Positions 1 to 64,000 of a stretch of 64,000 bases of DNA are shown piece by piece. Within the stretch, counting starts at the first letter, position 1; each line of letters opens with the position of its first letter. The notes beneath the pieces were generated by a model that was given only the letters and a program-made list of their open reading frames with translations, was not told the origin of the DNA and made no database searches. Location: the NCBI RefSeq assembly GCF_030697375.1, contig NZ_JAUYQD010000018.1, positions 124,001 through 188,000 of the forward strand. Reading direction: 5' to 3'. Source of the stretch: Rhodoferax sp. (GTDB taxonomy: Bacteria; Pseudomonadota; Gammaproteobacteria; Burkholderiales; Burkholderiaceae_C). Made by a program: the position numbers and the translations under genes.

Positions 1-1429
1 CGTCGCCCTGAACCAAAACACCCTGGACTCGGTGGCGGCGCAGATTGCGGTGCTGGACCCGAACGGTCGGGTGGTGGCGGTCAACCAGCCGTGGCAACAA
101 TTTGCCGCCAAGGCCTGCGCCACCGGTGGAGACGCCATCACCGTCGGGGCGGACTACCTGGCACTGGTTCAGGATTGCCAAGAGACCCATGAGGACATCA
201 ACCCACAGGGGCTGCACAAAGGCATCCAGGCGGTGTTGGACGGCACCGAACCCGCCTACACCGTGGAATACCCGGTGCAGGCGCACCAGCAACTCCACTG
301 GTTTTACATGGGTGTGACACCCTTGGGGCCGGACCGGCAAGGGGTGGTGATTTCCCGCTCCGACACCACCGAACGCAAGTTGGCAGGGGAGCTGCTGCGC
401 AAATTGTCGCGTGTGGCAGAGCAGGCGCCGTTGTCGATCATGATTACCGACCTGCAAGGCAGCATTGAATACACCAACCCCTATTTCACGGACAAAACGG
501 GATACAGCGCACACGAAGTGCTGGGTCAAAATCCCCGCTTCCTCAAATCTGGACTGACCCCACCCGAGGTGTACCACGGTTTGTGGCATGCCCTTGAAGC
601 GCAGCGCGTCTGGCGTGGCGAGTTGCACAACCGCACCAAGAATGGCGACCTCTTTGTAGAGCGGGCAGTGATTGCACCGGTGCTCAATCCGGCCGGGCAG
701 GTGACCCACTTTGTCGCGCTCAAGGAAGACGTCACCGAGGACAAAAAGCGGGAGCAAACCCGCTTGAGCCTGTCGGTTCGCATCGAAGAACTGTCGCGCC
801 GGCTGGTGCGCGCGCAAGAGGACATCCGCCTGCGCTTTTCACAGGAGTTGCATGACCGCACCAGCCCCAATCTGGCGGCCCTACGCATCAACCTGGACAT
901 CATCGCCCACACCCCGCTGCAAGCCCCCAATACCCAGGATTTTGCCGACCGCATCGACGACACCCGGGCCCTGATTGAAGACACCACCATGAGCATCCGC
1001 GAGATTTGCGCCGGCTTGCACCCGCCCGCCATCGAGCGCGGGGGCTTGTTGGGCGTGGTGCAAAGCTACGCCCAGCAGTTTGCCAAACGCACCGCCATCC
1101 AGGTGCATGTGAACTGCCCCCACGGTGAAATCCGTTTGCAAGCGGACTTGGAGCTGCTGCTGTTTCGGGTTGTGCAGGAGGCGCTGACCAATTGCGCCAA
1201 ACACGCCAAGGCGCGCACCGCGGAGGTACGCTTGCAGCTGGACTCGCAGCCCCTCATGCTGACCATTGCCGACGACGGCTGCGGCTTTGACCTGGATACC
1301 ATGGGCCACAGCGCGCACCGGGTCGGCCTGGGGCTGCTCAATATGCGTGAAACGGTGGAATTTGCTGGGGGCAGCTTCCGGCTGGAGTCTGCAGTGGGTT
1401 GCGGTACGCGCATTTACGTAGAAGTTTAG
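1..1429 (+). CDS. NarL-class PAS sensor histidine kinase (5' end outside window)
   Basis: Sensor kinase predicted to phosphorylate the response regulator encoded 24 bases downstream. The frame is already open at base 2, so the true start lies upstream of the window. Visible order: one PAS fold (about residues 10-110 of the visible part), a second PAS (about 125-235, with TGYSAHEVLGQNP), a HisKA_3 dimerisation segment (ELHDRTSPNLAALR, the H being the expected phospho-acceptor), then an HATPase_c domain with EALTNCAKHA, DDGCGFD and GLGLLNMRE. No membrane segment is visible here. HisKA_3 paired with a LuxR-type regulator is the NarX/NarL class. The signal is unknown; the hemerythrin and PAS genes downstream hint at oxygen or redox (inference). 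Confidence 0.9.
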   Translation, partial: VALNQNTLDSVAAQIAVLDPNGRVVAVNQPWQQFAAKACATGGDAITVGADYLALVQDCQETHEDINPQGLHKGIQAVLDGTEPAYTVEYPVQAHQQLHWFYMGVTPLGPDRQGVVISRSDTTERKLAGELLRKLSRVAEQAPLSIMITDLQGSIEYTNPYFTDKTGYSAHEVLGQNPRFLKSGLTPPEVYHGLWHALEAQRVWRGELHNRTKNGDLFVERAVIAPVLNPAGQVTHFVALKEDVTEDKKREQTRLSLSVRIEELSRRLVRAQEDIRLRFSQELHDRTSPNLAALRINLDIIAHTPLQAPNTQDFADRIDDTRALIEDTTMSIREICAGLHPPAIERGGLLGVVQSYAQQFAKRTAIQVHVNCPHGEIRLQADLELLLFRVVQEALTNCAKHAKARTAEVRLQLDSQPLMLTIADDGCGFDLDTMGHSAHRVGLGLLNMRETVEFAGGSFRLESAVGCGTRIYVEV

Positions 1430-1453
1430 AAATTATTGCAGGATGCACCGCCC

Positions 1454-2095
1454 ATGAAAGTTCGGATTCTTATCGCCGATGACCACCAGATGTTTCGGGA
1501 GGCCCTGTGCAATCTGCTGCGCACGGAGGAAGACATGGAGGTGGTCGGCCAGACCGGGGACGGTCTGGAGGTCCTCACGCTGACCCAAGCATTGGCACCC
1601 GACCTGGTCTGCATGGATATCAACATGCCGGGCCTGAACGGTATTGAAACCACACGCAAGCTGCGCATGGCCTGCCCCCAGACCAAGGTCGTGGCCCTGT
1701 CGGCCTTTGCCGACCAGCGTTATGTGCTGGACATGCTGGCTGCAGGCGCCAATGGCTATGTCACCAAGGCCGAGGCCAGTGACGAACTGCGCCGGGCCAT
1801 CCGGGCCGTGGCGCGGGGGCGCACCTACCTGTGCCCTGACGTGGCGGGCGTGGTCGCGGGTGCCGCCTCAGGGCAAACCGCCGCAGCCGACCCCGGCATC
1901 CGCTTGAGCACGCGTGAGCAACAGGTGGCGGGGCTGGTGGCACAGGGGCACACCTCGAACCAAATTGCTGACAGGCTGTGCATTGCCCCGTCTACGGTGG
2001 AGGTGCACCGGCGCAACATCATGCGCAAACTCGACCTGCACAACGTTGCAGACCTCACCCGCTACGTGCTCGGCCAGGAACACCACACCCCCTAG
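1454..2095 (+). CDS. NarL/FixJ-family response regulator
   Basis: DNA-binding response regulator, partner of the kinase just upstream. The receiver domain (residues 1-120) has the acidic pair in LIADDHQMF, the phospho-acceptor Asp in CMDINMPGLNG and the conserved Lys in YVTKAEAS. The C-terminal LuxR-type helix-turn-helix is LSTREQQVAGLVAQG followed by APSTVEVHRRNIMRKL. I chose the ATG at 1454 because the receiver fold begins there (MKVRILIADDH); a TTG at 1436 would add six residues. GCAGGA at 1439-1444 can serve as ribosome site. A 22-base inverted repeat sits shortly after the gene, before the hemerythrin gene. Confidence 0.93.
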   Translation: MKVRILIADDHQMFREALCNLLRTEEDMEVVGQTGDGLEVLTLTQALAPDLVCMDINMPGLNGIETTRKLRMACPQTKVVALSAFADQRYVLDMLAAGANGYVTKAEASDELRRAIRAVARGRTYLCPDVAGVVAGAASGQTAAADPGIRLSTREQQVAGLVAQGHTSNQIADRLCIAPSTVEVHRRNIMRKLDLHNVADLTRYVLGQEHHTP

Positions 2096-2116
2096 TCCGC
2101 CGCCACGTTCCTGCGG

Positions 2117-2138
2117 CACTACCGGTTTTACGGTAGTG
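2117..2138. promoter_or_regulatory. Inverted repeat between response regulator and hemerythrin gene
   Basis: CACTACCG and CGGTAGTG form a perfect 8-bp inverted repeat around the 6-base spacer GTTTTA. No T-run follows, so a simple intrinsic terminator is less likely than a protein-binding site or transcript hairpin. Its place 93 bases before the hemerythrin start makes autoregulation or regulation by the adjacent LuxR-type regulator possible (inference). Confidence 0.45.
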
Positions 2139-2230
2139 AGAAATACCCGGCGCAGAGTATTCCCTGGCGCGGCCTTTCCTTTTACCGTTGCAGACATGCC
2201 GCTTTGCGACGCACCACGAGAAAATTCACC

Positions 2231-2656
2231 GTGACTATCCAATGGAACAAGGAGCTTGACACCGGGGTTCGCTCCACCGATTTGCAACACCAGGAGCTGT
2301 TTGCCCTGATCAACGAACTCGCCACCCTGCACGCCACGGGTTACGACACCGAAGCCCTCAACGAAGTGTTGCCGCAGCTCAATACCTTTATCCAGTTTCA
2401 TTTCAGCGAAGAAGAAACGCTGATGCACATGCTGGTCGCCGAAGACGACTTTGAACAGCAGCACCTTGCACAGCACCGGGAGTTCACCGCCCACATTGCA
2501 AAGCTACAAAATAGCCGCACCCGGCACAATGACACCGCTATCGTCGAAGCACTGGTGCACTACCTCCGCGCATGGTTACCAGAGCACATCACCACCACAG
2601 ACCGCGAATTGGGCCAACGCCTGCTGACACAGCACTCCGCTTTTGCTGTCCATTGA
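2231..2656 (+). CDS. Bacteriohemerythrin
   Basis: Small non-heme diiron, O2-binding four-helix protein, expected in the cytoplasm. The family ligand pattern is present: WNKELDTGV, then H in STDLQHQELF, H and E in FHFSEEETLM, H in QQHLAQHREF, and H and D in WLPEHITTTDRE. The length, 141 residues, is usual. I chose the GTG at 2231 because the conserved fold begins with TIQWNKELDTG; an upstream ATG would add nine unconserved residues. It lies between a two-component pair and a double-PAS protein, so O2 sensing or delivery to that cluster is plausible (inference). Confidence 0.9.
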   Translation: MTIQWNKELDTGVRSTDLQHQELFALINELATLHATGYDTEALNEVLPQLNTFIQFHFSEEETLMHMLVAEDDFEQQHLAQHREFTAHIAKLQNSRTRHNDTAIVEALVHYLRAWLPEHITTTDRELGQRLLTQHSAFAVH

Positions 2657-2670
2657 AATCCGGGCCACCC

Positions 2671-3438
2671 ATGTCGTCGCCCGCTTTGGAAGGGGAGCTC
2701 CAAGCCGCCGCGCGTTGGCAAACGGTTTTTGACCATGCGTTCGACGCCATGGTGCAAATGGACGCCAATGGCTGCATCGTGGGCTGGAACACCCAGGCCG
2801 AGCGGTGTTTTGGATGGTTTCGGCATGAGGTCCTGGGGCGCACCTTGCATGAACTGGCACTGCCCGTGGACCGACACCAAGGACACCTGCACCGGCTGGC
2901 GCAATTCATCCAGTCGGGACAAGACCAATCAGCCCCTGCCCGCGTTGAAATCGAAGGGTTGCACCGCACCGGGCATCGCTTTCCCATGGAAATGGCGCTC
3001 TCCATGGTGCGCACCCACGAGGGCACCGAATTCCTTGCCTGGATTCGCGATGTGTCTGAACGCCATCGCACCGAAAGCGCCTTGCGCATCGCCGCCACCG
3101 CATTTCAAACGCTGGAAGGCCTGGTGGTCACCGATGCCCAACAGCGCATCCTCAAGGTCAACGACGCGTTTTCACACATTACCGGTTACGGCCCCCACGA
3201 GGCAGTAGGGAAAAAATCCGCCATTTTTCGGCCTGAACAACACGGCGATGCGGCCTACCCCAGCCTGCACAAGCGCCTGCTCATCGACCGCTTTTGGCAA
3301 GGTGAAGTGTGGGATCGCCGCAAAAACGGCGACCGTTACCCCGTATGGCTTCGGGTGACAGCGGTGGTAGACAGGCACAAGCAAGTCAGCCACTACGTGG
3401 CAGCCTTTGTGGACACCACCCAGCGCCATACGCCCTGA
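2671..3438 (+). CDS. Double-PAS protein without an output domain
   Basis: A 255-residue protein made of two PAS folds: about residues 15-130 (FDAMVQMDANGCIVGWN) and 140-255 (LVVTDAQQRILKVNDAF, then TGYGPHEAVGKK). PAS domains bind small ligands, heme or flavin and mediate signalling. No kinase, GGDEF, EAL or HTH domain follows and the gene simply ends after the second PAS, so it may modulate the neighbouring kinase by protein contact (inference). The ATG at 2671 is used because it begins 14 bases after the hemerythrin stop; the frame is open further upstream but would overlap that gene. Confidence 0.8.
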   Translation: MSSPALEGELQAAARWQTVFDHAFDAMVQMDANGCIVGWNTQAERCFGWFRHEVLGRTLHELALPVDRHQGHLHRLAQFIQSGQDQSAPARVEIEGLHRTGHRFPMEMALSMVRTHEGTEFLAWIRDVSERHRTESALRIAATAFQTLEGLVVTDAQQRILKVNDAFSHITGYGPHEAVGKKSAIFRPEQHGDAAYPSLHKRLLIDRFWQGEVWDRRKNGDRYPVWLRVTAVVDRHKQVSHYVAAFVDTTQRHTP

Positions 3439-3461
3439 GGCCGCAGCAATTGCTACTCTTT

Positions 3462-4679
3462 TTATAGCACCTCACGCAGAGTTATCAAGGGCCAGCGGTC
3501 TTTTTTCCATAAATTTTCTGTAGCCTGCGTGTGCGGCAACAAGAGGTTGCTGATCAGGGGCTCCAGCACGGTGTGCTGGGGGTCGGCCAACAAAACATAC
3601 CGGGCCTCCTGCCCCTCACTACTGGGTTCCGTGAGCTGGCCAATCCAGTCCAGCGCTACCAGGGCCTCCAGCACTGGCTCCAGCCGCAGGGCATCCACCT
3701 GCAATGCGATGCACAGTTGTGATGGCGTCAGCCCCTTGGCGGCGTGTTGGCGCACTGCATCCAACTGCTGCAGCACCTCCAGCGCCAGCTGAAACTGCCA
3801 ACCCGGCCCGGAGCGGCGCCGGGGCACTCCCGCCAGCAGGGCGGGCACATACGCCGTCAGCGTGGCACCCAGCAGCACAATGGTCCAGGCCACATAAATC
3901 CACACCAGCAAAATCGGCACCGTGGCAAAAGCGCCATACACCACCGAATAGGTCGGCACCTTGCTCAGGTACAGCGCCAAAACCTTCTTGGCCAGCTCCA
4001 TGCCCGCCGACACAAACAAGCCCCCCATCCAGGCATGGCCCCAGCGCACATAGGTGTTGGGCACGTAGCGAAACATGGCCGCCATGCCACCCGCCACCAG
4101 CACAAACTGCAAAACGTCCAGCAGCAGCCCGATGCCACCGGGCATGGCACCCACCAGCCCCTTGGAGGTGGATACGGCGTACGAGGTAATGCTCAAACTC
4201 ACCGCCAGCAGCAAAGGCCCCAGGGTCATGGCGGTCCAATACACCAACACCCGCTGCGCAAAAGGCCGGTGGGTGCGCACCCGCCAGATGCTGTTGAGCG
4301 TGCGGTCAATGGTAAAAATCAGGGCCAGCGCCGTGCCCAACAGCACTGCCACCCCCACCGCGCCCAGCTTGCTGGCCTGCCCGGCAAATTGGCTGAGGTA
4401 ACCCAGTACTTGGCGTGCAATGTTGTCGGGCACCAGGCTCTCGATCAGCCACTTCTGCAGCACCACCTGGAACTTGGCAAACATCGGAAACGCCGTGAAC
4501 ACGGCCAGTGCCACCGTGATGAAGGGCACCAAGGCAATGGTGGTGGTGAAGGTGAGGCTGCTGGCGGTCAGGCCCAGGCGGTCTTCGCGGAAGCGTTCCC
4601 GCAGTGTCTGGGCTGCATGGAGCCAGGGTACACGGGCCACATCCTGCAGCCAAAGTCGGAAACGTTGTAACAATTGCAT
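3462..4679 (-). CDS. yihY: YihY-family inner-membrane protein
   Basis: Integral inner-membrane protein of the YihY family (once called ribonuclease BN, a name not supported by later work). About six hydrophobic helices occupy residues 40-290, including SSLTFTTTIALVPFITVA near the start and the family segment IDRTLNSIWRV. The soluble C-terminal 110 residues (LTPSQLCIALQVDALRLEP) look winged-helix-like. It ends convergently with the PAS gene. Its start is four bases from the left prophage attachment core, so before phage insertion it would have been divergent from the DUF2069 gene now at 45655. Confidence 0.88.
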   Translation of the reverse strand: MQLLQRFRLWLQDVARVPWLHAAQTLRERFREDRLGLTASSLTFTTTIALVPFITVALAVFTAFPMFAKFQVVLQKWLIESLVPDNIARQVLGYLSQFAGQASKLGAVGVAVLLGTALALIFTIDRTLNSIWRVRTHRPFAQRVLVYWTAMTLGPLLLAVSLSITSYAVSTSKGLVGAMPGGIGLLLDVLQFVLVAGGMAAMFRYVPNTYVRWGHAWMGGLFVSAGMELAKKVLALYLSKVPTYSVVYGAFATVPILLVWIYVAWTIVLLGATLTAYVPALLAGVPRRRSGPGWQFQLALEVLQQLDAVRQHAAKGLTPSQLCIALQVDALRLEPVLEALVALDWIGQLTEPSSEGQEARYVLLADPQHTVLEPLISNLLLPHTQATENLWKKDRWPLITLREVL

Positions 4680-4682
4680 GCC

Positions 4683-4700
4683 GCTATGATGCCACCGACA
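4683..4700 (+). other. attL core
   Basis: GCTATGATGCCACCGACA, identical to the copy at 45638-45655. It sits immediately upstream of yihY and 115 bases before the integrase start, as expected for a left prophage junction. It is not in a tRNA gene. The core overlaps an inverted repeat, CCACCGA (4693-4699) with TCGGTGG (4711-4717). Confidence 0.9.
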
Positions 4701-4815
4701 GGCCTATATCGGTGGTTTTCTCTGTGTTTTCTGGTATTTCGCGTACTATTCTCTCCCTGTGAGGATTAGCGAATGTGGTTCGCTGCCCGCACAAATTGCG
4801 AACACGGGAGCGAAC

Positions 4816-5754
4816 ATGGCCTATATCGGGAAATTCAGGGATGGATGGCGGGCGCAGATACAACGGGACGGCGTACGCGCCAGCAAGACCTTTAAAACCA
4901 AGCGGCTGGCCCAGGCTTGGGTGGTGGAGCAGGAAGCCAAGGAAACGCTTGCCAAGGCATACACCCTGCGTGATGCGGTCACAAAGTACCTTGAAACGGT
5001 CAGCGTGCATAAGCGGGATGCGGTGGATTGGGAGCGAAGGCGGTTTGATGCGCTGATAGAGCATTTTGGCGAGGTGCCATTAGACAGCATAACCAGTGAA
5101 TCCATAGGGGAATGGCGCACCGGGCGGCTGAATGATGTTTCAGGATCCACCATCCTGCGCGAGTCCGGCCTGTACCGCAATCTATTCAAAGTCGCACAGA
5201 AGGAATGGCGGTGGCTCACGGTCAACCCCTACGACGGCGTAAGGCTTCCCAAGGCCAACGCACCACGGGTGCAGGTATGGCGCTGGCAGCAGATCAAGCG
5301 TGTGCTGCGCGGTGGGCAGCGGGTAGGAGGCAAGACACTGGAAGTCACCCAGGCGTTCCATATCGCACTGCGCACGGGCATGCGTCTCAAAGAGGCCATC
5401 ATGGCGCCTGAATACTTTGACCGCAATCGCCGGGTGGTCGATCTGCCACACACCAAGACAGCACCCAAGGGGGAAACCGTACCCCTGACAAAACAGGGAT
5501 ACCGGGTGATGTGCTCCACGCCGCCCCGGTTTGAGGTGTCGGAGAGCCGCGCATCCATGCTGTTTTGCCTGTTGTGTGACAACTTGCTTATCAGTGATCT
5601 GCAGTTCAGAGATGCCAGGGCCACGGCGCTGACGCTGATGGCCAGGCGCATGGATGTGCTTACGTTGGCCCGGATCAGCCGCCACAAGGATTTGCGCTTG
5701 CTGATCAGCACGTACTACCGGGAAACCCCGGAGGACATTTCCCGCAGGCTGTAG
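4816..5754 (+). CDS. Phage tyrosine integrase
   Basis: Site-specific recombinase that integrates and excises the prophage at the flanking 18-bp repeats. The 312 residues comprise an N-terminal arm-binding segment (MAYIGKFRDGWRAQI), a core-binding helical domain and a C-terminal catalytic domain: first Arg in ALRTGMRLKEAI, second box in FRDARATALTL (Arg where His or Lys is usual), His in SRHKDLR and nucleophilic Tyr in ISTYYRET. The ATG at 4816 has GGAG five bases upstream and matches the usual N-terminus; an upstream alternative at 4759 has no such support. It ends directly against the oppositely directed lysozyme gene. Confidence 0.95.
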   Translation: MAYIGKFRDGWRAQIQRDGVRASKTFKTKRLAQAWVVEQEAKETLAKAYTLRDAVTKYLETVSVHKRDAVDWERRRFDALIEHFGEVPLDSITSESIGEWRTGRLNDVSGSTILRESGLYRNLFKVAQKEWRWLTVNPYDGVRLPKANAPRVQVWRWQQIKRVLRGGQRVGGKTLEVTQAFHIALRTGMRLKEAIMAPEYFDRNRRVVDLPHTKTAPKGETVPLTKQGYRVMCSTPPRFEVSESRASMLFCLLCDNLLISDLQFRDARATALTLMARRMDVLTLARISRHKDLRLLISTYYRETPEDISRRL

Positions 5755-6210
5755 CTACGGGATCAGCAACACCTCAGCCTCCCGCCGAACCACCAAGCCG
5801 CGCAACACCCTACCGCCGCCGCGCACCCACTTGCGCAGCTCGGCGGGCACGTCATCCCAGCGGCCATCATTCACCCGGCGGCGCAGGGTTGACGCCTTGA
5901 GCTGTCCGGCGCCGAGGTTGAACGTGAAGTCAATCAACGCAGCCAATCTGTTGGGGTTGTCCACCCCGGGACAAAGCCGCATGACTGACGGCAAAAATCG
6001 GGTGCGCACCATCCATAAAAGCAAGGTCTCGGCCCGCTCTCGGGTGATGGGCGCATCGCGCAAGGTCACCCGCGTGCCGTCCTCGTAAAAAGTAGCACCA
6101 TAGCCAATCGTGGGCACGCCCGCCGGACACAGGTAGGGTGAGAGGTACAAGCCCTCAAACCTGCGCGCCAGGGCGGCGGCGACAGCCACAGCACTGGAGA
6201 TGGCTGCCAT
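5755..6210 (-). CDS. Phage endolysin, GH24 (T4-type) lysozyme
   Basis: Muramidase that cleaves peptidoglycan at the end of the lytic cycle. The family signature is clear: ARRFEGLYLSPYLCPAGVP with the catalytic Glu in FEG, then TIGYGATF, and later LIDFTFNLGAGQLKASTLRRRVN. The length, 151 residues, is normal. The alanine-rich hydrophobic N-terminus (AAISSAVAVAAALA) could act as a signal-arrest-type segment (inference). The ATG at 6210 overlaps the stop of the holin-like gene (TGATG), indicating translational coupling. Last gene of the leftward late operon. Confidence 0.93.
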   Translation of the reverse strand: MAAISSAVAVAAALARRFEGLYLSPYLCPAGVPTIGYGATFYEDGTRVTLRDAPITRERAETLLLWMVRTRFLPSVMRLCPGVDNPNRLAALIDFTFNLGAGQLKASTLRRRVNDGRWDDVPAELRKWVRGGGRVLRGLVVRREAEVLLIP

Positions 6211-6674
6211 CACTTGCCCCGCTTCATCAAATTGCGGTCCGCCAGGTAGATCCCCAGCGCCGCACTGGCCACAGCTACGGTGTTGTCACTCAGCACCATG
6301 GCGCCGAATTCTCCCAGTGTCATCATCGCAATAGCCCACGTCGCAACGCCCGGGCGGATGGTTGCGTTCCAGGCGTCCACCCAGGCAATGCCGACCGTTT
6401 TTGTCGTGCCCTTCACCGCCTCCAGCCACCCTTCGGCCTCCAGCGTACCAATGGCAGCCTCAGCCTGCACTTGGATTGTCTTGACCCCCAGTTCGGCCTG
6501 CACGCGGATGGCCTCCATGTTGCGCCCGTGCTGGGCTGCGTCCAGTTCGGCCTGCACACGCATGCGCTCCACTTCGTGCTGATGGTCTTGTTTCTTGTTG
6601 AGCCAGGATGACAGCTCGCCCCAGATCATCCGAAACACCGAGCCGCCCAGAAATGAAAATAATGTTGTAAACAT
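6210..6674 (-). CDS. Holin-like membrane protein with coiled coil
   Basis: Putative lysis protein of 154 residues. It starts with a hydrophobic segment (MFTTLFSFLGGSVFRMI), continues with a charged helical stretch repeating VQAEL (VERMRVQAELDAA, AIRVQAELGV) that should form a coiled coil, then hydrophobic helices (GVATWAIAMMTL, TVAVASAALGIYLA) and a basic tail. This layout, directly before the lysozyme, suits a holin. The start at 6674 is the ATG after the preceding gene; an upstream extension would run through that gene. No named family is certain. Confidence 0.6.
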   Translation of the reverse strand: MFTTLFSFLGGSVFRMIWGELSSWLNKKQDHQHEVERMRVQAELDAAQHGRNMEAIRVQAELGVKTIQVQAEAAIGTLEAEGWLEAVKGTTKTVGIAWVDAWNATIRPGVATWAIAMMTLGEFGAMVLSDNTVAVASAALGIYLADRNLMKRGK

Positions 6675-6678
6675 GGGG

Positions 6679-7068
6679 CTACCCTCCAAAATCGTGTTTT
6701 GCATCCTTGAACAACTCGCCCAGGTCTTTCCCCCGACGACGCTCAAGCCAGGTGAATGCAGACCGCACAACTGCCCAGGCCGGAAGCCCGGAGGCGAACA
6801 CCAAGCCCAGCACCGCCACAAGGCCTACCGGCGTATCCATCCACGCCTGCAGCCCAAAATAGGAAATCAGCCACGCGCCCCCGCACACTGAGCCCACCAC
6901 CGTGGAGATCAGCCCCACCGCCCACTCCCGAGCGCTGCGCGGTTGTGTCATCAGCATGACGACGATGGCCGCCAGCCCAGCACCGCCAGCAGCCATGCCT
7001 GCAGCGCCCCCCATAGCTTTGAAGAGCGCAAATCCAGCGGCGCCGGATGAAGATGTTGGCTCAGGCAT
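6679..7068 (-). CDS. Small membrane protein in lysis cassette (holin or antiholin candidate)
   Basis: A 129-residue protein with three likely membrane helices: a Gly/Ala-rich one (AAGMAAGGAGLAAIVVMLM), one around VGLISTVVGSVCGGAWLIS, and one around LVAVLGLVFASGLPAWAVV. The C-terminus is charged (ERRRGKDLGELFKDAKHDF). The start (MPEPTSSSG) overlaps the end of the metalloprotease-like gene by eight bases. Position and topology suggest a second holin or an antiholin, but no diagnostic motif is present. Confidence 0.55.
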   Translation of the reverse strand: MPEPTSSSGAAGFALFKAMGGAAGMAAGGAGLAAIVVMLMTQPRSAREWAVGLISTVVGSVCGGAWLISYFGLQAWMDTPVGLVAVLGLVFASGLPAWAVVRSAFTWLERRRGKDLGELFKDAKHDFGG

Positions 7069-7528
7069 TGCTTGCCCCCCGTAGTAGCTGAGCCGCACGC
7101 GCTGGCGAAATGGCCAGGCGGTAGTTTTGGGCGAGGTACTGCGCAAACAGCTCTGTTCGGTCGTCAGGGTAATGGCGCAGTTGCTCGCGGTAGGCCTGCA
7201 CCTCGGCCCGAAGCCGGTACGCAGGCACCAGGTCATAGAGCACGCTGTGCAACCCAAACCCAAGCACCGCAATCCCCAATGGCTGCTGAATCACCAACCC
7301 AAGGGACTGCTGCACCAGGAAGATGGCCGCATAGATTGCGATCACAGCAAGCGCCGAAACCGCCCAAAACTGCATCACATGCACCAGCTCGTGCGCATGG
7401 ATGCCCGCATCGTCCCGGTATTTGGGCCGGATGCGAACGACAAACGCATTTGCAGCACCGCCCACATTCGGCGGCAGCTTGTCGGTGTAGACGGTGATGC
7501 TTAACAGCCGTGCAATGGAATCAAGCAT
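7061..7528 (-). CDS. Membrane-anchored HExxH protein
   Basis: A 155-residue protein of unknown role. It contains HAHELVHVMQFW, a zincin-type HExxH helix, followed directly by a membrane segment (ALAVIAIYAAIFLVQQ) and a second hydrophobic stretch. The downstream EVQAYREQL gives a possible glutamate third zinc ligand. Such short membrane proteins with HExxH and no large protease domain are described in some phage lysis regions. The ATG at 7528 overlaps the preceding stop (TGATG). Whether it is an active peptidase is undetermined. Confidence 0.55.
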   Translation of the reverse strand: MLDSIARLLSITVYTDKLPPNVGGAANAFVVRIRPKYRDDAGIHAHELVHVMQFWAVSALAVIAIYAAIFLVQQSLGLVIQQPLGIAVLGFGLHSVLYDLVPAYRLRAEVQAYREQLRHYPDDRTELFAQYLAQNYRLAISPARAAQLLRGASNA

Positions 7529-7953
7529 CACAACCCCAGCTGCGCTTTTTCTGCCCGCCCCCAGGCCCGGCAGTCTTCTGCGTAGGCGTTGTAGGCATCC
7601 ATTTCCAGGCTGGGCGCGGTGCGCATCAGCTTGAGCTCGTCGCTAATGCTGTAGCGCTGGGCAATGGCGTCGGTCACGCGGGCATTGATCAGTCGCACAT
7701 GCGGGCTAGCCTGTTTGATGGCATCACGCAAGTCAGCGGGCAGCGGCTGGGGCAGCACTTCGATGCTGGCGGCAATGGCTGCGGGTTGATTGGCGGGGAG
7801 CTCAAAACCATCGAGCAGCGCCACGACCGTGCGGCCGTCCACCAGGGTGGCAATTTCTTGCCCGGCCTGGGTGCCTTGGGGCGCATCAGGCAGGCGCAGC
7901 GTGTGGGTGGTAACGGAGTCGATAACTTTGCGGTAAGCGATTAAAGAGGTCAT
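7528..7953 (-). CDS. Phage protein of unknown function, downstream of DGR1 reverse transcriptase
   Basis: A 141-residue soluble protein. The start overlaps the 3' end of the reverse transcriptase gene by 68 bases in another frame. The first half (TLVDGRTVVALLDGFELPA) looks beta-rich and the C-terminal part (DAYNAYAEDCRAWGRAEKA) helical. Small proteins of this sort follow tail-tip or fibre genes in many siphophages and are sometimes fibre-assembly factors, but no family assignment can be made here. Confidence 0.6.
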   Translation of the reverse strand: MTSLIAYRKVIDSVTTHTLRLPDAPQGTQAGQEIATLVDGRTVVALLDGFELPANQPAAIAASIEVLPQPLPADLRDAIKQASPHVRLINARVTDAIAQRYSISDELKLMRTAPSLEMDAYNAYAEDCRAWGRAEKAQLGL

Positions 7954-8905
7954 AGTGCCGGTCTTTCAGGTGGGTTAAGAGTGGTTTGAGTGAACAGGTG
8001 CGCCGGGCATGGCCCAGCCGGGAAATGATGGATTCAAGGTTGCCTTTGCGGGCGTCGTGGCGCAAGGCGCTCACGATGCGCGGGCGCACAAAGCGCCCGG
8101 TAGCCCAGGTGCGAAAGCCCACAAAATTGGCGCCGCGCTTGATGGGGTGCAGGCTGTAGTGGCTGATCTCCAGGCCCAGCAGCGCCAGGTGCTGGCGAAT
8201 GCTGGCCAGCCACTGCAGGCCGGTGGCGCGGTCGGGCGCGAGCATGATGCTGTCATCCATGTAGCGGCCGTAGTCCTTGATCTTGAGACTGCGCTTGCAA
8301 AACTGGTCCAGGCTGTTGAGGTACACATTGGCAAAGGTCTGGCTCATCAGATTGCCAATGGGTACACCCGTCAGGTCCGGCCGGTGGGCAAACAAGGCCA
8401 TGGTGCGCAGCGTGGGCGCGCACTTGATCGTGCGGGCCAATAGCGCCGCCAAAACATCACGGTCAATGCTGTAAAAAAACTTGCGCACATCCACATGCAG
8501 CAGCCAATCAGTGCGCGGGGCGCGGCGCATGGCGGATTGAAGCCAGTCGGCGGCCATGTGTGTGCCCTTGCCGATGCGGCAGGCAAAGTTGGTGCCGATG
8601 TAGTGCGCCTCAAACACGAGCGAGGTCACCGCATATACGGCATGCTGCACCACCAGATCGCGAAAGGCAGGGGCTTCAATCAGGCGCGGCTTGCGCCCGT
8701 CGTGGACCATGAAGCGACTGCAGGGCCGAGGTCGATAGGTTTCGGTTTCCAGTTCGTGCTGCAGTGTTGCCAGATTGGACCCGAGGTTGCGGGCAAATTC
8801 AAAGCAGGCGCGGTGGCTGCGCTTGTGGCGGCTGGCCGCCTGGTAAGCCGCCATGAGCGTCTCCATGGTGCAGATGCGTGGGTAAAGGCTGCCTGCGCGC
8901 TTCAT
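7886..8905 (-). CDS. DGR1 reverse transcriptase
   Basis: Error-prone reverse transcriptase of the first diversity-generating retroelement. It copies the template repeat RNA while misincorporating opposite adenines, and the cDNA replaces the variable repeat in the tail-protein gene. In 339 residues: the catalytic Asp motif LHVDVRKFFYSID, the DGR-type motif 4 GVPIGNLMSQTFANVYLN (GNxxSQ rather than the retroviral form), the YMDD box in YGRYMDDSIMLAP, and the later IKRGANFVGFRTW. No maturase, endonuclease or integrase domain is attached. Order with its partners is target, Avd, TR, RT, all leftward. The start ATG overlaps by four bases the stop of an open frame that contains TR1. Confidence 0.95.
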   Translation of the reverse strand: MKRAGSLYPRICTMETLMAAYQAASRHKRSHRACFEFARNLGSNLATLQHELETETYRPRPCSRFMVHDGRKPRLIEAPAFRDLVVQHAVYAVTSLVFEAHYIGTNFACRIGKGTHMAADWLQSAMRRAPRTDWLLHVDVRKFFYSIDRDVLAALLARTIKCAPTLRTMALFAHRPDLTGVPIGNLMSQTFANVYLNSLDQFCKRSLKIKDYGRYMDDSIMLAPDRATGLQWLASIRQHLALLGLEISHYSLHPIKRGANFVGFRTWATGRFVRPRIVSALRHDARKGNLESIISRLGHARRTCSLKPLLTHLKDRHYDLFNRLPQSYRLRYHPHAAPA

Positions 8906-9189
8906 GCAGGCACCTTGATGGTTTGGGCTGCAACGCCAATTTTCACAAACGAGCCAACATGGGCCCGGGTTGTTACCAAAGGGCGTTGCCGCAAAACATT
9001 TCGCCGCAAGGCGCGACGGAGGCTCCCTCTTTGCCAGTCAGCACACGCTGCATCAGGCGTATTTGGCACAGAGTCGGAGCGAAAGCCCACGTTGTTGTTC
9101 GAGTTGCCCCGGACGTTGTTCAGATTCAGCGCCCAGACCCCGGCGTTCCCGCCGTTGTTCCAGTTGCCGCCAGAAATCACACACAGCAT
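8902..9189 (-). other. Open reading frame spanning TR1, coupled to Avd and RT genes
   Basis: A 95-codon open frame starts with ATG one base after the Avd stop and ends by a four-base ATGA overlap with the RT start. Its first 38 codons are the template repeat read in the same frame as the target gene's variable repeat (GGNWNNGGNAGVWALN); the rest is arginine-rich spacer. It may be a relic of the duplication that created TR, or a genuinely translated spacer. Translation is unproven. Confidence 0.4.
9075..9187 (-). repeat. DGR1 template repeat (TR1)
   Basis: This 113-bp segment aligns without gaps to 9667-9779 in the target gene. On the minus (sense) strand it holds 23 adenines, many in AAC codons. 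The two copies differ at 10 positions, each an adenine in TR1: nine A-to-G and one A-to-T in the variable copy. No other base differs. This adenine-only asymmetry is the diagnostic mark of DGR mutagenic retrohoming and fixes which copy is the template. Confidence 0.97.
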
Positions 9190-9190
9190 G

Positions 9191-9616
9191 TCAAGCCTCC
9201 ACCGCATTCGCGGGCTCGCGCCCGTGAATTTCTGCATTGACCCAGCCGCCAATCATGCGGCCCAGTTCATCCACCATGCGCAGGATCACCAGGTAGCGGC
9301 GCTCACCCGGGGCCTGCGCATCCTTGGTGCCGGCACTGTAGTTAAACAGGCCGAGTTCATGGGCCAGATGAATCATCATGCGCAGCTGCTCATGGCGCAC
9401 ATCGAGCTGGGTCAGGGTTGTTTTCTTGTGGTAGCGTTTTTGGCACTCAGTCACCAAGTTGTACACATCCAGGTAAGCCTGCCGAATGCCTTGCGTCAGG
9501 GTGTATTTGTGGCAATTGGGAAAGTGCGCCAAATAGCCCTCCAACTGCACAGCAAACAGCACCAGTTTGCGGTGCAAACCGGCTTCGGCATGGATGGATT
9601 GTGTTTTTTGTGACAT
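9191..9616 (-). CDS. DGR1 accessory variability determinant (Avd-like)
   Basis: A 141-residue, mainly helical, basic protein located between the target gene and TR1, the classical avd position. Avd proteins form four- or five-helix barrels that bind the reverse transcriptase and the TR RNA. Helical stretches are around LHRKLVLFAVQLEGYLAHFP, IRQAYLDVYNLVTECQKRYH, LDVRHEQLRMMIHLAHELG and YLVILRMVDELGRMIGGW. The call rests on fold impression, size and position. It is not obviously similar in sequence to the Avd of DGR2. Confidence 0.85.
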   Translation of the reverse strand: MSQKTQSIHAEAGLHRKLVLFAVQLEGYLAHFPNCHKYTLTQGIRQAYLDVYNLVTECQKRYHKKTTLTQLDVRHEQLRMMIHLAHELGLFNYSAGTKDAQAPGERRYLVILRMVDELGRMIGGWVNAEIHGREPANAVEA

Positions 9617-9652
9617 GGTGAATGCAGCCCTAATCGCTACCGCTCAGGGCCA

Positions 9653-10990
9653 TCAAAGATACGAGGCGGAGCGAAAGCCCACGCTGCTGCTCGAGTTGCC
9701 CCGGACGCTGCTCAGATCCAGCGCCCAGACCCCGGCGTCCCCGCCGCTGTACCAGCTGCCGCCAGAAATCACACACAGCTCATTCGGGCGGTAGTCCCAC
9801 AGACCATCCTGGCCAAACTGGTTAGAACCGCCGACACCAGTCAGCAGGGGGATGCCTGCGCTGGCCGCCTCCCAAGCGGTTCCGCTGGTGGCCTCACTCA
9901 GCACCTGGCCGGCGGAGCCAAATGTTTTCTGTGTGCTGCTGGCGGTAATGGACTGATAGGTGGCGCCGATGTTGTTGTACAACGCGGCCAGGCCGGTCGC
10001 GCCCCAAGCGTCGGTGGCCAGGGTGTTGCCGCTGGTGATGGCGGCGACATCGGCGCTGGTCTTGAGAAGGTAGTAATTGGTGGAGTCACTGGTCAGACCC
10101 AGATTGATCTCCCACATCGTGCCGTTGAGATCGGCCACACCGCAGTTTTGCCCGTTGTGGGTGGTTTTGGCGAAAAAGTTGGCGCTACCGGTTTTGGCCG
10201 AGTTATTGGCGGCGTAGCCGTCCCACACAAAGGCCAGGGTGGCGTCATTGGCATCGCCCAGGGCGTTGTTATTGCAGCCCTTGGGGTAGTTGGTGGAGCC
10301 CGCGCTGTACCAAGCGCAATAGGCTGCACTGGTGGCGGCACTGGCGTGCGCTACTGATAGCAGGGCCAGGGCAGCATGGATGAAGCGGGAATTGCAAAAA
10401 AAGATGCTGCCACGCGTCTTGGCGGCGGCAATGGCGCCATAGTAGGCGTCGGCTGGCGCGCCGCTCAGGCCGCTGAATGGGTTGTGCGCTGCGGCGCTGG
10501 ACAGTGGGTTGCCGTTTTTGATGGAGCTGGCGACGCCGCTGCCATTGTTGCTGGCGAGGTACTTGTCCACAAACACGCCGGGGCGGATGGTGCCGCCGTT
10601 GTAAAACGCGCGGTGCAGCGCATAGCCTGCGGCGTTGGCGGTGGCCACGTCGGCAAAATAGCCAAAGGCTTTGATGTCAACCACGTTGAGCGCAAAGCCG
10701 TTGGCGCCGGTGCCGTATTTGTAGAAAAAAGCGGGTAGATAGCACATGACCGAGCCGTCGCTGTACTGGTAATTGCCGTAGTTGTCACTGGCCGGATCTT
10801 CGGTGCCGTAGAGCTTGGCAAAGCCGGTGGGCAGGCTGGGCGCAATGCCAACGCCGAAGCCCTGCTGGCCCGGTGTGCCGATGTTGTTGACCAGGCCCGC
10901 GCCGGTGGCGGTGCCGATGCGGATGCCGTTGGGGAAGCTGACGGGCGAGCCGTCAGGGGTCTGGATGGTGCGGGTAACTAGGGTGCTCAT
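9653..10990 (-). CDS. DGR1 target: tail-tip protein with C-type-lectin-like variable domain
   Basis: A 445-residue probable receptor-binding protein at the end of the tail module. The N-terminal third begins MSTLVTRTIQTPDG, a fibre-like opening that contains the phrase FPNGIRIGTATG. The C-terminal part resembles the formylglycine-enzyme/C-lectin fold used by DGR targets, with DLNGTMWEINLGL, LCVISGGSWYSGG, AGVWALDL and GFRSASYL. The last 38 codons are the variable repeat. Residues written by mutated AAC codons include Y and S in SWYSGG, D in GGDAG and the serines of RGNSSSSVGF. Host-receptor switching is the usual role (established for Bordetella phage BPP-1; inferred here). Confidence 0.93.
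   Translation of the reverse strand: MSTLVTRTIQTPDGSPVSFPNGIRIGTATGAGLVNNIGTPGQQGFGVGIAPSLPTGFAKLYGTEDPASDNYGNYQYSDGSVMCYLPAFFYKYGTGANGFALNVVDIKAFGYFADVATANAAGYALHRAFYNGGTIRPGVFVDKYLASNNGSGVASSIKNGNPLSSAAAHNPFSGLSGAPADAYYGAIAAAKTRGSIFFCNSRFIHAALALLSVAHASAATSAAYCAWYSAGSTNYPKGCNNNALGDANDATLAFVWDGYAANNSAKTGSANFFAKTTHNGQNCGVADLNGTMWEINLGLTSDSTNYYLLKTSADVAAITSGNTLATDAWGATGLAALYNNIGATYQSITASSTQKTFGSAGQVLSEATSGTAWEAASAGIPLLTGVGGSNQFGQDGLWDYRPNELCVISGGSWYSGGDAGVWALDLSSVRGNSSSSVGFRSASYL
9667..9779 (-). repeat. DGR1 variable repeat (VR1)
   Basis: This is the 3' end of the target gene, matching TR1 except at ten TR adenines. At the 3' side identity stops 14 bases before the target stop codon; at the 5' side it stops within the codons for NELC. 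The last 23 and first 16 bases are invariant, which would supply the cDNA priming and strand-transfer homology. No strong hairpin like those of DGR2 is evident just downstream. Confidence 0.96.
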
Positions 10991-11012
10991 GGTGCTTTGC
11001 TCTCAAGTGGGT

Positions 11013-11483
11013 TTAGTGGATGGACCAGGTGGCGTTGTCTTGCACGGTGACGGTCACGCCGTCGGCAATGGCAATGGGCCCCACGCTGGCGGCGTTGTAG
11101 GCTGCGGCCACCGTGAAATCGGCGGTGATCTTGCGCGGATTCAGGCGGATCGGGCTGTCGGGGTTGGTGGCCTGGGCCTGGCTTGCGCTGACGGCGGCCG
11201 CTGCTGCGCTGGCTGCGGCGGCAGCGGCATTGGTTACCGGGCTTTGCGCGGCCACGGCAGCGGCGGCGGTTTGGCAGGTAACACGGTCAGACTGTGCGGC
11301 ACTGGCCAGCGCGGCAATCGTGGTGGCGTTGGCCTGTATCCAGGCCAAAAACGCGGGGTCTTCGGTGCTGCGGGCAGCCTCCCAGGTGAGCCATGCCTGC
11401 ATGGCCGCATCAAATGCGGCAGGGTCGCCACCGTACACATTGGGCGTAGTTGCGGGCGCGGGTGAAAGTGTGGGAATGGTCAT
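11013..11483 (-). CDS. Small tail-tip or fibre-base protein, alanine-rich
   Basis: A 156-residue protein. An N-terminal helical part (FDAAMQAWLTWEAARS) is followed by a low-complexity Ala/Ser stretch (about residues 85-110) that may be a trimeric coil. The beta-rich end (VGPIAIADGVTVTVQDNATW) resembles the short capping motif common at the ends of phage tail-fibre and baseplate proteins. It sits between the distal tail protein and the DGR1 target, so a fibre or fibre-adaptor role is likely (inference). Confidence 0.65.
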   Translation of the reverse strand: MTIPTLSPAPATTPNVYGGDPAAFDAAMQAWLTWEAARSTEDPAFLAWIQANATTIAALASAAQSDRVTCQTAAAAVAAQSPVTNAAAAAASAAAAAVSASQAQATNPDSPIRLNPRKITADFTVAAAYNAASVGPIAIADGVTVTVQDNATWSIH

Positions 11484-11492
11484 GGGGTGTCC

Positions 11493-12377
11493 TTATCGGT
11501 AACCTGCAATTTCAAGGGCCAGGGTGATGCTGTTGTGGGAGTCGATCACTGGCACGGCGCTTACGTAGCGGCCAAACGCGTTGGCGGAGACAAAATCGTT
11601 TTGGCCGGGGGCGGCCACCCACAGCATGGGCACGCCGATATTGGCCGCGAGAAACCCCATCAAGCGGTTGTACGCGGCGCGCTCGGTCACGATGACGCCG
11701 CTGACGCCCTTGCTGTAACCGCGCTCCACGTTGACCGGATTTTTCAGGCTATCGAGGTAGTGGCGGCCCCGGTCTTCGATGGGGTTGGCAAAGCCGTACA
11801 GCGCGTCGCCCAAAAAAAACTGTTTACCTATCACGCACAGACCGCAGGCGGCGGTGGCCGCTGGGCTGGTGGCAATGCTAATCGTCACGGTGCAAGTGGG
11901 GCTACTGAGCAGGCCACTGAAAACGGCGGCATCCGTCTGGTATGGCGCCTCAAAGCAAAACCCGTAGTAGGTGCCGTCGCTGCTGGCCAGGGTGCGGGTC
12001 TCGGTGTAAATGAGCGTGGCGCCGTCCTCAATATCAAGCGTCACGCTTTGGCCCACCAGGCCCATCAAGCCAATGCAGGTAAAGCGGCCCACCGAAAGCG
12101 TCCAACTCAGACCGCCGGTATTGCTGGTCGCGGTTTGCACTGACGTATCGAACATGGCCAGGCTGTTGATGACGCCACCCTTCGTCCACCACAGCGGCTC
12201 GGTGGCGGGGGTGTGGCCGGTGTTGGGCCCCTCAAGAGACGTCCAGTTGTACCCGCCTGCGCTCACCACGTCGTTCAGCGCGTAGGCGACGCCCACGTCC
12301 CAGGCATCGGCGTCCACCGCCGTGGTGGACGTCAGTACGCCAGGGGCCGTGCAATCAATGGGCGGTACGGCGATCAT
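11493..12377 (-). CDS. Distal tail protein with chitin-binding-like module
   Basis: A 294-residue phage protein whose start overlaps the tape-measure stop by four bases (ATGA), the usual place of the distal tail protein. Residues 25-65 (AWDVGVAYALNDVVSAGGYN, then W-rich ATEPLWWTKGG) resemble the carbohydrate-binding module 5/12 fold often found on tail proteins. The C-terminal third (KGVSGVIVTERAAYNRLMG) is typical of tail-tip proteins that bind the tube. A carbohydrate-binding role is inferred from the aromatic pattern only. Confidence 0.65.
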   Translation of the reverse strand: MIAVPPIDCTAPGVLTSTTAVDADAWDVGVAYALNDVVSAGGYNWTSLEGPNTGHTPATEPLWWTKGGVINSLAMFDTSVQTATSNTGGLSWTLSVGRFTCIGLMGLVGQSVTLDIEDGATLIYTETRTLASSDGTYYGFCFEAPYQTDAAVFSGLLSSPTCTVTISIATSPAATAACGLCVIGKQFFLGDALYGFANPIEDRGRHYLDSLKNPVNVERGYSKGVSGVIVTERAAYNRLMGFLAANIGVPMLWVAAPGQNDFVSANAFGRYVSAVPVIDSHNSITLALEIAGYR

Positions 12378-15300
12378 GCGGCCACCGTTGTTTGAAGTGG
12401 CTCTGCGGGGTCGTTGTAGACCATTACGCCATTGCGGTCCATGCTCTTGACGGCATCGGAAGTCGTGGCCGCATGACTGGCGATGGCGATGTTTTCCAGG
12501 CTGTTGGCCTTTTTCAGTTCGGCCACCTCCTTGATCAACGTCTCCAGCAGCGCCTCCATGCGCGCGGTGTTGCCGCCCTGCCCGCCTCCGCCGATGCGGG
12601 CGTGCACGCCCAGACGGCCGCCAACATTAGCCAGCGGCAAAATACCTTCGCTGGTGTCCTCGCCCATCAAGCCAATATCAAACATCGTCGGGCGCGATAC
12701 GACGCCATTGGTAAAGGCGCCGCCAGTGGCAAAGGCTGCACCACCCCATGCGGAGGTGGATGGTGGAGTGGTTTTTGTGATGGCCCCCACCACGGCGGCC
12801 AAACCGTTCAGGGTGGCATCACCACCGGCCTTGATGGCGCGGGCAATGGTTTGCGTACCGTCATCAAGCAATGCAAGCTGCTTGTCGATGCTGCCCAGCA
12901 TGCTCAAGCTGTCGGCCTGGTAGTCGCCCAAGCCCTTGACTCCAGCATCCACAAGCTTGGCAACGCCTTCGGCTTGCGTCAGGTAGTCGGATATTTTGCT
13001 GTCGCGCCCCGTGGCTTTCATGATCTCGATCAGCGGGTTGATCAGCGCGTTGATCTTGTCGCCCTGCGCTGCCAGCGCTTCGCCAGTGGTGCTTTTGGCC
13101 AGCAGGGAGGCGGCGCTGAACTGCGCAGCCAGGTCCTGAAACTTTTGCTCGTCGGTTTTTTGGCTGTAGCTGTAGGCCGTGATGGTGTCGCGGATGCCGC
13201 TGGCGCTTTTGGTCATCAACTCGGCCAGCGCCTTTTGGCTCTCGTAATACTTGACCGTCTCTTCGCGCAACTTGGTCAGCCTGGGCACTGCCTTGCTGGC
13301 TTGCACAATGTAGGCGTCGGTCGCTGCGGTGTAGGCCAGCAGGGCGCTTTTGGCGGCGGTTTGTGCGGCGGCTTGCGCGACGGTCACGGGCCCGATGGCG
13401 GCCTGGGCTGCGACTGACACCGCTTGCGCCTTGGCAATGTTGGCCGCTGCAGTGGCAAGGGCCGCACTTCCGCCCGTCAAAATGGCATTCAACTGCGCAT
13501 AGCGGGGGTCTTTTTTCATACCCGCAACATCGGGGTTGTAGGCCGTGGACACGCTGCCAAAAATTCCATTGCTCAGCGTGTTGGTGTAGTTGCTGTACCC
13601 GATGGAGTTAAAGCCATTGAGCTGATTGGTGGCTGCGTTGTAGTTGTACGCGTCGTTGTTTTCTCCGGTTGCATTGAAGCGAATGGAGGTACCTGCCGGG
13701 CTGTAAGCCGCCCCCAACGCCCGCAGTTGTGCGTTTTGCGCGGCGTAGTAGTTCACCGTGTCCGTTTTGGCGGTCTGCGCCACGCTCAACGCAGCGGATG
13801 CGTTGAGTGCACTTGCATTGACTGCGGCCTGATTTTTGCTGGCCATGGCCAGCGCAGCGTCCGCCGAATCCAGCGCACCCTGGGCTGCGATCATCTGCGC
13901 GCTGCCAGAGCCCCCAATGGTCGCATCGATGTCGCCCCGGATTTGCGCCCCACTGCGCTGCGCCGGGTTGATGATCTGCAATGCCGCTTCGGCCACGGCA
14001 ACGCGCTCGGTGTTGATGTCGCCGATCACGCCCTGGATGCGGCTGGCCAAATTCTCAAACACCGCGGCAATGGTTGCAACAAAAGTCTCGGTATTGACGT
14101 CGGACAGCGCCGTTGTCAGCCCCGCGAAGTTGATGCGGGTCTTGTCAGCCTGATCCTTAAGATCGGCAAGCTGGGCATGGAGCATGCTGGCCGCGATTTG
14201 TGCGCCGACCAATGGTTGCCCCAGTGCAGCCGCCTTGCTGATAGTGGTGATCACGCCGGAGGTCGGGTCGCCCATGATCTTGTTGATCTGGCTGATGCCG
14301 CCCGCAAAGTCCGTGGTTTTGCCTGCTGCATCGGTCAGGTGGTAGATGAGCTGGCCGCTGCCGCTGATGGATGTCGTCAGGGTGGACACCTTGCCGCCGG
14401 CATCCACAATGGCAGTTGACAATCCGCTGGGCGTATTACCAAGGGCCGCATTGATGTTGCCCACCACCAGCGCCAGCGGACGCCCATCAACGTCCTTGAG
14501 CATGGAGTTGATCCCTGTGATTGACGCATCGACAGGCTTGCCGTCCAGTCCGCGCAAATAGGTGTTGGCCAGCTCCATCGACGCGCCGACCGGGGCGGCA
14601 TCGACCAGCGTCAGGTAGCCGCTCAGGCTATTGGCGGCGGTTGCTGCGGCGTCCGTCTTGAGGCTGACGGCATCCAGCGCAGGCACCAGTTGACCGTTGC
14701 CGGTGAACGTGCTCATGAGCTTGATGGCGGTTTCGCTGGAGAACTTTGCAATGGCGTCTGCGGTGGTGGCGAATTCCGGTGCAATGGCCAGCAAGGTGGC
14801 GTAGGCGGCCCGGCCATATTCCGTGTTTAGGTCCAGCGTTCCCGCTAGCGCCTTGAGCGCGTCTTTGCTTGTGGGCAACGCCAAATTGACTGCCGCCAAT
14901 GCATCGGTCATCAGGCGTTGGCTGTTGGCCACTTTTTCGCCTTCGGTGTAATACGTGTCGTAAAACGCCTTGCTGTTGGCGCTGAGTTGGTCCAGCCCGC
15001 CGAAGGCGTCCGCCAGCTTGCTTGCGGCGTCACCACCGGCCAGCGAGACCTGAAACAGGCGCTGGCGCAGCATGGACAGCCAGCCGTTGGCCGTGGTGAT
15101 GCTGGTGGACAGCCGGGCCAGGGTCGCGCTGGCGGTCTCGCCGTCCTTTGCCATCGTGGCAATACTCGGGGCGACCTTGGCGGCCATGCCGTCGGCGATG
15201 GTTTTAAACAGCGCCTCAATTGCCTTTTTGTTGGCCTCGGCATCGCTGCCAAGCGCCACGCTGATGTCTTGGCTGTACTGCGTGATTTTTTGCGCATCCA

Positions 15301-18007
15301 GGCCCAGGGACGTGGCCATGCCTGCGGCTGCGCTTTGCACGCCCAAAAAGGCTGCGGAAAATTGGTCGCTGGTGGCGCTGTCAAGCGCAGAAAAGTTGCG
15401 CCCGCTGCTTGCGCGTGCACCGCCAATGCCGAAAAGCCCGCTGGAGCCGTCGTTTTGCCAGTCCTTGTAGTTTCGCCCCGCAAAACCTGCGCTGCTGACA
15501 TTGCCGCTGATGCCGCTGCCGACGGCGTACTCGCTCCCACCCCCAAATGCCTTGTCCACCCAGCCGCCAATGGCGCTGCCAATCGCGCCGCCAATGGGGC
15601 CGAAAAAGTAGGTGCCCAAGCCCGAGCCAATGGCAGCACCCCATTTGCCCTGGCTTGCCATCACTGCGGCATTGAGGTAACCCAGGGCACTGCCCGCCGT
15701 TTGCGCATACTGTCCAATGGCGACGGTGTTGCGCCCGATCATCCCGCCGAGTTGCTGCATGCTCTCGCTGCCAGTGCCGGACAGCCAGCTCCCGACGCTG
15801 CCCGCGCTGGAGGCCACGCTGCCGCCAAAATTGGTGAGCCATCCCATGCCGCTGCTGGCCGCTGTGCTGGCGCCGTTGAACAGGCTGGCCATGCCGCCCA
15901 TGCCGCCCGCATTGGCTGCGCCGCTCATGCCCATCATGCCGGTGATGCCCTGGGCGACGGGGTTGACCACTGCGCTCACGATTGGGCGTAGCACCAGGGT
16001 TTTGAACATGTTGACAACGGTGTCGCGCAGGTTCTCGGCAAAGCCTTTGCCGGACTCAAAGCCGCGCATCAGGGCATCCGTGATGGAGTCGTTGATTTTG
16101 GCGGCGGCTTTTTCCCACTCTTTGGCCGCGTCACGCGCGGATTCAAAGTTGGCTTTTTTGAGCCCGCCGGCAAGCTTGGCATCGGCCAGATCGCGGAGGG
16201 CTTGGGCCTCTTTGCGGTAGCCGTCGGTGATGGCCAGATCCCACATGACGCCGTCTTTGAGGTCGGCCTTGCGCTCCAGCTCAGCCGCGCGGGTGAGGAT
16301 GTTGGCGGACTCCAGTTCCCCCAGCGCATCGGCGGCCAGGCCAATGGCGGCGTTGCTCTCCAGCTGCTTGCGCACCTGCTCGGCGATGCCTTCGGTGCGC
16401 TTGTCCTGTGCATTGACCAGGGCGAGGTGGGCGGCGGCGGCAGCGGTTGCGGCTTTTTCAGACGTTTTGATGGAATCCGCCAGCTGCTCCGATGCGATGG
16501 CCGCATAGGCCGACTCCAAGGCCAACTGGCGCGCAGGCTCGCCCATGTTGGCATACGCTGGTGACTGCAGGTAGTCCACCAGCTTTGCCTGCGCTTTGGA
16601 CAGGCCCAAGACCTTGCTTTCCGCCTGGGCGCCCAGGTCTACGAAGTCCTCATAGAATTTGGCCCACTCCTTTGCGGCTGCGCGGTCAGCGGAGAACGGA
16701 TCGCCAGGAGATTTGCCGCCCTTTTTGTCGTAGCTTTTTCTGATTTCAGACTCACGCTGCGCAATCTCCACTGCACTTTTGCCAGCCTGCAGGCCCAGCT
16801 CCCGGGCGGCTGCAATGTCGCGCTGCATCTTCACGGTGTCGCCCAGGTACTTGGCACCTAGTTTGTCCCACTCGGCCCCCTGCTTGACCTGCTCATTGCG
16901 TTCTGCGGCGTATTTTGCGGAAAGCTGTTGGTTTTTGAGCAGGTCCTGGTAGCCTTTGAGCTGGTTTTCGGCTTCGCTTAACTTGGTGAGGTCAGAGTCG
17001 CTGGCGTAGATGGAGGATGCGGCTTGGCGGCGTACGTCCACCATTTTTTGGGCTGCTGCGACTTGGCCTTCAAGCCCGGCGTCTCGCCCAATGTCTTTGA
17101 TGCTGTCCCACGCTTCTTTCACCGCGCCGGTCACTTTGTTCCAGCTGCGCTCTACAAGGCCTAGGTTTGCCTGTATGTCAGCGGCCATGCTGGCAGTGGC
17201 TTTGTCAAATGCTTGCTGGGCCAGCAGTGCTGCGTCCACCGCCTTGCCCTGCTCGGTCAGCGCTTTGATCTGGTCATAAGTGGCTTGGGTGAGGTAGCCC
17301 ATGCTCTCGTTGAGCTTGAGGGTAGCTTCCAGCGGGGATTTGCGCAGTTCGGCAAATTTCTTGGCGGTTTCTTCCACTGCCGTGCCGGTGACGCGCTCAA
17401 ACTTGATGGCCGTGGTGGTGAACTGCTCCAGGTTGTCGCCGCCCACCCGTGCGCCAGAGGCCATGGTGGCCAGCGCCTGAGCGGCGTTGCCTTGGGTGCC
17501 AGCCACTTGGTCAATACTGGCGGCCATGGCCATGAGCTGGCCCGTGGTGACACCGGCCTGGTTGCCTGACAGGATGAGGGATTTTTCCAGCGCACGGGAC
17601 TCGCCCGCGCCTTGCTCGTAGGCCGCGGCAAGCGCCACAGCTGAGCCTACAGCCACGGTGAAGGGGTTTACCAGCCCTGCGATATAGCCACCCAGCGCAC
17701 GGGCCGCATTGCCCGCGCCGCCAAACATGTCTTTGAGCTGACCGCCTTGTTGCAAGAATACGGTGAGTGGCGCTTGCCCGCCCTGCAAACTCGTGATGAT
17801 GTCGGTGAACTGCGCAGGCACGCCGCGCAATGCTGCGGACGTGGCTTTGGCGGACATGCCAAACCGATCCAGTACAGCGGTGTTTGCTTGCATCGCGTCC
17901 TTCACCTTGGTGCCCATGTTGACGACGCTGCTGCCGACGCGATCCATATCGCTAATGACTGCAGATGCACCCTCCACCGCTAACGAGATTTTGACTTCAT
18001 TGGCCAT
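12374..18007 (-). CDS. Tail tape measure protein
   Basis: The longest gene of the prophage: 1877 residues that set tail length and pass through the tail during DNA ejection. The N-terminal region (VKISLAVEGASAVISDMDRV, then FTDIITSLQGGQAPLTVFLQ) is the tape-measure domain of lambda-like phages. Long helical stretches follow, then a glycine-rich hydrophobic region (PIGGAIGSAIGGWVDKAFGG). The end has the lambda gpH-like signature FATGGAFTNGVV, FDIGLMGEDTSEGILPL and GRLGVHARIGG. The start at 18007 (MANEVKISL) matches the family; a longer frame to 18076 would run into the upstream gene. Confidence 0.95.
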   Translation of the reverse strand: MANEVKISLAVEGASAVISDMDRVGSSVVNMGTKVKDAMQANTAVLDRFGMSAKATSAALRGVPAQFTDIITSLQGGQAPLTVFLQQGGQLKDMFGGAGNAARALGGYIAGLVNPFTVAVGSAVALAAAYEQGAGESRALEKSLILSGNQAGVTTGQLMAMAASIDQVAGTQGNAAQALATMASGARVGGDNLEQFTTTAIKFERVTGTAVEETAKKFAELRKSPLEATLKLNESMGYLTQATYDQIKALTEQGKAVDAALLAQQAFDKATASMAADIQANLGLVERSWNKVTGAVKEAWDSIKDIGRDAGLEGQVAAAQKMVDVRRQAASSIYASDSDLTKLSEAENQLKGYQDLLKNQQLSAKYAAERNEQVKQGAEWDKLGAKYLGDTVKMQRDIAAARELGLQAGKSAVEIAQRESEIRKSYDKKGGKSPGDPFSADRAAAKEWAKFYEDFVDLGAQAESKVLGLSKAQAKLVDYLQSPAYANMGEPARQLALESAYAAIASEQLADSIKTSEKAATAAAAAHLALVNAQDKRTEGIAEQVRKQLESNAAIGLAADALGELESANILTRAAELERKADLKDGVMWDLAITDGYRKEAQALRDLADAKLAGGLKKANFESARDAAKEWEKAAAKINDSITDALMRGFESGKGFAENLRDTVVNMFKTLVLRPIVSAVVNPVAQGITGMMGMSGAANAGGMGGMASLFNGASTAASSGMGWLTNFGGSVASSAGSVGSWLSGTGSESMQQLGGMIGRNTVAIGQYAQTAGSALGYLNAAVMASQGKWGAAIGSGLGTYFFGPIGGAIGSAIGGWVDKAFGGGSEYAVGSGISGNVSSAGFAGRNYKDWQNDGSSGLFGIGGARASSGRNFSALDSATSDQFSAAFLGVQSAAAGMATSLGLDAQKITQYSQDISVALGSDAEANKKAIEALFKTIADGMAAKVAPSIATMAKDGETASATLARLSTSITTANGWLSMLRQRLFQVSLAGGDAASKLADAFGGLDQLSANSKAFYDTYYTEGEKVANSQRLMTDALAAVNLALPTSKDALKALAGTLDLNTEYGRAAYATLLAIAPEFATTADAIAKFSSETAIKLMSTFTGNGQLVPALDAVSLKTDAAATAANSLSGYLTLVDAAPVGASMELANTYLRGLDGKPVDASITGINSMLKDVDGRPLALVVGNINAALGNTPSGLSTAIVDAGGKVSTLTTSISGSGQLIYHLTDAAGKTTDFAGGISQINKIMGDPTSGVITTISKAAALGQPLVGAQIAASMLHAQLADLKDQADKTRINFAGLTTALSDVNTETFVATIAAVFENLASRIQGVIGDINTERVAVAEAALQIINPAQRSGAQIRGDIDATIGGSGSAQMIAAQGALDSADAALAMASKNQAAVNASALNASAALSVAQTAKTDTVNYYAAQNAQLRALGAAYSPAGTSIRFNATGENNDAYNYNAATNQLNGFNSIGYSNYTNTLSNGIFGSVSTAYNPDVAGMKKDPRYAQLNAILTGGSAALATAAANIAKAQAVSVAAQAAIGPVTVAQAAAQTAAKSALLAYTAATDAYIVQASKAVPRLTKLREETVKYYESQKALAELMTKSASGIRDTITAYSYSQKTDEQKFQDLAAQFSAASLLAKSTTGEALAAQGDKINALINPLIEIMKATGRDSKISDYLTQAEGVAKLVDAGVKGLGDYQADSLSMLGSIDKQLALLDDGTQTIARAIKAGGDATLNGLAAVVGAITKTTPPSTSAWGGAAFATGGAFTNGVVSRPTMFDIGLMGEDTSEGILPLANVGGRLGVHARIGGGGQGGNTARMEALLETLIKEVAELKKANSLENIAIASHAATTSDAVKSMDRNGVMVYNDPAEPLQTTVAA

Positions 18008-18018
18008 GGCTTTACCTG

Positions 18019-18719
18019 TTATGTTTTTTGTTTTGCCCACTCCTCCAGTGCGGCAATCTCCATCGCTTGAATGCACCCAAACAGCGCAATTCGCTCCTTT
18101 GGCTTAATGCCAAGCACATCGCGCAGGTACCCGGTGACACTGGCGTAATCCAGCCCTGTGCGCCCGCCCATTGCGCTTTCGCGCCATTGGGTCTGCAGTC
18201 GTTGCCACACATTGAATGCGGCCACATTGCAGGGCCACAGGTGACATTTGTCAGGCGGTGGTGCATCGGGATCTTCTTCGGCCTGCTGAAAGCCAAAGGC
18301 CGCAAGTGCTTCGTCAAACTCGGCGTCAGGCTCATCTCGTGCCCCGGGTATGTAAAGTTGGCCGCGCGCCTGGATGCGCGCGACCTGCGCTAGTTTTTTT
18401 CCTTGGCGCCACATTCCCGCAGGTAGGCCGCCCAGCACAAGGCAAGTACGTTACCAACGCGGAACATGGCCTGCAGCGCTTCGCGGCTGAATTCGGCGGG
18501 CTTGCCGTCCTCCCCCAGCACCAGGGTTTGCCCATGCCAGCCGGTCACGTTGTCCAGCATGAATTCCGAGATGGTGAGGCCGGAAGCCTCGGCCTCCGAC
18601 TCTTCGGCGGTTTTGCGATTGGCCAGCAGGGTGACAGCAAAAGGCTTGTTGACCTTGCCCGCCTTGAGTGTGAATTTGACGGGGACTTCTACAACATTGT
18701 CGATTGCCAGGGTGAACAT
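18019..18719 (-). CDS. Tail assembly chaperone GT fusion (made by -1 frameshift)
   Basis: Predicted 233-residue frameshift product. Ribosomes read gene G from 18719, slip back one base at AAAAAAC (18399-18393) and continue as KKLAQVARIQARG to the stop at 18019. In lambda and most siphophages the G and GT proteins wrap the tape measure and recruit tail tube subunits. The T part (PDKCHLWPCNVAAFNVWQRL) has no separate start codon with good support. The fusion ends 12 bases before the tape measure start, exactly where such pairs occur. Confidence 0.88.
18390..18719 (-). CDS. Tail assembly chaperone G
   Basis: The unshifted product, 109 residues (MFTLAIDNVVEVPVKFTLKA and on to ECGAKEKN), ending at TAG directly after the slippery heptamer. 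It is an acidic helical chaperone used in excess over the GT fusion during tail assembly. A mid-region Glu-rich stretch (TAEESEAEASGLTISEF) is present. It lies between tail tube and tape measure genes, the universal siphophage order. Confidence 0.85.
   Translation of the reverse strand: MFTLAIDNVVEVPVKFTLKAGKVNKPFAVTLLANRKTAEESEAEASGLTISEFMLDNVTGWHGQTLVLGEDGKPAEFSREALQAMFRVGNVLALCWAAYLRECGAKEKN
18393..18399 (-). promoter_or_regulatory. Programmed -1 frameshift slippery heptamer
   Basis: A-AAA-AAC in canonical X-XXY-YYZ phase with the zero frame (GAA AAA AAC TAG). The zero-frame stop follows at once and the -1 frame is open for 125 further codons. The same position and phase are found in many siphophage G/T pairs. 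Confidence 0.9.
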
Positions 18720-18734
18720 GGTGATTCTTTCAAA

Positions 18735-18757
18735 TGGTTAATTGCTATAAATTTAAT
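18735..18757. repeat. Host-type GCTAT-AAATTTA-ATAGC repeat inside the prophage
   Basis: The inverted repeat GCTAT/ATAGC around AAATTTA lies between the tail tube and G genes and is followed by short GCGCACT repeats (18763-18785). It matches the core of the dispersed intergenic repeats in the host flanks of this window, so the phage either acquired it from the host or carries it as a hairpin. Confidence 0.6.
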
Positions 18758-18806
18758 AGCACACTGCGCGCACTGCGCACTGCGCAATGGCTACGCGGTG
18801 CATTTC

Positions 18807-19775
18807 TTACAAGCTGATAATGCGCAGTTCGTCGTTTCCGGACACGGGCATCAAACGCATGTCGAAGCCGATCAGGCGCTTGCCGTTGAAGTCCTCTTTC
18901 TTGGGGCCCATGAGCTGGACCGCTGGGGCGTGCAGCATGATCTTGTTGCCCGTGGTGGTGCCAATGACAAAGCCGACACCGGTAGTGGTGTTGGCTTTGA
19001 CCGTGCCCATGAAGGTGACTTCTTGCGCAGCAGTCAGGTCCAGGCTCACGGCGCCGGTCATCTTGCGGTCTGACAGCACAACTTCTTCGGTGGTGAGCAT
19101 GGGCGCGAAGGCAACCTGATTGCCCCAGTCCAGCGTCAAGCCGGTGCTGTTGTACGCGGTGCCGCCCGACAAAGCGCCGGCAGAGTAGGTGCAACCGATC
19201 AACACGTCGGTCACATTGGCCTTGGTGATGGCCACGGGTGTTCTCCAGGCGGTGAGCGTGGGTGTGGCATTGGCGGCTTCGGTGACACCACCATCCAGGC
19301 CCACAAAGTCAAAGGTGAGTTTGGGTGCTTCGCCGGATTTGGCAGTCAACTTGACATTGCCAAAACAACCCAACAGCTTGTGCAACAGGCCGTCGTCGTA
19401 CCAGTAGATGCTCAGCGTTTTCAGCAGGTCGGTGATTGGCAAGTACTCGACCCGGTTCGGGACGGTGAGGCCAGTGGTCTCGGCGCTGGCACAACCCAAC
19501 AACAAGGCGCCCCAGGCTGGCGCCGTGGCGGCAGTGCCCGCGCCCGACAGGGGTACGCTAAAGCTGCATTTGACACAGGCCGTACCCACCAGCGATATAG
19601 CACTGCCGAAGTGGGCGGTAATGAACGCCATTTCAACGTTATTGGACTCCAATGGGGTGATGGACAAATCGGAGACCTGCAGCGCATTGGCGGCGCCCGT
19701 GGGCACTGCATCGGTTCCACTGGTGGTCTCGATTTTGGCGAGGATGACGGTTTTGCGGATAAGGCGGGTGGCCAT
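18807..19775 (-). CDS. Tail tube (major tail) protein
   Basis: A 322-residue protein that should polymerise into the tail tube. It opens MATRLIRKTVILAKIETTSG, typical of siphophage tube proteins whose first strand follows K-x-ETT-x-G-T-D. The remainder is beta-rich with many Thr, Gly and Val residues and no charged low-complexity segment. Position directly before the G/GT pair supports the call. Fold is inferred from context and composition. Confidence 0.8.
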   Translation of the reverse strand: MATRLIRKTVILAKIETTSGTDAVPTGAANALQVSDLSITPLESNNVEMAFITAHFGSAISLVGTACVKCSFSVPLSGAGTAATAPAWGALLLGCASAETTGLTVPNRVEYLPITDLLKTLSIYWYDDGLLHKLLGCFGNVKLTAKSGEAPKLTFDFVGLDGGVTEAANATPTLTAWRTPVAITKANVTDVLIGCTYSAGALSGGTAYNSTGLTLDWGNQVAFAPMLTTEEVVLSDRKMTGAVSLDLTAAQEVTFMGTVKANTTTGVGFVIGTTTGNKIMLHAPAVQLMGPKKEDFNGKRLIGFDMRLMPVSGNDELRIISL

Positions 19776-19781
19776 GGTGGT

Positions 19782-19970
19782 TTACTCCGGGGTGATTTCG
19801 GTGGTTGCGAGGGTGACGGTTGGCAATTCGGCTGGGGCGTCTGGAGCGGGCGGCTCAGCCACTTCGGCCCAGGCGCACATAGCGGCATCCCAGCGCCAGC
19901 GGCCTCCGCCGGGCACCGGGGTGTTTTCTGCGGTGACAATGGGCAGCAAGGGGGCTTTTTTGGTGGTCAT
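19782..19970 (-). CDS. Small tail-region protein of unknown function
   Basis: A 62-residue Pro/Ala-rich protein (TKKAPLLPIVTAENTPVPGG, then WRWDAAMCAWAEVAEPPAPD). It sits six bases upstream of the tail tube start and 12 bases after the tail-terminator-like gene, so it is kept within a compact operon. The tryptophan-containing middle may dock on a partner. No family is recognised. Confidence 0.55.
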   Translation of the reverse strand: MTTKKAPLLPIVTAENTPVPGGGRWRWDAAMCAWAEVAEPPAPDAPAELPTVTLATTEITPE

Positions 19971-19982
19971 AGTGGTGGTCTG

Positions 19983-20420
19983 TTACGCAGAAATGGATTC
20001 ATCCGCCGTGGTGTGCCAAACGCTAAAAATCTGCTGGCAGGCGGCCAGCGGGGTGTCGGCTTCGTCTTCGGTCCAGGCCATTGCCTGGGGCGTGGTGTCG
20101 ATGGCTTTTCCGCCCAAGGTGGTATCGGCCATGACGCGCGCAAACACGCCCACACCCAGTGCGTCGGCGGCGTCTTCGGCGCTGACACCCGCACTGGCAC
20201 GGGCCAGGCACTCCACGCGGATGCGGGTGCGCCAGTCGGTGGTGCCGATGGTTTCCCTGGTGCCAAGGCTTTCTTCCAGATAGACATAAATCTGCGTGGC
20301 ATGCTCTGCGGCCATGGGGCGGCGGCGGTTGCCAACAATGCGACCACCGGCCAATGCAGGCGCGGCTTGCAGTGCGGCAATGAGCGCATCACGCACAGTC
20401 ATGTGGACCGAGTTCGTCAC
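19983..20420 (-). CDS. Tail terminator-like protein (lambda gpU position)
   Basis: A 145-residue protein whose start overlaps the preceding connector gene by four bases. It begins with a helix (VRDALIAALQAAPALAGGRI), followed by beta strands (ATQIYVYLEESLG, RTRIRVECLARA) in the arrangement seen in gpU/minor tail proteins. Order relative to the connector and tube genes matches the lambda FII - Z/U - V block. Assignment is by size, order and fold impression. Confidence 0.65.
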   Translation of the reverse strand: MTNSVHMTVRDALIAALQAAPALAGGRIVGNRRRPMAAEHATQIYVYLEESLGTRETIGTTDWRTRIRVECLARASAGVSAEDAADALGVGVFARVMADTTLGGKAIDTTPQAMAWTEDEADTPLAACQQIFSVWHTTADESISA

Positions 20421-20725
20421 AGCACGCGCTCCAAAAACAGCGTGCTAACACCCGTGCCGTCGGGCTGGTGCTCGGCAATGGTGTAGCTGACGCCACCCAC
20501 CACCGCAGACAGCCCCACCGGGCTGGCGGGCACATCTGCAGTTTCCAGGGCGAGCGTGGGCTGCGTGCTGGCCATGGCCATGCCACCCAGGTTGCCTGCG
20601 CTGTAGCCGTTGTCGAAGATGGCCGAGGCCGTGACACCATTGACTGTGGCCACCGCGTTTGACAGCCGAGCGAATACCGCGTTGTTCACGCGGGATTCAA
20701 GGGCTGCAAATGGAGCGGAAGCCAC
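20417..20725 (-). CDS. Head-tail connector (lambda gpFII-like)
   Basis: A 102-residue head-tail joining protein. The start MASAPFAALESRVNNAVFAR and the beta-rich rest ending in TIAEHQPDGTGVSTLFLERVL are typical of the phage attachment (gpFII) family. It lies between the DUF2190 capsid protein and the tail terminator-like protein, as expected. Confidence 0.75.
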   Translation of the reverse strand: MASAPFAALESRVNNAVFARLSNAVATVNGVTASAIFDNGYSAGNLGGMAMASTQPTLALETADVPASPVGLSAVVGGVSYTIAEHQPDGTGVSTLFLERVL

Positions 20726-20753
20726 GGCTATGTCCTCAGATGTACGGGGCTGC

Positions 20754-21098
20754 TTAGGTCGCCACGGGCAGGTACTGGCCGATCTTCATTGCCACCGTGG
20801 CCGATGGGTTGGCGGCGGCTTCCACCGCCACGCCTACGCATTGCTGTGCGGTGCTGGTCTTGTTGACGACCTTGTTGGTGGCGTCCCAGAACAGGCGGTC
20901 GCCGACCGAGATTGCCAGGGCACTGGTCTTGCCAATGGTGACTACGCCTTCGGTGATGAATTCGCCCGGGGTGCTGATGACCACGTCATTGGTGGCCACA
21001 CCAAAAATGGCGGCACCGAACAGGTAACCGATGCCACTTGCAACGGCGGCGGCGGGGGTCAGTGTGAGCGTGTGACCGGGTTGGATAAAGGTCTTCAT
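20754..21098 (-). CDS. DUF2190 capsid cement/decoration protein
   Basis: A 114-residue beta-rich protein. The motif series GHTLTLTPAAAVASGIGYLFG, GVATNDV and VGDRLFWDATNKVV with a terminal VAMKIGQYL is characteristic of DUF2190, which decorates and stabilises the expanded capsid (gpD-like). It follows the capsid gene with a 65-base spacer. Confidence 0.85.
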   Translation of the reverse strand: MKTFIQPGHTLTLTPAAAVASGIGYLFGAAIFGVATNDVVISTPGEFITEGVVTIGKTSALAISVGDRLFWDATNKVVNKTSTAQQCVGVAVEAAANPSATVAMKIGQYLPVAT

Positions 21099-21163
21099 GG
21101 GGTTTACTCCAGGAGTTAAAGAGGTTGCGGGCTACCAGGGCGCAAGGCCCTGGCGGCGGCCTA

Positions 21164-23242
21164 TCAGGCTGTTGCCTTCAACAGGCCGCGGTGGTCAACG
21201 GCCTTGGCGGCGAAGTCGAGGCGGCATTTGTAGGAGATGCCGTCTGTCTCGAAGCCGACTTCGGAGTCGATGACAGGGCCTTCGGCACCGTCCAGGTAGC
21301 AGTACTCCACGGTGTCGACCTGGCTGCTGGACGCGGCTGCGTACCAACTGGTGGTGCTGTTGGCATCCAGAACGGGCTCCACAATTGGCATGACAGCGGT
21401 ACGGCCGCCGGCGCGGAATTCGTTGATCTCGCCCTTGGTGGCGGGCACGTAGTTGGCGCTGGTGAGGTTGTAGGCCGTTTGCTCCAAGGTAGCGGGCACG
21501 ATGAGATACGCGGGGGCCAGATTCAGCTCTTCGGACTGCAGGCCTTTTTGCAGGCGCATGGCGGTGCGGGCTGCGGTGAGCGTGGCAATCGCCAGGGCGC
21601 TGGACGTGATCAGGTTGGCGTGCGTTGCATGGAACAGCGCCACGGTGTCACCCATGGCCGCATTGGCGGTGAGCTGGGAATACACGGTGCGGTTTTCCAG
21701 GCGACGTGCAGCGAAACCGAAAGCCGACACCATGCGCTCAAAGGCACGCAGGTCATCGTTGACAATGGCTTGACGGCTCAAGCTAACGATACGGCCATAG
21801 GTGAGCAGGCCGTAGGTCTCCTTACCATCTGACATGGAACCGTATTTGAATTCGCCGGCTTCGTTGACTTGCAGCAGATCTGGGGCGCCGGCAATTTGCA
21901 CCACGCTCATGCTTTTGAAGTCGGGTGCGTTGGGTGCTTTACGTGCCCACAGGGCGTAGGTGCCTGCGTTTTCGTCGTAAGCTGAGCGCAAGCGCTTGTT
22001 GGCAACGTTGGCAAACAGGGAGCTGAAATCCGATGTGCCCATGGGGCCGCCTGCACGGAAGTTGAGCATGCGCCCGGCCAGGGTCATGCGGTCCAGGCCA
22101 CGAGTGGAATGCCCGTGTGCTTCCAGAAACTCACGGCCCATTTCCAGCAGGCTCATGCCGCGGTAGTTGCGCCCGTTGTCATCCAGTTTGACACCGGTGG
22201 ACACGCGATGAAGAATGGCCTGCTCGATACCTGCCATGCGCATTTGCATTTCATCGCGCACAGTTTCGATCTGCCCCACGTTGCGGTGACCGCCCGAGGC
22301 GCTGTCGCGGCGGGCCAGTTCGTCCAACACGGACCGGCTGGCTTGCTCAATCGTATTGCCCGCGCGGATCATGCCGCTGGCAAGCAGTGGCATGCCATGG
22401 CGAGCGCACAGGTCGGCAATGTCGGCGGCGCGGGTGTCTTGCACAGTGGGTGCTGCTGCAGGTGCAGCGGCAGCGACAACCGGCGTAAGTGATTGAACTG
22501 GGGCGGTGGTGCCGCCGGCGGCGTTGGTATTTCCAGTCATGGAACGGGTTCCTTCTTCGGTTGGAGTTGCGGCGGAAATGCCCACCGTGGGCGGTATCTG
22601 GGCGCTGGGTGCGCCTAATTCGGTAATGGCGCAGGGGTAGCTGCGCACCTCGTGGCCGGATGCGTCTTGCAGGCGCCCTGCGACGCTGCGCACTTGGCTG
22701 TCCATGTCTGCGGGAATCGGGGTAAGGCTGACCTCCATGGGGGTCCAGCGGGTAACCCGGTAGGTCCACATGCCGGTGAGTTCGGCCGGGGCAATCATTT
22801 CGATGGCGTCGCGCACGTAGCCGACACTCACGTTGCGGATAACGCGGTCTTCAAGGTCTTGCACAATGCCGCGCACGGATTCACGCCGGCTGAGCTGGCT
22901 TTGCACCACACCTTCGCCCTTGGAAATGGTGGGCTGGTCACAAACCCCGATTTGGTCTTCCAGGCTGTAGGCGCTGTGGGAATTGAGCAGTGGGGCACCA
23001 CGCACCAGGCGCTCGGTGTTGATGGCCTCTGCAGATACTTCGAGTTGCTCGATGTAGTAGCGGCCGTTTTGCCAGTCGTAACGGCGCACTGGTGCGCCCG
23101 TGGTAAAGACCAACTCAAACCGGGCTGCTGGAGCGGTATCGCCTGCGCTGGTGTCCGCACGGGTGACGTTGCGGACTTCCATTTGCAAACCCGCAAGAGG
23201 CATGTCTGCGGTGCGGGTTTGGAGGGCGGTTTGTGTTTGCAT
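21164..23242 (-). CDS. Prohead protease - major capsid fusion protein
   Basis: A 692-residue polyprotein. Residues 1-190 are a prohead protease of the U35/HK97 type (GAPLLNSHSAYSLEDQIGV supplies the catalytic His, and VSVGYVR and WTPMEVSLTPIPAD follow). Residues 190-300 are an Ala/Thr/Pro-rich linker that should be removed. Residues 330-692 are an HK97-fold capsid protein (GTSDFSSLFANVANKRLR; later FRAGGRTAVMPIVEPVLD). Fused protease-capsid genes are known in related prophages; self-cleavage would release mature capsid. A palindromic element sits 23 bases upstream of the start. Confidence 0.9.
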   Translation of the reverse strand: MQTQTALQTRTADMPLAGLQMEVRNVTRADTSAGDTAPAARFELVFTTGAPVRRYDWQNGRYYIEQLEVSAEAINTERLVRGAPLLNSHSAYSLEDQIGVCDQPTISKGEGVVQSQLSRRESVRGIVQDLEDRVIRNVSVGYVRDAIEMIAPAELTGMWTYRVTRWTPMEVSLTPIPADMDSQVRSVAGRLQDASGHEVRSYPCAITELGAPSAQIPPTVGISAATPTEEGTRSMTGNTNAAGGTTAPVQSLTPVVAAAAPAAAPTVQDTRAADIADLCARHGMPLLASGMIRAGNTIEQASRSVLDELARRDSASGGHRNVGQIETVRDEMQMRMAGIEQAILHRVSTGVKLDDNGRNYRGMSLLEMGREFLEAHGHSTRGLDRMTLAGRMLNFRAGGPMGTSDFSSLFANVANKRLRSAYDENAGTYALWARKAPNAPDFKSMSVVQIAGAPDLLQVNEAGEFKYGSMSDGKETYGLLTYGRIVSLSRQAIVNDDLRAFERMVSAFGFAARRLENRTVYSQLTANAAMGDTVALFHATHANLITSSALAIATLTAARTAMRLQKGLQSEELNLAPAYLIVPATLEQTAYNLTSANYVPATKGEINEFRAGGRTAVMPIVEPVLDANSTTSWYAAASSSQVDTVEYCYLDGAEGPVIDSEVGFETDGISYKCRLDFAAKAVDHRGLLKATA

Positions 23243-23265
23243 GCCGCCTATGGTCGGCGGCTGGC

Positions 23266-23292
23266 TGTCTCATTTCCCGGAAAACTGAGACG
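23266..23292. promoter_or_regulatory. Palindromic element, copy 1, upstream of capsid gene
   Basis: TGTCTCATTTCCCGG continued by AAAACTGAGACG forms an imperfect palindrome with arms GTCTCA and TGAGAC. The same element occurs at 25084-25110 with one base changed. This copy lies in the only sizeable gap between portal and capsid genes, so it may be an operator or an mRNA-processing hairpin. Confidence 0.55.
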
Positions 23293-23316
23293 ATTATTGA
23301 TGCGTCATGCCGTAGG

Positions 23317-24807
23317 TTAGGTGGGCTTGGCGTTGCTGGCCTCGGCCTGGGCCATGCCCAGCGTTCTGCCTTTTTGGAGCATCATGATCATGTCCAGGGT
23401 GCCGTCCTTTTTGAGGCGTTCCATGTCCGCTTTCAACTCTGTGAAAACGAGGTCAGGCTTATAGCCGCGCTGCCGCAGTTTTTCGCTGAACGTGCTCAGG
23501 CCTCCGCTGATTTCGTCGAGGTCGGCGGCCACGTCTTGCACTGGGTTGACGTAGGACCATTTGGGGGTGGACCAGTCCACGCCATAGTCTTTTGCTTTCA
23601 TCTTGCCGTCCATGCTGGCGGCATCCACAAAGGCGCGCCAAATGGGCTCACACAGGCGCGGAATCAGGGTGAGCCACTGCATTTGCTCGGCATTGCGCCG
23701 GAACTCCAGCATGCTGACGCGGGCGCTGCTGAAGTTGACCTCGCGCACGTCGCCTGTCATCATTTCGTAGGTGACCCCCATGCCTGCGGCGATCAGGTGA
23801 AGCTGGTACTTGACGTATTCGACATAGCCGCCGGCCGCCTTGGGCTCCACCACGGTGAGATTGACGCCGCTGGGGATCTGGGTGATGCCCCCACTGGCAA
23901 GGGTGCCCAGCTCTCCCGTTTCGCGCACGGAGCCCAAGGACTCGCTTTCGCTCATGCTCAAGCTGGCCACGTCGCCACTGGCCACGACACCCAAACGGGT
24001 TTCGAGGTTTTTGCGCTGCAACTCGGCATCTTCGTAAAGCTGCACATCGCGCACGCGGGCAATGACTGGCGCCAAGCGCGTGAAGCCACGCCCTTGCCCT
24101 GGGCGCTGGGGGGCATAGAGGTGGATGATGCGCGCTGCGGGTACCGGATAGCTGCTGGCCTTGGCGCGTCGCCCGGGCAACAATTCGCCAGGGTGCTGGT
24201 CCCACAGCCAGTAATAGACGATCTTGCCCAACGGGTCGTATTCGATGCCGTTGAGGATGGTGTTGGGGCCATTGCTTCCCATGCGGGAGCTGTCTAGCCA
24301 ATCGATTTCAAGCACCTGGAGCTGCAGCGGTACAGGTAGACCATCCTCCGGGCGGCGCGCGCGCAAGCGGATGAGCACTTCGCCGTCTTGCTCCATGGCA
24401 CGGTAGGCGTTGGCCTGCAGGCCATAGAGGTCCAAGCGGCCATCGGCATCACAGACCTTGGCCCATTCGTTCCACAAGCTGTCCACCGCCTTGGCGTTGC
24501 TGGACAGGCTGCGCGGGGTAATGCCCGTGCCAATGGTGTTGGACACCAATGACTCCAGGCCGCGTGCAATGTACGGGACGTTTTGTACCAGCGCGCGGGC
24601 GCGGCCACGAAGAATGGCGCCGTCGGCCAGGTGGTCAGAGTTGGCACTCGCGCCCGAGCGTCGGGGCCGCCAGCCATCTTTCTGGCTTGCGCCTTCGTAG
24701 GCGCGCACCAACATTTCCCGGGCGCGCAAACGGCGCAAACCCGCATTCGGGTTGACGTAGCCAACAAAGCGATCAATCAGGGATACAGCGATGTTTGCCA
24801 TGGTCAA
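23317..24807 (-). CDS. Portal protein (lambda gpB family)
   Basis: A 496-residue dodecameric portal through which DNA is packaged and ejected. Family features: the N-terminal RAREMLVRAYEGASQKDGW, RARALVQNVPYIARGLESL and SNTIGTGITPR, the central PVPAARIIHLYAPQRPGQ, GFTRLAPVIARVRDVQLYED and ARVSMLEFRRNAEQMQWL near the crown. The start overlaps the gpW-like stop by four bases. Position between connector and capsid genes is standard. Confidence 0.93.
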   Translation of the reverse strand: MTMANIAVSLIDRFVGYVNPNAGLRRLRAREMLVRAYEGASQKDGWRPRRSGASANSDHLADGAILRGRARALVQNVPYIARGLESLVSNTIGTGITPRSLSSNAKAVDSLWNEWAKVCDADGRLDLYGLQANAYRAMEQDGEVLIRLRARRPEDGLPVPLQLQVLEIDWLDSSRMGSNGPNTILNGIEYDPLGKIVYYWLWDQHPGELLPGRRAKASSYPVPAARIIHLYAPQRPGQGRGFTRLAPVIARVRDVQLYEDAELQRKNLETRLGVVASGDVASLSMSESESLGSVRETGELGTLASGGITQIPSGVNLTVVEPKAAGGYVEYVKYQLHLIAAGMGVTYEMMTGDVREVNFSSARVSMLEFRRNAEQMQWLTLIPRLCEPIWRAFVDAASMDGKMKAKDYGVDWSTPKWSYVNPVQDVAADLDEISGGLSTFSEKLRQRGYKPDLVFTELKADMERLKKDGTLDMIMMLQKGRTLGMAQAEASNAKPT

Positions 24808-25028
24808 AATCCCCGGCCCGTCGTAAAGCGCACAGCGAAGGAACCACGCCGAACGGAACTGGTGGATGCCGTGGCGGCACTGGCAATCTCGGCCTGGATG
24901 AGGTCCCGCGATTTGATGAGTTCATCAATGCTGCGGTACATGACCATGCGCCCCGCCACTTCTATTTTTAGCTCTCCAGAAGCAATAGCCGCGTTAACGG
25001 CGTCGAGGTCGGTTTGGGTGAATGCCAT
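24804..25028 (-). CDS. gpW-like head-tail joining protein
   Basis: A 74-residue protein with the gpW pattern: TQTDLDAVNAAIASGELKIE, VAGRMVMYRSIDELIKSRDL and a basic end. In lambda-like phages gpW seals the portal vertex after packaging. It lies directly before, and overlaps, the portal gene, as W precedes B in lambda. Confidence 0.85.
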   Translation of the reverse strand: MAFTQTDLDAVNAAIASGELKIEVAGRMVMYRSIDELIKSRDLIQAEIASAATASTSSVRRGSFAVRFTTGRGF

Positions 25029-25083
25029 GGTGTGAGCGCTCTTTTTCTGTGCCGTGGTTGAGCGTTCACGGTAAATTTAAAAC

Positions 25084-25110
25084 TGTCTCATTTCCCGGAA
25101 AATTGAGACG
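25084..25110. promoter_or_regulatory. Palindromic element, copy 2, at the end of the Mor-like gene
   Basis: TGTCTCATTTCCCGG continued by AAAATTGAGACG overlaps the last codons of the Mor-like gene and its stop. In the transcribed (minus) direction it can form a hairpin followed by AGTTTT, so a weak terminator is possible for this copy but not for the one at 23266. Confidence 0.5.
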
Positions 25111-25453
25111 GTTTAGAAGGCCCTGACTGTTTCAGCACCCGGTACACCGTGGCACGACCGATTTGTAGTCGCCGGGCTACCTCAGATGCATTGCGGCCAT
25201 TGAACAGCGCCAATACTTGGCCCACACGCTCTTGACGCGCTGTGGCGGGACGGCCAGCAATGTAGCAGTCTTCCCCCGCAAACTCCTTGCGCACTTCACT
25301 TTTGTACTTGCTGACCTGCTCGGAAATGGCCGGAAATTCCGCCAGGATGTAGTCAAAGATGCGGTCAACCAAATCGGGATCGGCTTGCAATTTACTCTGC
25401 AAGTCAGAGGGTTTCTGGGTTGCGCTTCCAGTTTTCTCGGTGGATGTCGTCAT
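25088..25453 (-). CDS. Mor-like transcription activator within the head operon
   Basis: A 121-residue protein with the layout of Mor/C activators of Mu-like phages: an acidic helical dimerisation part (DPDLVDRIFDYILAEFPAIS) and a C-terminal helix-turn-helix (ASEVARRLQIGRATVYRVLK). Here it sits between large terminase and gpW instead of at an early/middle boundary. It may activate the structural operon; two palindromes flanking this region are candidate sites. The resolvase-type HTH (RRLQIGRATVYR) is the main alternative reading. Confidence 0.7.
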   Translation of the reverse strand: MTTSTEKTGSATQKPSDLQSKLQADPDLVDRIFDYILAEFPAISEQVSKYKSEVRKEFAGEDCYIAGRPATARQERVGQVLALFNGRNASEVARRLQIGRATVYRVLKQSGPSKPSQFSGK

Positions 25454-27385
25454 TTACCATGCTCGTGTAAATGCACGCGGGGAAGCGGGTGCCGGGTTAG
25501 CTTTGCGAGTGGCTTTTTCGCCTTCTTTTATCGCAGGGGTGATTGTAGTTGTCGGTGCTGAATTTTGGGATGCCGACTGCTCTGTTTGGTTGGTAAGCAG
25601 CAGTTCCCGATTATCCCAATCCGCCTTGGTGGCGCGGTGCAAACGCAACTCTGGATGGTGGGCGGCGGCGTAAGCATAGACCCAGGTGTCTAGCGGCTCA
25701 TTGCGGGCACCGCGCCGATTGACGAAGCGGTTTTGGGCAGGGTTATAGGTCTCTGACACCAGGCCGGGGAAGTATTCGGGCGGTAGTTCGCTGGTGAAAT
25801 GGGTGGTGCGCAGGTCGGGGGTTTTGTCGGCATCGGTGCTGAGACGGCTGTAGAGCCAGTGCTTGATGGCGACGGTGCCGACGTGATGGACGATGACGCC
25901 ACGCTTGTCGTACTGGCCTTTCCAGTTCACCTCCTGCATCTTGCCCTTGCTGAGCACGGGCGCGTTGTTGGGGATGGCGCCGAAGATGCACAGGGGGCGG
26001 CGCACGCGGCGGCTGCGCACAAAGTTTTTCACATCCTCGGTGCGGTGACCGCCGGCGTCATTGGCCATGGCTTCCACGCGCAGGGTGCCGCCGCGCTCTG
26101 ACTGTATGGGGGTGTTGAGCAGCTCGGTGAGCGCGGCCCACACCTCCGGGTTTGCCGGGTCGCCGGCCAGTTCGACGTAGTCCAGCACCCAGAAAGCAAG
26201 GTTGCGGCCCCAGCCCACGAGTTGGACCGCCAGGCGGTTGTCCTGTGTGTCGACGCCGGCAGTCACACAAAGCACGCCCCTTGGGGCCACGCGCAGGCGG
26301 TAGGGCTCGGCGCGGTCGGCAATGGCGTTGTGCTTGACGTTGCGCATGGCCGCGTCTTCCCAGGCTTCGGCGCGGCGGTCATTGATGAAGGTCTTGAGGC
26401 GGGCGGGGTCGCCTTGGGCGTCTACCCAGGCCTGGGCCATCTCCAACCAGCGGGGGCCCAGGCCGAAGCGGTAGTTGAGAAAGCTGGCACGGTAGCCGCG
26501 AATCTTGCGGGTGGGATGGGTGGGCACCCATCGGCCCCGGTCACCCATGCGATCTTTGTGGTGTTCTTCAATCTCGGAGCCGCACTCTGGACAGACGCAC
26601 CAGGCGCGGGTGACCTTGCCATCCATTCCAAGGGCCCAATGAAAGCCAAGCCAGGTAAACGGATGCTCGTGTCCGCAGTGGGGGCATGGCACATGGTAGT
26701 GACGCTGATCGGAGTTTTCCCACTTGGCTTCCAGGCGGCACTGCCCCAGAATTTCCGGAGTGCCGACGCTGGCGCGCTTGGAGGTGCTGGGGAAAGCGCT
26801 GGTGCGCCCGTCCAGCAGGGCATCGGGGTCGTCGCCGGTTTTGAGGCTGCTGGCGAAGCTGCTGAATTCGTCTGCAATCACCAGTTTGGCGCTGGTGCCC
26901 TTGAGCCGCTTGGCGTTGCCGGCGTGCTCGATGTAGATCTGGCCGCCGGCGAAGTCTTTGAACTCGCGGGTGTTGCTGCTGTTGCGGCTGTTGGTGCTGG
27001 TGAGGGCGCTGGTGCAGGCTTCGGTCTCCTCCAACAAGGGGTTGAGTTTTTGGTTGATGAACTTGAGTTGCGAGACCTCACCGGGCAGGACCACCATGAT
27101 GGGGCCCGGGTTCTCGCACATGGTGTAGCCGATGACGTTGGTTTCCAGCTCGGACTTGCCGAACTGGATGGGGAATATGCACACCACCTCTTGCACCGGG
27201 CTGCGGGCGCTCATGCAGTCCATGGGCTCGCGCAGCATGGGGGTGCGATCGGTGACCCACCGTCCAGGGATAGAACTGGCCTTGCTGCTGAGGACGCGGT
27301 TGGCATCCGCCCACTGGCTGACGGTGAGTGGCTTGCGCGGCGCGATGGCGCGGGCAGCGTGGGTGAAGAGGCCGCGGGCTTGCAT
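25454..27385 (-). CDS. Terminase large subunit (lambda gpA family)
   Basis: A 643-residue packaging motor ATPase/nuclease. ATPase region: the variant Walker A FPIQFGKSELETN, and a Walker B-type ending in LVIADEFSSF. Zinc-like cysteines lie in CPHCGHEHPF and CVCPECGSEI. The nuclease half contains VTAGVDTQDNRLAVQLVGWG, the RNase-H-like first strand with its metal-binding Asp. The order terS, terL, connector, portal, protease-capsid is the lambda arrangement. Confidence 0.95.
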   Translation of the reverse strand: MQARGLFTHAARAIAPRKPLTVSQWADANRVLSSKASSIPGRWVTDRTPMLREPMDCMSARSPVQEVVCIFPIQFGKSELETNVIGYTMCENPGPIMVVLPGEVSQLKFINQKLNPLLEETEACTSALTSTNSRNSSNTREFKDFAGGQIYIEHAGNAKRLKGTSAKLVIADEFSSFASSLKTGDDPDALLDGRTSAFPSTSKRASVGTPEILGQCRLEAKWENSDQRHYHVPCPHCGHEHPFTWLGFHWALGMDGKVTRAWCVCPECGSEIEEHHKDRMGDRGRWVPTHPTRKIRGYRASFLNYRFGLGPRWLEMAQAWVDAQGDPARLKTFINDRRAEAWEDAAMRNVKHNAIADRAEPYRLRVAPRGVLCVTAGVDTQDNRLAVQLVGWGRNLAFWVLDYVELAGDPANPEVWAALTELLNTPIQSERGGTLRVEAMANDAGGHRTEDVKNFVRSRRVRRPLCIFGAIPNNAPVLSKGKMQEVNWKGQYDKRGVIVHHVGTVAIKHWLYSRLSTDADKTPDLRTTHFTSELPPEYFPGLVSETYNPAQNRFVNRRGARNEPLDTWVYAYAAAHHPELRLHRATKADWDNRELLLTNQTEQSASQNSAPTTTITPAIKEGEKATRKANPAPASPRAFTRAW

Positions 27386-27387
27386 GG

Positions 27388-27987
27388 CTAGAGCTCACCC
27401 CGCCCGAGCTTGGCCAGAGAGTCGCTGGCGGTTTTGAGGGCGTGCTCGACCTCCGCGCCGAGGATGGACTTGATCTGGGCTTCGTCGTTCGTAGCGGCCA
27501 GCACGGGGGCCAGGTTGTAGGGAATTCCTTCGATGCTGGTGCGCAGCACGGTGATGACTTCGGCCAGCACGGCACGCACCTCAGATGCCTCCAAAAGTTC
27601 GCGGATTTTTTGGCGGTAGCTGGCCTCAGCCTCCAAGGCGGCAAAGTGCTCACGCTTGGCTTTGGACCCTTGGAAGTCGTACAAGCCCCCCCGGGGCGGT
27701 TCGTCGCGTTCGTCTGCGGCGACTTCTGGCGCAGGTGCTGGCGCGGTCACCGCATGCCCGGTCTGGGCAGTCTCCCCGCGCTGCTCGGCATGGCGCTCGG
27801 CCACGCCCTGGTGCGCCGGATCGCGGGTGGCTGCAATGCGGGCAATGCTTTCGGCCACCATGACTTTCTTGCCGTCTTCGCTCATGACCAGCCGCCCCGC
27901 CTTCTTCAGTTCATAGGCATAGTTGCGCTTGCAGCCAATGTGGGCGGAGAAGTCGGGTACCGACATTGGCGCTGGGGTGGCGTTCAT
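27388..27987 (-). CDS. Terminase small subunit (Nu1-like)
   Basis: A 199-residue protein. The N-terminal winged helix (VPDFSAHIGCKRNYAYELKK, then AGRLVMSEDGKKVMVAES) resembles lambda Nu1, which recognises cos DNA. A Pro/Ala linker (APAPAPEVAADERD) follows, then a helical segment (KAKREHFAALEAEASYRQKI) that binds the large subunit. The ATG at 27987 overlaps the preceding gene by four bases (ATGA); an upstream extension would lie inside it. Two bases separate it from terL. Confidence 0.88.
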   Translation of the reverse strand: MNATPAPMSVPDFSAHIGCKRNYAYELKKAGRLVMSEDGKKVMVAESIARIAATRDPAHQGVAERHAEQRGETAQTGHAVTAPAPAPEVAADERDEPPRGGLYDFQGSKAKREHFAALEAEASYRQKIRELLEASEVRAVLAEVITVLRTSIEGIPYNLAPVLAATNDEAQIKSILGAEVEHALKTASDSLAKLGRGEL

Positions 27988-28796
27988 ACCCCGGCCGCCT
28001 GACGAATCCGGTAGCGCAGGCGGCTGCTCAAGTAGTTGTCTGCATCGGCTGCATTGCCAATGCGCTCCATGTTGATGCGGGGTTTGTACACAGGGGTGCG
28101 CACGAACATGAGAACGGGTTTGACATTGCTTTCGTGAATTCCTCTTGCCGCCCATATGCCGGGTGCAAGGTGGCGGTCTTTGCCACTGCGCAGGCGCCCA
28201 TAGCTGACGAAATAGCGTACGCCAAGCGTGTTCTGGAAAACGGCTTTAGCGGCGATGCTGCCAATGCCCTGCTTATTGCGCAAGGTAGCTTTGCGTTTGT
28301 CCTTCATATTTGCACGGTAGCCCTGTTCGCCAAAGGCTTGGAAGTAGCTGATGAGCTGCACGATGAAGGCGCCGCGCAGGTTCCCATACCCGTCGTTGCT
28401 GCCTGGGTATGGTGTTTTTGGAATGGCGGTTTGGTAGCCTGCGGGGAGGATTCCGACGCGGCGCAAGGCCACTTCGGAGCGCTTGTCGCGCCGGGTGCCG
28501 CCAAACTCCTGGGCGCGCAGCACAAGCTGCGGGTCCGCGCCCTTGGAGCCGTAGTAGGTCGGTTCAATGGTCGCGTTCAGCGTATCAGCGGTGGCTTGTT
28601 TGACCTGCACGCTGCGAAGGACGTAGGGCGTGACGCGGTCAAAGACACCGGTGAACTCGTTTTGCATCGACCGGCGTACTTGGTAGGCCGTGTCGTTGAT
28701 GGCCTTGGCGAACGCGCCACGGGCCTGGTTGCCGCTGAGGGCGGCGAGTTGCTTCTGCACTTTTTCCAGTCCGGTGAGCTTGAGGGAGATTTGCAT
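27984..28796 (-). CDS. HK97 gp10-like phage protein upstream of terminase
   Basis: A 270-residue protein opening MQISLKLTGLEKVQKQLAAL, the start typical of HK97-gp10/minor tail Z-like proteins. A helix with NDTAYQVRRSMQNEF and later beta-rich segments (LNATIEPTYYGSKG, VLMFVRTPVYKP) follow. Its place before the terminase genes, not among head-tail joining genes, is unusual for that family. The start at 28796 fits the family; another ATG exists at 28844. Confidence in the family is moderate. Confidence 0.6.
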   Translation of the reverse strand: MQISLKLTGLEKVQKQLAALSGNQARGAFAKAINDTAYQVRRSMQNEFTGVFDRVTPYVLRSVQVKQATADTLNATIEPTYYGSKGADPQLVLRAQEFGGTRRDKRSEVALRRVGILPAGYQTAIPKTPYPGSNDGYGNLRGAFIVQLISYFQAFGEQGYRANMKDKRKATLRNKQGIGSIAAKAVFQNTLGVRYFVSYGRLRSGKDRHLAPGIWAARGIHESNVKPVLMFVRTPVYKPRINMERIGNAADADNYLSSRLRYRIRQAAGV

Positions 28797-28806
28797 GTCG
28801 AGGCCT

Positions 28807-29040
28807 TTATTCGGTTTTTGAGGCGTTGAGCGAATGGACGGCACCCAACCCCTGGGCGGTGAACGATTTTGGGCCGCTGAGCGTGATCCGCAGGCCGCGC
28901 AAGCCAGGGAACAGGTTTTGCTCTTGCAGGCTTTTGACGAGGTTGTGAAGTTCCGGCCAGCTCTTGACCACCGCAGCCATTTCCTTGACGTTGTCAGCGG
29001 TGCAAGAAATCACCCGAGTGCTTGTTTTGCCATTCATCAT
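28807..29040 (-). CDS. Small phage protein of unknown function
   Basis: A 77-residue protein with two adjacent start codons (MMNGKTSTRVISC). It contains a helical middle (NVKEMAAVVKSWPELHNLVK) and ends 11 bases before the gp10-like gene. The frame is open much further upstream, but that stretch is the repeat-rich region 29047-29295 and yields an implausible His/Cys/Thr-rich sequence, so the start at 29040 is preferred. It could bind the repeats as a replication accessory (speculative). Confidence 0.6.
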   Translation of the reverse strand: MMNGKTSTRVISCTADNVKEMAAVVKSWPELHNLVKSLQEQNLFPGLRGLRITLSGPKSFTAQGLGAVHSLNASKTE

Positions 29041-29046
29041 TTTTTT

Positions 29047-29295
29047 AGTGCGGTAGGTGGGGGGTGTTGTGCGGTATGCGAAAACGCGCAAACCCGCATG
29101 GGTGTTTGGGTGTGCGGTATGTGCGGTATGTGCGGTAGGGATGCGGGTGCATGCATGTGCGCGCCTGCCTGTGTGTGCGCAGGTGCGCCCGCCTGCCCGT
29201 GTAAGGCCTGATGCCGCACATACCACACAAGCCTTATAAATCAACGACTTATCACCGCACACGATGCCGCACGGCATACCGCACATGCCGCACAG
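29047..29295. repeat. Iteron-like TGTGCGGTA repeat cluster, possible phage origin
   Basis: TGTGCGGTA occurs three times in perfect tandem (29111-29137) and once more at 29068-29077, with a shortened GTGCGGTA at 29048-29056. Reverse-oriented TACCGCACA or close variants lie at 29212-29220, 29252-29260, 29277-29285 and 29286-29294. Between the two orientations is an AT-rich patch (29225-29253). A convergent iteron block with AT-rich DNA beside a primase-helicase gene resembles a replication origin; a repressor-binding array is the alternative. Confidence 0.6.
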
Positions 29296-29324
29296 ATAAG
29301 GGGAAGCTGTAGCCAAGCGCGCCA

Positions 29325-31751
29325 TCACGATGAGTACCTCTGACCTTTGTAGTCTTTGAGCGCCACGCGGAAAATATCGACGCGAGCGCCAAGCCAGTCG
29401 GTTTCAGTCGAGCCAGGGGGCATCTCCGCCCCGCCTGGCAGGAAGGTTATGGCGCTGGGGCCCTTGACGCCAGCAATGGTGTCGTAGCGCTTGCGCACGG
29501 TGGTGGCCTTGTGCTTACGCATTAGGGCGTTGGAGAAGCGCGGAAGGTTCAGGGCCTTGAGGCCGACATTTCCGCACCAGGTCTGGTACAGGTCAAACAG
29601 ATCCATGCTGAGGGCCGGGGTCAACAGTGCGGGGCTTTTCTTGCCCGGGAAGCCGTTGATGTCGCCCGCCTCGAACGCCATGACAAAGCGGCTAGGGCTG
29701 TCCAGGCTGAGGTCGATCAGCTCGCGCTTGGCATCCGTCATGGGGGGCAAGGTGGCGTTGCCAAATTCACCCAGGTCCAAATTCAGCAGGTAGTCATGCA
29801 GGGCCGCCACGCCCCCGGCTTCAATCTCGGCCTGCACGCCCTTGTAAAAGTCGTGGCTGAGTTTTTCCGGGGTCCATATCACGGCGTGCCGGCGGTCATC
29901 CTCTTCCAGCACCACCGGCATGGCCTCATTGCTGAGAAAGACCATGTTGACGTGGTTGCGTTCCTCATAGGCCGCCATGTTCTTGGGGTTGATGCGAATC
30001 CACTCCCCGGTGATGAAGGCCTTGAGTTTGTTTTTGATGTGGTACAGGTCCGAGCGGGCCACCACTTCATCGGCGATCAGGAACAAGCGGCGGCTGGCCC
30101 AGTCGTTGAACTTGTCTTCAATCGCGCTCTGGTCGATCACGCGGCCGTAGTGCCCGTAGATGGCCATGATGGCCTCAAAGAACATGTTCTTACCCGTCCC
30201 CTGCGGGCCGTGAATGACCAGCGTGGATTTCATCTTGGCGCCTGGGTGCTGTATGGGGTAAGCCAGCCAGCGCAGCACCCATTGGTACAAGTCTTCCGCG
30301 CGGCTATCACCGGCGCACATGTAGCGCAGCAGGTCCAGCAGGTAATCGCAGCAACCCGCCTTGGGCGTCGTGGGCCAGCCGGACCACAGATTGCAGTGGA
30401 TATTGGGGTCTGTGCCCGCTGGATCGAAGCCCACTTCGGTCACGCGCACCAGCTTTTTCTCGGGATGCTCGGCCCACGCCCGGTGAATCTCGCGGGTGAG
30501 GCAGGCATCACGCATGTCACTCAGGGCCACCAGCATGTGCTCCTGGTGGTCAAACACCGATCCCCCCTGACCGTACACCAGCGCATACCGCTCCAGCAGT
30601 TCGTCCATGGACTCGATGGGGCGCAGCGGGTCTTTGTCGGGCACACTCCCCTCCCCCCCGAACGTGGCTGCGGCGTGCTTTGTCTCAGCACGCCAATTCA
30701 ATTCCGAGAGGCGGGCCTCCACCTGGGAGCGGACTGCATGGAGGCCTTCTGCCAAGTGCAGGTCGTTGAAGTCGTTGAGTTTTACACCTTTGTCCAGCCA
30801 CGCGGTGCGCCGGGCGGCCGCATCACCGAAGCGCGGGACAAGCCACGCGCCGCCGACCTCCATGGCGGCCGCGCTGGCTGCGGATATGCCTGCGTTGCCG
30901 GCCTTGTGCGGCTGGCCACAATGTGGGCAGGTGGGCCCGTCGCTGATCCACACGGGCTTGCGGCAGGTGGGCTGCTGGCACTTCTGCGTTTCGTCGTCGT
31001 CGGCGCAAATGAGCAGCCGGGATTTCTTGTACCGGGCACGCAGGGCCGTGCACACCGGGCCCACGTTACCGGCATCAAAGGTGATGGCCACAGGCAGACC
31101 GGTGGCTTCAAACAGGCTGGCCCCCGTAGCGTATCCCTCGGCCACCAGGATGATGGGGCCTGGCATGCCGATCAGGTGGAAGTGGCCTTTCTTGGCCAGC
31201 CCAGCGGGCCAAAATTCCTTTTCCAGGCGCTTGCGCTGGCCTTCTTGCTTGCCGCGAATGACCTGCAGCCCGTGGATCTGCCCCGCTACATCCAGCATCG
31301 GTATGACCATGGAGCCAGCAGACGTGAAACGCACACCGTGACCCAGCACGCCTTTGCGGGTCAGGTAGTCACAGTTTCCCTGCTCGGTGTAGTGCTTCCA
31401 GGCTTTGCGGGCACGCTCGGCGGCGCGCTCCTGGTCCGCCTTCTGCTGGAGATCGGCGCGGCGCCTGTCTTCTGCCAGCCGGCGGCGCAAGCTGTCACGC
31501 TGCTCGGTGCTCAGTTCCTGCTTGCGCAGCTCAACCTTTTGGGTGTTTTTTTCGGACCCGCGCCAAACGCCAAAGCTACCGACGATCAGGTCGTTGCCAT
31601 TGTCCAGGCGCATTTCATGAAGGTGGTACCACCCTCGTTTTTCCTTGTCGCTCTCAAACCTGCAGCGCCGCAGCTTCCCAGTCTCCAGGCCGTCAACCAA
31701 CAGACCAAAGGCCTGGAGCTGGGCCAGCACATCATCGTAGTTCGAGGCCAT
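29325..31751 (-). CDS. Phage primase-helicase (Toprim plus DUF5906/D5-type ATPase)
   Basis: An 808-residue replication protein. Residues about 90-310: primase part with a Toprim-like centre (ILVAEGYATGASLFEATG, LLICADDDE). A cysteine-rich insert (CQQPTCRKPVWISD, CPHCGQPHKAG) may be a zinc ribbon. Residues about 400-720: superfamily 3-like helicase with Walker A GPQGTGKNMFFEAI, LFLIADEVVARSDLYHIKNK and VNMVFLSNEAMPVVLEEDD, the last typical of DUF5906. The ATG at 31751 is chosen over a GTG at 31781 since a G-rich stretch (GGGGGCG) precedes it. It should drive phage DNA replication near the adjacent repeats. Confidence 0.9.
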   Translation of the reverse strand: MASNYDDVLAQLQAFGLLVDGLETGKLRRCRFESDKEKRGWYHLHEMRLDNGNDLIVGSFGVWRGSEKNTQKVELRKQELSTEQRDSLRRRLAEDRRRADLQQKADQERAAERARKAWKHYTEQGNCDYLTRKGVLGHGVRFTSAGSMVIPMLDVAGQIHGLQVIRGKQEGQRKRLEKEFWPAGLAKKGHFHLIGMPGPIILVAEGYATGASLFEATGLPVAITFDAGNVGPVCTALRARYKKSRLLICADDDETQKCQQPTCRKPVWISDGPTCPHCGQPHKAGNAGISAASAAAMEVGGAWLVPRFGDAAARRTAWLDKGVKLNDFNDLHLAEGLHAVRSQVEARLSELNWRAETKHAAATFGGEGSVPDKDPLRPIESMDELLERYALVYGQGGSVFDHQEHMLVALSDMRDACLTREIHRAWAEHPEKKLVRVTEVGFDPAGTDPNIHCNLWSGWPTTPKAGCCDYLLDLLRYMCAGDSRAEDLYQWVLRWLAYPIQHPGAKMKSTLVIHGPQGTGKNMFFEAIMAIYGHYGRVIDQSAIEDKFNDWASRRLFLIADEVVARSDLYHIKNKLKAFITGEWIRINPKNMAAYEERNHVNMVFLSNEAMPVVLEEDDRRHAVIWTPEKLSHDFYKGVQAEIEAGGVAALHDYLLNLDLGEFGNATLPPMTDAKRELIDLSLDSPSRFVMAFEAGDINGFPGKKSPALLTPALSMDLFDLYQTWCGNVGLKALNLPRFSNALMRKHKATTVRKRYDTIAGVKGPSAITFLPGGAEMPPGSTETDWLGARVDIFRVALKDYKGQRYSS

Positions 31752-31920
31752 CAGTAACTTGCGCCCCCACTGACTACACACCGAAAGGGGTTTGAATTAC
31801 CCGCATGCACACAGAGGGGGGAAGGACCCGTCACCCGGGGGGTCCCCAAGTCGTCGATGCACTGCGAAGGTGCACGCGTTTCCAGCCGTTTCATCGACCA
31901 CGGGGGGATGGGGCGCGCCG

Positions 31921-32448
31921 TCACTTCCGGGCCTCCCCGGGCGGCATAGGAAGGGCGGCGCGCAATGCACCCAAGAGGTTGTTCATGGCCGATGACGCCT
32001 CGGCGGCGCGCACGTCACAGCGGCGCAGGGAGTTACGCGTAACCCCCTGGGCAAACGCATCCGCAATGGCATGCTGCACCTCGGCCTGCGCCGCGACCAT
32101 CTGCCAGTTCAGGGTGAGCGGGTCATCCACACTGGCGGGAATGGCCTTCACCAGGTCATAGCCCAGGGCCGATGCCATGGCCTGCAAGATGGCGGCATTG
32201 CCGGTTACCTCTTGCATGGTCACCGCTTCGCGCAAGGTCAGGTGGTGCGTATTGATGTTGACGCTGACCTTGTGCATCAGCGTGTTTTGCGAAACCCCCA
32301 TGCGCACTGCCAAGGCGGGCACACCACCGGGGTAGTTGTGGGCGGTGTGGTAGGCCGCGTCCAACACATCGAGCGCCTTCACCGCTGTAGGAATGTCCTC
32401 ATCTTCGCCGTAGCCAGGAGCGCCCGGAATTGAGATAGTTGACCTCAT
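31921..32448 (-). CDS. CII-like phage regulatory protein (Phage_CP76 family)
   Basis: A 175-residue regulator. The conserved core (ALDVLDAAYHTAHNYPGG, VPALAVRMGVSQNTLMHKV, LTLREAVTMQEVTGNAAI) is that of the CP76/CII family of P2-related and other betaproteobacterial phages, DNA-binding factors that promote lysogeny. The start at 32448 has GAGG nine bases upstream and begins just before the conserved core. It lies between the Cro-like gene and the primase in the leftward operon, like cII in lambda. Confidence 0.85.
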   Translation of the reverse strand: MRSTISIPGAPGYGEDEDIPTAVKALDVLDAAYHTAHNYPGGVPALAVRMGVSQNTLMHKVSVNINTHHLTLREAVTMQEVTGNAAILQAMASALGYDLVKAIPASVDDPLTLNWQMVAAQAEVQHAIADAFAQGVTRNSLRRCDVRAAEASSAMNNLLGALRAALPMPPGEARK

Positions 32449-32639
32449 GGAAACCTCACTGAATAAAAGAGCCCACCACCCCAGCCTGGCCAATGCGGCG
32501 CGTCTTCCCACGCGCCAAAGTCAGGGAGTCGGTGAATGCAACCAAGCGGGTTGGAGTGGTGGCGGGCGAAATGGGTGGGGATCCGCAGTCGCAGGACAAT
32601 GGCGTTCTCACGCAACCAAAATCAGCATAAGGGATCCCC

Positions 32640-32852
32640 ATGAAAAACGAACACTTTCCAGTCAATGCACAAACCTTGAACGCAATGGTTTCGTCAGTTG
32701 GCGCACTGGCAATGGTGTTCGCCCGGCAACTTACACCCGAGCAGCGAGAAGGAATGGCGACAGACCTGGCCAAGTTGGCCATCAATGCAGAAAAGAATGG
32801 AGACCCCGTGCTGGAGACGCTGCTAATGGACATGCACCGGGCTATTCGGTAA
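32640..32852 (+). CDS. Small phage protein, opposite strand between CII and Cro-like genes
   Basis: A 70-residue helical protein (MKNEHFPVNAQTLNAMVSSV, then FARQLTPEQREGMATDLAKL). AAGGGA stands before the ATG, giving a good ribosome site. It is transcribed against the leftward lytic operon, so it might be expressed in the lysogen or act antisense to the cro-cII transcript (inference). No family is recognised. Confidence 0.65.
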   Translation: MKNEHFPVNAQTLNAMVSSVGALAMVFARQLTPEQREGMATDLAKLAINAEKNGDPVLETLLMDMHRAIR

Positions 32853-32935
32853 CGTTAAACAGCCGCGTCTCGCACCATTGGCGAAATCGCGCGATCAGTG
32901 CAAGCTGGTTGCGTCTGCGCCTCCACGCGATGGGC

Positions 32936-33301
32936 TTACGCGGCCGCATGCTCAGAGCCTCCGGCAGCTTGACAATCCGCAACACCGCCGGGCGCGGCCG
33001 AATCATGATTGGCATCATGATTTTCCCCAGCCTGAACCGCTACAGTTTCAGTAGCGGCCTGCGCAGTATTCGCGGGGGCCTGGGCCAGTTCTGGCCAAAT
33101 ATGAGGCCAATCATCAGGGCGCAGCTCTTGCCGAGTTACCGCCTTCCTCGACTCCTTTTCAATGGCCACGCAAATGGCAGGTGCCAACTTGGTGGTGCCA
33201 TACGAAAAATTATTCAGATGCCCGACCGATGTACCGACCTTGTCAGCAAAGGCTTTGCGGTCTACCGGCGCGAGGCCGAAGAAATAGGATTTGAATTTCA
33301 T
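32936..33301 (-). CDS. Cro/YdaS-like transcriptional regulator
   Basis: A 121-residue DNA-binding protein. The N-terminal helix-turn-helix (VDRKAFADKVGTSVGHLNNF, followed by SYGTTKLAPAICVAIEKES) matches the YdaS/Cro type; the C-terminal 50 residues are Ala/Glu/His-rich and probably disordered. It diverges from the S24 repressor and leads the lytic operon, the place of cro. The ATG at 33301 has no Shine-Dalgarno sequence and lies where the strong promoter predicted at 33308-33337 should start transcription, so the mRNA may be leaderless. Confidence 0.82.
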   Translation of the reverse strand: MKFKSYFFGLAPVDRKAFADKVGTSVGHLNNFSYGTTKLAPAICVAIEKESRKAVTRQELRPDDWPHIWPELAQAPANTAQAATETVAVQAGENHDANHDSAAPGGVADCQAAGGSEHAAA

Positions 33302-33307
33302 TGCGGC

Positions 33308-33337
33308 ATTAAACCATTTGGTTGCAAACAATGTCAA
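33308..33337 (-). promoter_or_regulatory. Predicted leftward lytic promoter (PR-like)
   Basis: On the minus strand: TTGACA (33337-33332), an 18-base spacer, then TTTAAT (33313-33308). The first element is a perfect consensus -35. The predicted start falls on or next to the ATG at 33301. The -10 is covered by the 14-bp operator-like element. Confidence 0.75.
33309..33322. promoter_or_regulatory. Operator-like element O1
   Basis: TTAAACCATTTGGT, containing the inverted repeat ACCA-TT-TGGT (AACCA/TGGTT when extended). It is identical to the elements at 35292 and, inverted, 35321. It overlaps the -10 of the leftward promoter, as expected for a repressor or Cro binding site. Confidence 0.75.
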
Positions 33338-33367
33338 CACCGTTTAGTTTCTTTTGGATGATTCACT

Positions 33368-34078
33368 ATGGAAATGAGTGATGACGCCCTTATTCGACTT
33401 GCAAATCTGAAATCCCTGGGGTGGGGCCCGACAGACCTCGCCAATAAAGTCGGCAATAGCTATCAGTACTGGCGAGATCTGCTGGCAGGAAATAAATCGT
33501 TTGGAGAAAAGGCTGCACGAAACATAGAGGAGAAACTTAGCTTGCCTCGTGGATGCCTAGACTTGGCGCACGGATGCGGTGTTCAGAATGTTGATTCTGA
33601 AGCTCGAAAATCAATCAAAATAGTCAGCATCAGGAATAAGCAAAACAAGCCGGACGAGCTTGTCATTCCTCAATTCGACACGGGGGGAGCAATGGGGAGC
33701 GGTTTGTTACTAAGGGATCAGCCTGGAGTCATCCAGAGTTGGGTTGTCAATGCCGAGTGGGTTCAGAAGAACATCAAAAGCCACACCGGGGCCGCAAACC
33801 TGTGCATCGTTACCGGCTTTGGTGATTCGATGAAAGGCATGTTCAATTCTGGCGACCCCCTGGTCCTCGACAAAGGGGTTACATCCGTTGAATTCGATGC
33901 GGTCTACTTCTTTCGGGTTGAAAATGAAGGCTTCATTAAACGCCTGCAGCGCATCCCCGGCGAGGGCTTGCGCGTGCTGTCAGAAAACAAAAAATATGAC
34001 TCTTGGACCGTTAAGCCCGGAATGGACTTTGAGGTCTTTGGCCGGGTTGTCAAGGCCTGGCAAGGCGAAGATTTTTAA
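33368..34078 (+). CDS. CI-like repressor with S24 (LexA/UmuD) peptidase domain
   Basis: A 236-residue prophage repressor. The N-terminal domain (DDALIRLANLKSLGWGPTDL, then ANKVGNSYQYWRDLLAG) is helix-turn-helix. Residues about 95-230 are a LexA-like S24 domain with the serine in TGFGDSMKGMFNSGD and the lysine in GFIKRLQRIPG. RecA-stimulated self-cleavage would couple induction to DNA damage (family knowledge). It is divergent from the Cro-like gene across a 66-base operator region. Codon use is more AT-rich than neighbouring genes, common for repressors. Confidence 0.92.
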   Translation: MEMSDDALIRLANLKSLGWGPTDLANKVGNSYQYWRDLLAGNKSFGEKAARNIEEKLSLPRGCLDLAHGCGVQNVDSEARKSIKIVSIRNKQNKPDELVIPQFDTGGAMGSGLLLRDQPGVIQSWVVNAEWVQKNIKSHTGAANLCIVTGFGDSMKGMFNSGDPLVLDKGVTSVEFDAVYFFRVENEGFIKRLQRIPGEGLRVLSENKKYDSWTVKPGMDFEVFGRVVKAWQGEDF

Positions 34079-34132
34079 AGCTGCGCCACATAGGCCAACA
34101 GATTGAGACCCAAATAACAGCGGGAGAAGTGA

Positions 34133-34543
34133 GTGGTTTTCGTAAAAATTGCAATGTTGGTTTTTTGGAATATATTTGCGTTTGCCATGGGAACGGAAAC
34201 CGGAGGCCTCAATACTTTTGGGAAATTCGCCGCCTTCTCTTTTTTCATTTCCGCACCGGCTTTGTATTTGCTCCCCACCTACGAGGCCTGGAAAAGAGAA
34301 CAACCAAACTTGACTCCCATTGCGCTTGTCAACGTCCTGCTGGGTTGGACGCTGGTGGGCTGGGTTATTGCCATTTCGTGGGCATGCAAAAAGCAAGGCT
34401 CTCCAACTGAGGCAGCGGCAGCCCCTGATCCGGTTGTAACAAGTGCCACCCATTTGGAAAGCAAGAAATGCCCATTTTGCGCCGAGGACATTAAACGTGA
34501 GGCCTTAAAGTGCAAGCACTGCGGAAGCATGATCTCGCTCTAA
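34133..34543 (+). CDS. Superinfection immunity-type membrane protein with zinc ribbon
   Basis: A 136-residue protein. Two hydrophobic helices (KFAAFSFFISAPALYLLP and LVNVLLGWTLVGWVIAISWA) carry the LLPTYEAWKREQPNLTPI loop typical of the superinfection-immunity family (T4 Imm-like), which blocks DNA entry of later phages. The C-terminus is a four-cysteine zinc ribbon (KKCPFCAEDIKREALKCKHC). The GTG at 34133 follows GGAGAAG. Being next to the repressor, it is likely expressed in the lysogen (inference). Confidence 0.8.
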   Translation: MVFVKIAMLVFWNIFAFAMGTETGGLNTFGKFAAFSFFISAPALYLLPTYEAWKREQPNLTPIALVNVLLGWTLVGWVIAISWACKKQGSPTEAAAAPDPVVTSATHLESKKCPFCAEDIKREALKCKHCGSMISL

Positions 34544-35013
34544 ATGCTCTCATTTTCATAGCGGCATGCGCACTGTCCACGGTAGCTGTTGCCGGAAATC
34601 GCCAACTATGCATGGTCGTAGCGATCACAGATGGCGACACGCTCAAGGTGCGCTGCGGTGAGCCCGGCGCCTTTGAGCAAATTACCATCCGCCTAGGCGC
34701 TATCGACGCACCCGAGAAGAAGATGCCGTTTGGCAACCGCTCCAAGCAGACCTTGAGCGATCTTTGCTACCAAGTGCAGGCCACCATCACGCCAAAGACC
34801 AAAGACCGTTACGGACGCACGGTGGGCGATGTGGAGTGCCGGGGTCTGGATGCCGGGGCTGAACAAATTAGGACAGGCATGGCCTGGGTGTATGAGCGCT
34901 ATGCCAAGGGCTACGAGGCCTTGTACCCGCTACAGGAAGCCGCGCGGTCGGCCCAGGTAGGGCTGTGGAGTGATCCAGCACCAGTGCCACCCTGGGAGTG
35001 GCGTCACCAGTAG
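34510..35013 (+). CDS. Exported thermonuclease-family (SNase-like) nuclease
   Basis: A 167-residue nuclease. A hydrophobic N-terminus (LNALIFIAACALSTVAVAG) looks like a signal peptide ending near VAVAGN. The SNase fold follows: VVAITDGDTLKVRC, IRLGAIDAPEKKMPFGNRSK with the catalytic-type Arg and Asp, and KDRYGRTVGDVEC. It probably acts in the periplasm on nucleic acid, perhaps against incoming DNA or for nutrient release. The GTG start lies inside the end of the immunity gene (34-base overlap); an exact start is uncertain. Confidence 0.82.
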   Translation: MQALRKHDLALNALIFIAACALSTVAVAGNRQLCMVVAITDGDTLKVRCGEPGAFEQITIRLGAIDAPEKKMPFGNRSKQTLSDLCYQVQATITPKTKDRYGRTVGDVECRGLDAGAEQIRTGMAWVYERYAKGYEALYPLQEAARSAQVGLWSDPAPVPPWEWRHQ

Positions 35014-35059
35014 TGCGAATGGAAATGCAAGCAAATGGCCAACTTCATACTTCATTGGC

Positions 35060-35167
35060 ATGAGAATGACTTACGAGCAACGAAAAGAAGCTCTTGGTCT
35101 TGAGGTTGCGCGCCGGAAAGCAAAGCGCATCGATCCGCCGAACGGACGCAACGCTTTACCCGCATGA
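35060..35167 (+). CDS. Possible 35-residue phage peptide
   Basis: A short open frame, MRMTYEQRKEALGLEVARR and on to NGRNALPA, charged and helical. No clear ribosome site precedes it. It ends 21 bases before a strong terminator, so it would be the last gene of the repressor transcript. Its reality is uncertain. Confidence 0.35.
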   Translation: MRMTYEQRKEALGLEVARRKAKRIDPPNGRNALPA

Positions 35168-35187
35168 GCGCAGCCACTCCACCGCCC

Positions 35188-35211
35188 AACCGCCCCCGAG
35201 GCGGTTTTTTT
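35188..35211 (+). terminator. Intrinsic terminator of the repressor operon
   Basis: AACCGCC and GGCGGTT form a perfect 7-bp stem around CCCGA, followed by a seven-T run. It closes the repressor - immunity - nuclease unit before the early promoter region. Confidence 0.88.
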
Positions 35212-35291
35212 ACGCCCCTTGTTTCCCTGCCTGGATTGCGCAGTATGCAACGCGGCGACTTTTGATGCCTAGTGAAAATATTTATGCAGAT

Positions 35292-35305
35292 TTAAACCAT
35301 TTGGT
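35292..35305. promoter_or_regulatory. Operator-like element O2
   Basis: TTAAACCATTTGGT, identical to the element beside the Cro-like gene. It ends one base before the -35 of the rightward early promoter. Confidence 0.75.
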
Positions 35306-35306
35306 G

Positions 35307-35335
35307 TTGACCGCACAAAAACCAAATGGTTTAAT
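35307..35335 (+). promoter_or_regulatory. Predicted rightward early promoter (PL-like)
   Basis: TTGACC (35307-35312), 17-base spacer, TTTAAT (35330-35335). It lies between and over two operator-like elements and 38 bases before the first early gene (GTG at 35374). Confidence 0.78.
35321..35334. promoter_or_regulatory. Operator-like element O3 (inverted)
   Basis: ACCAAATGGTTTAA, the exact reverse complement of O1 and O2. It covers the -10 of the early promoter; with O2 it forms an inverted pair separated by 15 bases. Confidence 0.75.
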
Positions 35336-35373
35336 TCCACTCAAGCCGCAAATCCAGCGGCAAGGAGTGAAAA

Positions 35374-35838
35374 GTGCAGACAACCCAACAGCAGCCAGCG
35401 GACCGCCAGAGCCTTGTCAAAACCTGGCAAACCCATCTGCGGTTTAACGGGCGCGAGCCACGCACCCTGTACGAGTTGGGCGTGGCCGTGGCGGACCACC
35501 AACACCGTCAGCGCCTGGCCGATTTGAAGGCGATAGCCAAGAAGCTGGAGCTGATCGACGCGCTGCTGCCCGCCCTGGATGCGCAGGGCATCCACATTGC
35601 CGGGCGGGAAATGTACAGCCTGGACAGTGGCAAGACCATCAAAATCACCAACTACGTTTACCCAGATGACAAGTTGCACCAAGCGCTGCTGGCGCTCGGC
35701 TTCCGCGAGGTGGAGCGCAAGGAGCTTTATACCGGCGCACGCACCGACCATGCGGCACTTAAACAAGGACGGTTGACGATCAGCATTGAGGTGTCCAAGC
35801 TGCCAACCGCCAAGCCCGCAACGGAGGTTGCAGCGTGA
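35374..35838 (+). CDS. First early-operon gene, unknown function
   Basis: A 154-residue soluble protein. AAGGAG precedes the GTG start at a good distance. The middle is predicted helical (RLADLKAIAKKLELIDALLP), followed by a strand-rich part (AGREMYSLDSGKTIKITNYV). Leading an operon under the operator-controlled promoter suggests an early takeover or recombination function, but no motif supports a specific role. It overlaps the next gene by four bases (GTGA). Confidence 0.7.
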   Translation: MQTTQQQPADRQSLVKTWQTHLRFNGREPRTLYELGVAVADHQHRQRLADLKAIAKKLELIDALLPALDAQGIHIAGREMYSLDSGKTIKITNYVYPDDKLHQALLALGFREVERKELYTGARTDHAALKQGRLTISIEVSKLPTAKPATEVAA

Positions 35839-36011
35839 GCGCCCTGTTCTTCGACTCCCGCTCGTGGCTGGCCGCGCTGGTGATCACCTTTCTACTGGGC
35901 TCGGTGGGCCTCTATCTGGATGGCTTTGGCCCGGACGATATCGCCACCGAAGCCACCATCGCGGCCGACTTGGCCGACGCCGCGCAGGCCGCGCAAGGGG
36001 GCGCCCAATGA
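35835..36011 (+). CDS. Small single-pass membrane protein
   Basis: A 58-residue product with a GTG start overlapping the previous stop. A single hydrophobic helix (WLAALVITFLLGSVGLYL) is followed by an acidic alanine-rich tail (DLADAAQAAQGGAQ). It ends by ATGA overlap with the next gene, so it belongs to the coupled chain. Function unknown. Confidence 0.6.
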   Translation: MSALFFDSRSWLAALVITFLLGSVGLYLDGFGPDDIATEATIAADLADAAQAAQGGAQ

Positions 36012-36322
36012 GCTGCAACGACTATTGCTGTAACCACGGATGCAACCAGGAACGCGACTGCCCTGCCCGCGCCAAGCCTGCGCAGGTAGCGCCCTACAAG
36101 CCCAAGGTGCGCCGCGAGTGCGGGGAGCTGGGCGTGTGCCAGAGCATGGAGCCCCGCTGCGAGATTTGCGCCTGCGACGCTGGCAATGTGCAGGCCCAGG
36201 AGCCGCACCCCAGCAACTGGGACTCGATTGCCCACTACGCCGCCGTTTTGCTGGCACGCGCCCTGACCGTCATCGCCGTGTGCGGGTTTGCGGGCTACGC
36301 CTATGTGCGGTGGTTGCCATGA
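36008..36322 (+). CDS. Cysteine-rich small membrane protein
   Basis: A 104-residue protein. The N-terminal half contains about twelve cysteines (MSCNDYCCNHGCNQERDCPA, GELGVCQSM, CEICACDAG), probably metal-binding or disulfide-bonded; the C-terminal part is one membrane helix (AVLLARALTVIAVCGFAGYA). ATGA overlaps on both sides place it firmly in the operon. No named family is recognised. Confidence 0.65.
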   Translation: MSCNDYCCNHGCNQERDCPARAKPAQVAPYKPKVRRECGELGVCQSMEPRCEICACDAGNVQAQEPHPSNWDSIAHYAAVLLARALTVIAVCGFAGYAYVRWLP

Positions 36323-36714
36323 TGCAGTCCACCGGCATCCTCTTCACCAGCAAGACCAAGCCACTGCTGACCAAAGCGCTTGACGGCACCTTTGCGCTCA
36401 CCCTGCTGGCATTCGACCGCATTGGCCCACACACCGTAGAGCCTTGGCGCATCACGTACTTTGGCCCCGAGGCCAAGGTATTTTGGGACACCAACCAAGC
36501 CGCGCTGATGCAACCCGGTCAGCCGCTGGCAATAGAGGCACAACGGCAACGCGCCTTCGACACCGGTGGCCGCTTTGGCGTAGCGCCCGAGATACACGCC
36601 ACCGTGACCCGCATGGCGCTGGCCCCACTTGCGCACCAAAAGACCACGCAGCCCGCACAAACCGTGCGTGAGCAGCTATCGAATTCAGAGCAAACACAAG
36701 AGCAACACGTATGA
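36319..36714 (+). CDS. Early phage protein of unknown function
   Basis: A 131-residue soluble protein (MMQSTGILFTSKTKPLLTKA; later PWRITYFGPEAKVFWDTNQA). Strand-rich first half, polar and Gln-rich end (REQLSNSEQTQEQ). Start and stop overlap the neighbours by four bases. No function can be assigned. Confidence 0.6.
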   Translation: MMQSTGILFTSKTKPLLTKALDGTFALTLLAFDRIGPHTVEPWRITYFGPEAKVFWDTNQAALMQPGQPLAIEAQRQRAFDTGGRFGVAPEIHATVTRMALAPLAHQKTTQPAQTVREQLSNSEQTQEQHV

Positions 36715-36920
36715 CCGAACCCATTGTCAGCATCGCCAAGATCAAAGCCGAGGCCTTGGCCTCAGCACGCCTTTACACCGACATCAATGCCGCCTGCCCC
36801 TACCCATTCGGCACCCAGGCAGCCAATGTTTTCAAAGTGGAATTTTTGTGGGCGCGTGAGTCCGTTCTGGCCGTGGAAAAAGCGCGCAAAACGTTGAATT
36901 TGAGCGAGGTGCAATCGTGA
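36711..36920 (+). CDS. Small early phage protein
   Basis: A 69-residue helical protein (VSIAKIKAEALASARLYTDI; ARESVLAVEKARKTLNLSEV). It overlaps both neighbours by four bases. It may be a small accessory of the clamp-like protein encoded next, but this is only positional. Confidence 0.55.
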   Translation: MTEPIVSIAKIKAEALASARLYTDINAACPYPFGTQAANVFKVEFLWARESVLAVEKARKTLNLSEVQS

Positions 36921-37669
36921 ACACCACCCCAAAGCCAAACACCAACGTCCGAATCAAGTTCGGAGCACGCCACTTGCCACGGCTGGCGCTTTTCATGGCG
37001 ACACACGACATTCGCTATTACCTGAATGGCATCCGCATTGAACGGGCTGAGATTGGAGGCATCTACCTGGTGGCGTGCGACGGCCACACACTCGCAGTGA
37101 TCCACGACAAAGATGGCTCCATGGAGGGCGTCGACGGTGATGGCGTGATCATGCGGGCGTCACCTGGTTTGGTGCAAGCCTGCAAGATCACACGCCGACT
37201 GCGCTCTGCACCAGGCGGCTCCAACGTCATCGTCACCGGCGCCCGCGTGTCCGTGGCCAACGACTTTGACCAAGAGAACTCTGATTTTGAATTGTTCGTG
37301 CAGCCCGGAACGACATGGATCGAAGGAGTTTTTCCAAACTGGCGCAAGGTGTTGCCGGACTTTGAGAAGCTGCAGCCTGGATTCGCATCCCAGGTGAATG
37401 GCGGCTACTTGGCGCGGTATTCGAAGATGAACAGCGATCAGTATGTTGGTTTGGTGTTCTGGAGCGAAGGAAAGGACGGCCCGGTAGTTGTGCAGCACAA
37501 CGATTTGCCGGAAATGATATCCATCATCATGCCGATCCGCTGGGACGCCTGTGACGAAACAAGAGCCCGGCGCCACTTCAAGCAGTCTCCAGTCAAAGCA
37601 ATACCGGTTGAGGCACCGTTGCCGGAACAGCAGCCCAGCGATGCAGCGCCTCTGGGAGTGTCGGCATGA
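36917..37669 (+). CDS. Phage beta-clamp (DnaN)-like protein
   Basis: A 250-residue protein with sliding-clamp features: ARHLPRLALFMATHDIRYYL, GIYLVACDGHTLAVIHDKDG (compare VATDGHRLA of bacterial DnaN) and, near the end, the clamp-like VMP-type strand ISIIMPIRWD. It is about two thirds the length of bacterial beta (366), so it may hold two of the three domains. A role as phage processivity factor or host-clamp decoy is inferred. A sensing or unrelated fold cannot be excluded. Confidence 0.68.
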   Translation: MNTTPKPNTNVRIKFGARHLPRLALFMATHDIRYYLNGIRIERAEIGGIYLVACDGHTLAVIHDKDGSMEGVDGDGVIMRASPGLVQACKITRRLRSAPGGSNVIVTGARVSVANDFDQENSDFELFVQPGTTWIEGVFPNWRKVLPDFEKLQPGFASQVNGGYLARYSKMNSDQYVGLVFWSEGKDGPVVVQHNDLPEMISIIMPIRWDACDETRARRHFKQSPVKAIPVEAPLPEQQPSDAAPLGVSA

Positions 37670-38319
37670 CATGTACAGAAACCACTTTCCTGCACGATGT
37701 GCAAGAGCATCAACTCACCATCATCCGAGACGATGGCGTAAGCCGTCATATCCGGCTGAAACAGCCCGGGACGATGTGCATGCACTTCGACCTCATCACC
37801 TGGCCCGGGTATCTCTGTTACACGGGCGACATGGGGACATACGTGTTTCGTCGCCTGAACGATATGTTCCAGTTTTTCCGCACCGATGCAAATAAGGCAT
37901 GGCTCAAATCCAAGGGGCTGACGTTAGGCGTCAACCTTTCTTACTGGGGCGAGAAGTTGGAAGCGCTGGACCGTGGAGATGGCTACAAGGCGTGGAGCGA
38001 AGAGAAATTCAAAAGCCGCCTGCGCGAGGTATTTGACCAATGGGCGGCAGATGAACTGGTCCCATCCGAAATTGAGGCGGCATGGAAAACCGTTGACTCT
38101 GACGTGATAGACGAAATGAATAACGGCGGCAAGGAAACGGCCTACCGCGCAGCCATGGATTGTGAAATCAACGGCAAACACCCGTTCCGTGACTTTTACG
38201 AGATTGACACCGAGGATTACAGCCACCGCTTTGTGTGGTGCTGCTACGCATTGGCGTGGGGCATTTCCAAATATGACGCGGCGAAGATTGCGACCGCTAC
38301 AGAGGGAGTAGCCGCATGA
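37666..38319 (+). CDS. Early phage protein of unknown function
   Basis: A 217-residue protein seen in many tailed-phage early regions but without assigned role. Notable segments: HLTLIIR-like start region (LHDVQEHQLTIIRDDGVSRH), ITWPGYLCYTGDMGTYVFRR, FKSRLREVFDQWAADELVPS and an aromatic end (HRFVWCCYALAWGISKYD). ATGA overlap with both neighbours. Function not assigned. Confidence 0.62.
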   Translation: MTCTETTFLHDVQEHQLTIIRDDGVSRHIRLKQPGTMCMHFDLITWPGYLCYTGDMGTYVFRRLNDMFQFFRTDANKAWLKSKGLTLGVNLSYWGEKLEALDRGDGYKAWSEEKFKSRLREVFDQWAADELVPSEIEAAWKTVDSDVIDEMNNGGKETAYRAAMDCEINGKHPFRDFYEIDTEDYSHRFVWCCYALAWGISKYDAAKIATATEGVAA

Positions 38320-38975
38320 CCCAGCTATTCACCTCCGCCGCCCGCGAATTGCAGCTTGCAGGCCCCGGCGCGCAGCATGCCGACAACGTACCCGGAATCC
38401 GCGAAATTGCGCACAGCCTGAGCTATGTCAACCGCTTCACCGGCCACGCCAGTCGCGGCTACAGCGTGGCCGAGCACAGCCTGCTGGTGATGATGATCGC
38501 CCGCAATGTTTTTGGCGCCAGCCCGGCCGCCCAGCTTGCAGCGCTGATGCACGACGCCCACGAATGCATCACCGGCGACACGACCAGCCCGGTAAAACAG
38601 GTGCTGGGCAGCGCATGGGCGCAGTTTGAGGCTATACACGAGCACGCCGTGCGCAAGAGCTACGGACTGCTGGGCGTGTTTGAGCAGCACGGCGCCATGA
38701 TCAAAAAATGCGACCTGATTGCCTTGGCCACCGAGCGGCGCGACCTGCTGCCTTACGTCCACCACTGGCACACACCGTGGCCCGTGTTGGACGCCCCTGG
38801 GGCAAAGGTTTTGGCCTGGAATGACGTGAATCTACAGACCCCGCCACCCTTTGACATGGTCAGCACATTCGAGGATGCAGCCCTCGAACTGATGGACCAG
38901 GCGAAATACGAGTTGTGCGTGGCGATTACCAGTCAGGCAGACAGTGAGCGTACGGCGCGGATTCGGGGGAAGTAA
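38316..38975 (+). CDS. HD-superfamily hydrolase (YfbR-like)
   Basis: A 219-residue metal-dependent phosphohydrolase. HD signature: an initial His in SRGYSVAEHSLLVMMIARN, the HD pair in LAALMHDAHECITGDTTSPV, and a distal Asp in MIKKCDLIALATERRDLL. YfbR-like enzymes hydrolyse deoxynucleoside monophosphates; phage versions adjust nucleotide pools. It is two bases upstream of a C5 DNA methyltransferase gene, so a role in pool control for modified DNA is conceivable (inference). Confidence 0.82.
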   Translation: MTQLFTSAARELQLAGPGAQHADNVPGIREIAHSLSYVNRFTGHASRGYSVAEHSLLVMMIARNVFGASPAAQLAALMHDAHECITGDTTSPVKQVLGSAWAQFEAIHEHAVRKSYGLLGVFEQHGAMIKKCDLIALATERRDLLPYVHHWHTPWPVLDAPGAKVLAWNDVNLQTPPPFDMVSTFEDAALELMDQAKYELCVAITSQADSERTARIRGK

Positions 38976-38977
38976 GC

Positions 38978-41023
38978 ATGAAGCGCGACACCTTCACCCT
39001 GCCACTGGCATTCCCCGGTGAACTGATCATCGACAACTTCGCAGGCGGGGGCGGTACCTCCACCGGACTAGAGGCTGCGTTCGGGCGGCCGGTGGACATT
39101 GCGATCAACCACAACGCCGAGGCGCTGGCGATGCACGCTGCCAACCACCCGCATACACGCCACCTGTGCGAAAGCGTGTGGGATGTCGATCCCATCGCGG
39201 TGACGCAAAACCAGCCCGTCGGCCTGGTGTGGCTGTCACCCGACTGCAAGCATTTCAGCAAGGCCAAGGGTGGCAAGCCGGTAGAGAAAGACATTCGCGG
39301 CCTCGCCTGGATCGGCGTGCGCTGGATCGTGCGCACCAAGCCGCGCGGCTTCATGCTGGAGAACGTAGAAGAGTTCCAGACCTGGGGGCCACTGATGACC
39401 GACCAAGACGGCAACACCCGCCCGGACCCAGCGAAGAAGGGGCAGACCTTCCGCGTGTTCAAGCAGATGCTGACCACCGGCGTGCCGATGGCCGAGCGCG
39501 AAGGCAACGAATCGATTGAGGACGCTCGCGTGGCGCTCTGCACCGGGCCACTGGCATTCACCGAAGCCGAGTTCGCCCTGGCGCTCAACGGCCTGCGATA
39601 CACCGTGGAGTGCGCCGAACTGAAGGCCTGCGACTACGGCACACCCACCATCCGCAAGCGCTTCTTCATGGTCGGCCGCCGCGATGGCCTGCCCACCGTT
39701 GCCCGCCCGCCAGTCTCGCACGCCGCGCCAACCAGCAAGGAGGCAAAGTCAGGCAAGCTGCAGCCCTGGCTCACGGCCGCCGAGTGCATTGACTGGTCGA
39801 TCCCCTGCCCCTCGATTTTTGATCGCAAGAAACCGCTGGCTGACGCCACGCTACGCCGCATCGCCAAGGGCATCATGCGCTACGTGGTCAATTCGGCCTC
39901 CCCGTTCATTGTCAATTTGACCCATCAAGGCGGCGACCGTCTTGAATCACTGGGCGAACCGCTGAGAACTATCACAGGCGCACATCGGGGCGAGAAAGCA
40001 CTGATTGATGTGCAAGTGGCGTCGTTTGTGGCAAACACGGCCAACAGCAAAACCACCGGGAGGGCCCCAAACCACTGGACTGCCGAAGAGCCATTGCGCA
40101 CCATCACATCAGCGCCCGGCTTTGCCGCCGTCGCCGCAACGCTGGTGCAAACTGGCTACGGCGAGCGCGTCGGCCAGGCACCGCGGGCACTGGACATCGG
40201 CAAGCCGCTGGGCACCGTGGTGGGTGGCGCGGCCAAGCATGCGCTGGTATCGGCTTTTTTGGCGAAGCACTACACCGGAGTGGTTGGCAGCGACATGGTG
40301 GACCCGGTGGGCACAGTCACCGGCGTGGACCACCACAGTCTAGTGACGGCTACGATGGTGACGATTGACAACCAGTCGAGCACCAGCGGCCAAAGCGCCA
40401 TTACCGAGCCACTGAAAACAACCGTCACAGAAAACCGCCATGCGCTTGTCGCCGCCCACCTGGTGCACATGGGCCACGGCGAGCAGGCCAACGGAAAAGC
40501 ACGCTGGAGCCATGGCGTGCGCGCCGTGGAGGTGCCGCTGAACACCGTGGCCGCATCTGGCATGCCGGCTGCAATTGTCACGAGCAATCTGGTGAAGCTG
40601 CGCGGCACCAACGTGGGCAGCGCTACCGACGAGCCACTGCACACGGTCAGTGCCGGAGGCCAGCACCACGCCGAGGTGCGCGCCTTCTTGCTGAGCTACT
40701 ACGGCACCGACCAGAACCCGGACATTGCCGGGCCGCTGGCAACGGTGACAAGCCGCGACCGCTTCGGCCTGGTGACCATTCACGGCCAGGACTACCAGAT
40801 CGTTGACATCGGGTTGCGCATGCTATCGCCGCGCGAACTGTTCAGGGCCCAAGGCTTCCCGGCGAGCTACATCATCGGCGACGACGAGCGTCAGGGCCTC
40901 AAGCTCACCAAGAGTGCCCAGGTGCGAATGTGTGGCAACAGCGTTCCCCCACCGCTGGCCGAGGCTCTGGCCCGGGCTAACTTTGCGCATGAAGCGCTTA
41001 TTTATGGGAGACAAGCAGCATGA
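38978..41023 (+). CDS. C5-cytosine DNA methyltransferase with internal PLxT repeat array
   Basis: A 681-residue DNA methylase likely protecting phage DNA from host restriction. Motif I: DNFAGGGGTSTGLEAAFG; motif IV with catalytic Cys: LSPDCKHFSKAKGG; motif VI: MLENVEEFQTW; motif VIII: DYGTPTIRKRFFMVGRR; motif IX: LSPRELFRAQGFPASYI; motif X: RMCGNSVPPPLAEAL. Between VIII and IX, where the target-recognition domain normally sits, are eight units of about 33-44 residues with the core PL-x-T-V/I (EPLRTITGAH, GKPLGTVVGG, TEPLKTTVTE, DEPLHTVSAG and others; 39955-40780). The length exceeds the usual 330-450. Confidence 0.93.
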   Translation: MKRDTFTLPLAFPGELIIDNFAGGGGTSTGLEAAFGRPVDIAINHNAEALAMHAANHPHTRHLCESVWDVDPIAVTQNQPVGLVWLSPDCKHFSKAKGGKPVEKDIRGLAWIGVRWIVRTKPRGFMLENVEEFQTWGPLMTDQDGNTRPDPAKKGQTFRVFKQMLTTGVPMAEREGNESIEDARVALCTGPLAFTEAEFALALNGLRYTVECAELKACDYGTPTIRKRFFMVGRRDGLPTVARPPVSHAAPTSKEAKSGKLQPWLTAAECIDWSIPCPSIFDRKKPLADATLRRIAKGIMRYVVNSASPFIVNLTHQGGDRLESLGEPLRTITGAHRGEKALIDVQVASFVANTANSKTTGRAPNHWTAEEPLRTITSAPGFAAVAATLVQTGYGERVGQAPRALDIGKPLGTVVGGAAKHALVSAFLAKHYTGVVGSDMVDPVGTVTGVDHHSLVTATMVTIDNQSSTSGQSAITEPLKTTVTENRHALVAAHLVHMGHGEQANGKARWSHGVRAVEVPLNTVAASGMPAAIVTSNLVKLRGTNVGSATDEPLHTVSAGGQHHAEVRAFLLSYYGTDQNPDIAGPLATVTSRDRFGLVTIHGQDYQIVDIGLRMLSPRELFRAQGFPASYIIGDDERQGLKLTKSAQVRMCGNSVPPPLAEALARANFAHEALIYGRQAA

Positions 41024-41451
41024 ACACCGCCCACCGTATCGACCACCACGGCGTTTCCCTGCGCCTGCTGAGCCGCTTTTCGCCCTACAGCGCCACCGAT
41101 CTGGACGAAAAAAAGCAGCCCATCCGCGACAGCTTCGACGCCCTGAAAAACGGACGCGGCACCGAGGTGGACTTTGAAAACCTCGACATTGCATTTGCCA
41201 CCTCCCTGGTGCGCAGCCGCGACATTGACGCACTGTGCGTGATCACCGCCACGGTGGCCCGTGATGCACTTGAGCGCTGCTGGGCACGGTACCAGCGCCT
41301 GGGGCGCTTCGGATTCGACGGCCCCGCGCTGGCCGCCGTGGCCGATGGCATCGAGCTGCACGAGGCCCTGCTGGACAACTCCACCCCTAAACAAATGATG
41401 GACGCCGCGCGCGGTGCGCCCCGCGTCGTATCCCTGCCGCTCAAAACCTGA
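41020..41451 (+). CDS. Phage protein of unknown function after methyltransferase
   Basis: A 143-residue, mainly helical protein overlapping the methyltransferase stop by four bases. Segments: LRLLSRFSPYSATDLDEKKQ, VRSRDIDALCVITATVARDA, ALAAVADGIELHEALLDN. It lies directly before the DGR2 targets with a 45-base gap. Function unknown. Confidence 0.6.
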   Translation: MNTAHRIDHHGVSLRLLSRFSPYSATDLDEKKQPIRDSFDALKNGRGTEVDFENLDIAFATSLVRSRDIDALCVITATVARDALERCWARYQRLGRFGFDGPALAAVADGIELHEALLDNSTPKQMMDAARGAPRVVSLPLKT

Positions 41452-41496
41452 GCACCACCCGTTTTCCCACTGTCAACCCCACCACCGAGAGCCACC

Positions 41497-42087
41497 ATGC
41501 AACTCCATATCGCCCACGCCGTCATCCACCTCAACATGCCGCACCCCGGCAACGACGAGCAGTTTTCATTCATTCCCGGCGTGCTTGCAGAAAAAGAAAT
41601 GCAAGCACGCACCGATCTCACGCCACCCGCCATGGGTGAATACTGGCCCGGCCAGGGCGGGCGCTACATCTGCACCTTGCCCGCGTTATTGGACATGCCA
41701 GAGCGCCACCTGATCGCTGCAGAAGGTGAAACCGAAGACCTGACGTTTGGCCCTAGCGAAGACGTGCAAGGCGCTGCCAGCCAGATCGACGGCACAGCCA
41801 ATACCAAAGCACTGCTGGCCCACGGAAAACACCCAGCAGCACTGTGCGCCAGCGCGTACACAGCAGACGGCCACACAGACTTCTTCCTGCCCTCCAAGCT
41901 GGACATGGTGATGGCCCACATCTGCGCCCCACAGCTTTTCAAGAAAAGCGGCTGGTACTGGACCAGTACCCAGGGCTCCCGCAGCTTCGCCTTCGTCCAG
42001 GACTTTGAGAACGGCATTTCGGACTGGTACTACAAGGACTACGACCACAGGGTCAGGGCTTTCCGCGTGATTCCCTTGAACGCTTAA
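41497..42087 (+). CDS. DGR2 target A: DUF1566-type variable protein
   Basis: A 196-residue protein that is almost entirely one DUF1566 (C-type-lectin-like) domain: GHTDFFLPSKLDMVMAHIC, GWYWTSTQGSRSFAFVQDF and a terminal HRVRAFRVIPLNA. The last third is the variable repeat. There is no signal peptide, membrane helix or fibre-type N-terminus. Its paralogue follows at 42153, sharing the PGQGG, GH-D-FLPS and YWTSTQGSR pieces. As it is encoded in the early operon, not with the tail genes, its site of action is uncertain: an adhesin on the virion, or a variable protein used inside or on the lysogen. Confidence 0.92.
   Translation: MQLHIAHAVIHLNMPHPGNDEQFSFIPGVLAEKEMQARTDLTPPAMGEYWPGQGGRYICTLPALLDMPERHLIAAEGETEDLTFGPSEDVQGAASQIDGTANTKALLAHGKHPAALCASAYTADGHTDFFLPSKLDMVMAHICAPQLFKKSGWYWTSTQGSRSFAFVQDFENGISDWYYKDYDHRVRAFRVIPLNA
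41968..42066 (+). repeat. DGR2 variable repeat A (VR2A)
   Basis: This 99-bp segment is gap-free against TR2 (offset 1293). It differs at ten positions, all adenines in TR2: four A-to-G and six A-to-T. Altered codons give G, S, F, I, D and three Y where TR2 encodes N. No non-adenine change is present. Confidence 0.96.
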
Positions 42088-42102
42088 CCACTTAACCCCT
42101 TT

Positions 42103-42117
42103 ACCGGCGAAGCCGGT
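42103..42117 (+). repeat. Hairpin downstream of VR2A
   Basis: ACCGGC-GAA-GCCGGT, 36 bases after the VR. It contains GCGAAGC, known as an unusually stable DNA mini-hairpin. A near-copy follows VR2B at almost the same distance. Hairpins just after VR are required target features in the BPP-1 DGR. Confidence 0.75.
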
Positions 42118-42152
42118 TCGCGCAATTTTTTTCACCACCACAGGAGCTACCC

Positions 42153-42668
42153 ATGAAAGTACACCCCGTCACCCTGCCCGCCTTTGGCGCGGCCATCCCC
42201 GGCCAAGGCGGCATATTCGCCGCGATCTTGCGCGGCCCCACCGTGGACGGCATCGAGCAGCCACCCTTTGCGCTGCTGGTGTCGGACGCCTCCCAAGGCG
42301 AGTTTGAAGACATCACCTGGGGCGAATATGGCAAGGATGTGCCAGGCACCAGCAGCCGCACCGACAGCAAAGCCAACACCGACGCCATGGTGCTGGCCCA
42401 TTGCCCTGCCGCCCTCAAGGTGCGCGACTTGACCATTGACGGCCACAGCGACTGGTATCTGCCAAGCCTCGGTGAATTGAACTCGGCCGCCGCCAATGTG
42501 CCCGAGCTTTTCAGCACCGATGACTATTACTGGACCAGCACCCAGGGCTCCCGCCACGACGCCTTCGTCCAGGACTTTGAGGACGGCGGTTCGTACTGGG
42601 TCCTCAAGGTCTACGCCCACAGGGTCAGGGCTTTCCGCCGGATTTCACTTGAGCTCTTGAACACTTAA
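42153..42668 (+). CDS. DGR2 target B: DUF1566-type variable protein
   Basis: A 171-residue paralogue of target A, starting MKVHPVTLPAFGAAIPGQGG. The DUF1566 body includes LTIDGHSDWYLPSLGELNSA and YYWTSTQGSRHDAFVQDF; the end is HRVRAFRRISLELLNT. Again no export or fibre motif is visible. CAGGAG precedes the ATG. The variable segment gives G, H, D, D, G, Y, V, L, V, Y and A at sites where TR2 encodes N or D. Tandem duplication of the target gene, followed by independent diversification from one template, is the simplest reading. Confidence 0.92.
   Translation: MKVHPVTLPAFGAAIPGQGGIFAAILRGPTVDGIEQPPFALLVSDASQGEFEDITWGEYGKDVPGTSSRTDSKANTDAMVLAHCPAALKVRDLTIDGHSDWYLPSLGELNSAAANVPELFSTDDYYWTSTQGSRHDAFVQDFEDGGSYWVLKVYAHRVRAFRRISLELLNT
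42540..42638 (+). repeat. DGR2 variable repeat B (VR2B)
   Basis: This 99-bp segment is gap-free against TR2 (offset 721). It differs at fifteen positions, all TR2 adenines: seven A-to-G, five A-to-T, three A-to-C. Two of these (positions facing 43267 and 43268) are shared with VR2A. Confidence 0.96.
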
Positions 42669-42675
42669 ACCCTTT

Positions 42676-42690
42676 ACCGGCGCAGCCGGT
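42676..42690 (+). repeat. Hairpin downstream of VR2B
   Basis: ACCGGC-GCA-GCCGGT, 37 bases after VR2B. It has the same stem as the hairpin after VR2A but a GCA loop. No counterpart follows TR2, consistent with a mark that tells target from template. Confidence 0.75.
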
Positions 42691-42707
42691 CCGCGAGATT
42701 TTTTGCT

Positions 42708-43082
42708 ATGGCCCTTTACTCTGACCTCCCAATTTACAAACACGGCTGCGACCTGCTTTCACTGGCGCTGGACGTGCAAACCCAGTTGCCGCGCATGTAC
42801 AAGCGCAGCCTGGGCGAAAAAATCCACGGCAAGTGCGTGGACATGCTGGAAGCCATGGCCATGGCAAACGCCTCGCGGGACATTGCCCGCGTTGAGCAGA
42901 TTGACACCCTGCTACAGCGCCTGCGCGCCACCACCGCCATGCTACGGGTCAGCCATGACAAACGACTGATTTCGCACGAACTGTGGGCCCAGTCTGTTGA
43001 AGTGCTGGACGCCGTGGGCTCCCAGGCGGGCGGCTGGCGCAAGCAGACCCTTAAAAACCTTTCCGCAGCGCCTGCTGTATGA
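42708..43082 (+). CDS. DGR2 accessory variability determinant (Avd, four-helix bundle)
   Basis: A 124-residue protein matching the common Avd/four-helix-bundle pattern: LPIYKHGCDLLSLALDVQTQ, LPRMYKRSLGEKIHGKCVDM, LEAMAMANASRDIARVEQID, TLLQRLRATTAMLRVSHDKR, LISHELWAQSVEVLDAVG and a basic tail. It would bind reverse transcriptase and TR RNA. It lies between the targets and TR2, the same order as in DGR1. The stop overlaps by four bases the frame that runs through TR2 into the reverse transcriptase. Confidence 0.92.
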   Translation: MALYSDLPIYKHGCDLLSLALDVQTQLPRMYKRSLGEKIHGKCVDMLEAMAMANASRDIARVEQIDTLLQRLRATTAMLRVSHDKRLISHELWAQSVEVLDAVGSQAGGWRKQTLKNLSAAPAV

Positions 43083-43381
43083 CGGTCAAGGCCATCATGC
43101 CCGAGCGTTTTATGAATCCGGTCAAGCCGCTGGGGCACCACCCCACCGCCATGCGCACCACGGAGACCGGCGAGCCCCAACAGCTCGCGCTCTGGTCCGG
43201 CGCAGTTACCGACCTGATCGGCGCAAGCCTTCGGAGCGGCGACGTAGATAGCTTGAATAAACCCAGAACTCCCGCAACAACGCCTTCGTCCAGGACTTTG
43301 AGAACGGCAATTCGAACTGGAACAACAAGGACAACGACCACAGGGTCAGGGCTTTCCGCGGATTCATCGCCCCACACCGGC
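43079..43381 (+). other. Open frame through TR2, continuous with the DGR2 reverse transcriptase
   Basis: From an ATG overlapping the Avd stop (ATGA), a frame stays open for 101 codons, through TR2 in a frame different from the VR frame, and continues into the reverse transcriptase without a stop. Its first 60 codons (MTVKAIMPERFMNPVKPLGH and so on) look like plausible protein; the TR2 part reads as Thr/Arg-rich. Either the RT has an N-terminal extension encoded by TR2, or the open frame is incidental. Confidence 0.4.
43261..43359 (+). repeat. DGR2 template repeat (TR2)
   Basis: This 99-bp template has 30 adenines, mostly in AAC/AAT codons when read in the VR frame (RNNAFVQDF, NGNSNWNNKDND). 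It matches two VRs, and every difference in either lies at a TR2 adenine. It sits between the Avd gene and the RT catalytic region. Confidence 0.97.
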
Positions 43382-44485
43382 ATGGGTGGGGCACCCTTTT
43401 CTTTTGCCAGCCTGGTGCAGGCCTGGCTGGACTGCCGGCGCAACAAGCGCCAAAGCGCTACCGCACAGGCCTTTGAGGCCAATGCCGAGCAAAACCTGTG
43501 TGCGCTGCGCGACGAGCTGCTGGCGGGCGCCTATCTCCCCGGGAGCTCCACCTGCTTTGTCATCACCCGGCCCAAGCCGCGTGAAGTGTGGGCAGCAGAT
43601 TTTCGGGACCGCATCGTCCACCACCTGTTGTACAACCACATTGCGCCGCGCTTTATCGCCAGCTTTGTGGCCAACAGTTGCGCCTGCATCCCTGGGCGCG
43701 GCACCCTGTACGCTGCCCGGAGGCTGGAGCACTCGGTGCGATCCATCACGCAGAACTGGAGCCGCCCAGCGCATTACCTGAAGCTGGATTTGTCCAATTT
43801 CTTTGTGGCCATCGACAAGCAGGTGCTGTTCAAGCAACTGGCCGCCAAGGTGCACGAGCCGTTTTGGCTGGAGCTGACAAAGACGGTGCTGTTTCACGAT
43901 CCGCGCCTATCGTTTCAATTTCGGGGCGATTTGTCACTGATTGAGCGGGTTCCGTTACACAAAAGGCTACTTTTGTCCCAGCCAGACACCGGCTTGCCCA
44001 TTGGCAACCTGAGCAGTCAGTTTTTCGCCAACGTCCACTTGGACGCACTTGACCAGTTTTGCAAGCACCAGATCAAGGCCCGCCACTACGTGCGCTATGT
44101 CGATGACTTTGTGCTGCTGCACGAGTCACCCCAGTGGCTGCACCAGGCGCTGCAGCGCATTGACGCCTGGTTGCCAGAGCGCCTGGGCGCGCACCTGAAC
44201 CCCACCAAGACCATCCTGCAGCCAATTGAGCGCGGCATTGATTTTGTGGGCCACGTCATCAAGCCATGGCGCCGGACCACACGCCCCCGCGCCGTGGCCA
44301 CCGCCGTGCGCAGGTTGCGGGATATGCCTGCCGAGGACGTGTTTACCGCTGGAAACAGCTATCTGGGCCTGCTGGGCCAGGCCACACACAGCCACAAAGA
44401 CCGAGCCACTGTGGCCAACGTGCTGCGCAAGCGCGGGCATGCGGTCAATGGCGCGATCACCAAGATTTACAGGAAGAAACCATGA
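43382..44485 (+). CDS. DGR2 reverse transcriptase
   Basis: Second DGR-type reverse transcriptase, 367 residues from the ATG at 43382. Motifs: palm Asp YLKLDLSNFFVAIDKQVL, DGR-type motif 4 GLPIGNLSSQFFANVHLD, YVDD in YVRYVDDFVLLHE, and the later IERGIDFVGHVIKPW. The N-terminal FASLVQAWLDCRRNKRQS fits the usual RT start, so translation probably begins near 43382, although the frame is open from 43079. Sequence clearly differs from the DGR1 enzyme outside the motifs, so this is not a recent internal duplication. It overlaps the next gene by four bases. Confidence 0.95.
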   Translation: MGGAPFSFASLVQAWLDCRRNKRQSATAQAFEANAEQNLCALRDELLAGAYLPGSSTCFVITRPKPREVWAADFRDRIVHHLLYNHIAPRFIASFVANSCACIPGRGTLYAARRLEHSVRSITQNWSRPAHYLKLDLSNFFVAIDKQVLFKQLAAKVHEPFWLELTKTVLFHDPRLSFQFRGDLSLIERVPLHKRLLLSQPDTGLPIGNLSSQFFANVHLDALDQFCKHQIKARHYVRYVDDFVLLHESPQWLHQALQRIDAWLPERLGAHLNPTKTILQPIERGIDFVGHVIKPWRRTTRPRAVATAVRRLRDMPAEDVFTAGNSYLGLLGQATHSHKDRATVANVLRKRGHAVNGAITKIYRKKP

Positions 44486-45447
44486 GCGAAAACACCAAAA
44501 TCGAGTGGTGCAACCACACATTTAACCCCTGGGAAGGCTGCGTAAAAGTCGGGCCAGGCTGCGACCATTGCTATGCCGAGGCACGCAATGCGCGCTTTGG
44601 TGGTGGCGTGGCCATCAACTGGGGCCCCGGCGCGCCACGACGCCGCACCAGCCCAGCGAACTGGGCCCTGCCCATCAAATGGAACAAGCGGGCTGGAATC
44701 ATGCAAAGCGCGTGGGCGCATGGCGTTGAGCTGCACAGCGGTGATGAAGCGGCCTGCATTGCGGCCGGGTTTATCAAGCCACAGCGGCCCAAGGTGTTCT
44801 GCGCATCGCTGGCTGATGTGTTTGACAACGCGGTAGACCCAATGTGGCGTGCTGACCTATTCTGGCTGATCAAGCAGACCCCAAATCTTGATTGGTTGCT
44901 GCTGACCAAGCGAGTGGGCAATGCGCGGCTGATGATGTGTGACGCCATAGCGACCATTGATCCCATGGCCGAGTGGGTGATGCCACTGCCAAACGTCTGG
45001 ATCGGCGCCACCGTGGTCAACCAGGAGGAATCCGATCGCGACATTCCAAAGTTGCAATCAGTGTCGGCAGCCAAGCGCTTTCTCAGCATGGAGCCGCTTC
45101 TTGGACCTGTTGACCTTACGGGCCTACTGGATGGCATTGACTGGGTCATCGTCGGCGGAGAGAGTGGCCCCGGCGCGCGGCCAATGCATCCCGACTGGGC
45201 ACGCAGCCTGCGCGATCAGTGCCAATCCGCTGGCGTTCCGTTTCTATTCAAACAGTGGGGCGAGTGGATTGGTGCAGATCAGGACGAATGCCCTTGCGGC
45301 CCACCATTCAAAGATTGGATGTGGGCTGACGGAACCGCTTTCATGGCTGGCGATGGCCAACGCGCTATGCCGCTGTTTCGCAAGGTCGGCAAGAAAGCTG
45401 CAGGCCGCACGCTGGATGGCCATGAGTGGAATGGAGCCCCAAAATGA
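44482..45447 (+). CDS. Phage Gp37/Gp68-family protein (DUF5131)
   Basis: A 321-residue protein of the DUF5131 family found in many phages. The N-terminus IEWCNHTFNPWEGCVKVGPG, then CDHCYAE, holds a cysteine cluster resembling a radical-SAM or Fe-S site. Other features: KVFCASLADVFDNAVDPMWR, LDWLLLTKRVGNARLMM, MPLPNVWIGATVVNQEESD, FLSMEPLLGPVDL and WVIVGGESGPGARPMHPDWA. The activity is not established. The ATG overlaps the RT stop by four bases and the stop overlaps the excisionase candidate. Confidence 0.85.
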   Translation: MSENTKIEWCNHTFNPWEGCVKVGPGCDHCYAEARNARFGGGVAINWGPGAPRRRTSPANWALPIKWNKRAGIMQSAWAHGVELHSGDEAACIAAGFIKPQRPKVFCASLADVFDNAVDPMWRADLFWLIKQTPNLDWLLLTKRVGNARLMMCDAIATIDPMAEWVMPLPNVWIGATVVNQEESDRDIPKLQSVSAAKRFLSMEPLLGPVDLTGLLDGIDWVIVGGESGPGARPMHPDWARSLRDQCQSAGVPFLFKQWGEWIGADQDECPCGPPFKDWMWADGTAFMAGDGQRAMPLFRKVGKKAAGRTLDGHEWNGAPK

Positions 45448-45635
45448 ACTTAATGACAGTAGATGAGATAAGCCAAATGGTTAAACTCAGCCGCAACTAC
45501 ACACTTAAAGTGGTGGTGAAACAACCCGGATTCCCAGCGCCAGTAATCGGGATAAGCAAGCCGCGCTGGGATGAAAACGCGGTGAAACGCTACCTTAAGT
45601 CCCCACAAAAAGCGAACACAGCGCCTCCACGCTAG
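45444..45635 (+). CDS. AlpA-like DNA-binding protein, excisionase candidate
   Basis: A 63-residue helix-turn-helix protein: MTVDEISQMVKLSRNYTLKV, then VVVKQPGFPAPVIGISKPRW and DENAVKRYLKS, the AlpA/MerR-like excisionase pattern. It ends two bases before attR. When the phage genome is circular, it would lie just upstream of attP and the co-oriented integrase gene, the usual xis-int layout. The start overlaps the previous stop; a second ATG is at 45453. Confidence 0.8.
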   Translation: MNLMTVDEISQMVKLSRNYTLKVVVKQPGFPAPVIGISKPRWDENAVKRYLKSPQKANTAPPR

Positions 45636-45637
45636 AG

Positions 45638-45655
45638 GCTATGATGCCACCGACA
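45638..45655 (+). other. attR core
   Basis: GCTATGATGCCACCGACA, identical to 4683-4700. The last A is the first base of the ATG of the DUF2069 gene, so integration regenerates the start codon but replaces everything upstream of it with phage DNA. Confidence 0.9.
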
Positions 45656-46083
45656 TGAACACCCCAATCCAGACTGCGCACTCTAGCGCCCCCCCCTTCG
45701 ACACCGTTTTATTCACCCGCTGGCTCGCCGTGGGCAGCCTGCTGGGCCTGATTCTTCTGGGCCTGGGTTGGGAACTGCTGTGGGCGCCCCTGCGCCCCGG
45801 TGGCTCCTGGCTGGCCCTGAAGGCCCTGCCCTTGTGCATTCCCCTGGCCGGCTTGCTCAAAAACCGCATGTACACCTACCGCTGGGTCAGCCTGATGGTG
45901 TGGCTGTATTTCACCGAAGGCGCCGTGCGCGCCTACGGCGACCGCGCCCCGAGCAACTACCTGGCCATGCTGGAAGTGCTGCTCTGCCTGGCGCTGTTCA
46001 CCGCCTGCGCCCTGCATGTGCGCTTGCGTTTGGCGCATGCCAAAGCCGCAGCGCTGCCACCCAAGGAAGCCAACACACCATGA
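45655..46083 (+). CDS. DUF2069 inner-membrane protein
   Basis: A 142-residue membrane protein of the DUF2069 family with about four helices (WLAVGSLLGLILLGLGWELL, LKALPLCIPLAGLLKNRMYT, WVSLMVWLYFTEGAVRAYGD, EVLLCLALFTACALHV). Function unknown. The prophage attachment core abuts its start codon, so its native 5' leader and promoter are now at the other end of the prophage near 4680. Its stop overlaps the next start by four bases (ATGA). Confidence 0.85.
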   Translation: MNTPIQTAHSSAPPFDTVLFTRWLAVGSLLGLILLGLGWELLWAPLRPGGSWLALKALPLCIPLAGLLKNRMYTYRWVSLMVWLYFTEGAVRAYGDRAPSNYLAMLEVLLCLALFTACALHVRLRLAHAKAAALPPKEANTP

Positions 46084-47501
46084 ACTCTTTTGACACTTTG
46101 CTGCAGTCCCTGCGCGCCGTTGTGGGCGCTGCCAACGTCCTGACCGAAGGCGACCTGAGCGCTTGGGAGCAGGACTGGCGCAAGCGCGAGCGCGGCAAGG
46201 CCCTGGCCGTGGTGCGCCCTGCCAGCACCGACGAGGTGGCCCAGATCGTCAAACTCTGTGGGCCAGCGGGCGTTTCCATCGTGCCCCAGGGCGGCAACAC
46301 CGGCATGGTGGTGGGCTCCACCCCCGACGCCAGCGGCACCCAGATCGTCTTGAGCCTGCAACGCATGCAGCAGGTGCGCGCGCTGGACAGCGCCAACCTG
46401 ACCGTCACCGTGGAAGCGGGCTGTGTGCTGCAAAGCTTGCAGGAAACCTGCAAGAAGGCCGGATTTTTGTTCCCCCTGAGCCTGGCGTCCGAGGGCAGCT
46501 GCACCATCGGCGGCAACCTGGGCACCAACGCCGGCGGCACCCAGGTGGTGCGCTACGGCAACACGCGCGAACTCTGCCTGGGGCTGGAAGTGGTCACCGC
46601 GCAGGGCGAGGTGTGGAACGGCCTGAGCGGCTTGCGCAAGGACAACACCGGCTACGACCTGCGCCACCTCTTCATTGGCTCCGAAGGCACGCTGGGCATC
46701 ATCACCGCCGCCACGATGCGACTCTACCCCCTGCCCGCCGCCCAGCTCACCGCCTTTGCCGCCGTGCCCTCGCTGGAAGCGGCGGTGGAACTGCTGGGCC
46801 TGGCGCACCGCTTTTTGAGTGCCGGGCTGACAGGTTTTGAGGTGATGAGCCAGTTTGCCCTGGGCTTGGTGGTCAAGCATTTCCCGCAGCAAAAGGTGCC
46901 CTTCCAACAGGATGCGCCCTACTGTGTCGTCTTGGAAAACTCCGACCACGAGTCCGAAGCCCACGCCCGCACCCAGTTCGAACGCCTGCTGGAAGCCGCT
47001 ATGGAACATGGCTGCGTGCTGGACGCCGTGGTGGCCGAAAGCATGGCGCAGGCCAAGGCGCTGTGGCACATCCGCGAGAGCATTCCCCTGGCGCAGGCGC
47101 AAGAGGGCCTGAACATCAAACACGACATCTCGGTCGCCGTCTCGCGTATTCCGGAATTTGTGCGGGTGACCGATGCGCTGATCCAGCAATCCTTTCCCGG
47201 TGCACGCATGGTCAACTACGGCCACCTGGGCGACGGCAACCTGCACTACAACGTGCAAGCGCCGCTGGGCGCGGATGCACAAACGTTTCTGAAAGAACAG
47301 GAGCCCGCCCTCAATGCCCTGGTTTACGCATCCGTGGACCAGTTCGGCGGCTCCATCTCCGCCGAACACGGCATCGGCAGCCTCAAGCGTGACAAACTGG
47401 AACACCACAAGTCCCCGGTGGCGCTGCAGATGATGCGGGCCATCAAGACGGCGCTGGACCCGCAGAATGTGATGAATCCGGGAAGGATGATTCGGGTTTG
47501 A
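46080..47501 (+). CDS. FAD-linked oxidase, GlcD/D-2-hydroxyglutarate dehydrogenase-like
   Basis: A 473-residue flavoprotein of the VAO family. FAD domain: VVRPASTDEVAQIVKLC, IVPQGGNTGMVVGSTPD, GNLGTNAGGTQVVRYGNTRE and YDLRHLFIGSEGTLGI. Substrate domain ends with NYGHLGDGNLHYNVQAP, SISAEHGIGSLKRDKL and PQNVMNPGRMI. It oxidises D-2-hydroxyacids (D-lactate, D-2-hydroxyglutarate or glycolate are candidates). Translationally coupled to the DUF2069 gene. Confidence 0.9.
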   Translation: MNSFDTLLQSLRAVVGAANVLTEGDLSAWEQDWRKRERGKALAVVRPASTDEVAQIVKLCGPAGVSIVPQGGNTGMVVGSTPDASGTQIVLSLQRMQQVRALDSANLTVTVEAGCVLQSLQETCKKAGFLFPLSLASEGSCTIGGNLGTNAGGTQVVRYGNTRELCLGLEVVTAQGEVWNGLSGLRKDNTGYDLRHLFIGSEGTLGIITAATMRLYPLPAAQLTAFAAVPSLEAAVELLGLAHRFLSAGLTGFEVMSQFALGLVVKHFPQQKVPFQQDAPYCVVLENSDHESEAHARTQFERLLEAAMEHGCVLDAVVAESMAQAKALWHIRESIPLAQAQEGLNIKHDISVAVSRIPEFVRVTDALIQQSFPGARMVNYGHLGDGNLHYNVQAPLGADAQTFLKEQEPALNALVYASVDQFGGSISAEHGIGSLKRDKLEHHKSPVALQMMRAIKTALDPQNVMNPGRMIRV

Positions 47502-47505
47502 GGCG

Positions 47506-48027
47506 TCAACGGTATTTGGCGTCCATCGCCCGGTTGGCGGCAATCTCTTTTTCGTAGCGATCGCCAATCGCCAGCAGCATTTCCTTGGTGAAGTACAGGT
47601 CGCCGCGCTTTTCGCCGTGGAATTCCAGAATATCGGTTTCCACGATGGCGTCCACGGGGCAGCTTTCCTCGCAAAATCCGCAAAAAATGCACTTGGTGAA
47701 GTCGATGTCGTACCGCTTGGTGCGGCGGGAGCCATCGGCGCGCATCTCAGACTCAATCGTGATGGCCAGGGCCGGACACACCGCCTCGCACAGCTGGCAC
47801 GCAATGCAGCGTTCTTCCCCGTTTTCGTAGCGCCGCAGCGCATGCAAGCCACGAAACCGGGGCGACAGCGGCGTTTTTTCCTCGGGGTACAGCAGCGTCA
47901 CCTTGCGCCGAAAGGCATAGCGCATGGTCAGCGCCAGACCCTTGAGCAACTCCAGCAGCATAAAACTGGAGAGGAAGTCTTTGAGGGAAAAATTGGTGGG
48001 CTTTGCGGCCGGTGTATGTGTGGTCAT
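47506..48027 (-). CDS. nuoI: NADH-quinone oxidoreductase subunit I (stand-alone)
   Basis: A 173-residue peripheral-arm subunit of complex I with two 4Fe-4S clusters: [12 protein letters not shown] and [12 protein letters not shown]. The N-terminal amphipathic region ([20 protein letters not shown]) anchors it to the membrane side, and [17 protein letters not shown] is typical of NuoI. No other nuo gene is near, whereas nuoI normally lies inside the nuo operon. It is either a second copy or a relocated gene. The ATG at 48027 is preferred over an upstream extension without family similarity. Confidence 0.9.
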
Positions 48028-48201
48028 GGTCCATGACTCCTCCAGCACAATCTTCTGGTGATCATGCGCGCATGGGGAAGAAAAGTGAACCGCCACATTC
48101 CGGCGCTTTGCGAAAACGCAAGGCCGCCCGCCAAGTGGGTGCAATCCAGGGTTCAACCACCCGTGTGCCGGGGCGAATTTAAAGTCGCCATCACTCCAAT
48201 T

Positions 48202-48378
48202 GCTAGCAAATTAGTAGCGGCTTACGCTTATTGCACGGGGGCCAAGTGCCTATTTCGCACCGAAGTCAGACGCAATCCGGTCGGATCTGTCTATTTCACT
48301 TGAAACCTATTCTTTTTCTATTCACAATCACCGTAAGCCATTGTTGCAATTGATAAAAATAGATCATCCAAGTATTCA
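48202..48378 (+). repeat. Dispersed intergenic repeat, long copy 1
   Basis: Starts GCTAGCAAATTAGTAGC and shares interrupted identity over about 170 bp with 50333-50507, including ACTTGAAACC and CTTTTTCTATTCACAATC. The gap 48028-48393 holds nothing else recognised except, presumably, promoters for nuoI and the yjjJ-like gene. Confidence 0.7.
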
Positions 48379-48393
48379 GCATACACCTAGAAA

Positions 48394-49713
48394 ATGAAGC
48401 CCCAAAAGCAAACTTTGATCCACTATCTGGAGAACCAGGGTGCCCGCACGTCCCAGGACATTCAAGCGGCGCTCAAGATCAGCCAGCCAACGGCTTCCAG
48501 GCTCCTGGCGTCCATGTCGGACGAGGTTATTGCCTTGGGGAGCGGCAGGTCCACGCGGTACGCCGTGGCCCACCCGATTGGCAATGCGGCCGCGCAGCAG
48601 CCTATCTGGCGCATTGACGAAGATGGGCAGGCGCAGCGCATAGGTTTGCTGAGTTTTTTAGCCAGATCCCAGATCCACATCGAGGCCGAAGGCGTGAACA
48701 CATTGTTTGAGCCCTCGGTGCAAGCGGAGCTGCCGTGGTACCTGTCGCCCTTGCGGGCGCAAGGCTTTCTGGGGCGCTTGCTGGCCCAAGGTCTGTCGTC
48801 CTACGGCCTACCGTCTGCGCCCGAGAAATGGGATGCGCATGCGGTGCTGCTTGCCGCACTGCATACCCATGACGCCCCGGGCAGCCTTTTGCTGGGCGAT
48901 GAGAGCCTGAAAAAATCTGCCAGCCCCCCGTTGATTCCACACAAAAACCCGGAAACAGCGCTGGATGCCGTGTCTTCGGATGTGGCGCAAACCCTGCCGG
49001 CGGGTTCGTCGGCTGGCGGTGAACAAGCCAAATTTCTGGCGATCACCGAGTCGGACGAACACGTTTTGGTGAAATTTTCACCGCCGCTGGGCACACCCTT
49101 TGGCGACCGCTGGAGCGATTTGCTGTACGCAGAGGCTTTGTGCAGCGAGGTGCTCGCGCGCCATGGGCACGCAGTGGCCCCCACCCGCGTGGTGCAAACA
49201 GCCAGCCGGACCTACCTGATGAGCTGGCGTTTTGACCGGATGGGGCGCGGTGGGCGCACGCACGTGGTGGCGCTTGGGGCAGTGCACCACGCGTTTGTGC
49301 CCGGACCCTACGTCCACTGGGCCTCCACCTGTGAGGCTTTGTCCCGCCAAGGGCGCTTGACCGCATCGCATGCGCAGTCCAGCGCAGAACTGCTTCAGTT
49401 TGGGCGCTTGATCGGCAACACCGATATGCATTCGGGCAATGCCAGTTTGCGGGTGCAGGGGACGACCCTGGCGGAGATTGCCAAGGGGAAATTCTTGTTG
49501 GCGCCGGTGTACGACATGCTGCCCATGCGCTGGAAACCCGACCCCATGCTGGGACTGTTGGACTACGAACCCTTCACCCCGGATGGCTTGCTGGTCAGTG
49601 CCCAGGCGCGCGCTGCGGCGCAGGATTTTTGGCTGTCCTTGTCCGAGCACCCGAAGGTCAGCGTGTCGCTGCGCCAGGTGGCGTCTGCAATGGTCACACG
49701 CATGGGCGTGTAG
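48394..49713 (+). CDS. yjjJ: YjjJ-type HipA-family kinase-like protein with N-terminal HTH
   Basis: A 439-residue protein like E. coli YjjJ. Residues 1-60 are a winged helix (IQAALKISQPTASRLLASMS). The rest is a HipA-type Ser/Thr kinase fold: KFLAITESDEHVLVKFSPP, YLMSWRFDRMGRGGRTHVVA, FGRLIGNTDMHSGNASLRV with the catalytic-loop Asn/Asp, and LLAPVYDMLPMRWKPD. Unlike classical HipA there is no separate HipB; the HTH is fused. It could inhibit growth by phosphorylating a translation factor (inference). Confidence 0.88.
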   Translation: MKPQKQTLIHYLENQGARTSQDIQAALKISQPTASRLLASMSDEVIALGSGRSTRYAVAHPIGNAAAQQPIWRIDEDGQAQRIGLLSFLARSQIHIEAEGVNTLFEPSVQAELPWYLSPLRAQGFLGRLLAQGLSSYGLPSAPEKWDAHAVLLAALHTHDAPGSLLLGDESLKKSASPPLIPHKNPETALDAVSSDVAQTLPAGSSAGGEQAKFLAITESDEHVLVKFSPPLGTPFGDRWSDLLYAEALCSEVLARHGHAVAPTRVVQTASRTYLMSWRFDRMGRGGRTHVVALGAVHHAFVPGPYVHWASTCEALSRQGRLTASHAQSSAELLQFGRLIGNTDMHSGNASLRVQGTTLAEIAKGKFLLAPVYDMLPMRWKPDPMLGLLDYEPFTPDGLLVSAQARAAAQDFWLSLSEHPKVSVSLRQVASAMVTRMGV

Positions 49714-49779
49714 ACCAACACAACCCATCCCCAAGGCCTGCTCAGGCCTGCCAAACCCCACGCCACTTCGCCCCTATCT

Positions 49780-50178
49780 TCAAGACTTGAACGGGTGTTC
49801 AGCAAACTGCTTGGCGTTGTCGCAGATGGCGTACCACGCGGGTTTGCTGGACACGAACTCGTGGAATTGATTCCGAACGCCTGGATCGTCGTCGAGGACG
49901 TTGGCGGCGATAGGGAAGGAGTCGGCTTGCGAAGTGACTTCTCCCAGCGCAGTGCCGCATATCTTGCAAAAGCATCGGGCGTATTGGTAGGGCGCCTCGG
50001 GCGCATAACGCTGAACCTGGTCTTGGCCCGCAATCCAATGCAGCGTCTCTTTCTTGACGAACACAAAGGTACTGGCGCCCACCTTGCGGCAACGCGCGCA
50101 ATGGCAGGTCCCCATCATGGTCGGCGGCGCCGACAGTTCGAATTTCACGGCTTTGCAGCAGCAGCTTGCTTGGATCAT
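49780..50178 (-). CDS. GFA-family (glutathione-dependent formaldehyde-activating-like) protein
   Basis: A 132-residue zinc protein with the GFA pattern: ASCCCKAVKFELSAPPTM, GTCHCARCRKVGAS and YARCFCKICGTALGEVTS supplying the Cys ligands. Most family members are of unknown substrate; the founding enzyme makes S-hydroxymethylglutathione. It stands alone, convergent with the yjjJ-like gene. Confidence 0.85.
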   Translation of the reverse strand: MIQASCCCKAVKFELSAPPTMMGTCHCARCRKVGASTFVFVKKETLHWIAGQDQVQRYAPEAPYQYARCFCKICGTALGEVTSQADSFPIAANVLDDDPGVRNQFHEFVSSKPAWYAICDNAKQFAEHPFKS

Positions 50179-50332
50179 CTTTTCCTCCCTGGTGCACCTC
50201 TTCCGGCGACCGATTCGTCGGATTCGATTTACACTGTATAAATATACAGCAATGCATCACACGACACAACACCAGGAGGAACGGTAGGGCTGGCCTTTTA
50301 ACGATGGGTTTTGGCCGGAGGATTTCACTTTT

Positions 50333-50507
50333 GCTATGAAATAAATAGCTGCTTGCGCATAGTCCATGCGGGCTATCTGCCCATTTGGCACCTAAGTCAA
50401 GCGCAATCTGGCCCGCTCTCGGCAATGCACTTGAAACCCCATCTTTTTCTATTCACAATCGTCGCAGGCCATTGCCAAGCCGAAGAAAAACCATTCCTCC
50501 AAGGATT
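50333..50507 (+). repeat. Dispersed intergenic repeat, long copy 2
   Basis: Starts GCTATGAAATAAATAGC and continues TGCTTGCGCATAGTCCATGC. It parallels the copy at 48202. It fills most of the gap 50179-50521 before the acyltransferase gene; no other feature was seen in that gap. Confidence 0.72.
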
Positions 50508-50521
50508 CACCCGCCCCCCAC

Positions 50522-51160
50522 ATGCCATTGCCCAGGCCGCCCAACCCAGTGAAACGTATGCTCATTGCCCTCTACGGCTATGGGATGGCGGCCTTGCTGT
50601 TCGCTTTGTGGGGCGTTTTGAAGCTGACGGTGCGGGTGCGGCACATCAATCGTCCGCCCCACTTTGCGCAACAACGCACCATCGATTGCGCCTGGCACGA
50701 CTGCCTGATGCCCTATTTCGCGGGCGCCATGCGCTACCCCAAGCCCTACGTCTGGATGAACCATCCGGCCTGGTACATGCGGGGCGTGCATATCTATCTC
50801 GGGTGGATGGGGGTTCGTCGACTGGTGCTGGGTTCGTCGGGGCACGGGGGCCGCCGGGCCTTGCAGGAACTTGCGCCCTTGCTCACCGCGGGCGCCAGCA
50901 CCTTCCTCAATCCCGATGGACCCTATGGACCGGCCCATCAAGTCAAGGACGGCGTGCTCGATCTGGCCCTGCAAACCGGCGCGCCCATTGTCGCCATCCA
51001 TGTCCGTTGCCACCGCGCCTGGCGGGCGCCCACCTGGGACCGGAAACTGATCCCCTGGCCGGGCAGTCTGGTGGAACTGGTGTACAGCCCGCCCTGGCAG
51101 GCGACGGCCGAGAACCGGGAAGCCCTGCGCGCCATGATCCAGAGCCACCTGAATGGCTAA
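50522..51160 (+). CDS. DUF374-type lysophospholipid acyltransferase-like protein
   Basis: A 212-residue membrane-associated protein. An N-terminal hydrophobic helix (LIALYGYGMAALLFALWGVL) precedes the acyltransferase-like part: CAWHDCLMPYFAGAMRY (H-x4-D-like), VLGSSGHGGRRALQELAP, FLNPDGPYGPAHQVKDGVLD and TGAPIVAIHVRCHRAW. The family is predicted to acylate lipid A precursors or phospholipids. The ABC exporter gene converges on it 11 bases later. Confidence 0.8.
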   Translation: MPLPRPPNPVKRMLIALYGYGMAALLFALWGVLKLTVRVRHINRPPHFAQQRTIDCAWHDCLMPYFAGAMRYPKPYVWMNHPAWYMRGVHIYLGWMGVRRLVLGSSGHGGRRALQELAPLLTAGASTFLNPDGPYGPAHQVKDGVLDLALQTGAPIVAIHVRCHRAWRAPTWDRKLIPWPGSLVELVYSPPWQATAENREALRAMIQSHLNG

Positions 51161-51170
51161 AACTGCCCCC

Positions 51171-52946
51171 CTACTGCACCCGCTCCCCGGTTTGCAAGCG
51201 CCACAGCGCGGCATAACCACCGTTGCGCGCCACCAGTGCGTCGTGGGTGCCGCTTTCCACAATGCGGCCCGCTTCCAGCAAATGGATGCAGTCGGCCTGG
51301 CGCACGGTGGACAGGCGGTGGGCGATGACGATGGTGGTGCGGTTGCGGCTCACCACCTCCAGTGAGCGCTGGATGGCGGCTTCGGTTTCGTTGTCCACCG
51401 CACTGGTGGCTTCGTCCAGGATCAGCACCGGCGGTTGTTTGAGGATGGCGCGGGCCAGTGCCAGGCGCTGGCGCTGGCCGCCCGAGAGCTTTTGCCCGCG
51501 TTCACCAATGCGCGTGGCAAACCCCAGGGGCAGCTTGGCTATGAACTCGGTGCATTCCGCCGCGCGCGCGGCCTCGGCAATGTCGCTATCGCTGGCGCCT
51601 ACCGCGCCATAGGCAATGTTGTCGGCCACGGTGCCGTCGGTCAAAAAAGTGTCTTGCGACACATAACCCACCGCGCGGCGCAGGTCCTGCAAGTTCAGGC
51701 CGTCAATCGGCTGGCCGTCCAGCAAGATGCGCCCCGACTGGGCGGTGTAAAACCGCAGCAGCAGCTTCACCAGAGTGGACTTGCCCGAGCCGGTGGAGCC
51801 GACAAACGCGGTGGTTTGGCCTGCGGGAATCGTGAGGTGGATGTCTTGCAAGGTGGGGCTGGCGTCGTAGGCAAAGCCGACATGCTCGAACTGCAATTCG
51901 CCCTTGACCATGGTGATGGGGAACGGCTGCCCTTCGTAGGGGATGTTGATGGGGGTGTCCAGCAGCTTCATGGCCCGGTCGATGGCGGCCACCGAGCGCT
52001 GGTACATATCGGCCACATCGGCCAGGCCGGTCAGCGGCCACAAGAGGCGCTGCGTCAAAAACACCAGCACCGAATACGCACCCACCGCCAGCTCGCCGTG
52101 CAGCGTCAGCCAGCCGCCGTAGAGCAAGGTGGCGGTGAAACCGCTCAAAATCGCCATGCGGATCACCGGCGTGATGGCCGAGCTGAAGCGGATGGCGCGG
52201 GCATTGGCGCTGCGGTAGGCGTTGCTGGCTTGTTCTATGTGGTTGGCTTCAAAACCCTCGGTGGCAAAGGCCTTGATGGTGGCCAGGCCCAGCAGGTTGT
52301 TGTTGAGGCGCGCACCCACATCACCCGCCGCTTCGCGCACTTCGGCGTAGCGCGGGGCCAGGCGTTTTTGGAACCAGAAGGCGCCAAACAAAATGAGGGG
52401 CACCGGCAGCAAGGCAATCAGGGCGATGCCCGGCTGCAGTGCAAAAAACACGGCGCTGACCATGAGGCTGGAACAGAACACCTGGATGATCTGGTTCGCG
52501 CCGCCGTTGAGAAAACGCTCCATCTGGTTGATGTCGTCGTTCAAAATGGCCATCAGGTTGCCGGTGCGCTGGGTCTCGAAAAACGCCATCTCCAGCTTTT
52601 GCACATGGCGGTAGGTGTCCAGGCGCAGGTCGTGCTGGATGTCCTGCGCCAGTTGGCGCCACTTCACCTCGTACAGGTACTGGAACAGCGACTCGCCACC
52701 CCAGACCAGCACATTGAACACCCCCAGCGCCAGCAACTGGTGCCAGGTGTTGGTGATACCGACGACTCCCAGCACGTGGCGGGCTAAAAAACTGTCTTCG
52801 CCTTTGACGACCACATCCACCGCCGCCCCGATCAAGACTTCGGGCAGGATGTCAAAGAACTTGTTGAGTACCGAGTAGAGCGTGGCCAGGCGAAAGTCGC
52901 GGCGGTATTGGCGGGCGTAGCCGAAGAGTCTTTGGATAGGGTGCAT
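51171..52946 (-). CDS. ABC exporter with fused membrane and ATPase domains
   Basis: A 591-residue half-transporter of the MsbA/multidrug type. Residues 15-320: six membrane helices. Residues 345-585: ATPase with Walker A FVGSTGSGKSTLVKLLLRF, Q-loop YVSQDTFLTDG, signature KLSGGQRQRLALARAIL, Walker B PVLILDEATSAVDNET and the switch His in TIVIAHRLSTV. It would work as a homodimer exporting lipids or drugs. Substrate not deducible. Confidence 0.93.
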   Translation of the reverse strand: MHPIQRLFGYARQYRRDFRLATLYSVLNKFFDILPEVLIGAAVDVVVKGEDSFLARHVLGVVGITNTWHQLLALGVFNVLVWGGESLFQYLYEVKWRQLAQDIQHDLRLDTYRHVQKLEMAFFETQRTGNLMAILNDDINQMERFLNGGANQIIQVFCSSLMVSAVFFALQPGIALIALLPVPLILFGAFWFQKRLAPRYAEVREAAGDVGARLNNNLLGLATIKAFATEGFEANHIEQASNAYRSANARAIRFSSAITPVIRMAILSGFTATLLYGGWLTLHGELAVGAYSVLVFLTQRLLWPLTGLADVADMYQRSVAAIDRAMKLLDTPINIPYEGQPFPITMVKGELQFEHVGFAYDASPTLQDIHLTIPAGQTTAFVGSTGSGKSTLVKLLLRFYTAQSGRILLDGQPIDGLNLQDLRRAVGYVSQDTFLTDGTVADNIAYGAVGASDSDIAEAARAAECTEFIAKLPLGFATRIGERGQKLSGGQRQRLALARAILKQPPVLILDEATSAVDNETEAAIQRSLEVVSRNRTTIVIAHRLSTVRQADCIHLLEAGRIVESGTHDALVARNGGYAALWRLQTGERVQ

Positions 52947-53035
52947 GGCGTGCGGGTGAGTGGGGGGCGTAGTTTAAGCAGAACCCCGTTACACGCCAGG
53001 CACAAGATACAAACTGGCGCATGCCGTGTTGCGGT

Positions 53036-53461
53036 TTACCACGCAGGCGCGGGGTAGAGCTTGCGCACGCCCATCCACTCCAGCTCGGCCAGCACACCAA
53101 CCGTGAGCGCCTGCGAGACCAGGAATGCCACGCCCAACAGAGTGGGTGCCACCAGACTGCTCGCCAGCAGCCCCAGGCAGCCCAGCACCCACAGCGCGTT
53201 GGCGCCGATCAGCAACCAGACCGCGCCGGCGGGAATCGTCTTGCGGGTGGCGATCCAGGCAATACCCAGCACAAAAACCCCCAAGGCCACGCCGGACCCC
53301 AGCACCAGGCTGGCGGGCAGCCCCAGCAGCGGCGCCAGCGCATCGGCAAACGCGCATTGCAGCAGGCCGGTGGCCACACCGGTGGCGGCGTCCAGCCACA
53401 ACACGCGGCGCAGAAAATGGGGAGACGCCAGCAGGGATGACAACAAAGACGCAGTGGACAT
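53036..53461 (-). CDS. Small four-helix membrane protein
   Basis: A 141-residue membrane protein with about four helices (RVLWLDAATGVATGLLQCAF, LVLGSGVALGVFVLGIAWIA, AVWLLIGANALWVLGCLGLL, GVAFLVSQALTVGVLAELEW). Function unknown. It is divergent from an XRE regulator 159 bases away, which may control it (inference). The start MSTASLLSSL at 53461 is preferred over a longer version. Confidence 0.75.
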   Translation of the reverse strand: MSTASLLSSLLASPHFLRRVLWLDAATGVATGLLQCAFADALAPLLGLPASLVLGSGVALGVFVLGIAWIATRKTIPAGAVWLLIGANALWVLGCLGLLASSLVAPTLLGVAFLVSQALTVGVLAELEWMGVRKLYPAPAW

Positions 53462-53619
53462 GGGAAACTCCTTGAATGGATGACTGTGGATGGGCTCCGA
53501 CACCACGACCAGCCAGACCGTGGCGCGGTGTCAGGGTCCATCATCGGCGCGCCAGCACCGCGGGGCCATGACCTCCCAGGTAATGGGCGCACCGCTGCAA
53601 CACGCTTTACCATGGCGCC

Positions 53620-54441
53620 ATGACCGCCACTTTGCACATCCCGACGCACCCACCCCGCGCCACGCCCCAAGCTTTTGGCGACCATTTGCGGCACTGGCGC
53701 CAACACCGGCGCCTGAGCCAACTGGATCTGGCCATGGACGCCGAGATTTCGACACGCCACCTGAGTTTTGTCGAAACCGGGCGCTCGGTGCCCAGCCGCG
53801 AGATGGTGCTGCGCCTGTCCGAGCGCCTGGGTATCCCGCTGCGCGAACGCAATGCCCTGCTCGTGGCCGCAGGCTACGCGCCCATGTACCGCGAACGCGC
53901 CCTGGACGACCCGGCGCTGAGCCCGGCACGCCAAGCGGTGGAGCTGATCCTGAAAAGCCACGAGCCCTACCCGGCAATTGCCATCGACCGCTACTCGAAC
54001 CTGGTGGCCGCCAACAGCGTGGTGCCGCATCTGCTGGTGGGGGTTGATGCCGCGCTGTTGCAGCCGCCCATGAATGTGCTGCGCGTGAGCCTGCACCCGC
54101 AAGGGCTGGCGCCCCGGCTGGTCAACCTGGCGCAATGGCGCACCCATTTGTTCGAGCGCTTGCGCCAGCAAATCGCCGCCAGCGCAGACCTGAAGCTGGT
54201 GGCCCTGCTGCAGGAATTGCAGGCCTACCCCGTTCCCGAGGGCACCGACCTGCGGCTGGAGGGCGAACACCTCGGTATCGCCATGCCGTTCAAACTCAGA
54301 ACCCCGGGCGGCGTGCTCAGTTTCATCAGCACCATCACCATCTTCGGCACGCCGGTGGATGTGACGCTGCAGGAGCTGGCCATGGAAACCTTCTTTCCGG
54401 CCGATGAGTTCACCAAGCAGACCTTGCAGCAACTGGTATAA
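53620..54441 (+). CDS. XRE-family regulator with MmyB-like ligand domain
   Basis: A 273-residue transcription factor. Residues 15-80 are an XRE helix-turn-helix (LRHWRQHRRLSQLDLAMDAE, ISTRHLSFVETGRSVPSREM). The remainder is the MmyB-like PAS-type domain (YPAIAIDRYSNLVAANSVVP; LSFISTITIFGTPVDVTLQE) that binds small hydrophobic ligands in relatives. It probably regulates the divergent membrane protein gene. Confidence 0.88.
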   Translation: MTATLHIPTHPPRATPQAFGDHLRHWRQHRRLSQLDLAMDAEISTRHLSFVETGRSVPSREMVLRLSERLGIPLRERNALLVAAGYAPMYRERALDDPALSPARQAVELILKSHEPYPAIAIDRYSNLVAANSVVPHLLVGVDAALLQPPMNVLRVSLHPQGLAPRLVNLAQWRTHLFERLRQQIAASADLKLVALLQELQAYPVPEGTDLRLEGEHLGIAMPFKLRTPGGVLSFISTITIFGTPVDVTLQELAMETFFPADEFTKQTLQQLV

Positions 54442-54592
54442 ATCATTCACAGCCCTAAAATTAACAGCCTTAATTTAAGCTACTAATTGATATTTATCCT
54501 TATAAACGCTATTTTTAAAGCCATTAAACTTCCAAAGTAATACCCTGCTTGCTACACTGCAAGTCCCTATTGCCGTGGATGAGGAGTGTCTT

Positions 54593-54919
54593 GTGCTGGA
54601 TTTTGGATTTGCATCGGAGCAGGAAATACGGGCCGCGCTGGGACAAAGACTGCGGGCACAACGCCTGGTCAAAGGCCTCTCACAGGCCGATCTGGCCGAG
54701 CGCTCCGGCATCAGCCTCAGCACGGTGAAGCTGATTGAAAGCAAGGGGCAGTGCACGCTGGAAAACTTCCTGCGGACGCTCATCGCCCTGGGTCTGGTCG
54801 ATGAACTGCAAGCCCTCTTTGTCCTCAAGCCCCAATCCATCGCCCAAATGGAACGGGCAGAACACGGCAAGCGCCTGCGCGCCCCGCGCAAGGTGCGCTT
54901 GGCGGAGCCGTCCCCATGA
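54593..54919 (+). CDS. hipB: HipB-like antitoxin, XRE-family regulator
   Basis: A 108-residue antitoxin/repressor. HTH: LGQRLRAQRLVKGLSQADLA, ERSGISLSTVKLIESKGQCT. It should neutralise and autoregulate the HipA toxin encoded next, with a four-base overlap (ATGA). The GTG at 54593 has GAGGAG six bases upstream; a GTG at 54575 is an alternative. The region just upstream (54442-54574) is AT-rich and likely carries the promoter and HipB operators. Confidence 0.88.
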   Translation: MLDFGFASEQEIRAALGQRLRAQRLVKGLSQADLAERSGISLSTVKLIESKGQCTLENFLRTLIALGLVDELQALFVLKPQSIAQMERAEHGKRLRAPRKVRLAEPSP

Positions 54920-56139
54920 AAAAGCTCAACGTCTTCTTTTGTGGGTGGGGCCAAAGGTGGCTTCTGGGCACTTTGGCGGACAACGGCACAGATTTGTTAT
55001 TTGAGTATTCACCCGAGGCCCTGGCCCAAGGCCTTGAGCTTTCCCCCCGCACCCTCAAACTGCGTCCGCAGGCGTATGGCGATTTTCCGGCCCACCAGCA
55101 CCGGCTTCCTGGCTTGGTGGCGGACGCACTCCCCGACGGCTGGGGCCTGCTCCTGATGGACCGCCTGTTGGCCCAGCAAGGCATAGAGCGCAGCCAAATA
55201 TCCCCGCTGGACCGGCTTGCATTCCTGGGCGAGCGAACCATGGGGGCGCTGGTATTTGCACCCGCCTCCGAGGGGGGCTTGCCCCAGGCCGACCTAGATC
55301 TGCTGGCCCTCGCCAGGGAAGCCAAGGCGGTGGTCGCCGGCAAAGAGAGCGCCGCGCTACGCCAGTTGGTATTGCTGGGGGGCTCACCGCATGGTGCGCG
55401 GCCCAAAGTGCTGGTGCAGTACGACGCCGCCACAGGCCACGTCAGCACGGCAGACACGGGCCCGGGCACGCCCTGGCTGGTCAAATTCCAAGCCCAAAAC
55501 GAACACAAGGAGGTGTGCGCCATGGAGCAGCTGTATGCCCAACTGGCGCGCAGCTGCCTGCTGGAAATGCCAAGAACGCAGTACTTCGACCTGGGGCACG
55601 GCCTGGCCGCTTTTGGCACCGAACGTTTTGACCGCTTTCAGGGCATGCGTGTTCCGGTGCATACCTTGGCGGGTGCGCTGAACCTCAATTTCCGGGAGGC
55701 CCGCATAGGCTACCAAACCCTTTTGCGCGCGACCCAGTTGCTCACCCAAAGCGCGGCGGAGGTCAAAAAGGCGTTTGAACGCTGCGTCTTCAATGTGGTC
55801 TTCAACAACCGGGACGACCATGCCAAGAACTTCTCGTTCCGAATGGACGAACGTTTGCACTGGAAACTGGCGCCCTGCTACGACCTGACCTACAACGAGG
55901 GGCCGGGCGGCGAACACCAGATGGACATCGAAGGCGAAGGACGCGCCCCCACCAAGGCCCATTTGTTGCGGCTGGCCAGCACCAATAGCCTGGAGCCCAC
56001 CTGGGCGGCCCAGGTTATCGACCGCATGGCGGACGCCGCCGGAAACTTCACCACCTTGGCCAAGGACTACGCCATTCGCCCAGCGACCCGCAACACCATG
56101 GCCAAGGCGATTGCGCGAAACTGCCTGCGGATGGCCTAG
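54916..56139 (+). CDS. hipA: HipA-like toxin kinase
   Basis: A 407-residue Ser/Thr kinase toxin. HipA features: N-terminal domain with LPGLVADALPDGWGLLLMDR, the nucleotide loop LGGSPHGARPKVLVQYD, WLVKFQAQNEHKEVCAMEQL, GTERFDRFQGMRVPVHTLAG, the catalytic loop FNNRDDHAKNFSFRMD and LAPCYDLTYNEGPGGEHQMD. In E. coli, HipA phosphorylates glutamyl-tRNA synthetase and induces persistence. All key residues appear intact. Second HipA-type protein in this window, besides the YjjJ-like one. Confidence 0.92.
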   Translation: MKKLNVFFCGWGQRWLLGTLADNGTDLLFEYSPEALAQGLELSPRTLKLRPQAYGDFPAHQHRLPGLVADALPDGWGLLLMDRLLAQQGIERSQISPLDRLAFLGERTMGALVFAPASEGGLPQADLDLLALAREAKAVVAGKESAALRQLVLLGGSPHGARPKVLVQYDAATGHVSTADTGPGTPWLVKFQAQNEHKEVCAMEQLYAQLARSCLLEMPRTQYFDLGHGLAAFGTERFDRFQGMRVPVHTLAGALNLNFREARIGYQTLLRATQLLTQSAAEVKKAFERCVFNVVFNNRDDHAKNFSFRMDERLHWKLAPCYDLTYNEGPGGEHQMDIEGEGRAPTKAHLLRLASTNSLEPTWAAQVIDRMADAAGNFTTLAKDYAIRPATRNTMAKAIARNCLRMA

Positions 56140-56235
56140 CCATGGAAACCTTACAAGGGTTAATGCCGAAGGCCTGACCGCGCAGGGTGGGCTAGCCACT
56201 AAAATTCGCGATTACCCCCAAGCACCGCCTCCACC

Positions 56236-57081
56236 ATGTCCACCCCCATGACCTCCCACCCCGTGCGCAGCCAATACGAAGACTTCATGCGCCATGTGCA
56301 CACCACGGGGGTGTCCAAGATGGACCGCACCGGCACCGGCACGAAAAGCGTGTTTGGCCACCAGATGCGTTTTGACCTGAACGAAGGTTTCCCGCTGGTC
56401 ACCACCAAGAAGGTGCACCTGCGCTCCATCATCCAGGAACTGCTGTGGTTCCTGACCGGCTCCAGCAACAACCAGTGGCTCAAGGAACGCGGCGTGTCCA
56501 TCTGGGACGAGTGGGCACGGCCCGATGGCGACCTGGGCCCGGTCTATGGCGTGCAGTGGCGCAGCTGGCCCACGCCCGACGGTGGCCATATCGACCAGAT
56601 CGCCCAGGTCATCCAGACCCTGAAGACCAACCCCGATTCGCGCCGCATCATCGTCAGCGCCTGGAACGTGGCCGACCTCGACAAGATGGCGCTGATGCCC
56701 TGCCATGCCTTCTTCCAGTTCTATGTGGCACCGGCCACCGAGGCGGGTGGCAAGGGCCGACTCTCCTGCCAGCTCTACCAGCGCAGCGCCGACATCTTTT
56801 TGGGCGTGCCCTTCAACATTGCCAGCTACGCCCTGCTCACCCACATGGTGGCGCAGCAGTGTGACCTGGACGTGGGCGACTTCATCTGGACCGGCGGCGA
56901 CTGCCATATCTACAGCAACCACCACGAACAGGTGGAATTGCAACTCAGCCGCGCCCCGTTGGCCTACCCCACCCTGCACATCAAGCGCCGCCCGGACAGC
57001 CTCTTCGACTACCAGTTTGAAGACTTTGAGGTTCAGGGCTACGAATGCCACCCGGCCATCAAGGCGCCGGTCGCGGTTTGA
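56236..57081 (+). CDS. thyA: Thymidylate synthase
   Basis: A 281-residue enzyme converting dUMP to dTMP with methylenetetrahydrofolate, which is oxidised to dihydrofolate. Signatures: [39 protein letters not shown], catalytic Cys in [32 protein letters not shown] and [18 protein letters not shown]. Dihydrofolate reductase, which recycles its product, is encoded two genes downstream. The next gene starts inside the stop codon. Confidence 0.97.
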
Positions 57082-57968
57082 TCACCCGCCGCCAAGCCTG
57101 GGCTCTGCTGGCCCTCACGCTCATGTGGGGCGTGAACTGGCCCATGATGAAACTCTCGCTGCAGGGCATGACGCCGCTGTACTTTCGCGCCAGCACCATG
57201 TCGCTGGGCGCCGCTTGGCTATTTGCCTTTGTCACCCTGCGCGGCGAACGCATGCGTCCCAGCGGGCGCGAATGGGCAGCCATCGCCGGCCTGGGCCTGC
57301 CCAATGTGCTGGGCTGGCACACGCTGTCCATCTTTGGGGTGCAGGAGCTGGCGTCGGGCCGCGCGGCCATTCTGGGCTTCACCATGCCCATCTTCACGGT
57401 GCTGATCGGGGCCCTTTTTTTTGGCGAACGCACCACGCCACGTGTGCGCCTGGCCGTGCTGTGTGCGGGGACGGCCATAGGCCTGCTGCTGTGGCATGAG
57501 CTGCAGCGCCTGAGCGGGCGCCCCACCGGCGTGGCCTGGATGCTGAGCGCCGCGCTGTGCTGGGCGCTGGGCACGGTGCTGTTTCGCCGCGCCCACCTCA
57601 CCCTCTCGCCCATGGTGGTGACGGTGTGGATGCTACTCTTGGGCAGCGGCGTGCTCTGGGTGCTGGCGCTGGCGCTGGAGCCGGCGCCCAACCCCGCCAC
57701 CTTTTCAACGGCCCTGTGGATCAGCCTTGCCTTTGGCGTGCTGGTGAACTACGGCGTGGCACAACTCATTTGGTTTGGCATGGCCCGCAACCTGCCCCCC
57801 GCCACCAGCGCCATGAGCATCATGGCCATCCCCCTGGTCGGCACACTCAGCGCCACCTTCATCGTGGGTGAAACACCGCACTGGCAAGACTGGCTGGCCA
57901 TGGTGTTTGTCATGCTGGCCATCGCCAGCGTCCTTTGGCCCGCATCCAAGCCCTCCACCGCACCCTAA
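57078..57968 (+). CDS. EamA-family (DMT) transporter
   Basis: A 296-residue inner-membrane protein with ten predicted helices and two EamA repeats ([40 protein letters not shown]). Such drug/metabolite exporters act on amino acids or other small molecules. The likely start is a TTG overlapping the thyA stop (TTGA); the next ATG would remove much of the first helix. Its insertion between thyA and folA has no obvious metabolic reason. Confidence 0.87.
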
Positions 57969-57975
57969 GCCCACC

Positions 57976-58488
57976 ATGCCCAACACCCTGCCCCAACTGC
58001 ACCTGATATTTGCCCGCGCCACCAACGGCGTGATCGGACGCCAAGGCACCCTGCCCTGGCACCTGCCCGAAGACATGGCGCATTTCAAGCGCACCACGCT
58101 GGGCTGCCCGGTCATCATGGGGCGCAAGACCTGGGATTCGCTGCCGCCCAAATTTCGCCCGCTGCCGGGGCGCACCAATGTGGTGATTACCCGCCAGACC
58201 GACTGGCAAGCCGAAGGCGCGGTGCGTGCGGGCTCCGTGGAAGACGCCCAGCACCTGTGCGCCGGCCAACCCGACGCCTGGGTGATTGGCGGCGCCCAGA
58301 TTTATGCAGAGGCGCTGCCCCTGGCCAGCACCGCCGTCGTTACGGAGATCGACACCCTGGTTGAAGGGGATGCCTTTGCCCCCACCTTTGGCCCGGACTG
58401 GCAGGAAAGCGCGCGGGAGGCCCACGTCGCCGCCAATGGCCTGCACTACAGTTTTGTCACATGGACCCGCCACACTGGGTCCCCTTAA
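57976..58488 (+). CDS. folA: Dihydrofolate reductase
   Basis: A 170-residue NADPH-dependent enzyme. Signatures: LHLIFARATNGVIGRQGTLP, WHLPEDMAHFKRTTLG with the substrate-binding Asp (Glu/Asp in PEDM), PVIMGRKTWDSLPPKFRPLP, GRTNVVITR and WVIGGAQIYAEALPLA. It restores tetrahydrofolate consumed by ThyA encoded in the same operon. Confidence 0.96.
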   Translation: MPNTLPQLHLIFARATNGVIGRQGTLPWHLPEDMAHFKRTTLGCPVIMGRKTWDSLPPKFRPLPGRTNVVITRQTDWQAEGAVRAGSVEDAQHLCAGQPDAWVIGGAQIYAEALPLASTAVVTEIDTLVEGDAFAPTFGPDWQESAREAHVAANGLHYSFVTWTRHTGSP

Positions 58489-58512
58489 GAACCATTTGAA
58501 AGCGTTTTGACT

Positions 58513-59106
58513 ATGTCTGGACACGGATTCCACGTACACGGCCCACACGACCACGAGCTGGAACACGCCCAACAGGGCGGACACGGTGGCGACCATGGCG
58601 GCGGCATGATCAACCAGATCGCCATGTTCACCGCCATCATTGCCACGATTGGGGCGATTTTTGGCTACATGGGCGGTGCCACCCAGGCCAATGCCGGCTT
58701 GTACAAAAACAACGCCGCCATCAAGAAAACCGAAGCCTCCAACCAATGGAATTTCTTCCAGGCCAAAAGCACCAAGCAATCCCTGGCCGAACTGGCACGG
58801 GACCTGGCCCCGGGGGAAGGCGATAAGGCCAAGTACCAGGCCAAGATCGAGCGCTACGAAAAAGAAAAGGGCGAGATCAAGCTGGTGGCCGACAAGCTGG
58901 AGCTAGAGGCCACCGAATGGGACCACCGGAGCGACGAACAAATGCACCTGCACCACCGCTGGGCGCAGTCCACCACCGTGCTGCAGGTCAGCATCGCCCT
59001 GGCCGCCATCGCTTTGCTGACCAAGAAAAAGTGGCTGGAATACGCCATGTTTGGCGCCGGGGGCGTCGGCTTGGTGGTGGGCGCACTGGCAGTGCTACAT
59101 ATTTAA
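58513..59106 (+). CDS. DUF4337 membrane protein with His-rich N-terminus
   Basis: A 197-residue protein. The first 30 residues are His/Gly-rich (GHGFHVHGPHDHELEHAQQG), possibly metal-binding. Then follow a membrane helix (INQIAMFTAIIATIGAIFGY), a long charged coil (KAKYQAKIERYEKEKGEIKL) and two C-terminal helices (VLQVSIALAAIALLTKKKWL, MFGAGGVGLVVGALAVLHI). The ATG at 58513 is chosen. The final codons and stop lie inside a dispersed repeat. Confidence 0.82.
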   Translation: MSGHGFHVHGPHDHELEHAQQGGHGGDHGGGMINQIAMFTAIIATIGAIFGYMGGATQANAGLYKNNAAIKKTEASNQWNFFQAKSTKQSLAELARDLAPGEGDKAKYQAKIERYEKEKGEIKLVADKLELEATEWDHRSDEQMHLHHRWAQSTTVLQVSIALAAIALLTKKKWLEYAMFGAGGVGLVVGALAVLHI

Positions 59107-59156
59107 TAGCTGCCTGCGCAATATTTACGGGGGCTAGACCCCCATTTCACCTTAAA
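59093..59156 (+). repeat. Dispersed intergenic repeat, short copy
   Basis: GCTACATATTTAATAGC, then TGCCTGCGCAATATTTACGG, GGGCTAGACCC and ATTTCACC. It supplies the stop codon of the DUF4337 gene and fills the gap to the exonuclease gene. Confidence 0.75.
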
Positions 59157-59162
59157 AATCCC

Positions 59163-59930
59163 ATGAAACTGGCCACCTGGAATATCAACTCACTCACCGT
59201 CCGCCTGCCGCAGGTGCTGGACTGGCTGCAAGCCAACCCGGTGGACGTGCTGGCGCTGCAAGAGCTGAAACTGACCGACGACAAGTTTCCCCTGGACGCC
59301 TTTGCCGCAGCGGGGTACCAGGCCCAGTGTTTCGGCCAAAAAACCTACAACGGCGTGGCCCTGCTGACCCGCGCCCCGGTAGAGCGGGTGGTGAAGAATA
59401 TCCCCGGATTTGACGACGACATGGCGCGGGTGATCAGCGCCACGGTGGGCGACATCCGGGTAATCGGTGCCTACTTTCCCAATGGCCAGGAGCCGGGCTC
59501 CGACAAGTTCGAATACAAGATGGAATGGCTCAAGGGCCTGCGCGACTGGGTGAAACAAGAGCTGGTGGCACACCCCAAACTGGTGCTCATGGGCGACTAC
59601 AACATCACCTTTGACGACTTGGACGTGTGGGACCCCGAGGGCCTGCGCGACACCATCCATTGCACCGAAGAAGAGCGCTACCACCTGCGCGCCTTGGTCG
59701 CGCTGGGGCTGGTGGACAGCTTCCGGCTGTTTGACCAGCCACCCAAGAGCTATTCGTGGTGGGACTACCGGAATTTTGCTTTTCGACGCAACCGGGGCCT
59801 GCGCATCGACCACATCCTGGTCAGCAAGGCGCTCCAGCCCCAGGTGACATCGTGTGTGATCGACAAACTGCCCCGCCAAAACGAGCGCCCCAGCGACCAC
59901 GCCCCGGTGGTCATTGCGCTTTCGCTATAG
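59163..59930 (+). CDS. Exonuclease III-family (XthA-like) AP endonuclease
   Basis: A 255-residue DNA repair enzyme. Signatures: MKLATWNINSLTVRLPQVL, metal-binding Glu in LALQELKLTDDKFP, GAYFPNGQEPGSDKFEYKM, LMGDYNITFDDLDVWDP and the terminal RIDHILVSK and RPSDHAPVVI with catalytic Asp-His. It incises DNA 5' to abasic sites and has 3'-5' exonuclease activity in relatives. Confidence 0.93.
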   Translation: MKLATWNINSLTVRLPQVLDWLQANPVDVLALQELKLTDDKFPLDAFAAAGYQAQCFGQKTYNGVALLTRAPVERVVKNIPGFDDDMARVISATVGDIRVIGAYFPNGQEPGSDKFEYKMEWLKGLRDWVKQELVAHPKLVLMGDYNITFDDLDVWDPEGLRDTIHCTEEERYHLRALVALGLVDSFRLFDQPPKSYSWWDYRNFAFRRNRGLRIDHILVSKALQPQVTSCVIDKLPRQNERPSDHAPVVIALSL

Positions 59931-59986
59931 TTTCAGGAGCTGCCTGCGCATATTCCATGCGGGCTGGAGGCCTATTTCACTCCAAA
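59924..59986 (+). repeat. Dispersed intergenic repeat, short copy
   Basis: GCTATAGTTTCAGGAGC, then TGCCTGCGCATATTCCATGC, GGGCTGGAGGCC and TATTTCACTCC. It supplies the stop of the exonuclease gene and reaches the end of ntrC. Confidence 0.75.
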
Positions 59987-61536
59987 CCCAGTTCCTGGAT
60001 CTTGCGCGTGATGGTGTTGCGGCCAATGCCCAGTTTTTGCGCCGCTTCAATACGGCGGCCCCGGGTGGCGGCCAGCGCCGCCAAAATCAGGCGCGACTCG
60101 AAACGCCGGGTCAAGCTGTCCCACACATCGGTGCGCCCCGATTCCAACAGCGCCACCGCTTCGTGTTCCAACTCGATTTCCCATTCTTGCAAAGTCACAT
60201 GCCCCGTTGGCGAAGGCGTTGGCAGCCCGGATGCCACCGGGGCTTCGGATACCTCGCCCACCAGGCCTGACACCCCACCGGCTTCGTCAGGGCTGTGTCC
60301 CTCGTCAGCCCCCGCCTGCAAGCCAGGGCTGTGAAGCGCCCCGGCCATGGGCCCGGCATTGCTGCTGGAGCGGGAAACCTCCACTTCGGGTGGCAAATCC
60401 TTGGGCTCGATCACCTGCGCCGGTGCCATCACCGTCAGCCAGTGGCAAATGTTTTCCAACTGGCGCACATTGCCGGGAAAAGCAAAGCCTTCCAGCCAAC
60501 CCAGCGCTGCGTCCGAGATGCGCTTGGGCTCCACGCCGAGCTGCTGGGCGCTTTGCTGCAGGAAATGCCGGGTCAGCATGGCCACGTCCTCCTTGCGCTC
60601 ACGCAAGGCGGGCAGGCGCAACCGGATGACGTTCAAGCGGTGGAACAAGTCTTCGCGGAAGGCCCCGTCCTTGACGCGCTGCTCCAGGTTCTGGTGCGTG
60701 GCGGCAATCACCCGCACATTGGTTTTGACGGCGCTGTGGCCGCCCACGCGGTAAAAATTGCCGTCGCTCAAGACCCGCAACAAACGCGTCTGCAACTCAA
60801 ACGGCATGTCGCCGATTTCGTCCAGAAACAAGGTGCCGCCATCGGCCTGCTCAAAGCGCCCGCGGCGCATAGTCTGCGCACCCGTGAAGGCGCCGCGCTC
60901 ATGCCCAAACAGCTCGGACTCCAGCAGGTCCTTCGGGATAGCCGCTGTATTGATGGCCACGAACGGACCACCGGCACGCTGTGAGTGTTTGTGCAAGGCG
61001 CGGGCCACCAGCTCTTTGCCGGAGCCGGACTCGCCGGTGATCATCACCGTCACATTGCTTTGGCTTAAGCGCCCAATGGCACGAAACACGTCCTGCATGG
61101 CGGGGGCTTGGCCCAGCATCTCGGGGGCCTCGCCCATGCGCTCTTCGCTCACCTCTTCGCGCTGGCTTTCTTCCACCGCGCGGCGGATCAGCTCCACCGC
61201 CTTGGGCAAGTCAAAGGGTTTGGGCAAATATTCGAAAGCGCCGCCCTGGAAGGCGCTGACCGCGCTGTCCAGGTCCGAAAACGCGGTCATGATGATGACC
61301 GGCAGGCCCGGGTGTTTGGCCTTGACCTTTTCCAGCAACTCCAGCCCCGAGCCGCCGGGCATACGGATGTCGCTGACCAGCACCTGCGGGCCCTCGTCAT
61401 CGGCCGCCGTGTTCAGCGCGGACAGTACATCGCGCGGATTGGAGAAGCTGCGCGTGGGCAGGTGTTCGCGCAGCAGCGCCTTTTCCAGTACGAAGCGGAT
61501 GGACTGGTCATCATCTACGATCCAAATGGGCTTCAT
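59977..61536 (-). CDS. ntrC: Nitrogen regulation response regulator NtrC
   Basis: A 519-residue sigma-54 activator. Receiver (1-120): IWIVDDDQSIRFVLEKAL, Asp in VLVSDIRMPGGSGLEL. AAA+ domain (about 145-385): Walker A GESGSGKELVARALHKH, the sigma-54 contact loop RGAFTGAQ, Walker B GGTLFLDEIGDMP. A Ser/Gly/Pro-rich linker of about 65 residues precedes the Fis-type HTH (ALAATRGRRIEAAQKLGIGR). It activates glnA and nitrogen-assimilation genes when phosphorylated by NtrB. The long linker is noticeable but typical for the group. Confidence 0.96.
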   Translation of the reverse strand: MKPIWIVDDDQSIRFVLEKALLREHLPTRSFSNPRDVLSALNTAADDEGPQVLVSDIRMPGGSGLELLEKVKAKHPGLPVIIMTAFSDLDSAVSAFQGGAFEYLPKPFDLPKAVELIRRAVEESQREEVSEERMGEAPEMLGQAPAMQDVFRAIGRLSQSNVTVMITGESGSGKELVARALHKHSQRAGGPFVAINTAAIPKDLLESELFGHERGAFTGAQTMRRGRFEQADGGTLFLDEIGDMPFELQTRLLRVLSDGNFYRVGGHSAVKTNVRVIAATHQNLEQRVKDGAFREDLFHRLNVIRLRLPALRERKEDVAMLTRHFLQQSAQQLGVEPKRISDAALGWLEGFAFPGNVRQLENICHWLTVMAPAQVIEPKDLPPEVEVSRSSSNAGPMAGALHSPGLQAGADEGHSPDEAGGVSGLVGEVSEAPVASGLPTPSPTGHVTLQEWEIELEHEAVALLESGRTDVWDSLTRRFESRLILAALAATRGRRIEAAQKLGIGRNTITRKIQELGLE

Positions 61537-61615
61537 ATTTTGTTTATCCCCGCGTTAATTCCCTTGCGGAACAGTCCGCCGCGCCACAAGGCGAGCCAGC
61601 GCTGTTCCCCACTGT

Positions 61616-62701
61616 TTAAGGTAACGGAATCAAAATCTTGAAATCCGTTCGGCCTGGCACGCTATCAACCTCGATCAAGCCATGGTGTTGCTGCACAAAG
61701 GTTTGCGCCAATGTGAGCCCTAACCCCGATCCGCCATCCCTGCCCGACACCAGCGGATAGAAAATGCGGTCTTTGATCGAATCTGGCACACCAGGTCCGT
61801 TGTCGATCACATGCAATTCCAATGCCAACCGGTAGCGTTGTTTGCCGAAAGTTATTTGTCGGGATACGCGGGTGCGAAACGTGAGGTTGGCGTCCCCGGC
61901 CGCAATGCGTTCCGCCAGGGCTTGGCAGGCGTTGTGCGCAATATTCAGCACGGTTTGGATCAGTTGCTCGCGGTCCCCGCGAAACTCTGGAATAGAGGTG
62001 TCGTAGTCGCGCACCACCCGCAGCCCTTTGGGGAACTCCGCCAGAATCAGTGAGCGCACCCGCTCGCAGACTTCGTGGATATTGACGTCGCCCACCAGGT
62101 GCGGGCGCCGGTGCGGTGCCAACAAGCGGTCCACCAGGCTTTGCAGCCGGTCCGCCTCGCGGATGATGACCTGGGTGTATTCGGTCAGGTCGGGCGACTC
62201 CATCTCCATTTCCAGCAACTGCGCCGCACCGCGAATGCCGCCCAGGGGGTTTTTGATCTCGTGGGCCAGGTTGCGGATCAGTTCCTTATTGGTCTGGGCC
62301 TGCTCGGCCAGACGGTCTTCGCGGTCCTGGCGGGTTTGCTGCTCCTGCGGCACCATCTCCACAATGATTTCGTCCGCCGGCTGGCTGCTGGTGACGATGA
62401 CATGCACCGGCATGGGCTCCACGCCTACCCGCTTGAGCCAAGCGTCATAACGCAGGGTGGCAAAAGCATTGCCTTGGATGCCTGCCAGCGCACTTTGCAA
62501 CTGCTGCGCCTCGGTGAAAACATCGGCCAAGCAGGAGCCCACTATCATGCGCCGGGAAATGCCGAGCGCATCCTCCAGCGCGGAATTGGAAAAGAGGACA
62601 GTTGCGTCGGTTTGCGCCACGGCCACCAAGGTGGCCAGCAGGTCAAACGATTGAAAGCGCGCAGCAACCGTGGCGCCAGAGGAGTGAGAGGAGGTGTTCA
62701 A
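61616..62701 (-). CDS. ntrB: Nitrogen regulation sensor kinase NtrB
   Basis: A 361-residue cytoplasmic kinase/phosphatase controlled by PII. PAS (residues 20-125), HisKA with NLAHEIKNPLGGIRGAAQLL (phospho-acceptor His), and HATPase with VLNIAHNACQALAERI, DNGPGVPDSIKDRIFYPLVS and GSGLGLTLAQTFV. It lies 79 bases upstream of ntrC in the same direction. Confidence 0.96.
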   Translation of the reverse strand: MNTSSHSSGATVAARFQSFDLLATLVAVAQTDATVLFSNSALEDALGISRRMIVGSCLADVFTEAQQLQSALAGIQGNAFATLRYDAWLKRVGVEPMPVHVIVTSSQPADEIIVEMVPQEQQTRQDREDRLAEQAQTNKELIRNLAHEIKNPLGGIRGAAQLLEMEMESPDLTEYTQVIIREADRLQSLVDRLLAPHRRPHLVGDVNIHEVCERVRSLILAEFPKGLRVVRDYDTSIPEFRGDREQLIQTVLNIAHNACQALAERIAAGDANLTFRTRVSRQITFGKQRYRLALELHVIDNGPGVPDSIKDRIFYPLVSGRDGGSGLGLTLAQTFVQQHHGLIEVDSVPGRTDFKILIPLP

Positions 62702-62706
62702 GCCTG

Positions 62707-63210
62707 CTATTTTGCAGCAGAGGAAGCGGATGCCGCCGACACCCGCCCCAACTCGCGCCGAATACCGGCAATGTCACTCTCGTTGCGGCTGATGCTGGCC
62801 TTGAGTTCAGCCACACGTTCCAGGTATTTCTGATTGTTACGGGTTTCCGGTCCAAGTTTTTCCGGCTCCCCGTTGTTGTATTCCTTGAGCAGCTCCGCCT
62901 GACGGGCTTCGGCCTTTTTGAGTTCCGATTCCAAAATCACCTTGGCATCCGAATCCTTGGCCCGTTGCTCGCCCGCATCCACCCGCTGGCCCGGTTGGGT
63001 GGCGGTGGCAACCCGTGTCGCGGGTGCTGCAGAAGGCTTGTGGGCCTGCACCACCGTGACGTTGCCGCCGGATACCAGTTTGCAATTTTTTGCCTGTGCC
63101 TCCGAAACCGTGTTGGTGTATTCATTGCCGCAACGGTAAATGCGCTCCTGCGCAACAGCGCCAGTGACCATCCACACAGCGGCAAAGGGGATCAGAATGA
63201 GAATTTTCAT
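62707..63210 (-). CDS. Secreted DUF4124-like protein between glnA and ntrB
   Basis: A 167-residue protein with a signal peptide (MKILILIPFAAVWMVTGAVA, cleavage near VAQ). The mature start ERIYRCGNEYTNTVSEAQ resembles DUF4124, which carries conserved Cys. The C-terminal half is a charged coil (LESELKKAEARQAELLKEYN; LERVAELKASISRNESDI). Its function is unknown, but it occupies this place in many betaproteobacteria. Confidence 0.78.
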   Translation of the reverse strand: MKILILIPFAAVWMVTGAVAQERIYRCGNEYTNTVSEAQAKNCKLVSGGNVTVVQAHKPSAAPATRVATATQPGQRVDAGEQRAKDSDAKVILESELKKAEARQAELLKEYNNGEPEKLGPETRNNQKYLERVAELKASISRNESDIAGIRRELGRVSAASASSAAK

Positions 63211-63281
63211 ACGGTATTGACGCATCCATGTGCAATGCTATTGATCCAGTATGCGTCAAAAAGTGCCATAAACCAAAAATC

Positions 63282-63314
63282 AAAAAAAAAGGACGGCAAG
63301 TGCCGTCCTTTTTT
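63282..63314. terminator. Bidirectional intrinsic terminator after glnA
   Basis: GGACGGCA and TGCCGTCC form an 8-bp stem with loop AG. Leftward it is followed by nine U, rightward by six U. It separates glnA from the downstream secreted protein and ntrBC, so those probably have their own promoter in 63211-63281. Confidence 0.92.
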
Positions 63315-63348
63315 AACACCTGACCAGCCGCCACGAAGGCAGCAGGTA

Positions 63349-64000
63349 TTACAGGGAGTAGTACATGTCGAATTCGACCGGGTGCACCGACATGCGGTAA
63401 CGGGTCACTTCCTGCATCTTCAACTCAATGTAGGCATCGATCATGCTGTCGGTGAACACGCCACCCTTGGTCAAGAACGCGCGGTCTTTGTCCAGGTGCT
63501 CCAGGGCCTGGTCCAGGCTGTGGCACACGGTGGGGACCAATTTATCTTCCTCGGGAGGCAGATGGTACAGATCCTTGGTAGCAGCTTCGCCGGGATGGAT
63601 CTTGTTTTCCACGCCATCCAGACCCGCCATCAACAAAGCGGCAAAACCCAGGTAAGGGTTCATCAATGGATCGGGGAAGCGAGCTTCCACGCGACGGCCC
63701 TTGGGGTTGGCCACAAAGGGGATGCGAATCGAAGCGGAACGGTTCTTGGCCGAGTAAGCCAATTTCACCGGTGCTTCAAAATGGGGAACCAGGCGCTTGT
63801 AGCTGTTGGTACCAGGGTTGGTGATGGCGTTCAAAGCACGGGCGTGCTTGATGATGCCGCCGATGTAGTACAGCGCGAAGTCCGACAGACCGGCATAGCC
63901 GTCGCCAGCAAACAGGTTCTTGCCGTCTTTCCACACGGACTGGTGCACGTGCATGCCGGAACCGTTGTCGCCATGGTAAGGCTTGGGCATGAAAGTGGCG
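63349..64000 (-). CDS. glnA: Glutamine synthetase type I, C-terminal part (start outside window)
   Basis: The C-terminal 216 residues of GlnA. The frame is open to the window edge ([20 protein letters not shown]). Signatures: [30 protein letters not shown] [40 protein letters not shown] and the terminal [11 protein letters not shown]. The adenylylation-site region around [10 protein letters not shown] is present. It condenses ammonia with glutamate and is controlled by the ntrBC system encoded downstream. Confidence 0.97.

What the first reader, a model, noticed from the sequence alone, without database searches (positions are those of the whole stretch)
7886..44485. Two complete, apparently independent diversity-generating retroelements in one prophage
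Both ends of the prophage carry a full DGR in the same internal order (target, Avd, TR, RT): one leftward at 10990-7886 and one rightward at 41497-44485. Each has an intact DGR-type RT (GNLMSQ with YMDD; GNLSSQ with YVDD) and its own Avd-like gene, and the TR/VR differences are adenine-only in both. The two TRs, Avds and target domains share no evident similarity, so this is not an internal duplication. One DGR per phage is the usual situation; two with different target folds would give the phage two separate hypervariable systems.
Basis: partly seen in the sequence, partly recalled or inferred. Interest (0 to 1): 0.96.

Follow-up and report, generated by a model that had tools for sequence, protein, structure and literature searches.

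The report
Phage carrying two protein-hypermutation systems
One dormant bacterial virus carries two separate retroelements of the kind that hypermutates genes: one likely varies a tail protein that would grip host cells, and the other likely varies two small lectin-shaped proteins that are predicted to be made from its early genes and not to be part of the virus particle.

Summary
Confirmed. One 41-kb prophage (att repeats at 4683 and 45638) holds two complete DGRs of different lineages. DGR1 (10990-7886, minus) lies between tail and lysis genes. DGR2 (41497-44485, plus) lies among rightward genes behind the repressor and has two small Lcl_C-like targets. All TR/VR mismatches are at TR adenines (11/11, 10/10, 15/15). 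The RTs are 32% identical and fall in separate clades, so this is not a recent duplication. 'Different target folds' should read 'probably different C-type-lectin subtypes'. DGR2 belongs to a broad phage lineage: 78 of 80 and 76 of 77 fetched relatives have A-specific TR/VR pairs, mostly two small targets, and the integrase, where found, is nearly always downstream. Near-identical phages of both lineages differ at VR adenine sites, so both lineages mutate in nature; the window's copies were not tested. A second RT is rare: 0/50, 1/50 and 1/37 relative records. Both other dual phages pair a tail-type with a DGR2-type DGR, convergent across an integrase; one tail-type target has an Mtd domain. 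DGR2's biological role is inferred.

The parts
4683..4700 (.). attL core, 18-bp direct repeat
   Evidence: exact repeat at 45638-45655; close match between BrkB and DUF2069 in 9 of 11 congener loci
4759..5754 (+). integrase-like ORF (331 aa), weak matches only
   Evidence: Int_N E 5.5e-4 and Phage_integrase E 0.0012, both below cut-off; lies next to attL
5755..6213 (-). endolysin
   Evidence: phrog_7 E 3.6e-42
7886..8905 (-). RT1, DGR reverse transcriptase (339 aa; IGNLMSQ, YMDD)
   Evidence: RVT_1; 40% to BPP-1 Brt over 81%; tree
9071..9187 (-). TR1
   Evidence: 11 of 11 mismatches at A
9191..9616 (-). Avd1
   Evidence: bAvd PF22296 E 6.3e-13
9653..10990 (-). T1, target of DGR1, tail-region protein (445 aa)
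   Evidence: phrog_5302 tail protein E 2e-5; stronger hits are to families of unknown function; family profile matches TaqVP 5vf4 E 4e-4
9663..9779 (-). VR1
12374..18076 (-). tail tape measure protein (context of DGR1)
   Evidence: phrog_25966 E 5.5e-110
33368..34078 (+). CI-like repressor, first recognised regulator of the rightward genes
   Evidence: phrog_4 E 3e-28
38978..41023 (+). DNA methyltransferase
   Evidence: phrog_116 E 5.2e-94
41497..42087 (+). T2a, first target of DGR2 (196 aa, Lcl_C-like)
   Evidence: phrog_4245 E 2.2e-24; Lcl_C E 0.0039, below cut-off; 48% to T2b over 163 aa
41968..42067 (+). VR2a
   Evidence: 10 of 10 mismatches at TR A
42103..42117 (+). hairpin 36 nt 3' of VR2a (6-bp stem, 3-nt loop), followed by a T run
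   Evidence: sequence
42153..42668 (+). T2b, second target of DGR2 (171 aa, Lcl_C-like)
   Evidence: Lcl_C E 6e-7, below cut-off; model mean pLDDT 95.7
42540..42638 (+). VR2b
   Evidence: 15 of 15 mismatches at TR A
42676..42690 (+). hairpin 38 nt 3' of VR2b (same stem)
42708..43082 (+). Avd2
   Evidence: bAvd PF22296 E 3.9e-11; homologue in 155 of 157 RT2-type loci
43261..43360 (+). TR2
43382..44485 (+). RT2, DGR reverse transcriptase (367 aa from the likely start; IGNLSSQ, YVDD)
   Evidence: RVT_1; relatives align from here; tree
44482..45447 (+). DUF5131 (phage Gp37/Gp68-like; that name is recalled), overlaps the RT2 stop
   Evidence: PF07505 E 3.3e-88; PADLOC candidate models PDC-M41B and PDC-M30B
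45447..45635 (+). excisionase-like small protein (weak)
   Evidence: TIGR01764 E 0.0092, below cut-off; no Pfam match
45638..45655 (.). attR core

Best explanation
A single prophage carries two complete diversity-generating retroelements from two different lineages: DGR1 likely diversifies a tail receptor-binding protein and DGR2 likely diversifies two small lectin-fold proteins that are predicted not to be part of the virion. In each, the RT with its Avd is expected to copy its own TR RNA with errors opposite adenines, and the cDNA to replace the 3' part of its own target gene(s). Shown here: the parts, the adenine-only TR/VR differences, no match of either TR to the other system's VRs, the separate clades, and the att-bounded prophage. 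Also shown: VRs that differ mainly at TR-A positions between otherwise near-identical members of both lineages, and a tail-type plus DGR2-type pair in two other phages. Inferred: that the window's two copies are active now, that T1 contacts the host surface, and that T2a/T2b act inside the lysogen or infected cell. My choice for the last is recognition of variable host or rival-phage molecules, in superinfection control or counter-defence. The pair is best seen as two modules acquired separately, one at the end of the late genes and one near the end of the rightward genes, which would face each other across attP in the circular phage.
For: Anatomy and families. Adenine-only differences, chance 2.9e-9, 1.7e-6, 6e-10. 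Each TR finds only its own VRs in the assembly. RT1 group of 22 rows and RT2 group of 32 rows each one side of a 100/100 branch. Prophage bounded by att, empty site in congeners. DGR2 lineage: A-biased TR/VR in 78 of 80 loci (1974 of 2001 mismatches at A) and 76 of 77 (1958 of 2022), pairs having been pre-selected for 75% or more at A; opposite-strand control 1 of 80. Targets: 145 called, median 200 aa; 12 of 147 (with the window's two) have a hydrophobic N-terminus, 15 of 147 a membrane-like stretch. Integrase downstream of the RT in 76 of 163 loci, upstream in 2. T2-like proteins lie shortly behind cI in PMG1 and PAN70, with no RT annotated in the stretches shown. Natural variation: RT2 type L255/L257, RT DNA and TR identical, 14 differences in one VR, 13 at TR A; RT1 type L166 and L168-L171, RT and TR identical, 12-15 differences all at A in 9 of 10 pairs. 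Dual phages: G479 (TR/VR 17/17; 10/10 twice) and G486 (12/12; 11/11 twice), convergent with an integrase between; the G486 tail-type target has the Mtd second domain, E 1.7e-18, and holds the VR at its C-terminal end.
Against: No population reads for this lysogen, so present activity of either copy is untested. T1 was placed by position and weak profile matches; its fold model failed (pLDDT 48.8). No virion proteome: T2a/T2b could be minor virion parts. No hairpin with a 6-bp stem and 3-6-nt loop lies within 80 nt 3' of VR1. The hairpins behind the DGR2 VRs (6-bp stem, 3-nt loop, 36-38 nt away) depart from the published phage pattern (7-10 bp, 4-nt loop, 4-34 bp away) and look like terminators. 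In the lineage a hairpin was found behind 94 of 259 VRs (4.2% in base-shuffled copies) but also behind 28 of 239 TRs. Of 25 RT2-type pairs with identical RT DNA from different contigs, 17 show no VR difference. The window's own integrase frame has only sub-threshold Pfam matches. Dual DGRs occur at about the rate expected from chance pairing, so nothing shows functional coupling.
Confidence: 0.8

Rival explanations
1. Both DGRs serve host attachment: T2a/T2b would be small virion proteins (decoration or tail accessory) encoded away from the late genes, so that the phage has two tropism systems.
For: DUF1566 DGR targets of Bacteroides phages were proposed to set host range (PMC8143477, passages). 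The T2b model resembles adhesin-type domains.
Against: T2a/T2b lie among the rightward genes behind the repressor, with the RT upstream of an integrase in the annotated relatives and in 76 of 163 loci. They are small and single-domain. T2-like genes lie shortly behind cI in PMG1 and PAN70.
Confidence: 0.2
2. Only one of the two DGRs is functional and the other is a relic in decay.
For: A relative (G453/L247; RT1 79%, T1 77% identical) keeps a T2-like end and Avd2, but of RT2 only the C-terminal 41 residues were found. VR1 has no clear hairpin behind it.
Against: Both RT frames are open with IGNxxSQ and YxDD motifs (motifs as recalled); both TR/VR sets differ only at A; both lineages show recent variation elsewhere.
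Confidence: 0.15
3. The pair is an assembly chimera of two phages.
For: The genome is a 115-contig assembly; no read data could be checked.
Against: One att-bounded prophage within a 298-kb contig with host genes on both sides and an empty site in congeners. The same convergent two-DGR layout stands on two other single contigs.
Confidence: 0.03

Closest known systems
Bordetella phage BPP-1 DGR (Mtd/Brt)
   Same: DGR1 has the same parts, with the target in the tail region; RT1 is 40% identical to Brt. The dual phage G486 has a target with the Mtd second domain.
   Different: BPP-1 gives a single RT place. The T1 family profile matches TaqVP, with no Mtd chain listed up to E 5.
Thermus aquaticus prophage DGR variable protein TaqVP (5VF4)
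   Same: T1 family profile matches it at E 4e-4 for the whole sequence, with a second, weaker stretch over the variable end.
   Different: Neither stretch is significant alone, most of T1 is unaligned, and T1's own model is poor.
DGRs of Burkholderia phage Magia and Pseudomonas phages Haboob, LPPA56, Cruim01
   Same: RT2-type RT at 59-65% identity and an integrase downstream on the same strand. Magia's record already marks two small lectin-fold proteins as possible DGR targets, and an Avd-like gene.
   Different: One RT place per record; no tail DGR beside it was found.
Bacteroides uniformis phages F1/F2/F4
   Same: DUF1566-type targets, two targets for one RT (PMC8143477, passages).
   Different: One RT place in the records listed; the authors place the targets in host adhesion; the F2 RT joins the RT2 group only as a very long sister branch.
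Cells with two DGRs (Bacteroides sp. 1_1_14; Trichodesmium erythraeum)
   Same: Two DGR RTs in one genome (PMC3521204, passage; PMC8867640, passages).
   Different: Two in a cell's genome, not shown within one phage.

Membership tests
Diversity-generating retroelement (both cassettes) | RT of the DGR clade | tested here: met
   RVT_1 hits; grouped with phage DGR RTs including BPP-1 Brt, apart from two other RTs of the same genome, one with a sub-threshold group II maturase match, the other unclassified
Diversity-generating retroelement (both cassettes) | TR/VR pair with mismatches at TR adenines | tested here: met
   11/11, 10/10, 15/15
Diversity-generating retroelement (both cassettes) | accessory Avd gene | tested here: met
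   bAvd PF22296, both above cut-off
Diversity-generating retroelement (both cassettes) | VR at the C-terminal end of the target gene | tested here: met
Diversity-generating retroelement (DGR1) | hairpin 3' of VR, as in BPP-1 | tested here: not met
   none with stem of 6 or more and loop 3-6 within 80 nt of VR1; 12 of 45 VRs of the RT1 family have one. Reported for many, not all, DGRs, so I do not let it bar membership
Diversity-generating retroelement (DGR2) | hairpin 3' of VR, as in BPP-1 | tested here: inconclusive
   6-bp stem, 3-nt loop behind both VRs, 36-38 nt away, terminator-like
Diversity-generating retroelement (both cassettes) | mutagenic retrohoming in this lysogen | not testable with these tools
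   no reads; variation seen only in relatives
Lcl_C / DUF1566 domain (T2a, T2b) | Pfam PF07603 match | tested here: inconclusive
   T2b E 6e-7 and T2a E 0.0039, both below the curated cut-off; 42 of 50 aligned members match at E 1e-3; T2b's own database record carries PF07603
Lcl_C / DUF1566 domain (T2a, T2b) | fold of the Lcl C-terminal domain (C-type-lectin type) | tested here: met
FGE-type C-type-lectin variable protein (T1) | sequence match to TaqVP | tested here: met
   profile E 4e-4 for the whole sequence, no single stretch significant alone
FGE-type C-type-lectin variable protein (T1) | fold | tested here: inconclusive
   model pLDDT 48.8
Roux et al. DGR clades 1-6 | placement on their RT tree | not tested
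   their reference sequences were not at hand

The most novel reading that the evidence does not exclude
Temperate phages carry a second kind of DGR that is not for tropism: a module of the lysogeny (repressor-to-integrase) region that keeps rewriting small intracellular lectin-fold proteins, in effect a prophage-borne adaptive recognition system acting against rival phages or host defences. Some phages, as here, run it beside a separate tail-diversifying DGR.
Probability: 0.27. Interest if true: 0.88.

Novelty: new variant of a known kind. Interest (0 to 1): 0.66.

Why it matters
DGRs in phages are mostly explained as tropism switches of tail proteins. Here one phage has a tail-placed DGR and, separately, a DGR whose targets sit among repressor-to-integrase genes. 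This gives a natural internal control: one phage, two RTs, two selective settings. It makes the open question of what phage DGR targets outside the tail are for directly testable, by comparing VR1 with VR2a/VR2b in lysogens and in virions. The DGR2 lineage is large (343 IMG/VR stretches encode a relative of RT2), so an answer would apply widely.

Tried and rejected
Rejected: an internal duplication (RTs 32% identical, separate clades), and further VRs or TRs elsewhere in the assembly (none at E 0.001). T1 fold search was not run because the model was too poor. PADLOC gave no match at E 0.001 for T2a, T2b or the neighbours at 41020, 37666, 36040 and 32447. A search of 399 same-family genomes (own included, a sample of a larger group) found RT1-like RTs in 5 and RT2-like RTs in 15, own included in both, at E 1e-22. 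G066 and G156 are in both lists through one and the same gene, so no second genome with both types appeared. That RT1 search did not return the window's own RT2, so it is blind to RT2-type RTs. Of six genome contigs with RT1 relatives, none gave an RT2-type partner on the same contig.

Enrichment of the pair was considered and not claimed. Whole-record searches for a second RT covered 50 of the 80 loci (0 with two), 50 of the 77 new loci (1, G486) and 37 of the 70 loci (1, G479); longer contigs were preferred and many are fragments. The loci themselves (up to 10 kb each side) were all scanned, which gave the same two phages. About 0.2-1% of phages carry a DGR (PMC7981956, passages).

Weak points of my own work: the TR/VR finder keeps only pairs with at least 75% of mismatches at A, so the A percentages of the families are conditioned on that. 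The integrase model was built from five sequences, only two of which match each other by BLAST at E 1e-3; four of the 56 same-strand hits are its own sources. The shuffles keep base composition only. The DUF5131 query was out of frame; its counts there are void and were redone (10 of 157 loci). Some loci are one contig fetched twice; 138 of 157 RT2-type RT sequences are distinct.

No paper reporting two DGRs in one phage was seen in PubMed Central open-access text in the listings (capped lists). Subscription papers and supplements were not searched.
Full report
OBSERVATION. Two complete DGR cassettes lie in one prophage, in the order target, Avd, TR, RT. DGR1 runs leftward: T1 10990-9653, VR1 9779-9663, Avd1 9616-9191, TR1 9187-9071, RT1 8905-7886. 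DGR2 runs rightward: T2a 41497-42087, T2b 42153-42668, Avd2 42708-43082, TR2 43261-43360, RT2 to 44485. Pfam gives RVT_1 for both RTs and bAvd for both Avds, above the cut-offs. All TR/VR mismatches fall on TR adenines: 11/11, 10/10 and 15/15, with hypergeometric chance 2.9e-9, 1.7e-6 and 6e-10. Of these, 10 of 11, 10 of 10 and 13 of 15 lie in AAC/AAT codons of the TR. In the 5.8-Mb assembly TR1 finds only itself and VR1, and TR2 only itself and its two VRs. The longest RT2 frame starts at 43079 and is open through TR2; relatives, searched with the part from 43382, align from its first residues, so I take RT2 as about 367 aa.

ONE PROPHAGE. An 18-bp direct repeat lies at 4683-4700 and 45638-45655. 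A 331-aa frame at 4759-5754, just inside the left copy, has sub-threshold integrase matches (Int_N E 5.5e-4, Phage_integrase E 0.0012); I take it as the integrase. In 9 of 11 congener loci the two flanking host genes (BrkB and DUF2069) are adjacent, with a close match to the core between them; in the other two they are about 1 kb apart. The name DUF2069 is recalled and comes from no call. The prophage is therefore about 41 kb, inside a 298-kb contig. Leftward genes include primase, terminase, portal, head, tape measure, T1 and endolysin. Rightward genes include a CI-like repressor, RusA, a DNA methyltransferase, DGR2, DUF5131 and a weak excisionase match. In the circular phage the two DGRs would face each other across attP.

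TWO LINEAGES. RT1 and RT2 are 32% identical. In a tree of 68 RTs, the 22 RT1-type rows and the 32 RT2-type rows are each one side of a branch with 100/100 support, each against the rows of the other group. One ungrouped reference, phage Bise, falls inside the RT1 branch, and the placements of long-branch reference phages are unsure. T1 shows no significant BLAST similarity to T2a/T2b, nor Avd1 to Avd2.

THE DGR2 LINEAGE. RT2 relatives are encoded by 343 stretches in IMG/VR, of which the best 80 were kept; a second query gave 80, 77 of them new. A-biased TR/VR pairs were found in 78 of 80 (1974 of 2001 mismatches at A) and in 76 of 77 (1958 of 2022). The finder keeps only pairs with 75% or more of mismatches at A, so the percentages are conditioned on that; the control is the opposite strand, 1 of 80 against 78 of 80 by one criterion. 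In the first set, 58 of the 78 loci have two VRs assigned to ORFs, 11 one, 7 three, 1 four and 1 none. The 145 called targets have median length 200 aa; a crude scan finds a hydrophobic N-terminus in 12 and a membrane-like stretch in 15 of 147 (with the window's two). An integrase, sought with a five-sequence HMM, lies downstream of the RT in 76 of 163 loci (56 same strand, of which 4 are the model's own sources; 20 opposite) and upstream in 2; the rest gave no hit, many being fragments. All five annotated phages examined have an integrase downstream on the same strand; a repressor is annotated upstream in two of them, Magia and Haboob. T2-like proteins lie shortly behind cI in PMG1 and PAN70, with one and four small genes between, and no RT annotated in the stretches shown. 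This is why I infer a non-virion, early or lysogenic role for T2a/T2b. It remains an inference.

NATURAL VARIATION IN RELATIVES. Of 44 RT2-type pairs with RT DNA at least 92% identical, 30 have identical RT DNA, and 5 of those are one contig fetched twice. Of the other 25, three show 7-14 differences in a VR with the TR identical (13 of 14 at TR A in L255/L257 and L256/L257; 5 of 7 in L277/L278), five show a single difference (at TR A in two) and 17 show none. Four less close pairs with identical TR (L265/L269, L318/L323, L318/L324, L323/L324) show 11-20 differences per compared VR, mostly at A; six pairs could not be compared for want of a shared flank. In the RT1 family 58 of 70 loci have an A-biased pair (815 of 852 mismatches at A, same pre-selection). 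Of 25 close pairs, 12 have 12-15 VR differences with the TR the same: all at A in the nine such pairs of L166 and L168-L171, and 13-14 of 14-15 at A in the three of L160/L161/L206. Ten pairs have none. L174/L175 (34 differences, 20 at A), L186/L194 (TR differs) and L154/L155 (one difference, not at A) do not fit cleanly.

HAIRPINS. Both DGR2 VRs are followed by a 6-bp-stem hairpin 36-38 nt away, unlike the published phage pattern (PMC3240598, passages) and terminator-like. In the lineage 94 of 259 VRs have such a hairpin within 80 nt, against 4.2% of base-shuffled copies and 28 of 239 TRs; in the RT1 family 12 of 45 VRs; VR1 of the window has none.

HOW RARE IS THE PAIR? A whole-record RVT_1 search found a second RT in 0 of 50 (of 80) and 1 of 50 (of 77 new) RT2-type records and 1 of 37 (of 70) RT1-type records. 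Among annotated phages 121 and 148 records matched RT2 and RT1, one place each. The two dual phages are G479 (IMGVR_UViG_3300010965_000229: RT1-type 51%, RT2-type 67%; A-only pairs 17/17, 10/10, 10/10) and G486 (IMGVR_UViG_3300050014_000489: RT2-type 64% with pairs 11/11 twice, plus an RT that groups with BPP-1 Brt on long branches, with a 12/12 pair whose target carries the Mtd second domain). In both, the DGRs are convergent with an integrase between them. A third, G453, has RT1 at 79% and only remains of DGR2: a T2-like end, Avd2 and the last 41 residues of RT2. With a background of about 0.2-1% DGR phages (PMC7981956, passages), the pairing is near what independent acquisition would give; I do not claim that the two systems are coupled.

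MECHANISM. Each RT and Avd pair most likely acts on its own TR, since each VR matches only its own TR. DGR1 most likely changes host attachment. DGR2 most likely changes what two small soluble lectin-fold proteins bind; my preferred role is recognition of rival-phage or host-defence molecules, on position alone. DUF5131, encoded directly behind RT2, matches PADLOC candidate-defence models, a weak hint only: a homologue was found in 10 of 157 relatives.

PRIOR WORK. DUF1566 targets and several VRs per DGR are known (PMC6642488, passages; PMC8143477, passages; PMC11792537, passages). Two DGRs in one cell are known. PMC8144416 (sections 8, 9, 10 and the first part of Results; one passage) classes phage targets as structural or unknown and speaks of non-structural targets. 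A DGR-based immunity idea for prokaryotes is in PMC10053308 (passages and part of the Results). My searches saw no report of two DGRs in one phage (calls listed under Tried and rejected); they cover open-access text only.

VERDICT. The new element is less the number two than the contrast: a tail-type DGR beside a member of a broad DGR lineage of the repressor-to-integrase region.

Noticed in passing
L016, L018, L019, L034, L043, L072, L073, L082, L083, L089; L092 4507-4887: Some DGR2-type phages have an extra VR-bearing gene 3-7 kb upstream of the cassette; Magia's record also marks a lectin-fold candidate target there, near its repressor.
   Followed up: partly
L028, L048, L049, L059, L061, L085, L087: Two VRs fall in one called ORF (270-422 aa), which may be fused double-lectin targets or a gene-calling effect.
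   Followed up: no
L013, L015, L035: The TR lies 0.3-1.2 kb from the RT instead of just before it.
   Followed up: no
L247 1-1047 (G453): Decayed DGR2 in a close relative: T2-like end and Avd2 kept, RT2 reduced to its C-terminal 41 residues as far as found.
   Followed up: yes
L003, L004 (own genome, contigs C81 and C15): Two further RTs in the same genome: L003 best matches PADLOC retron-type models, L004 the UG17 defence RT model.
   Followed up: partly
L351 5980-6468, L353 5872-6468, L352 3977-4468: T2-like small proteins in PMG1 and PAN70 behind cI and in a Pseudomonas jumbo phage, with no RT annotated in the stretches shown.
   Followed up: partly
window 48394-49713 and 54916-56139: Two HipA-type genes in the host flank right of the prophage.
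   Followed up: no
G579 (Ectothiorhodospira mobilis, locus L358), contigs C3 and C4: RT matches to RT2 on two different contigs of one genome, one of them the RT1-type locus itself.
   Followed up: no
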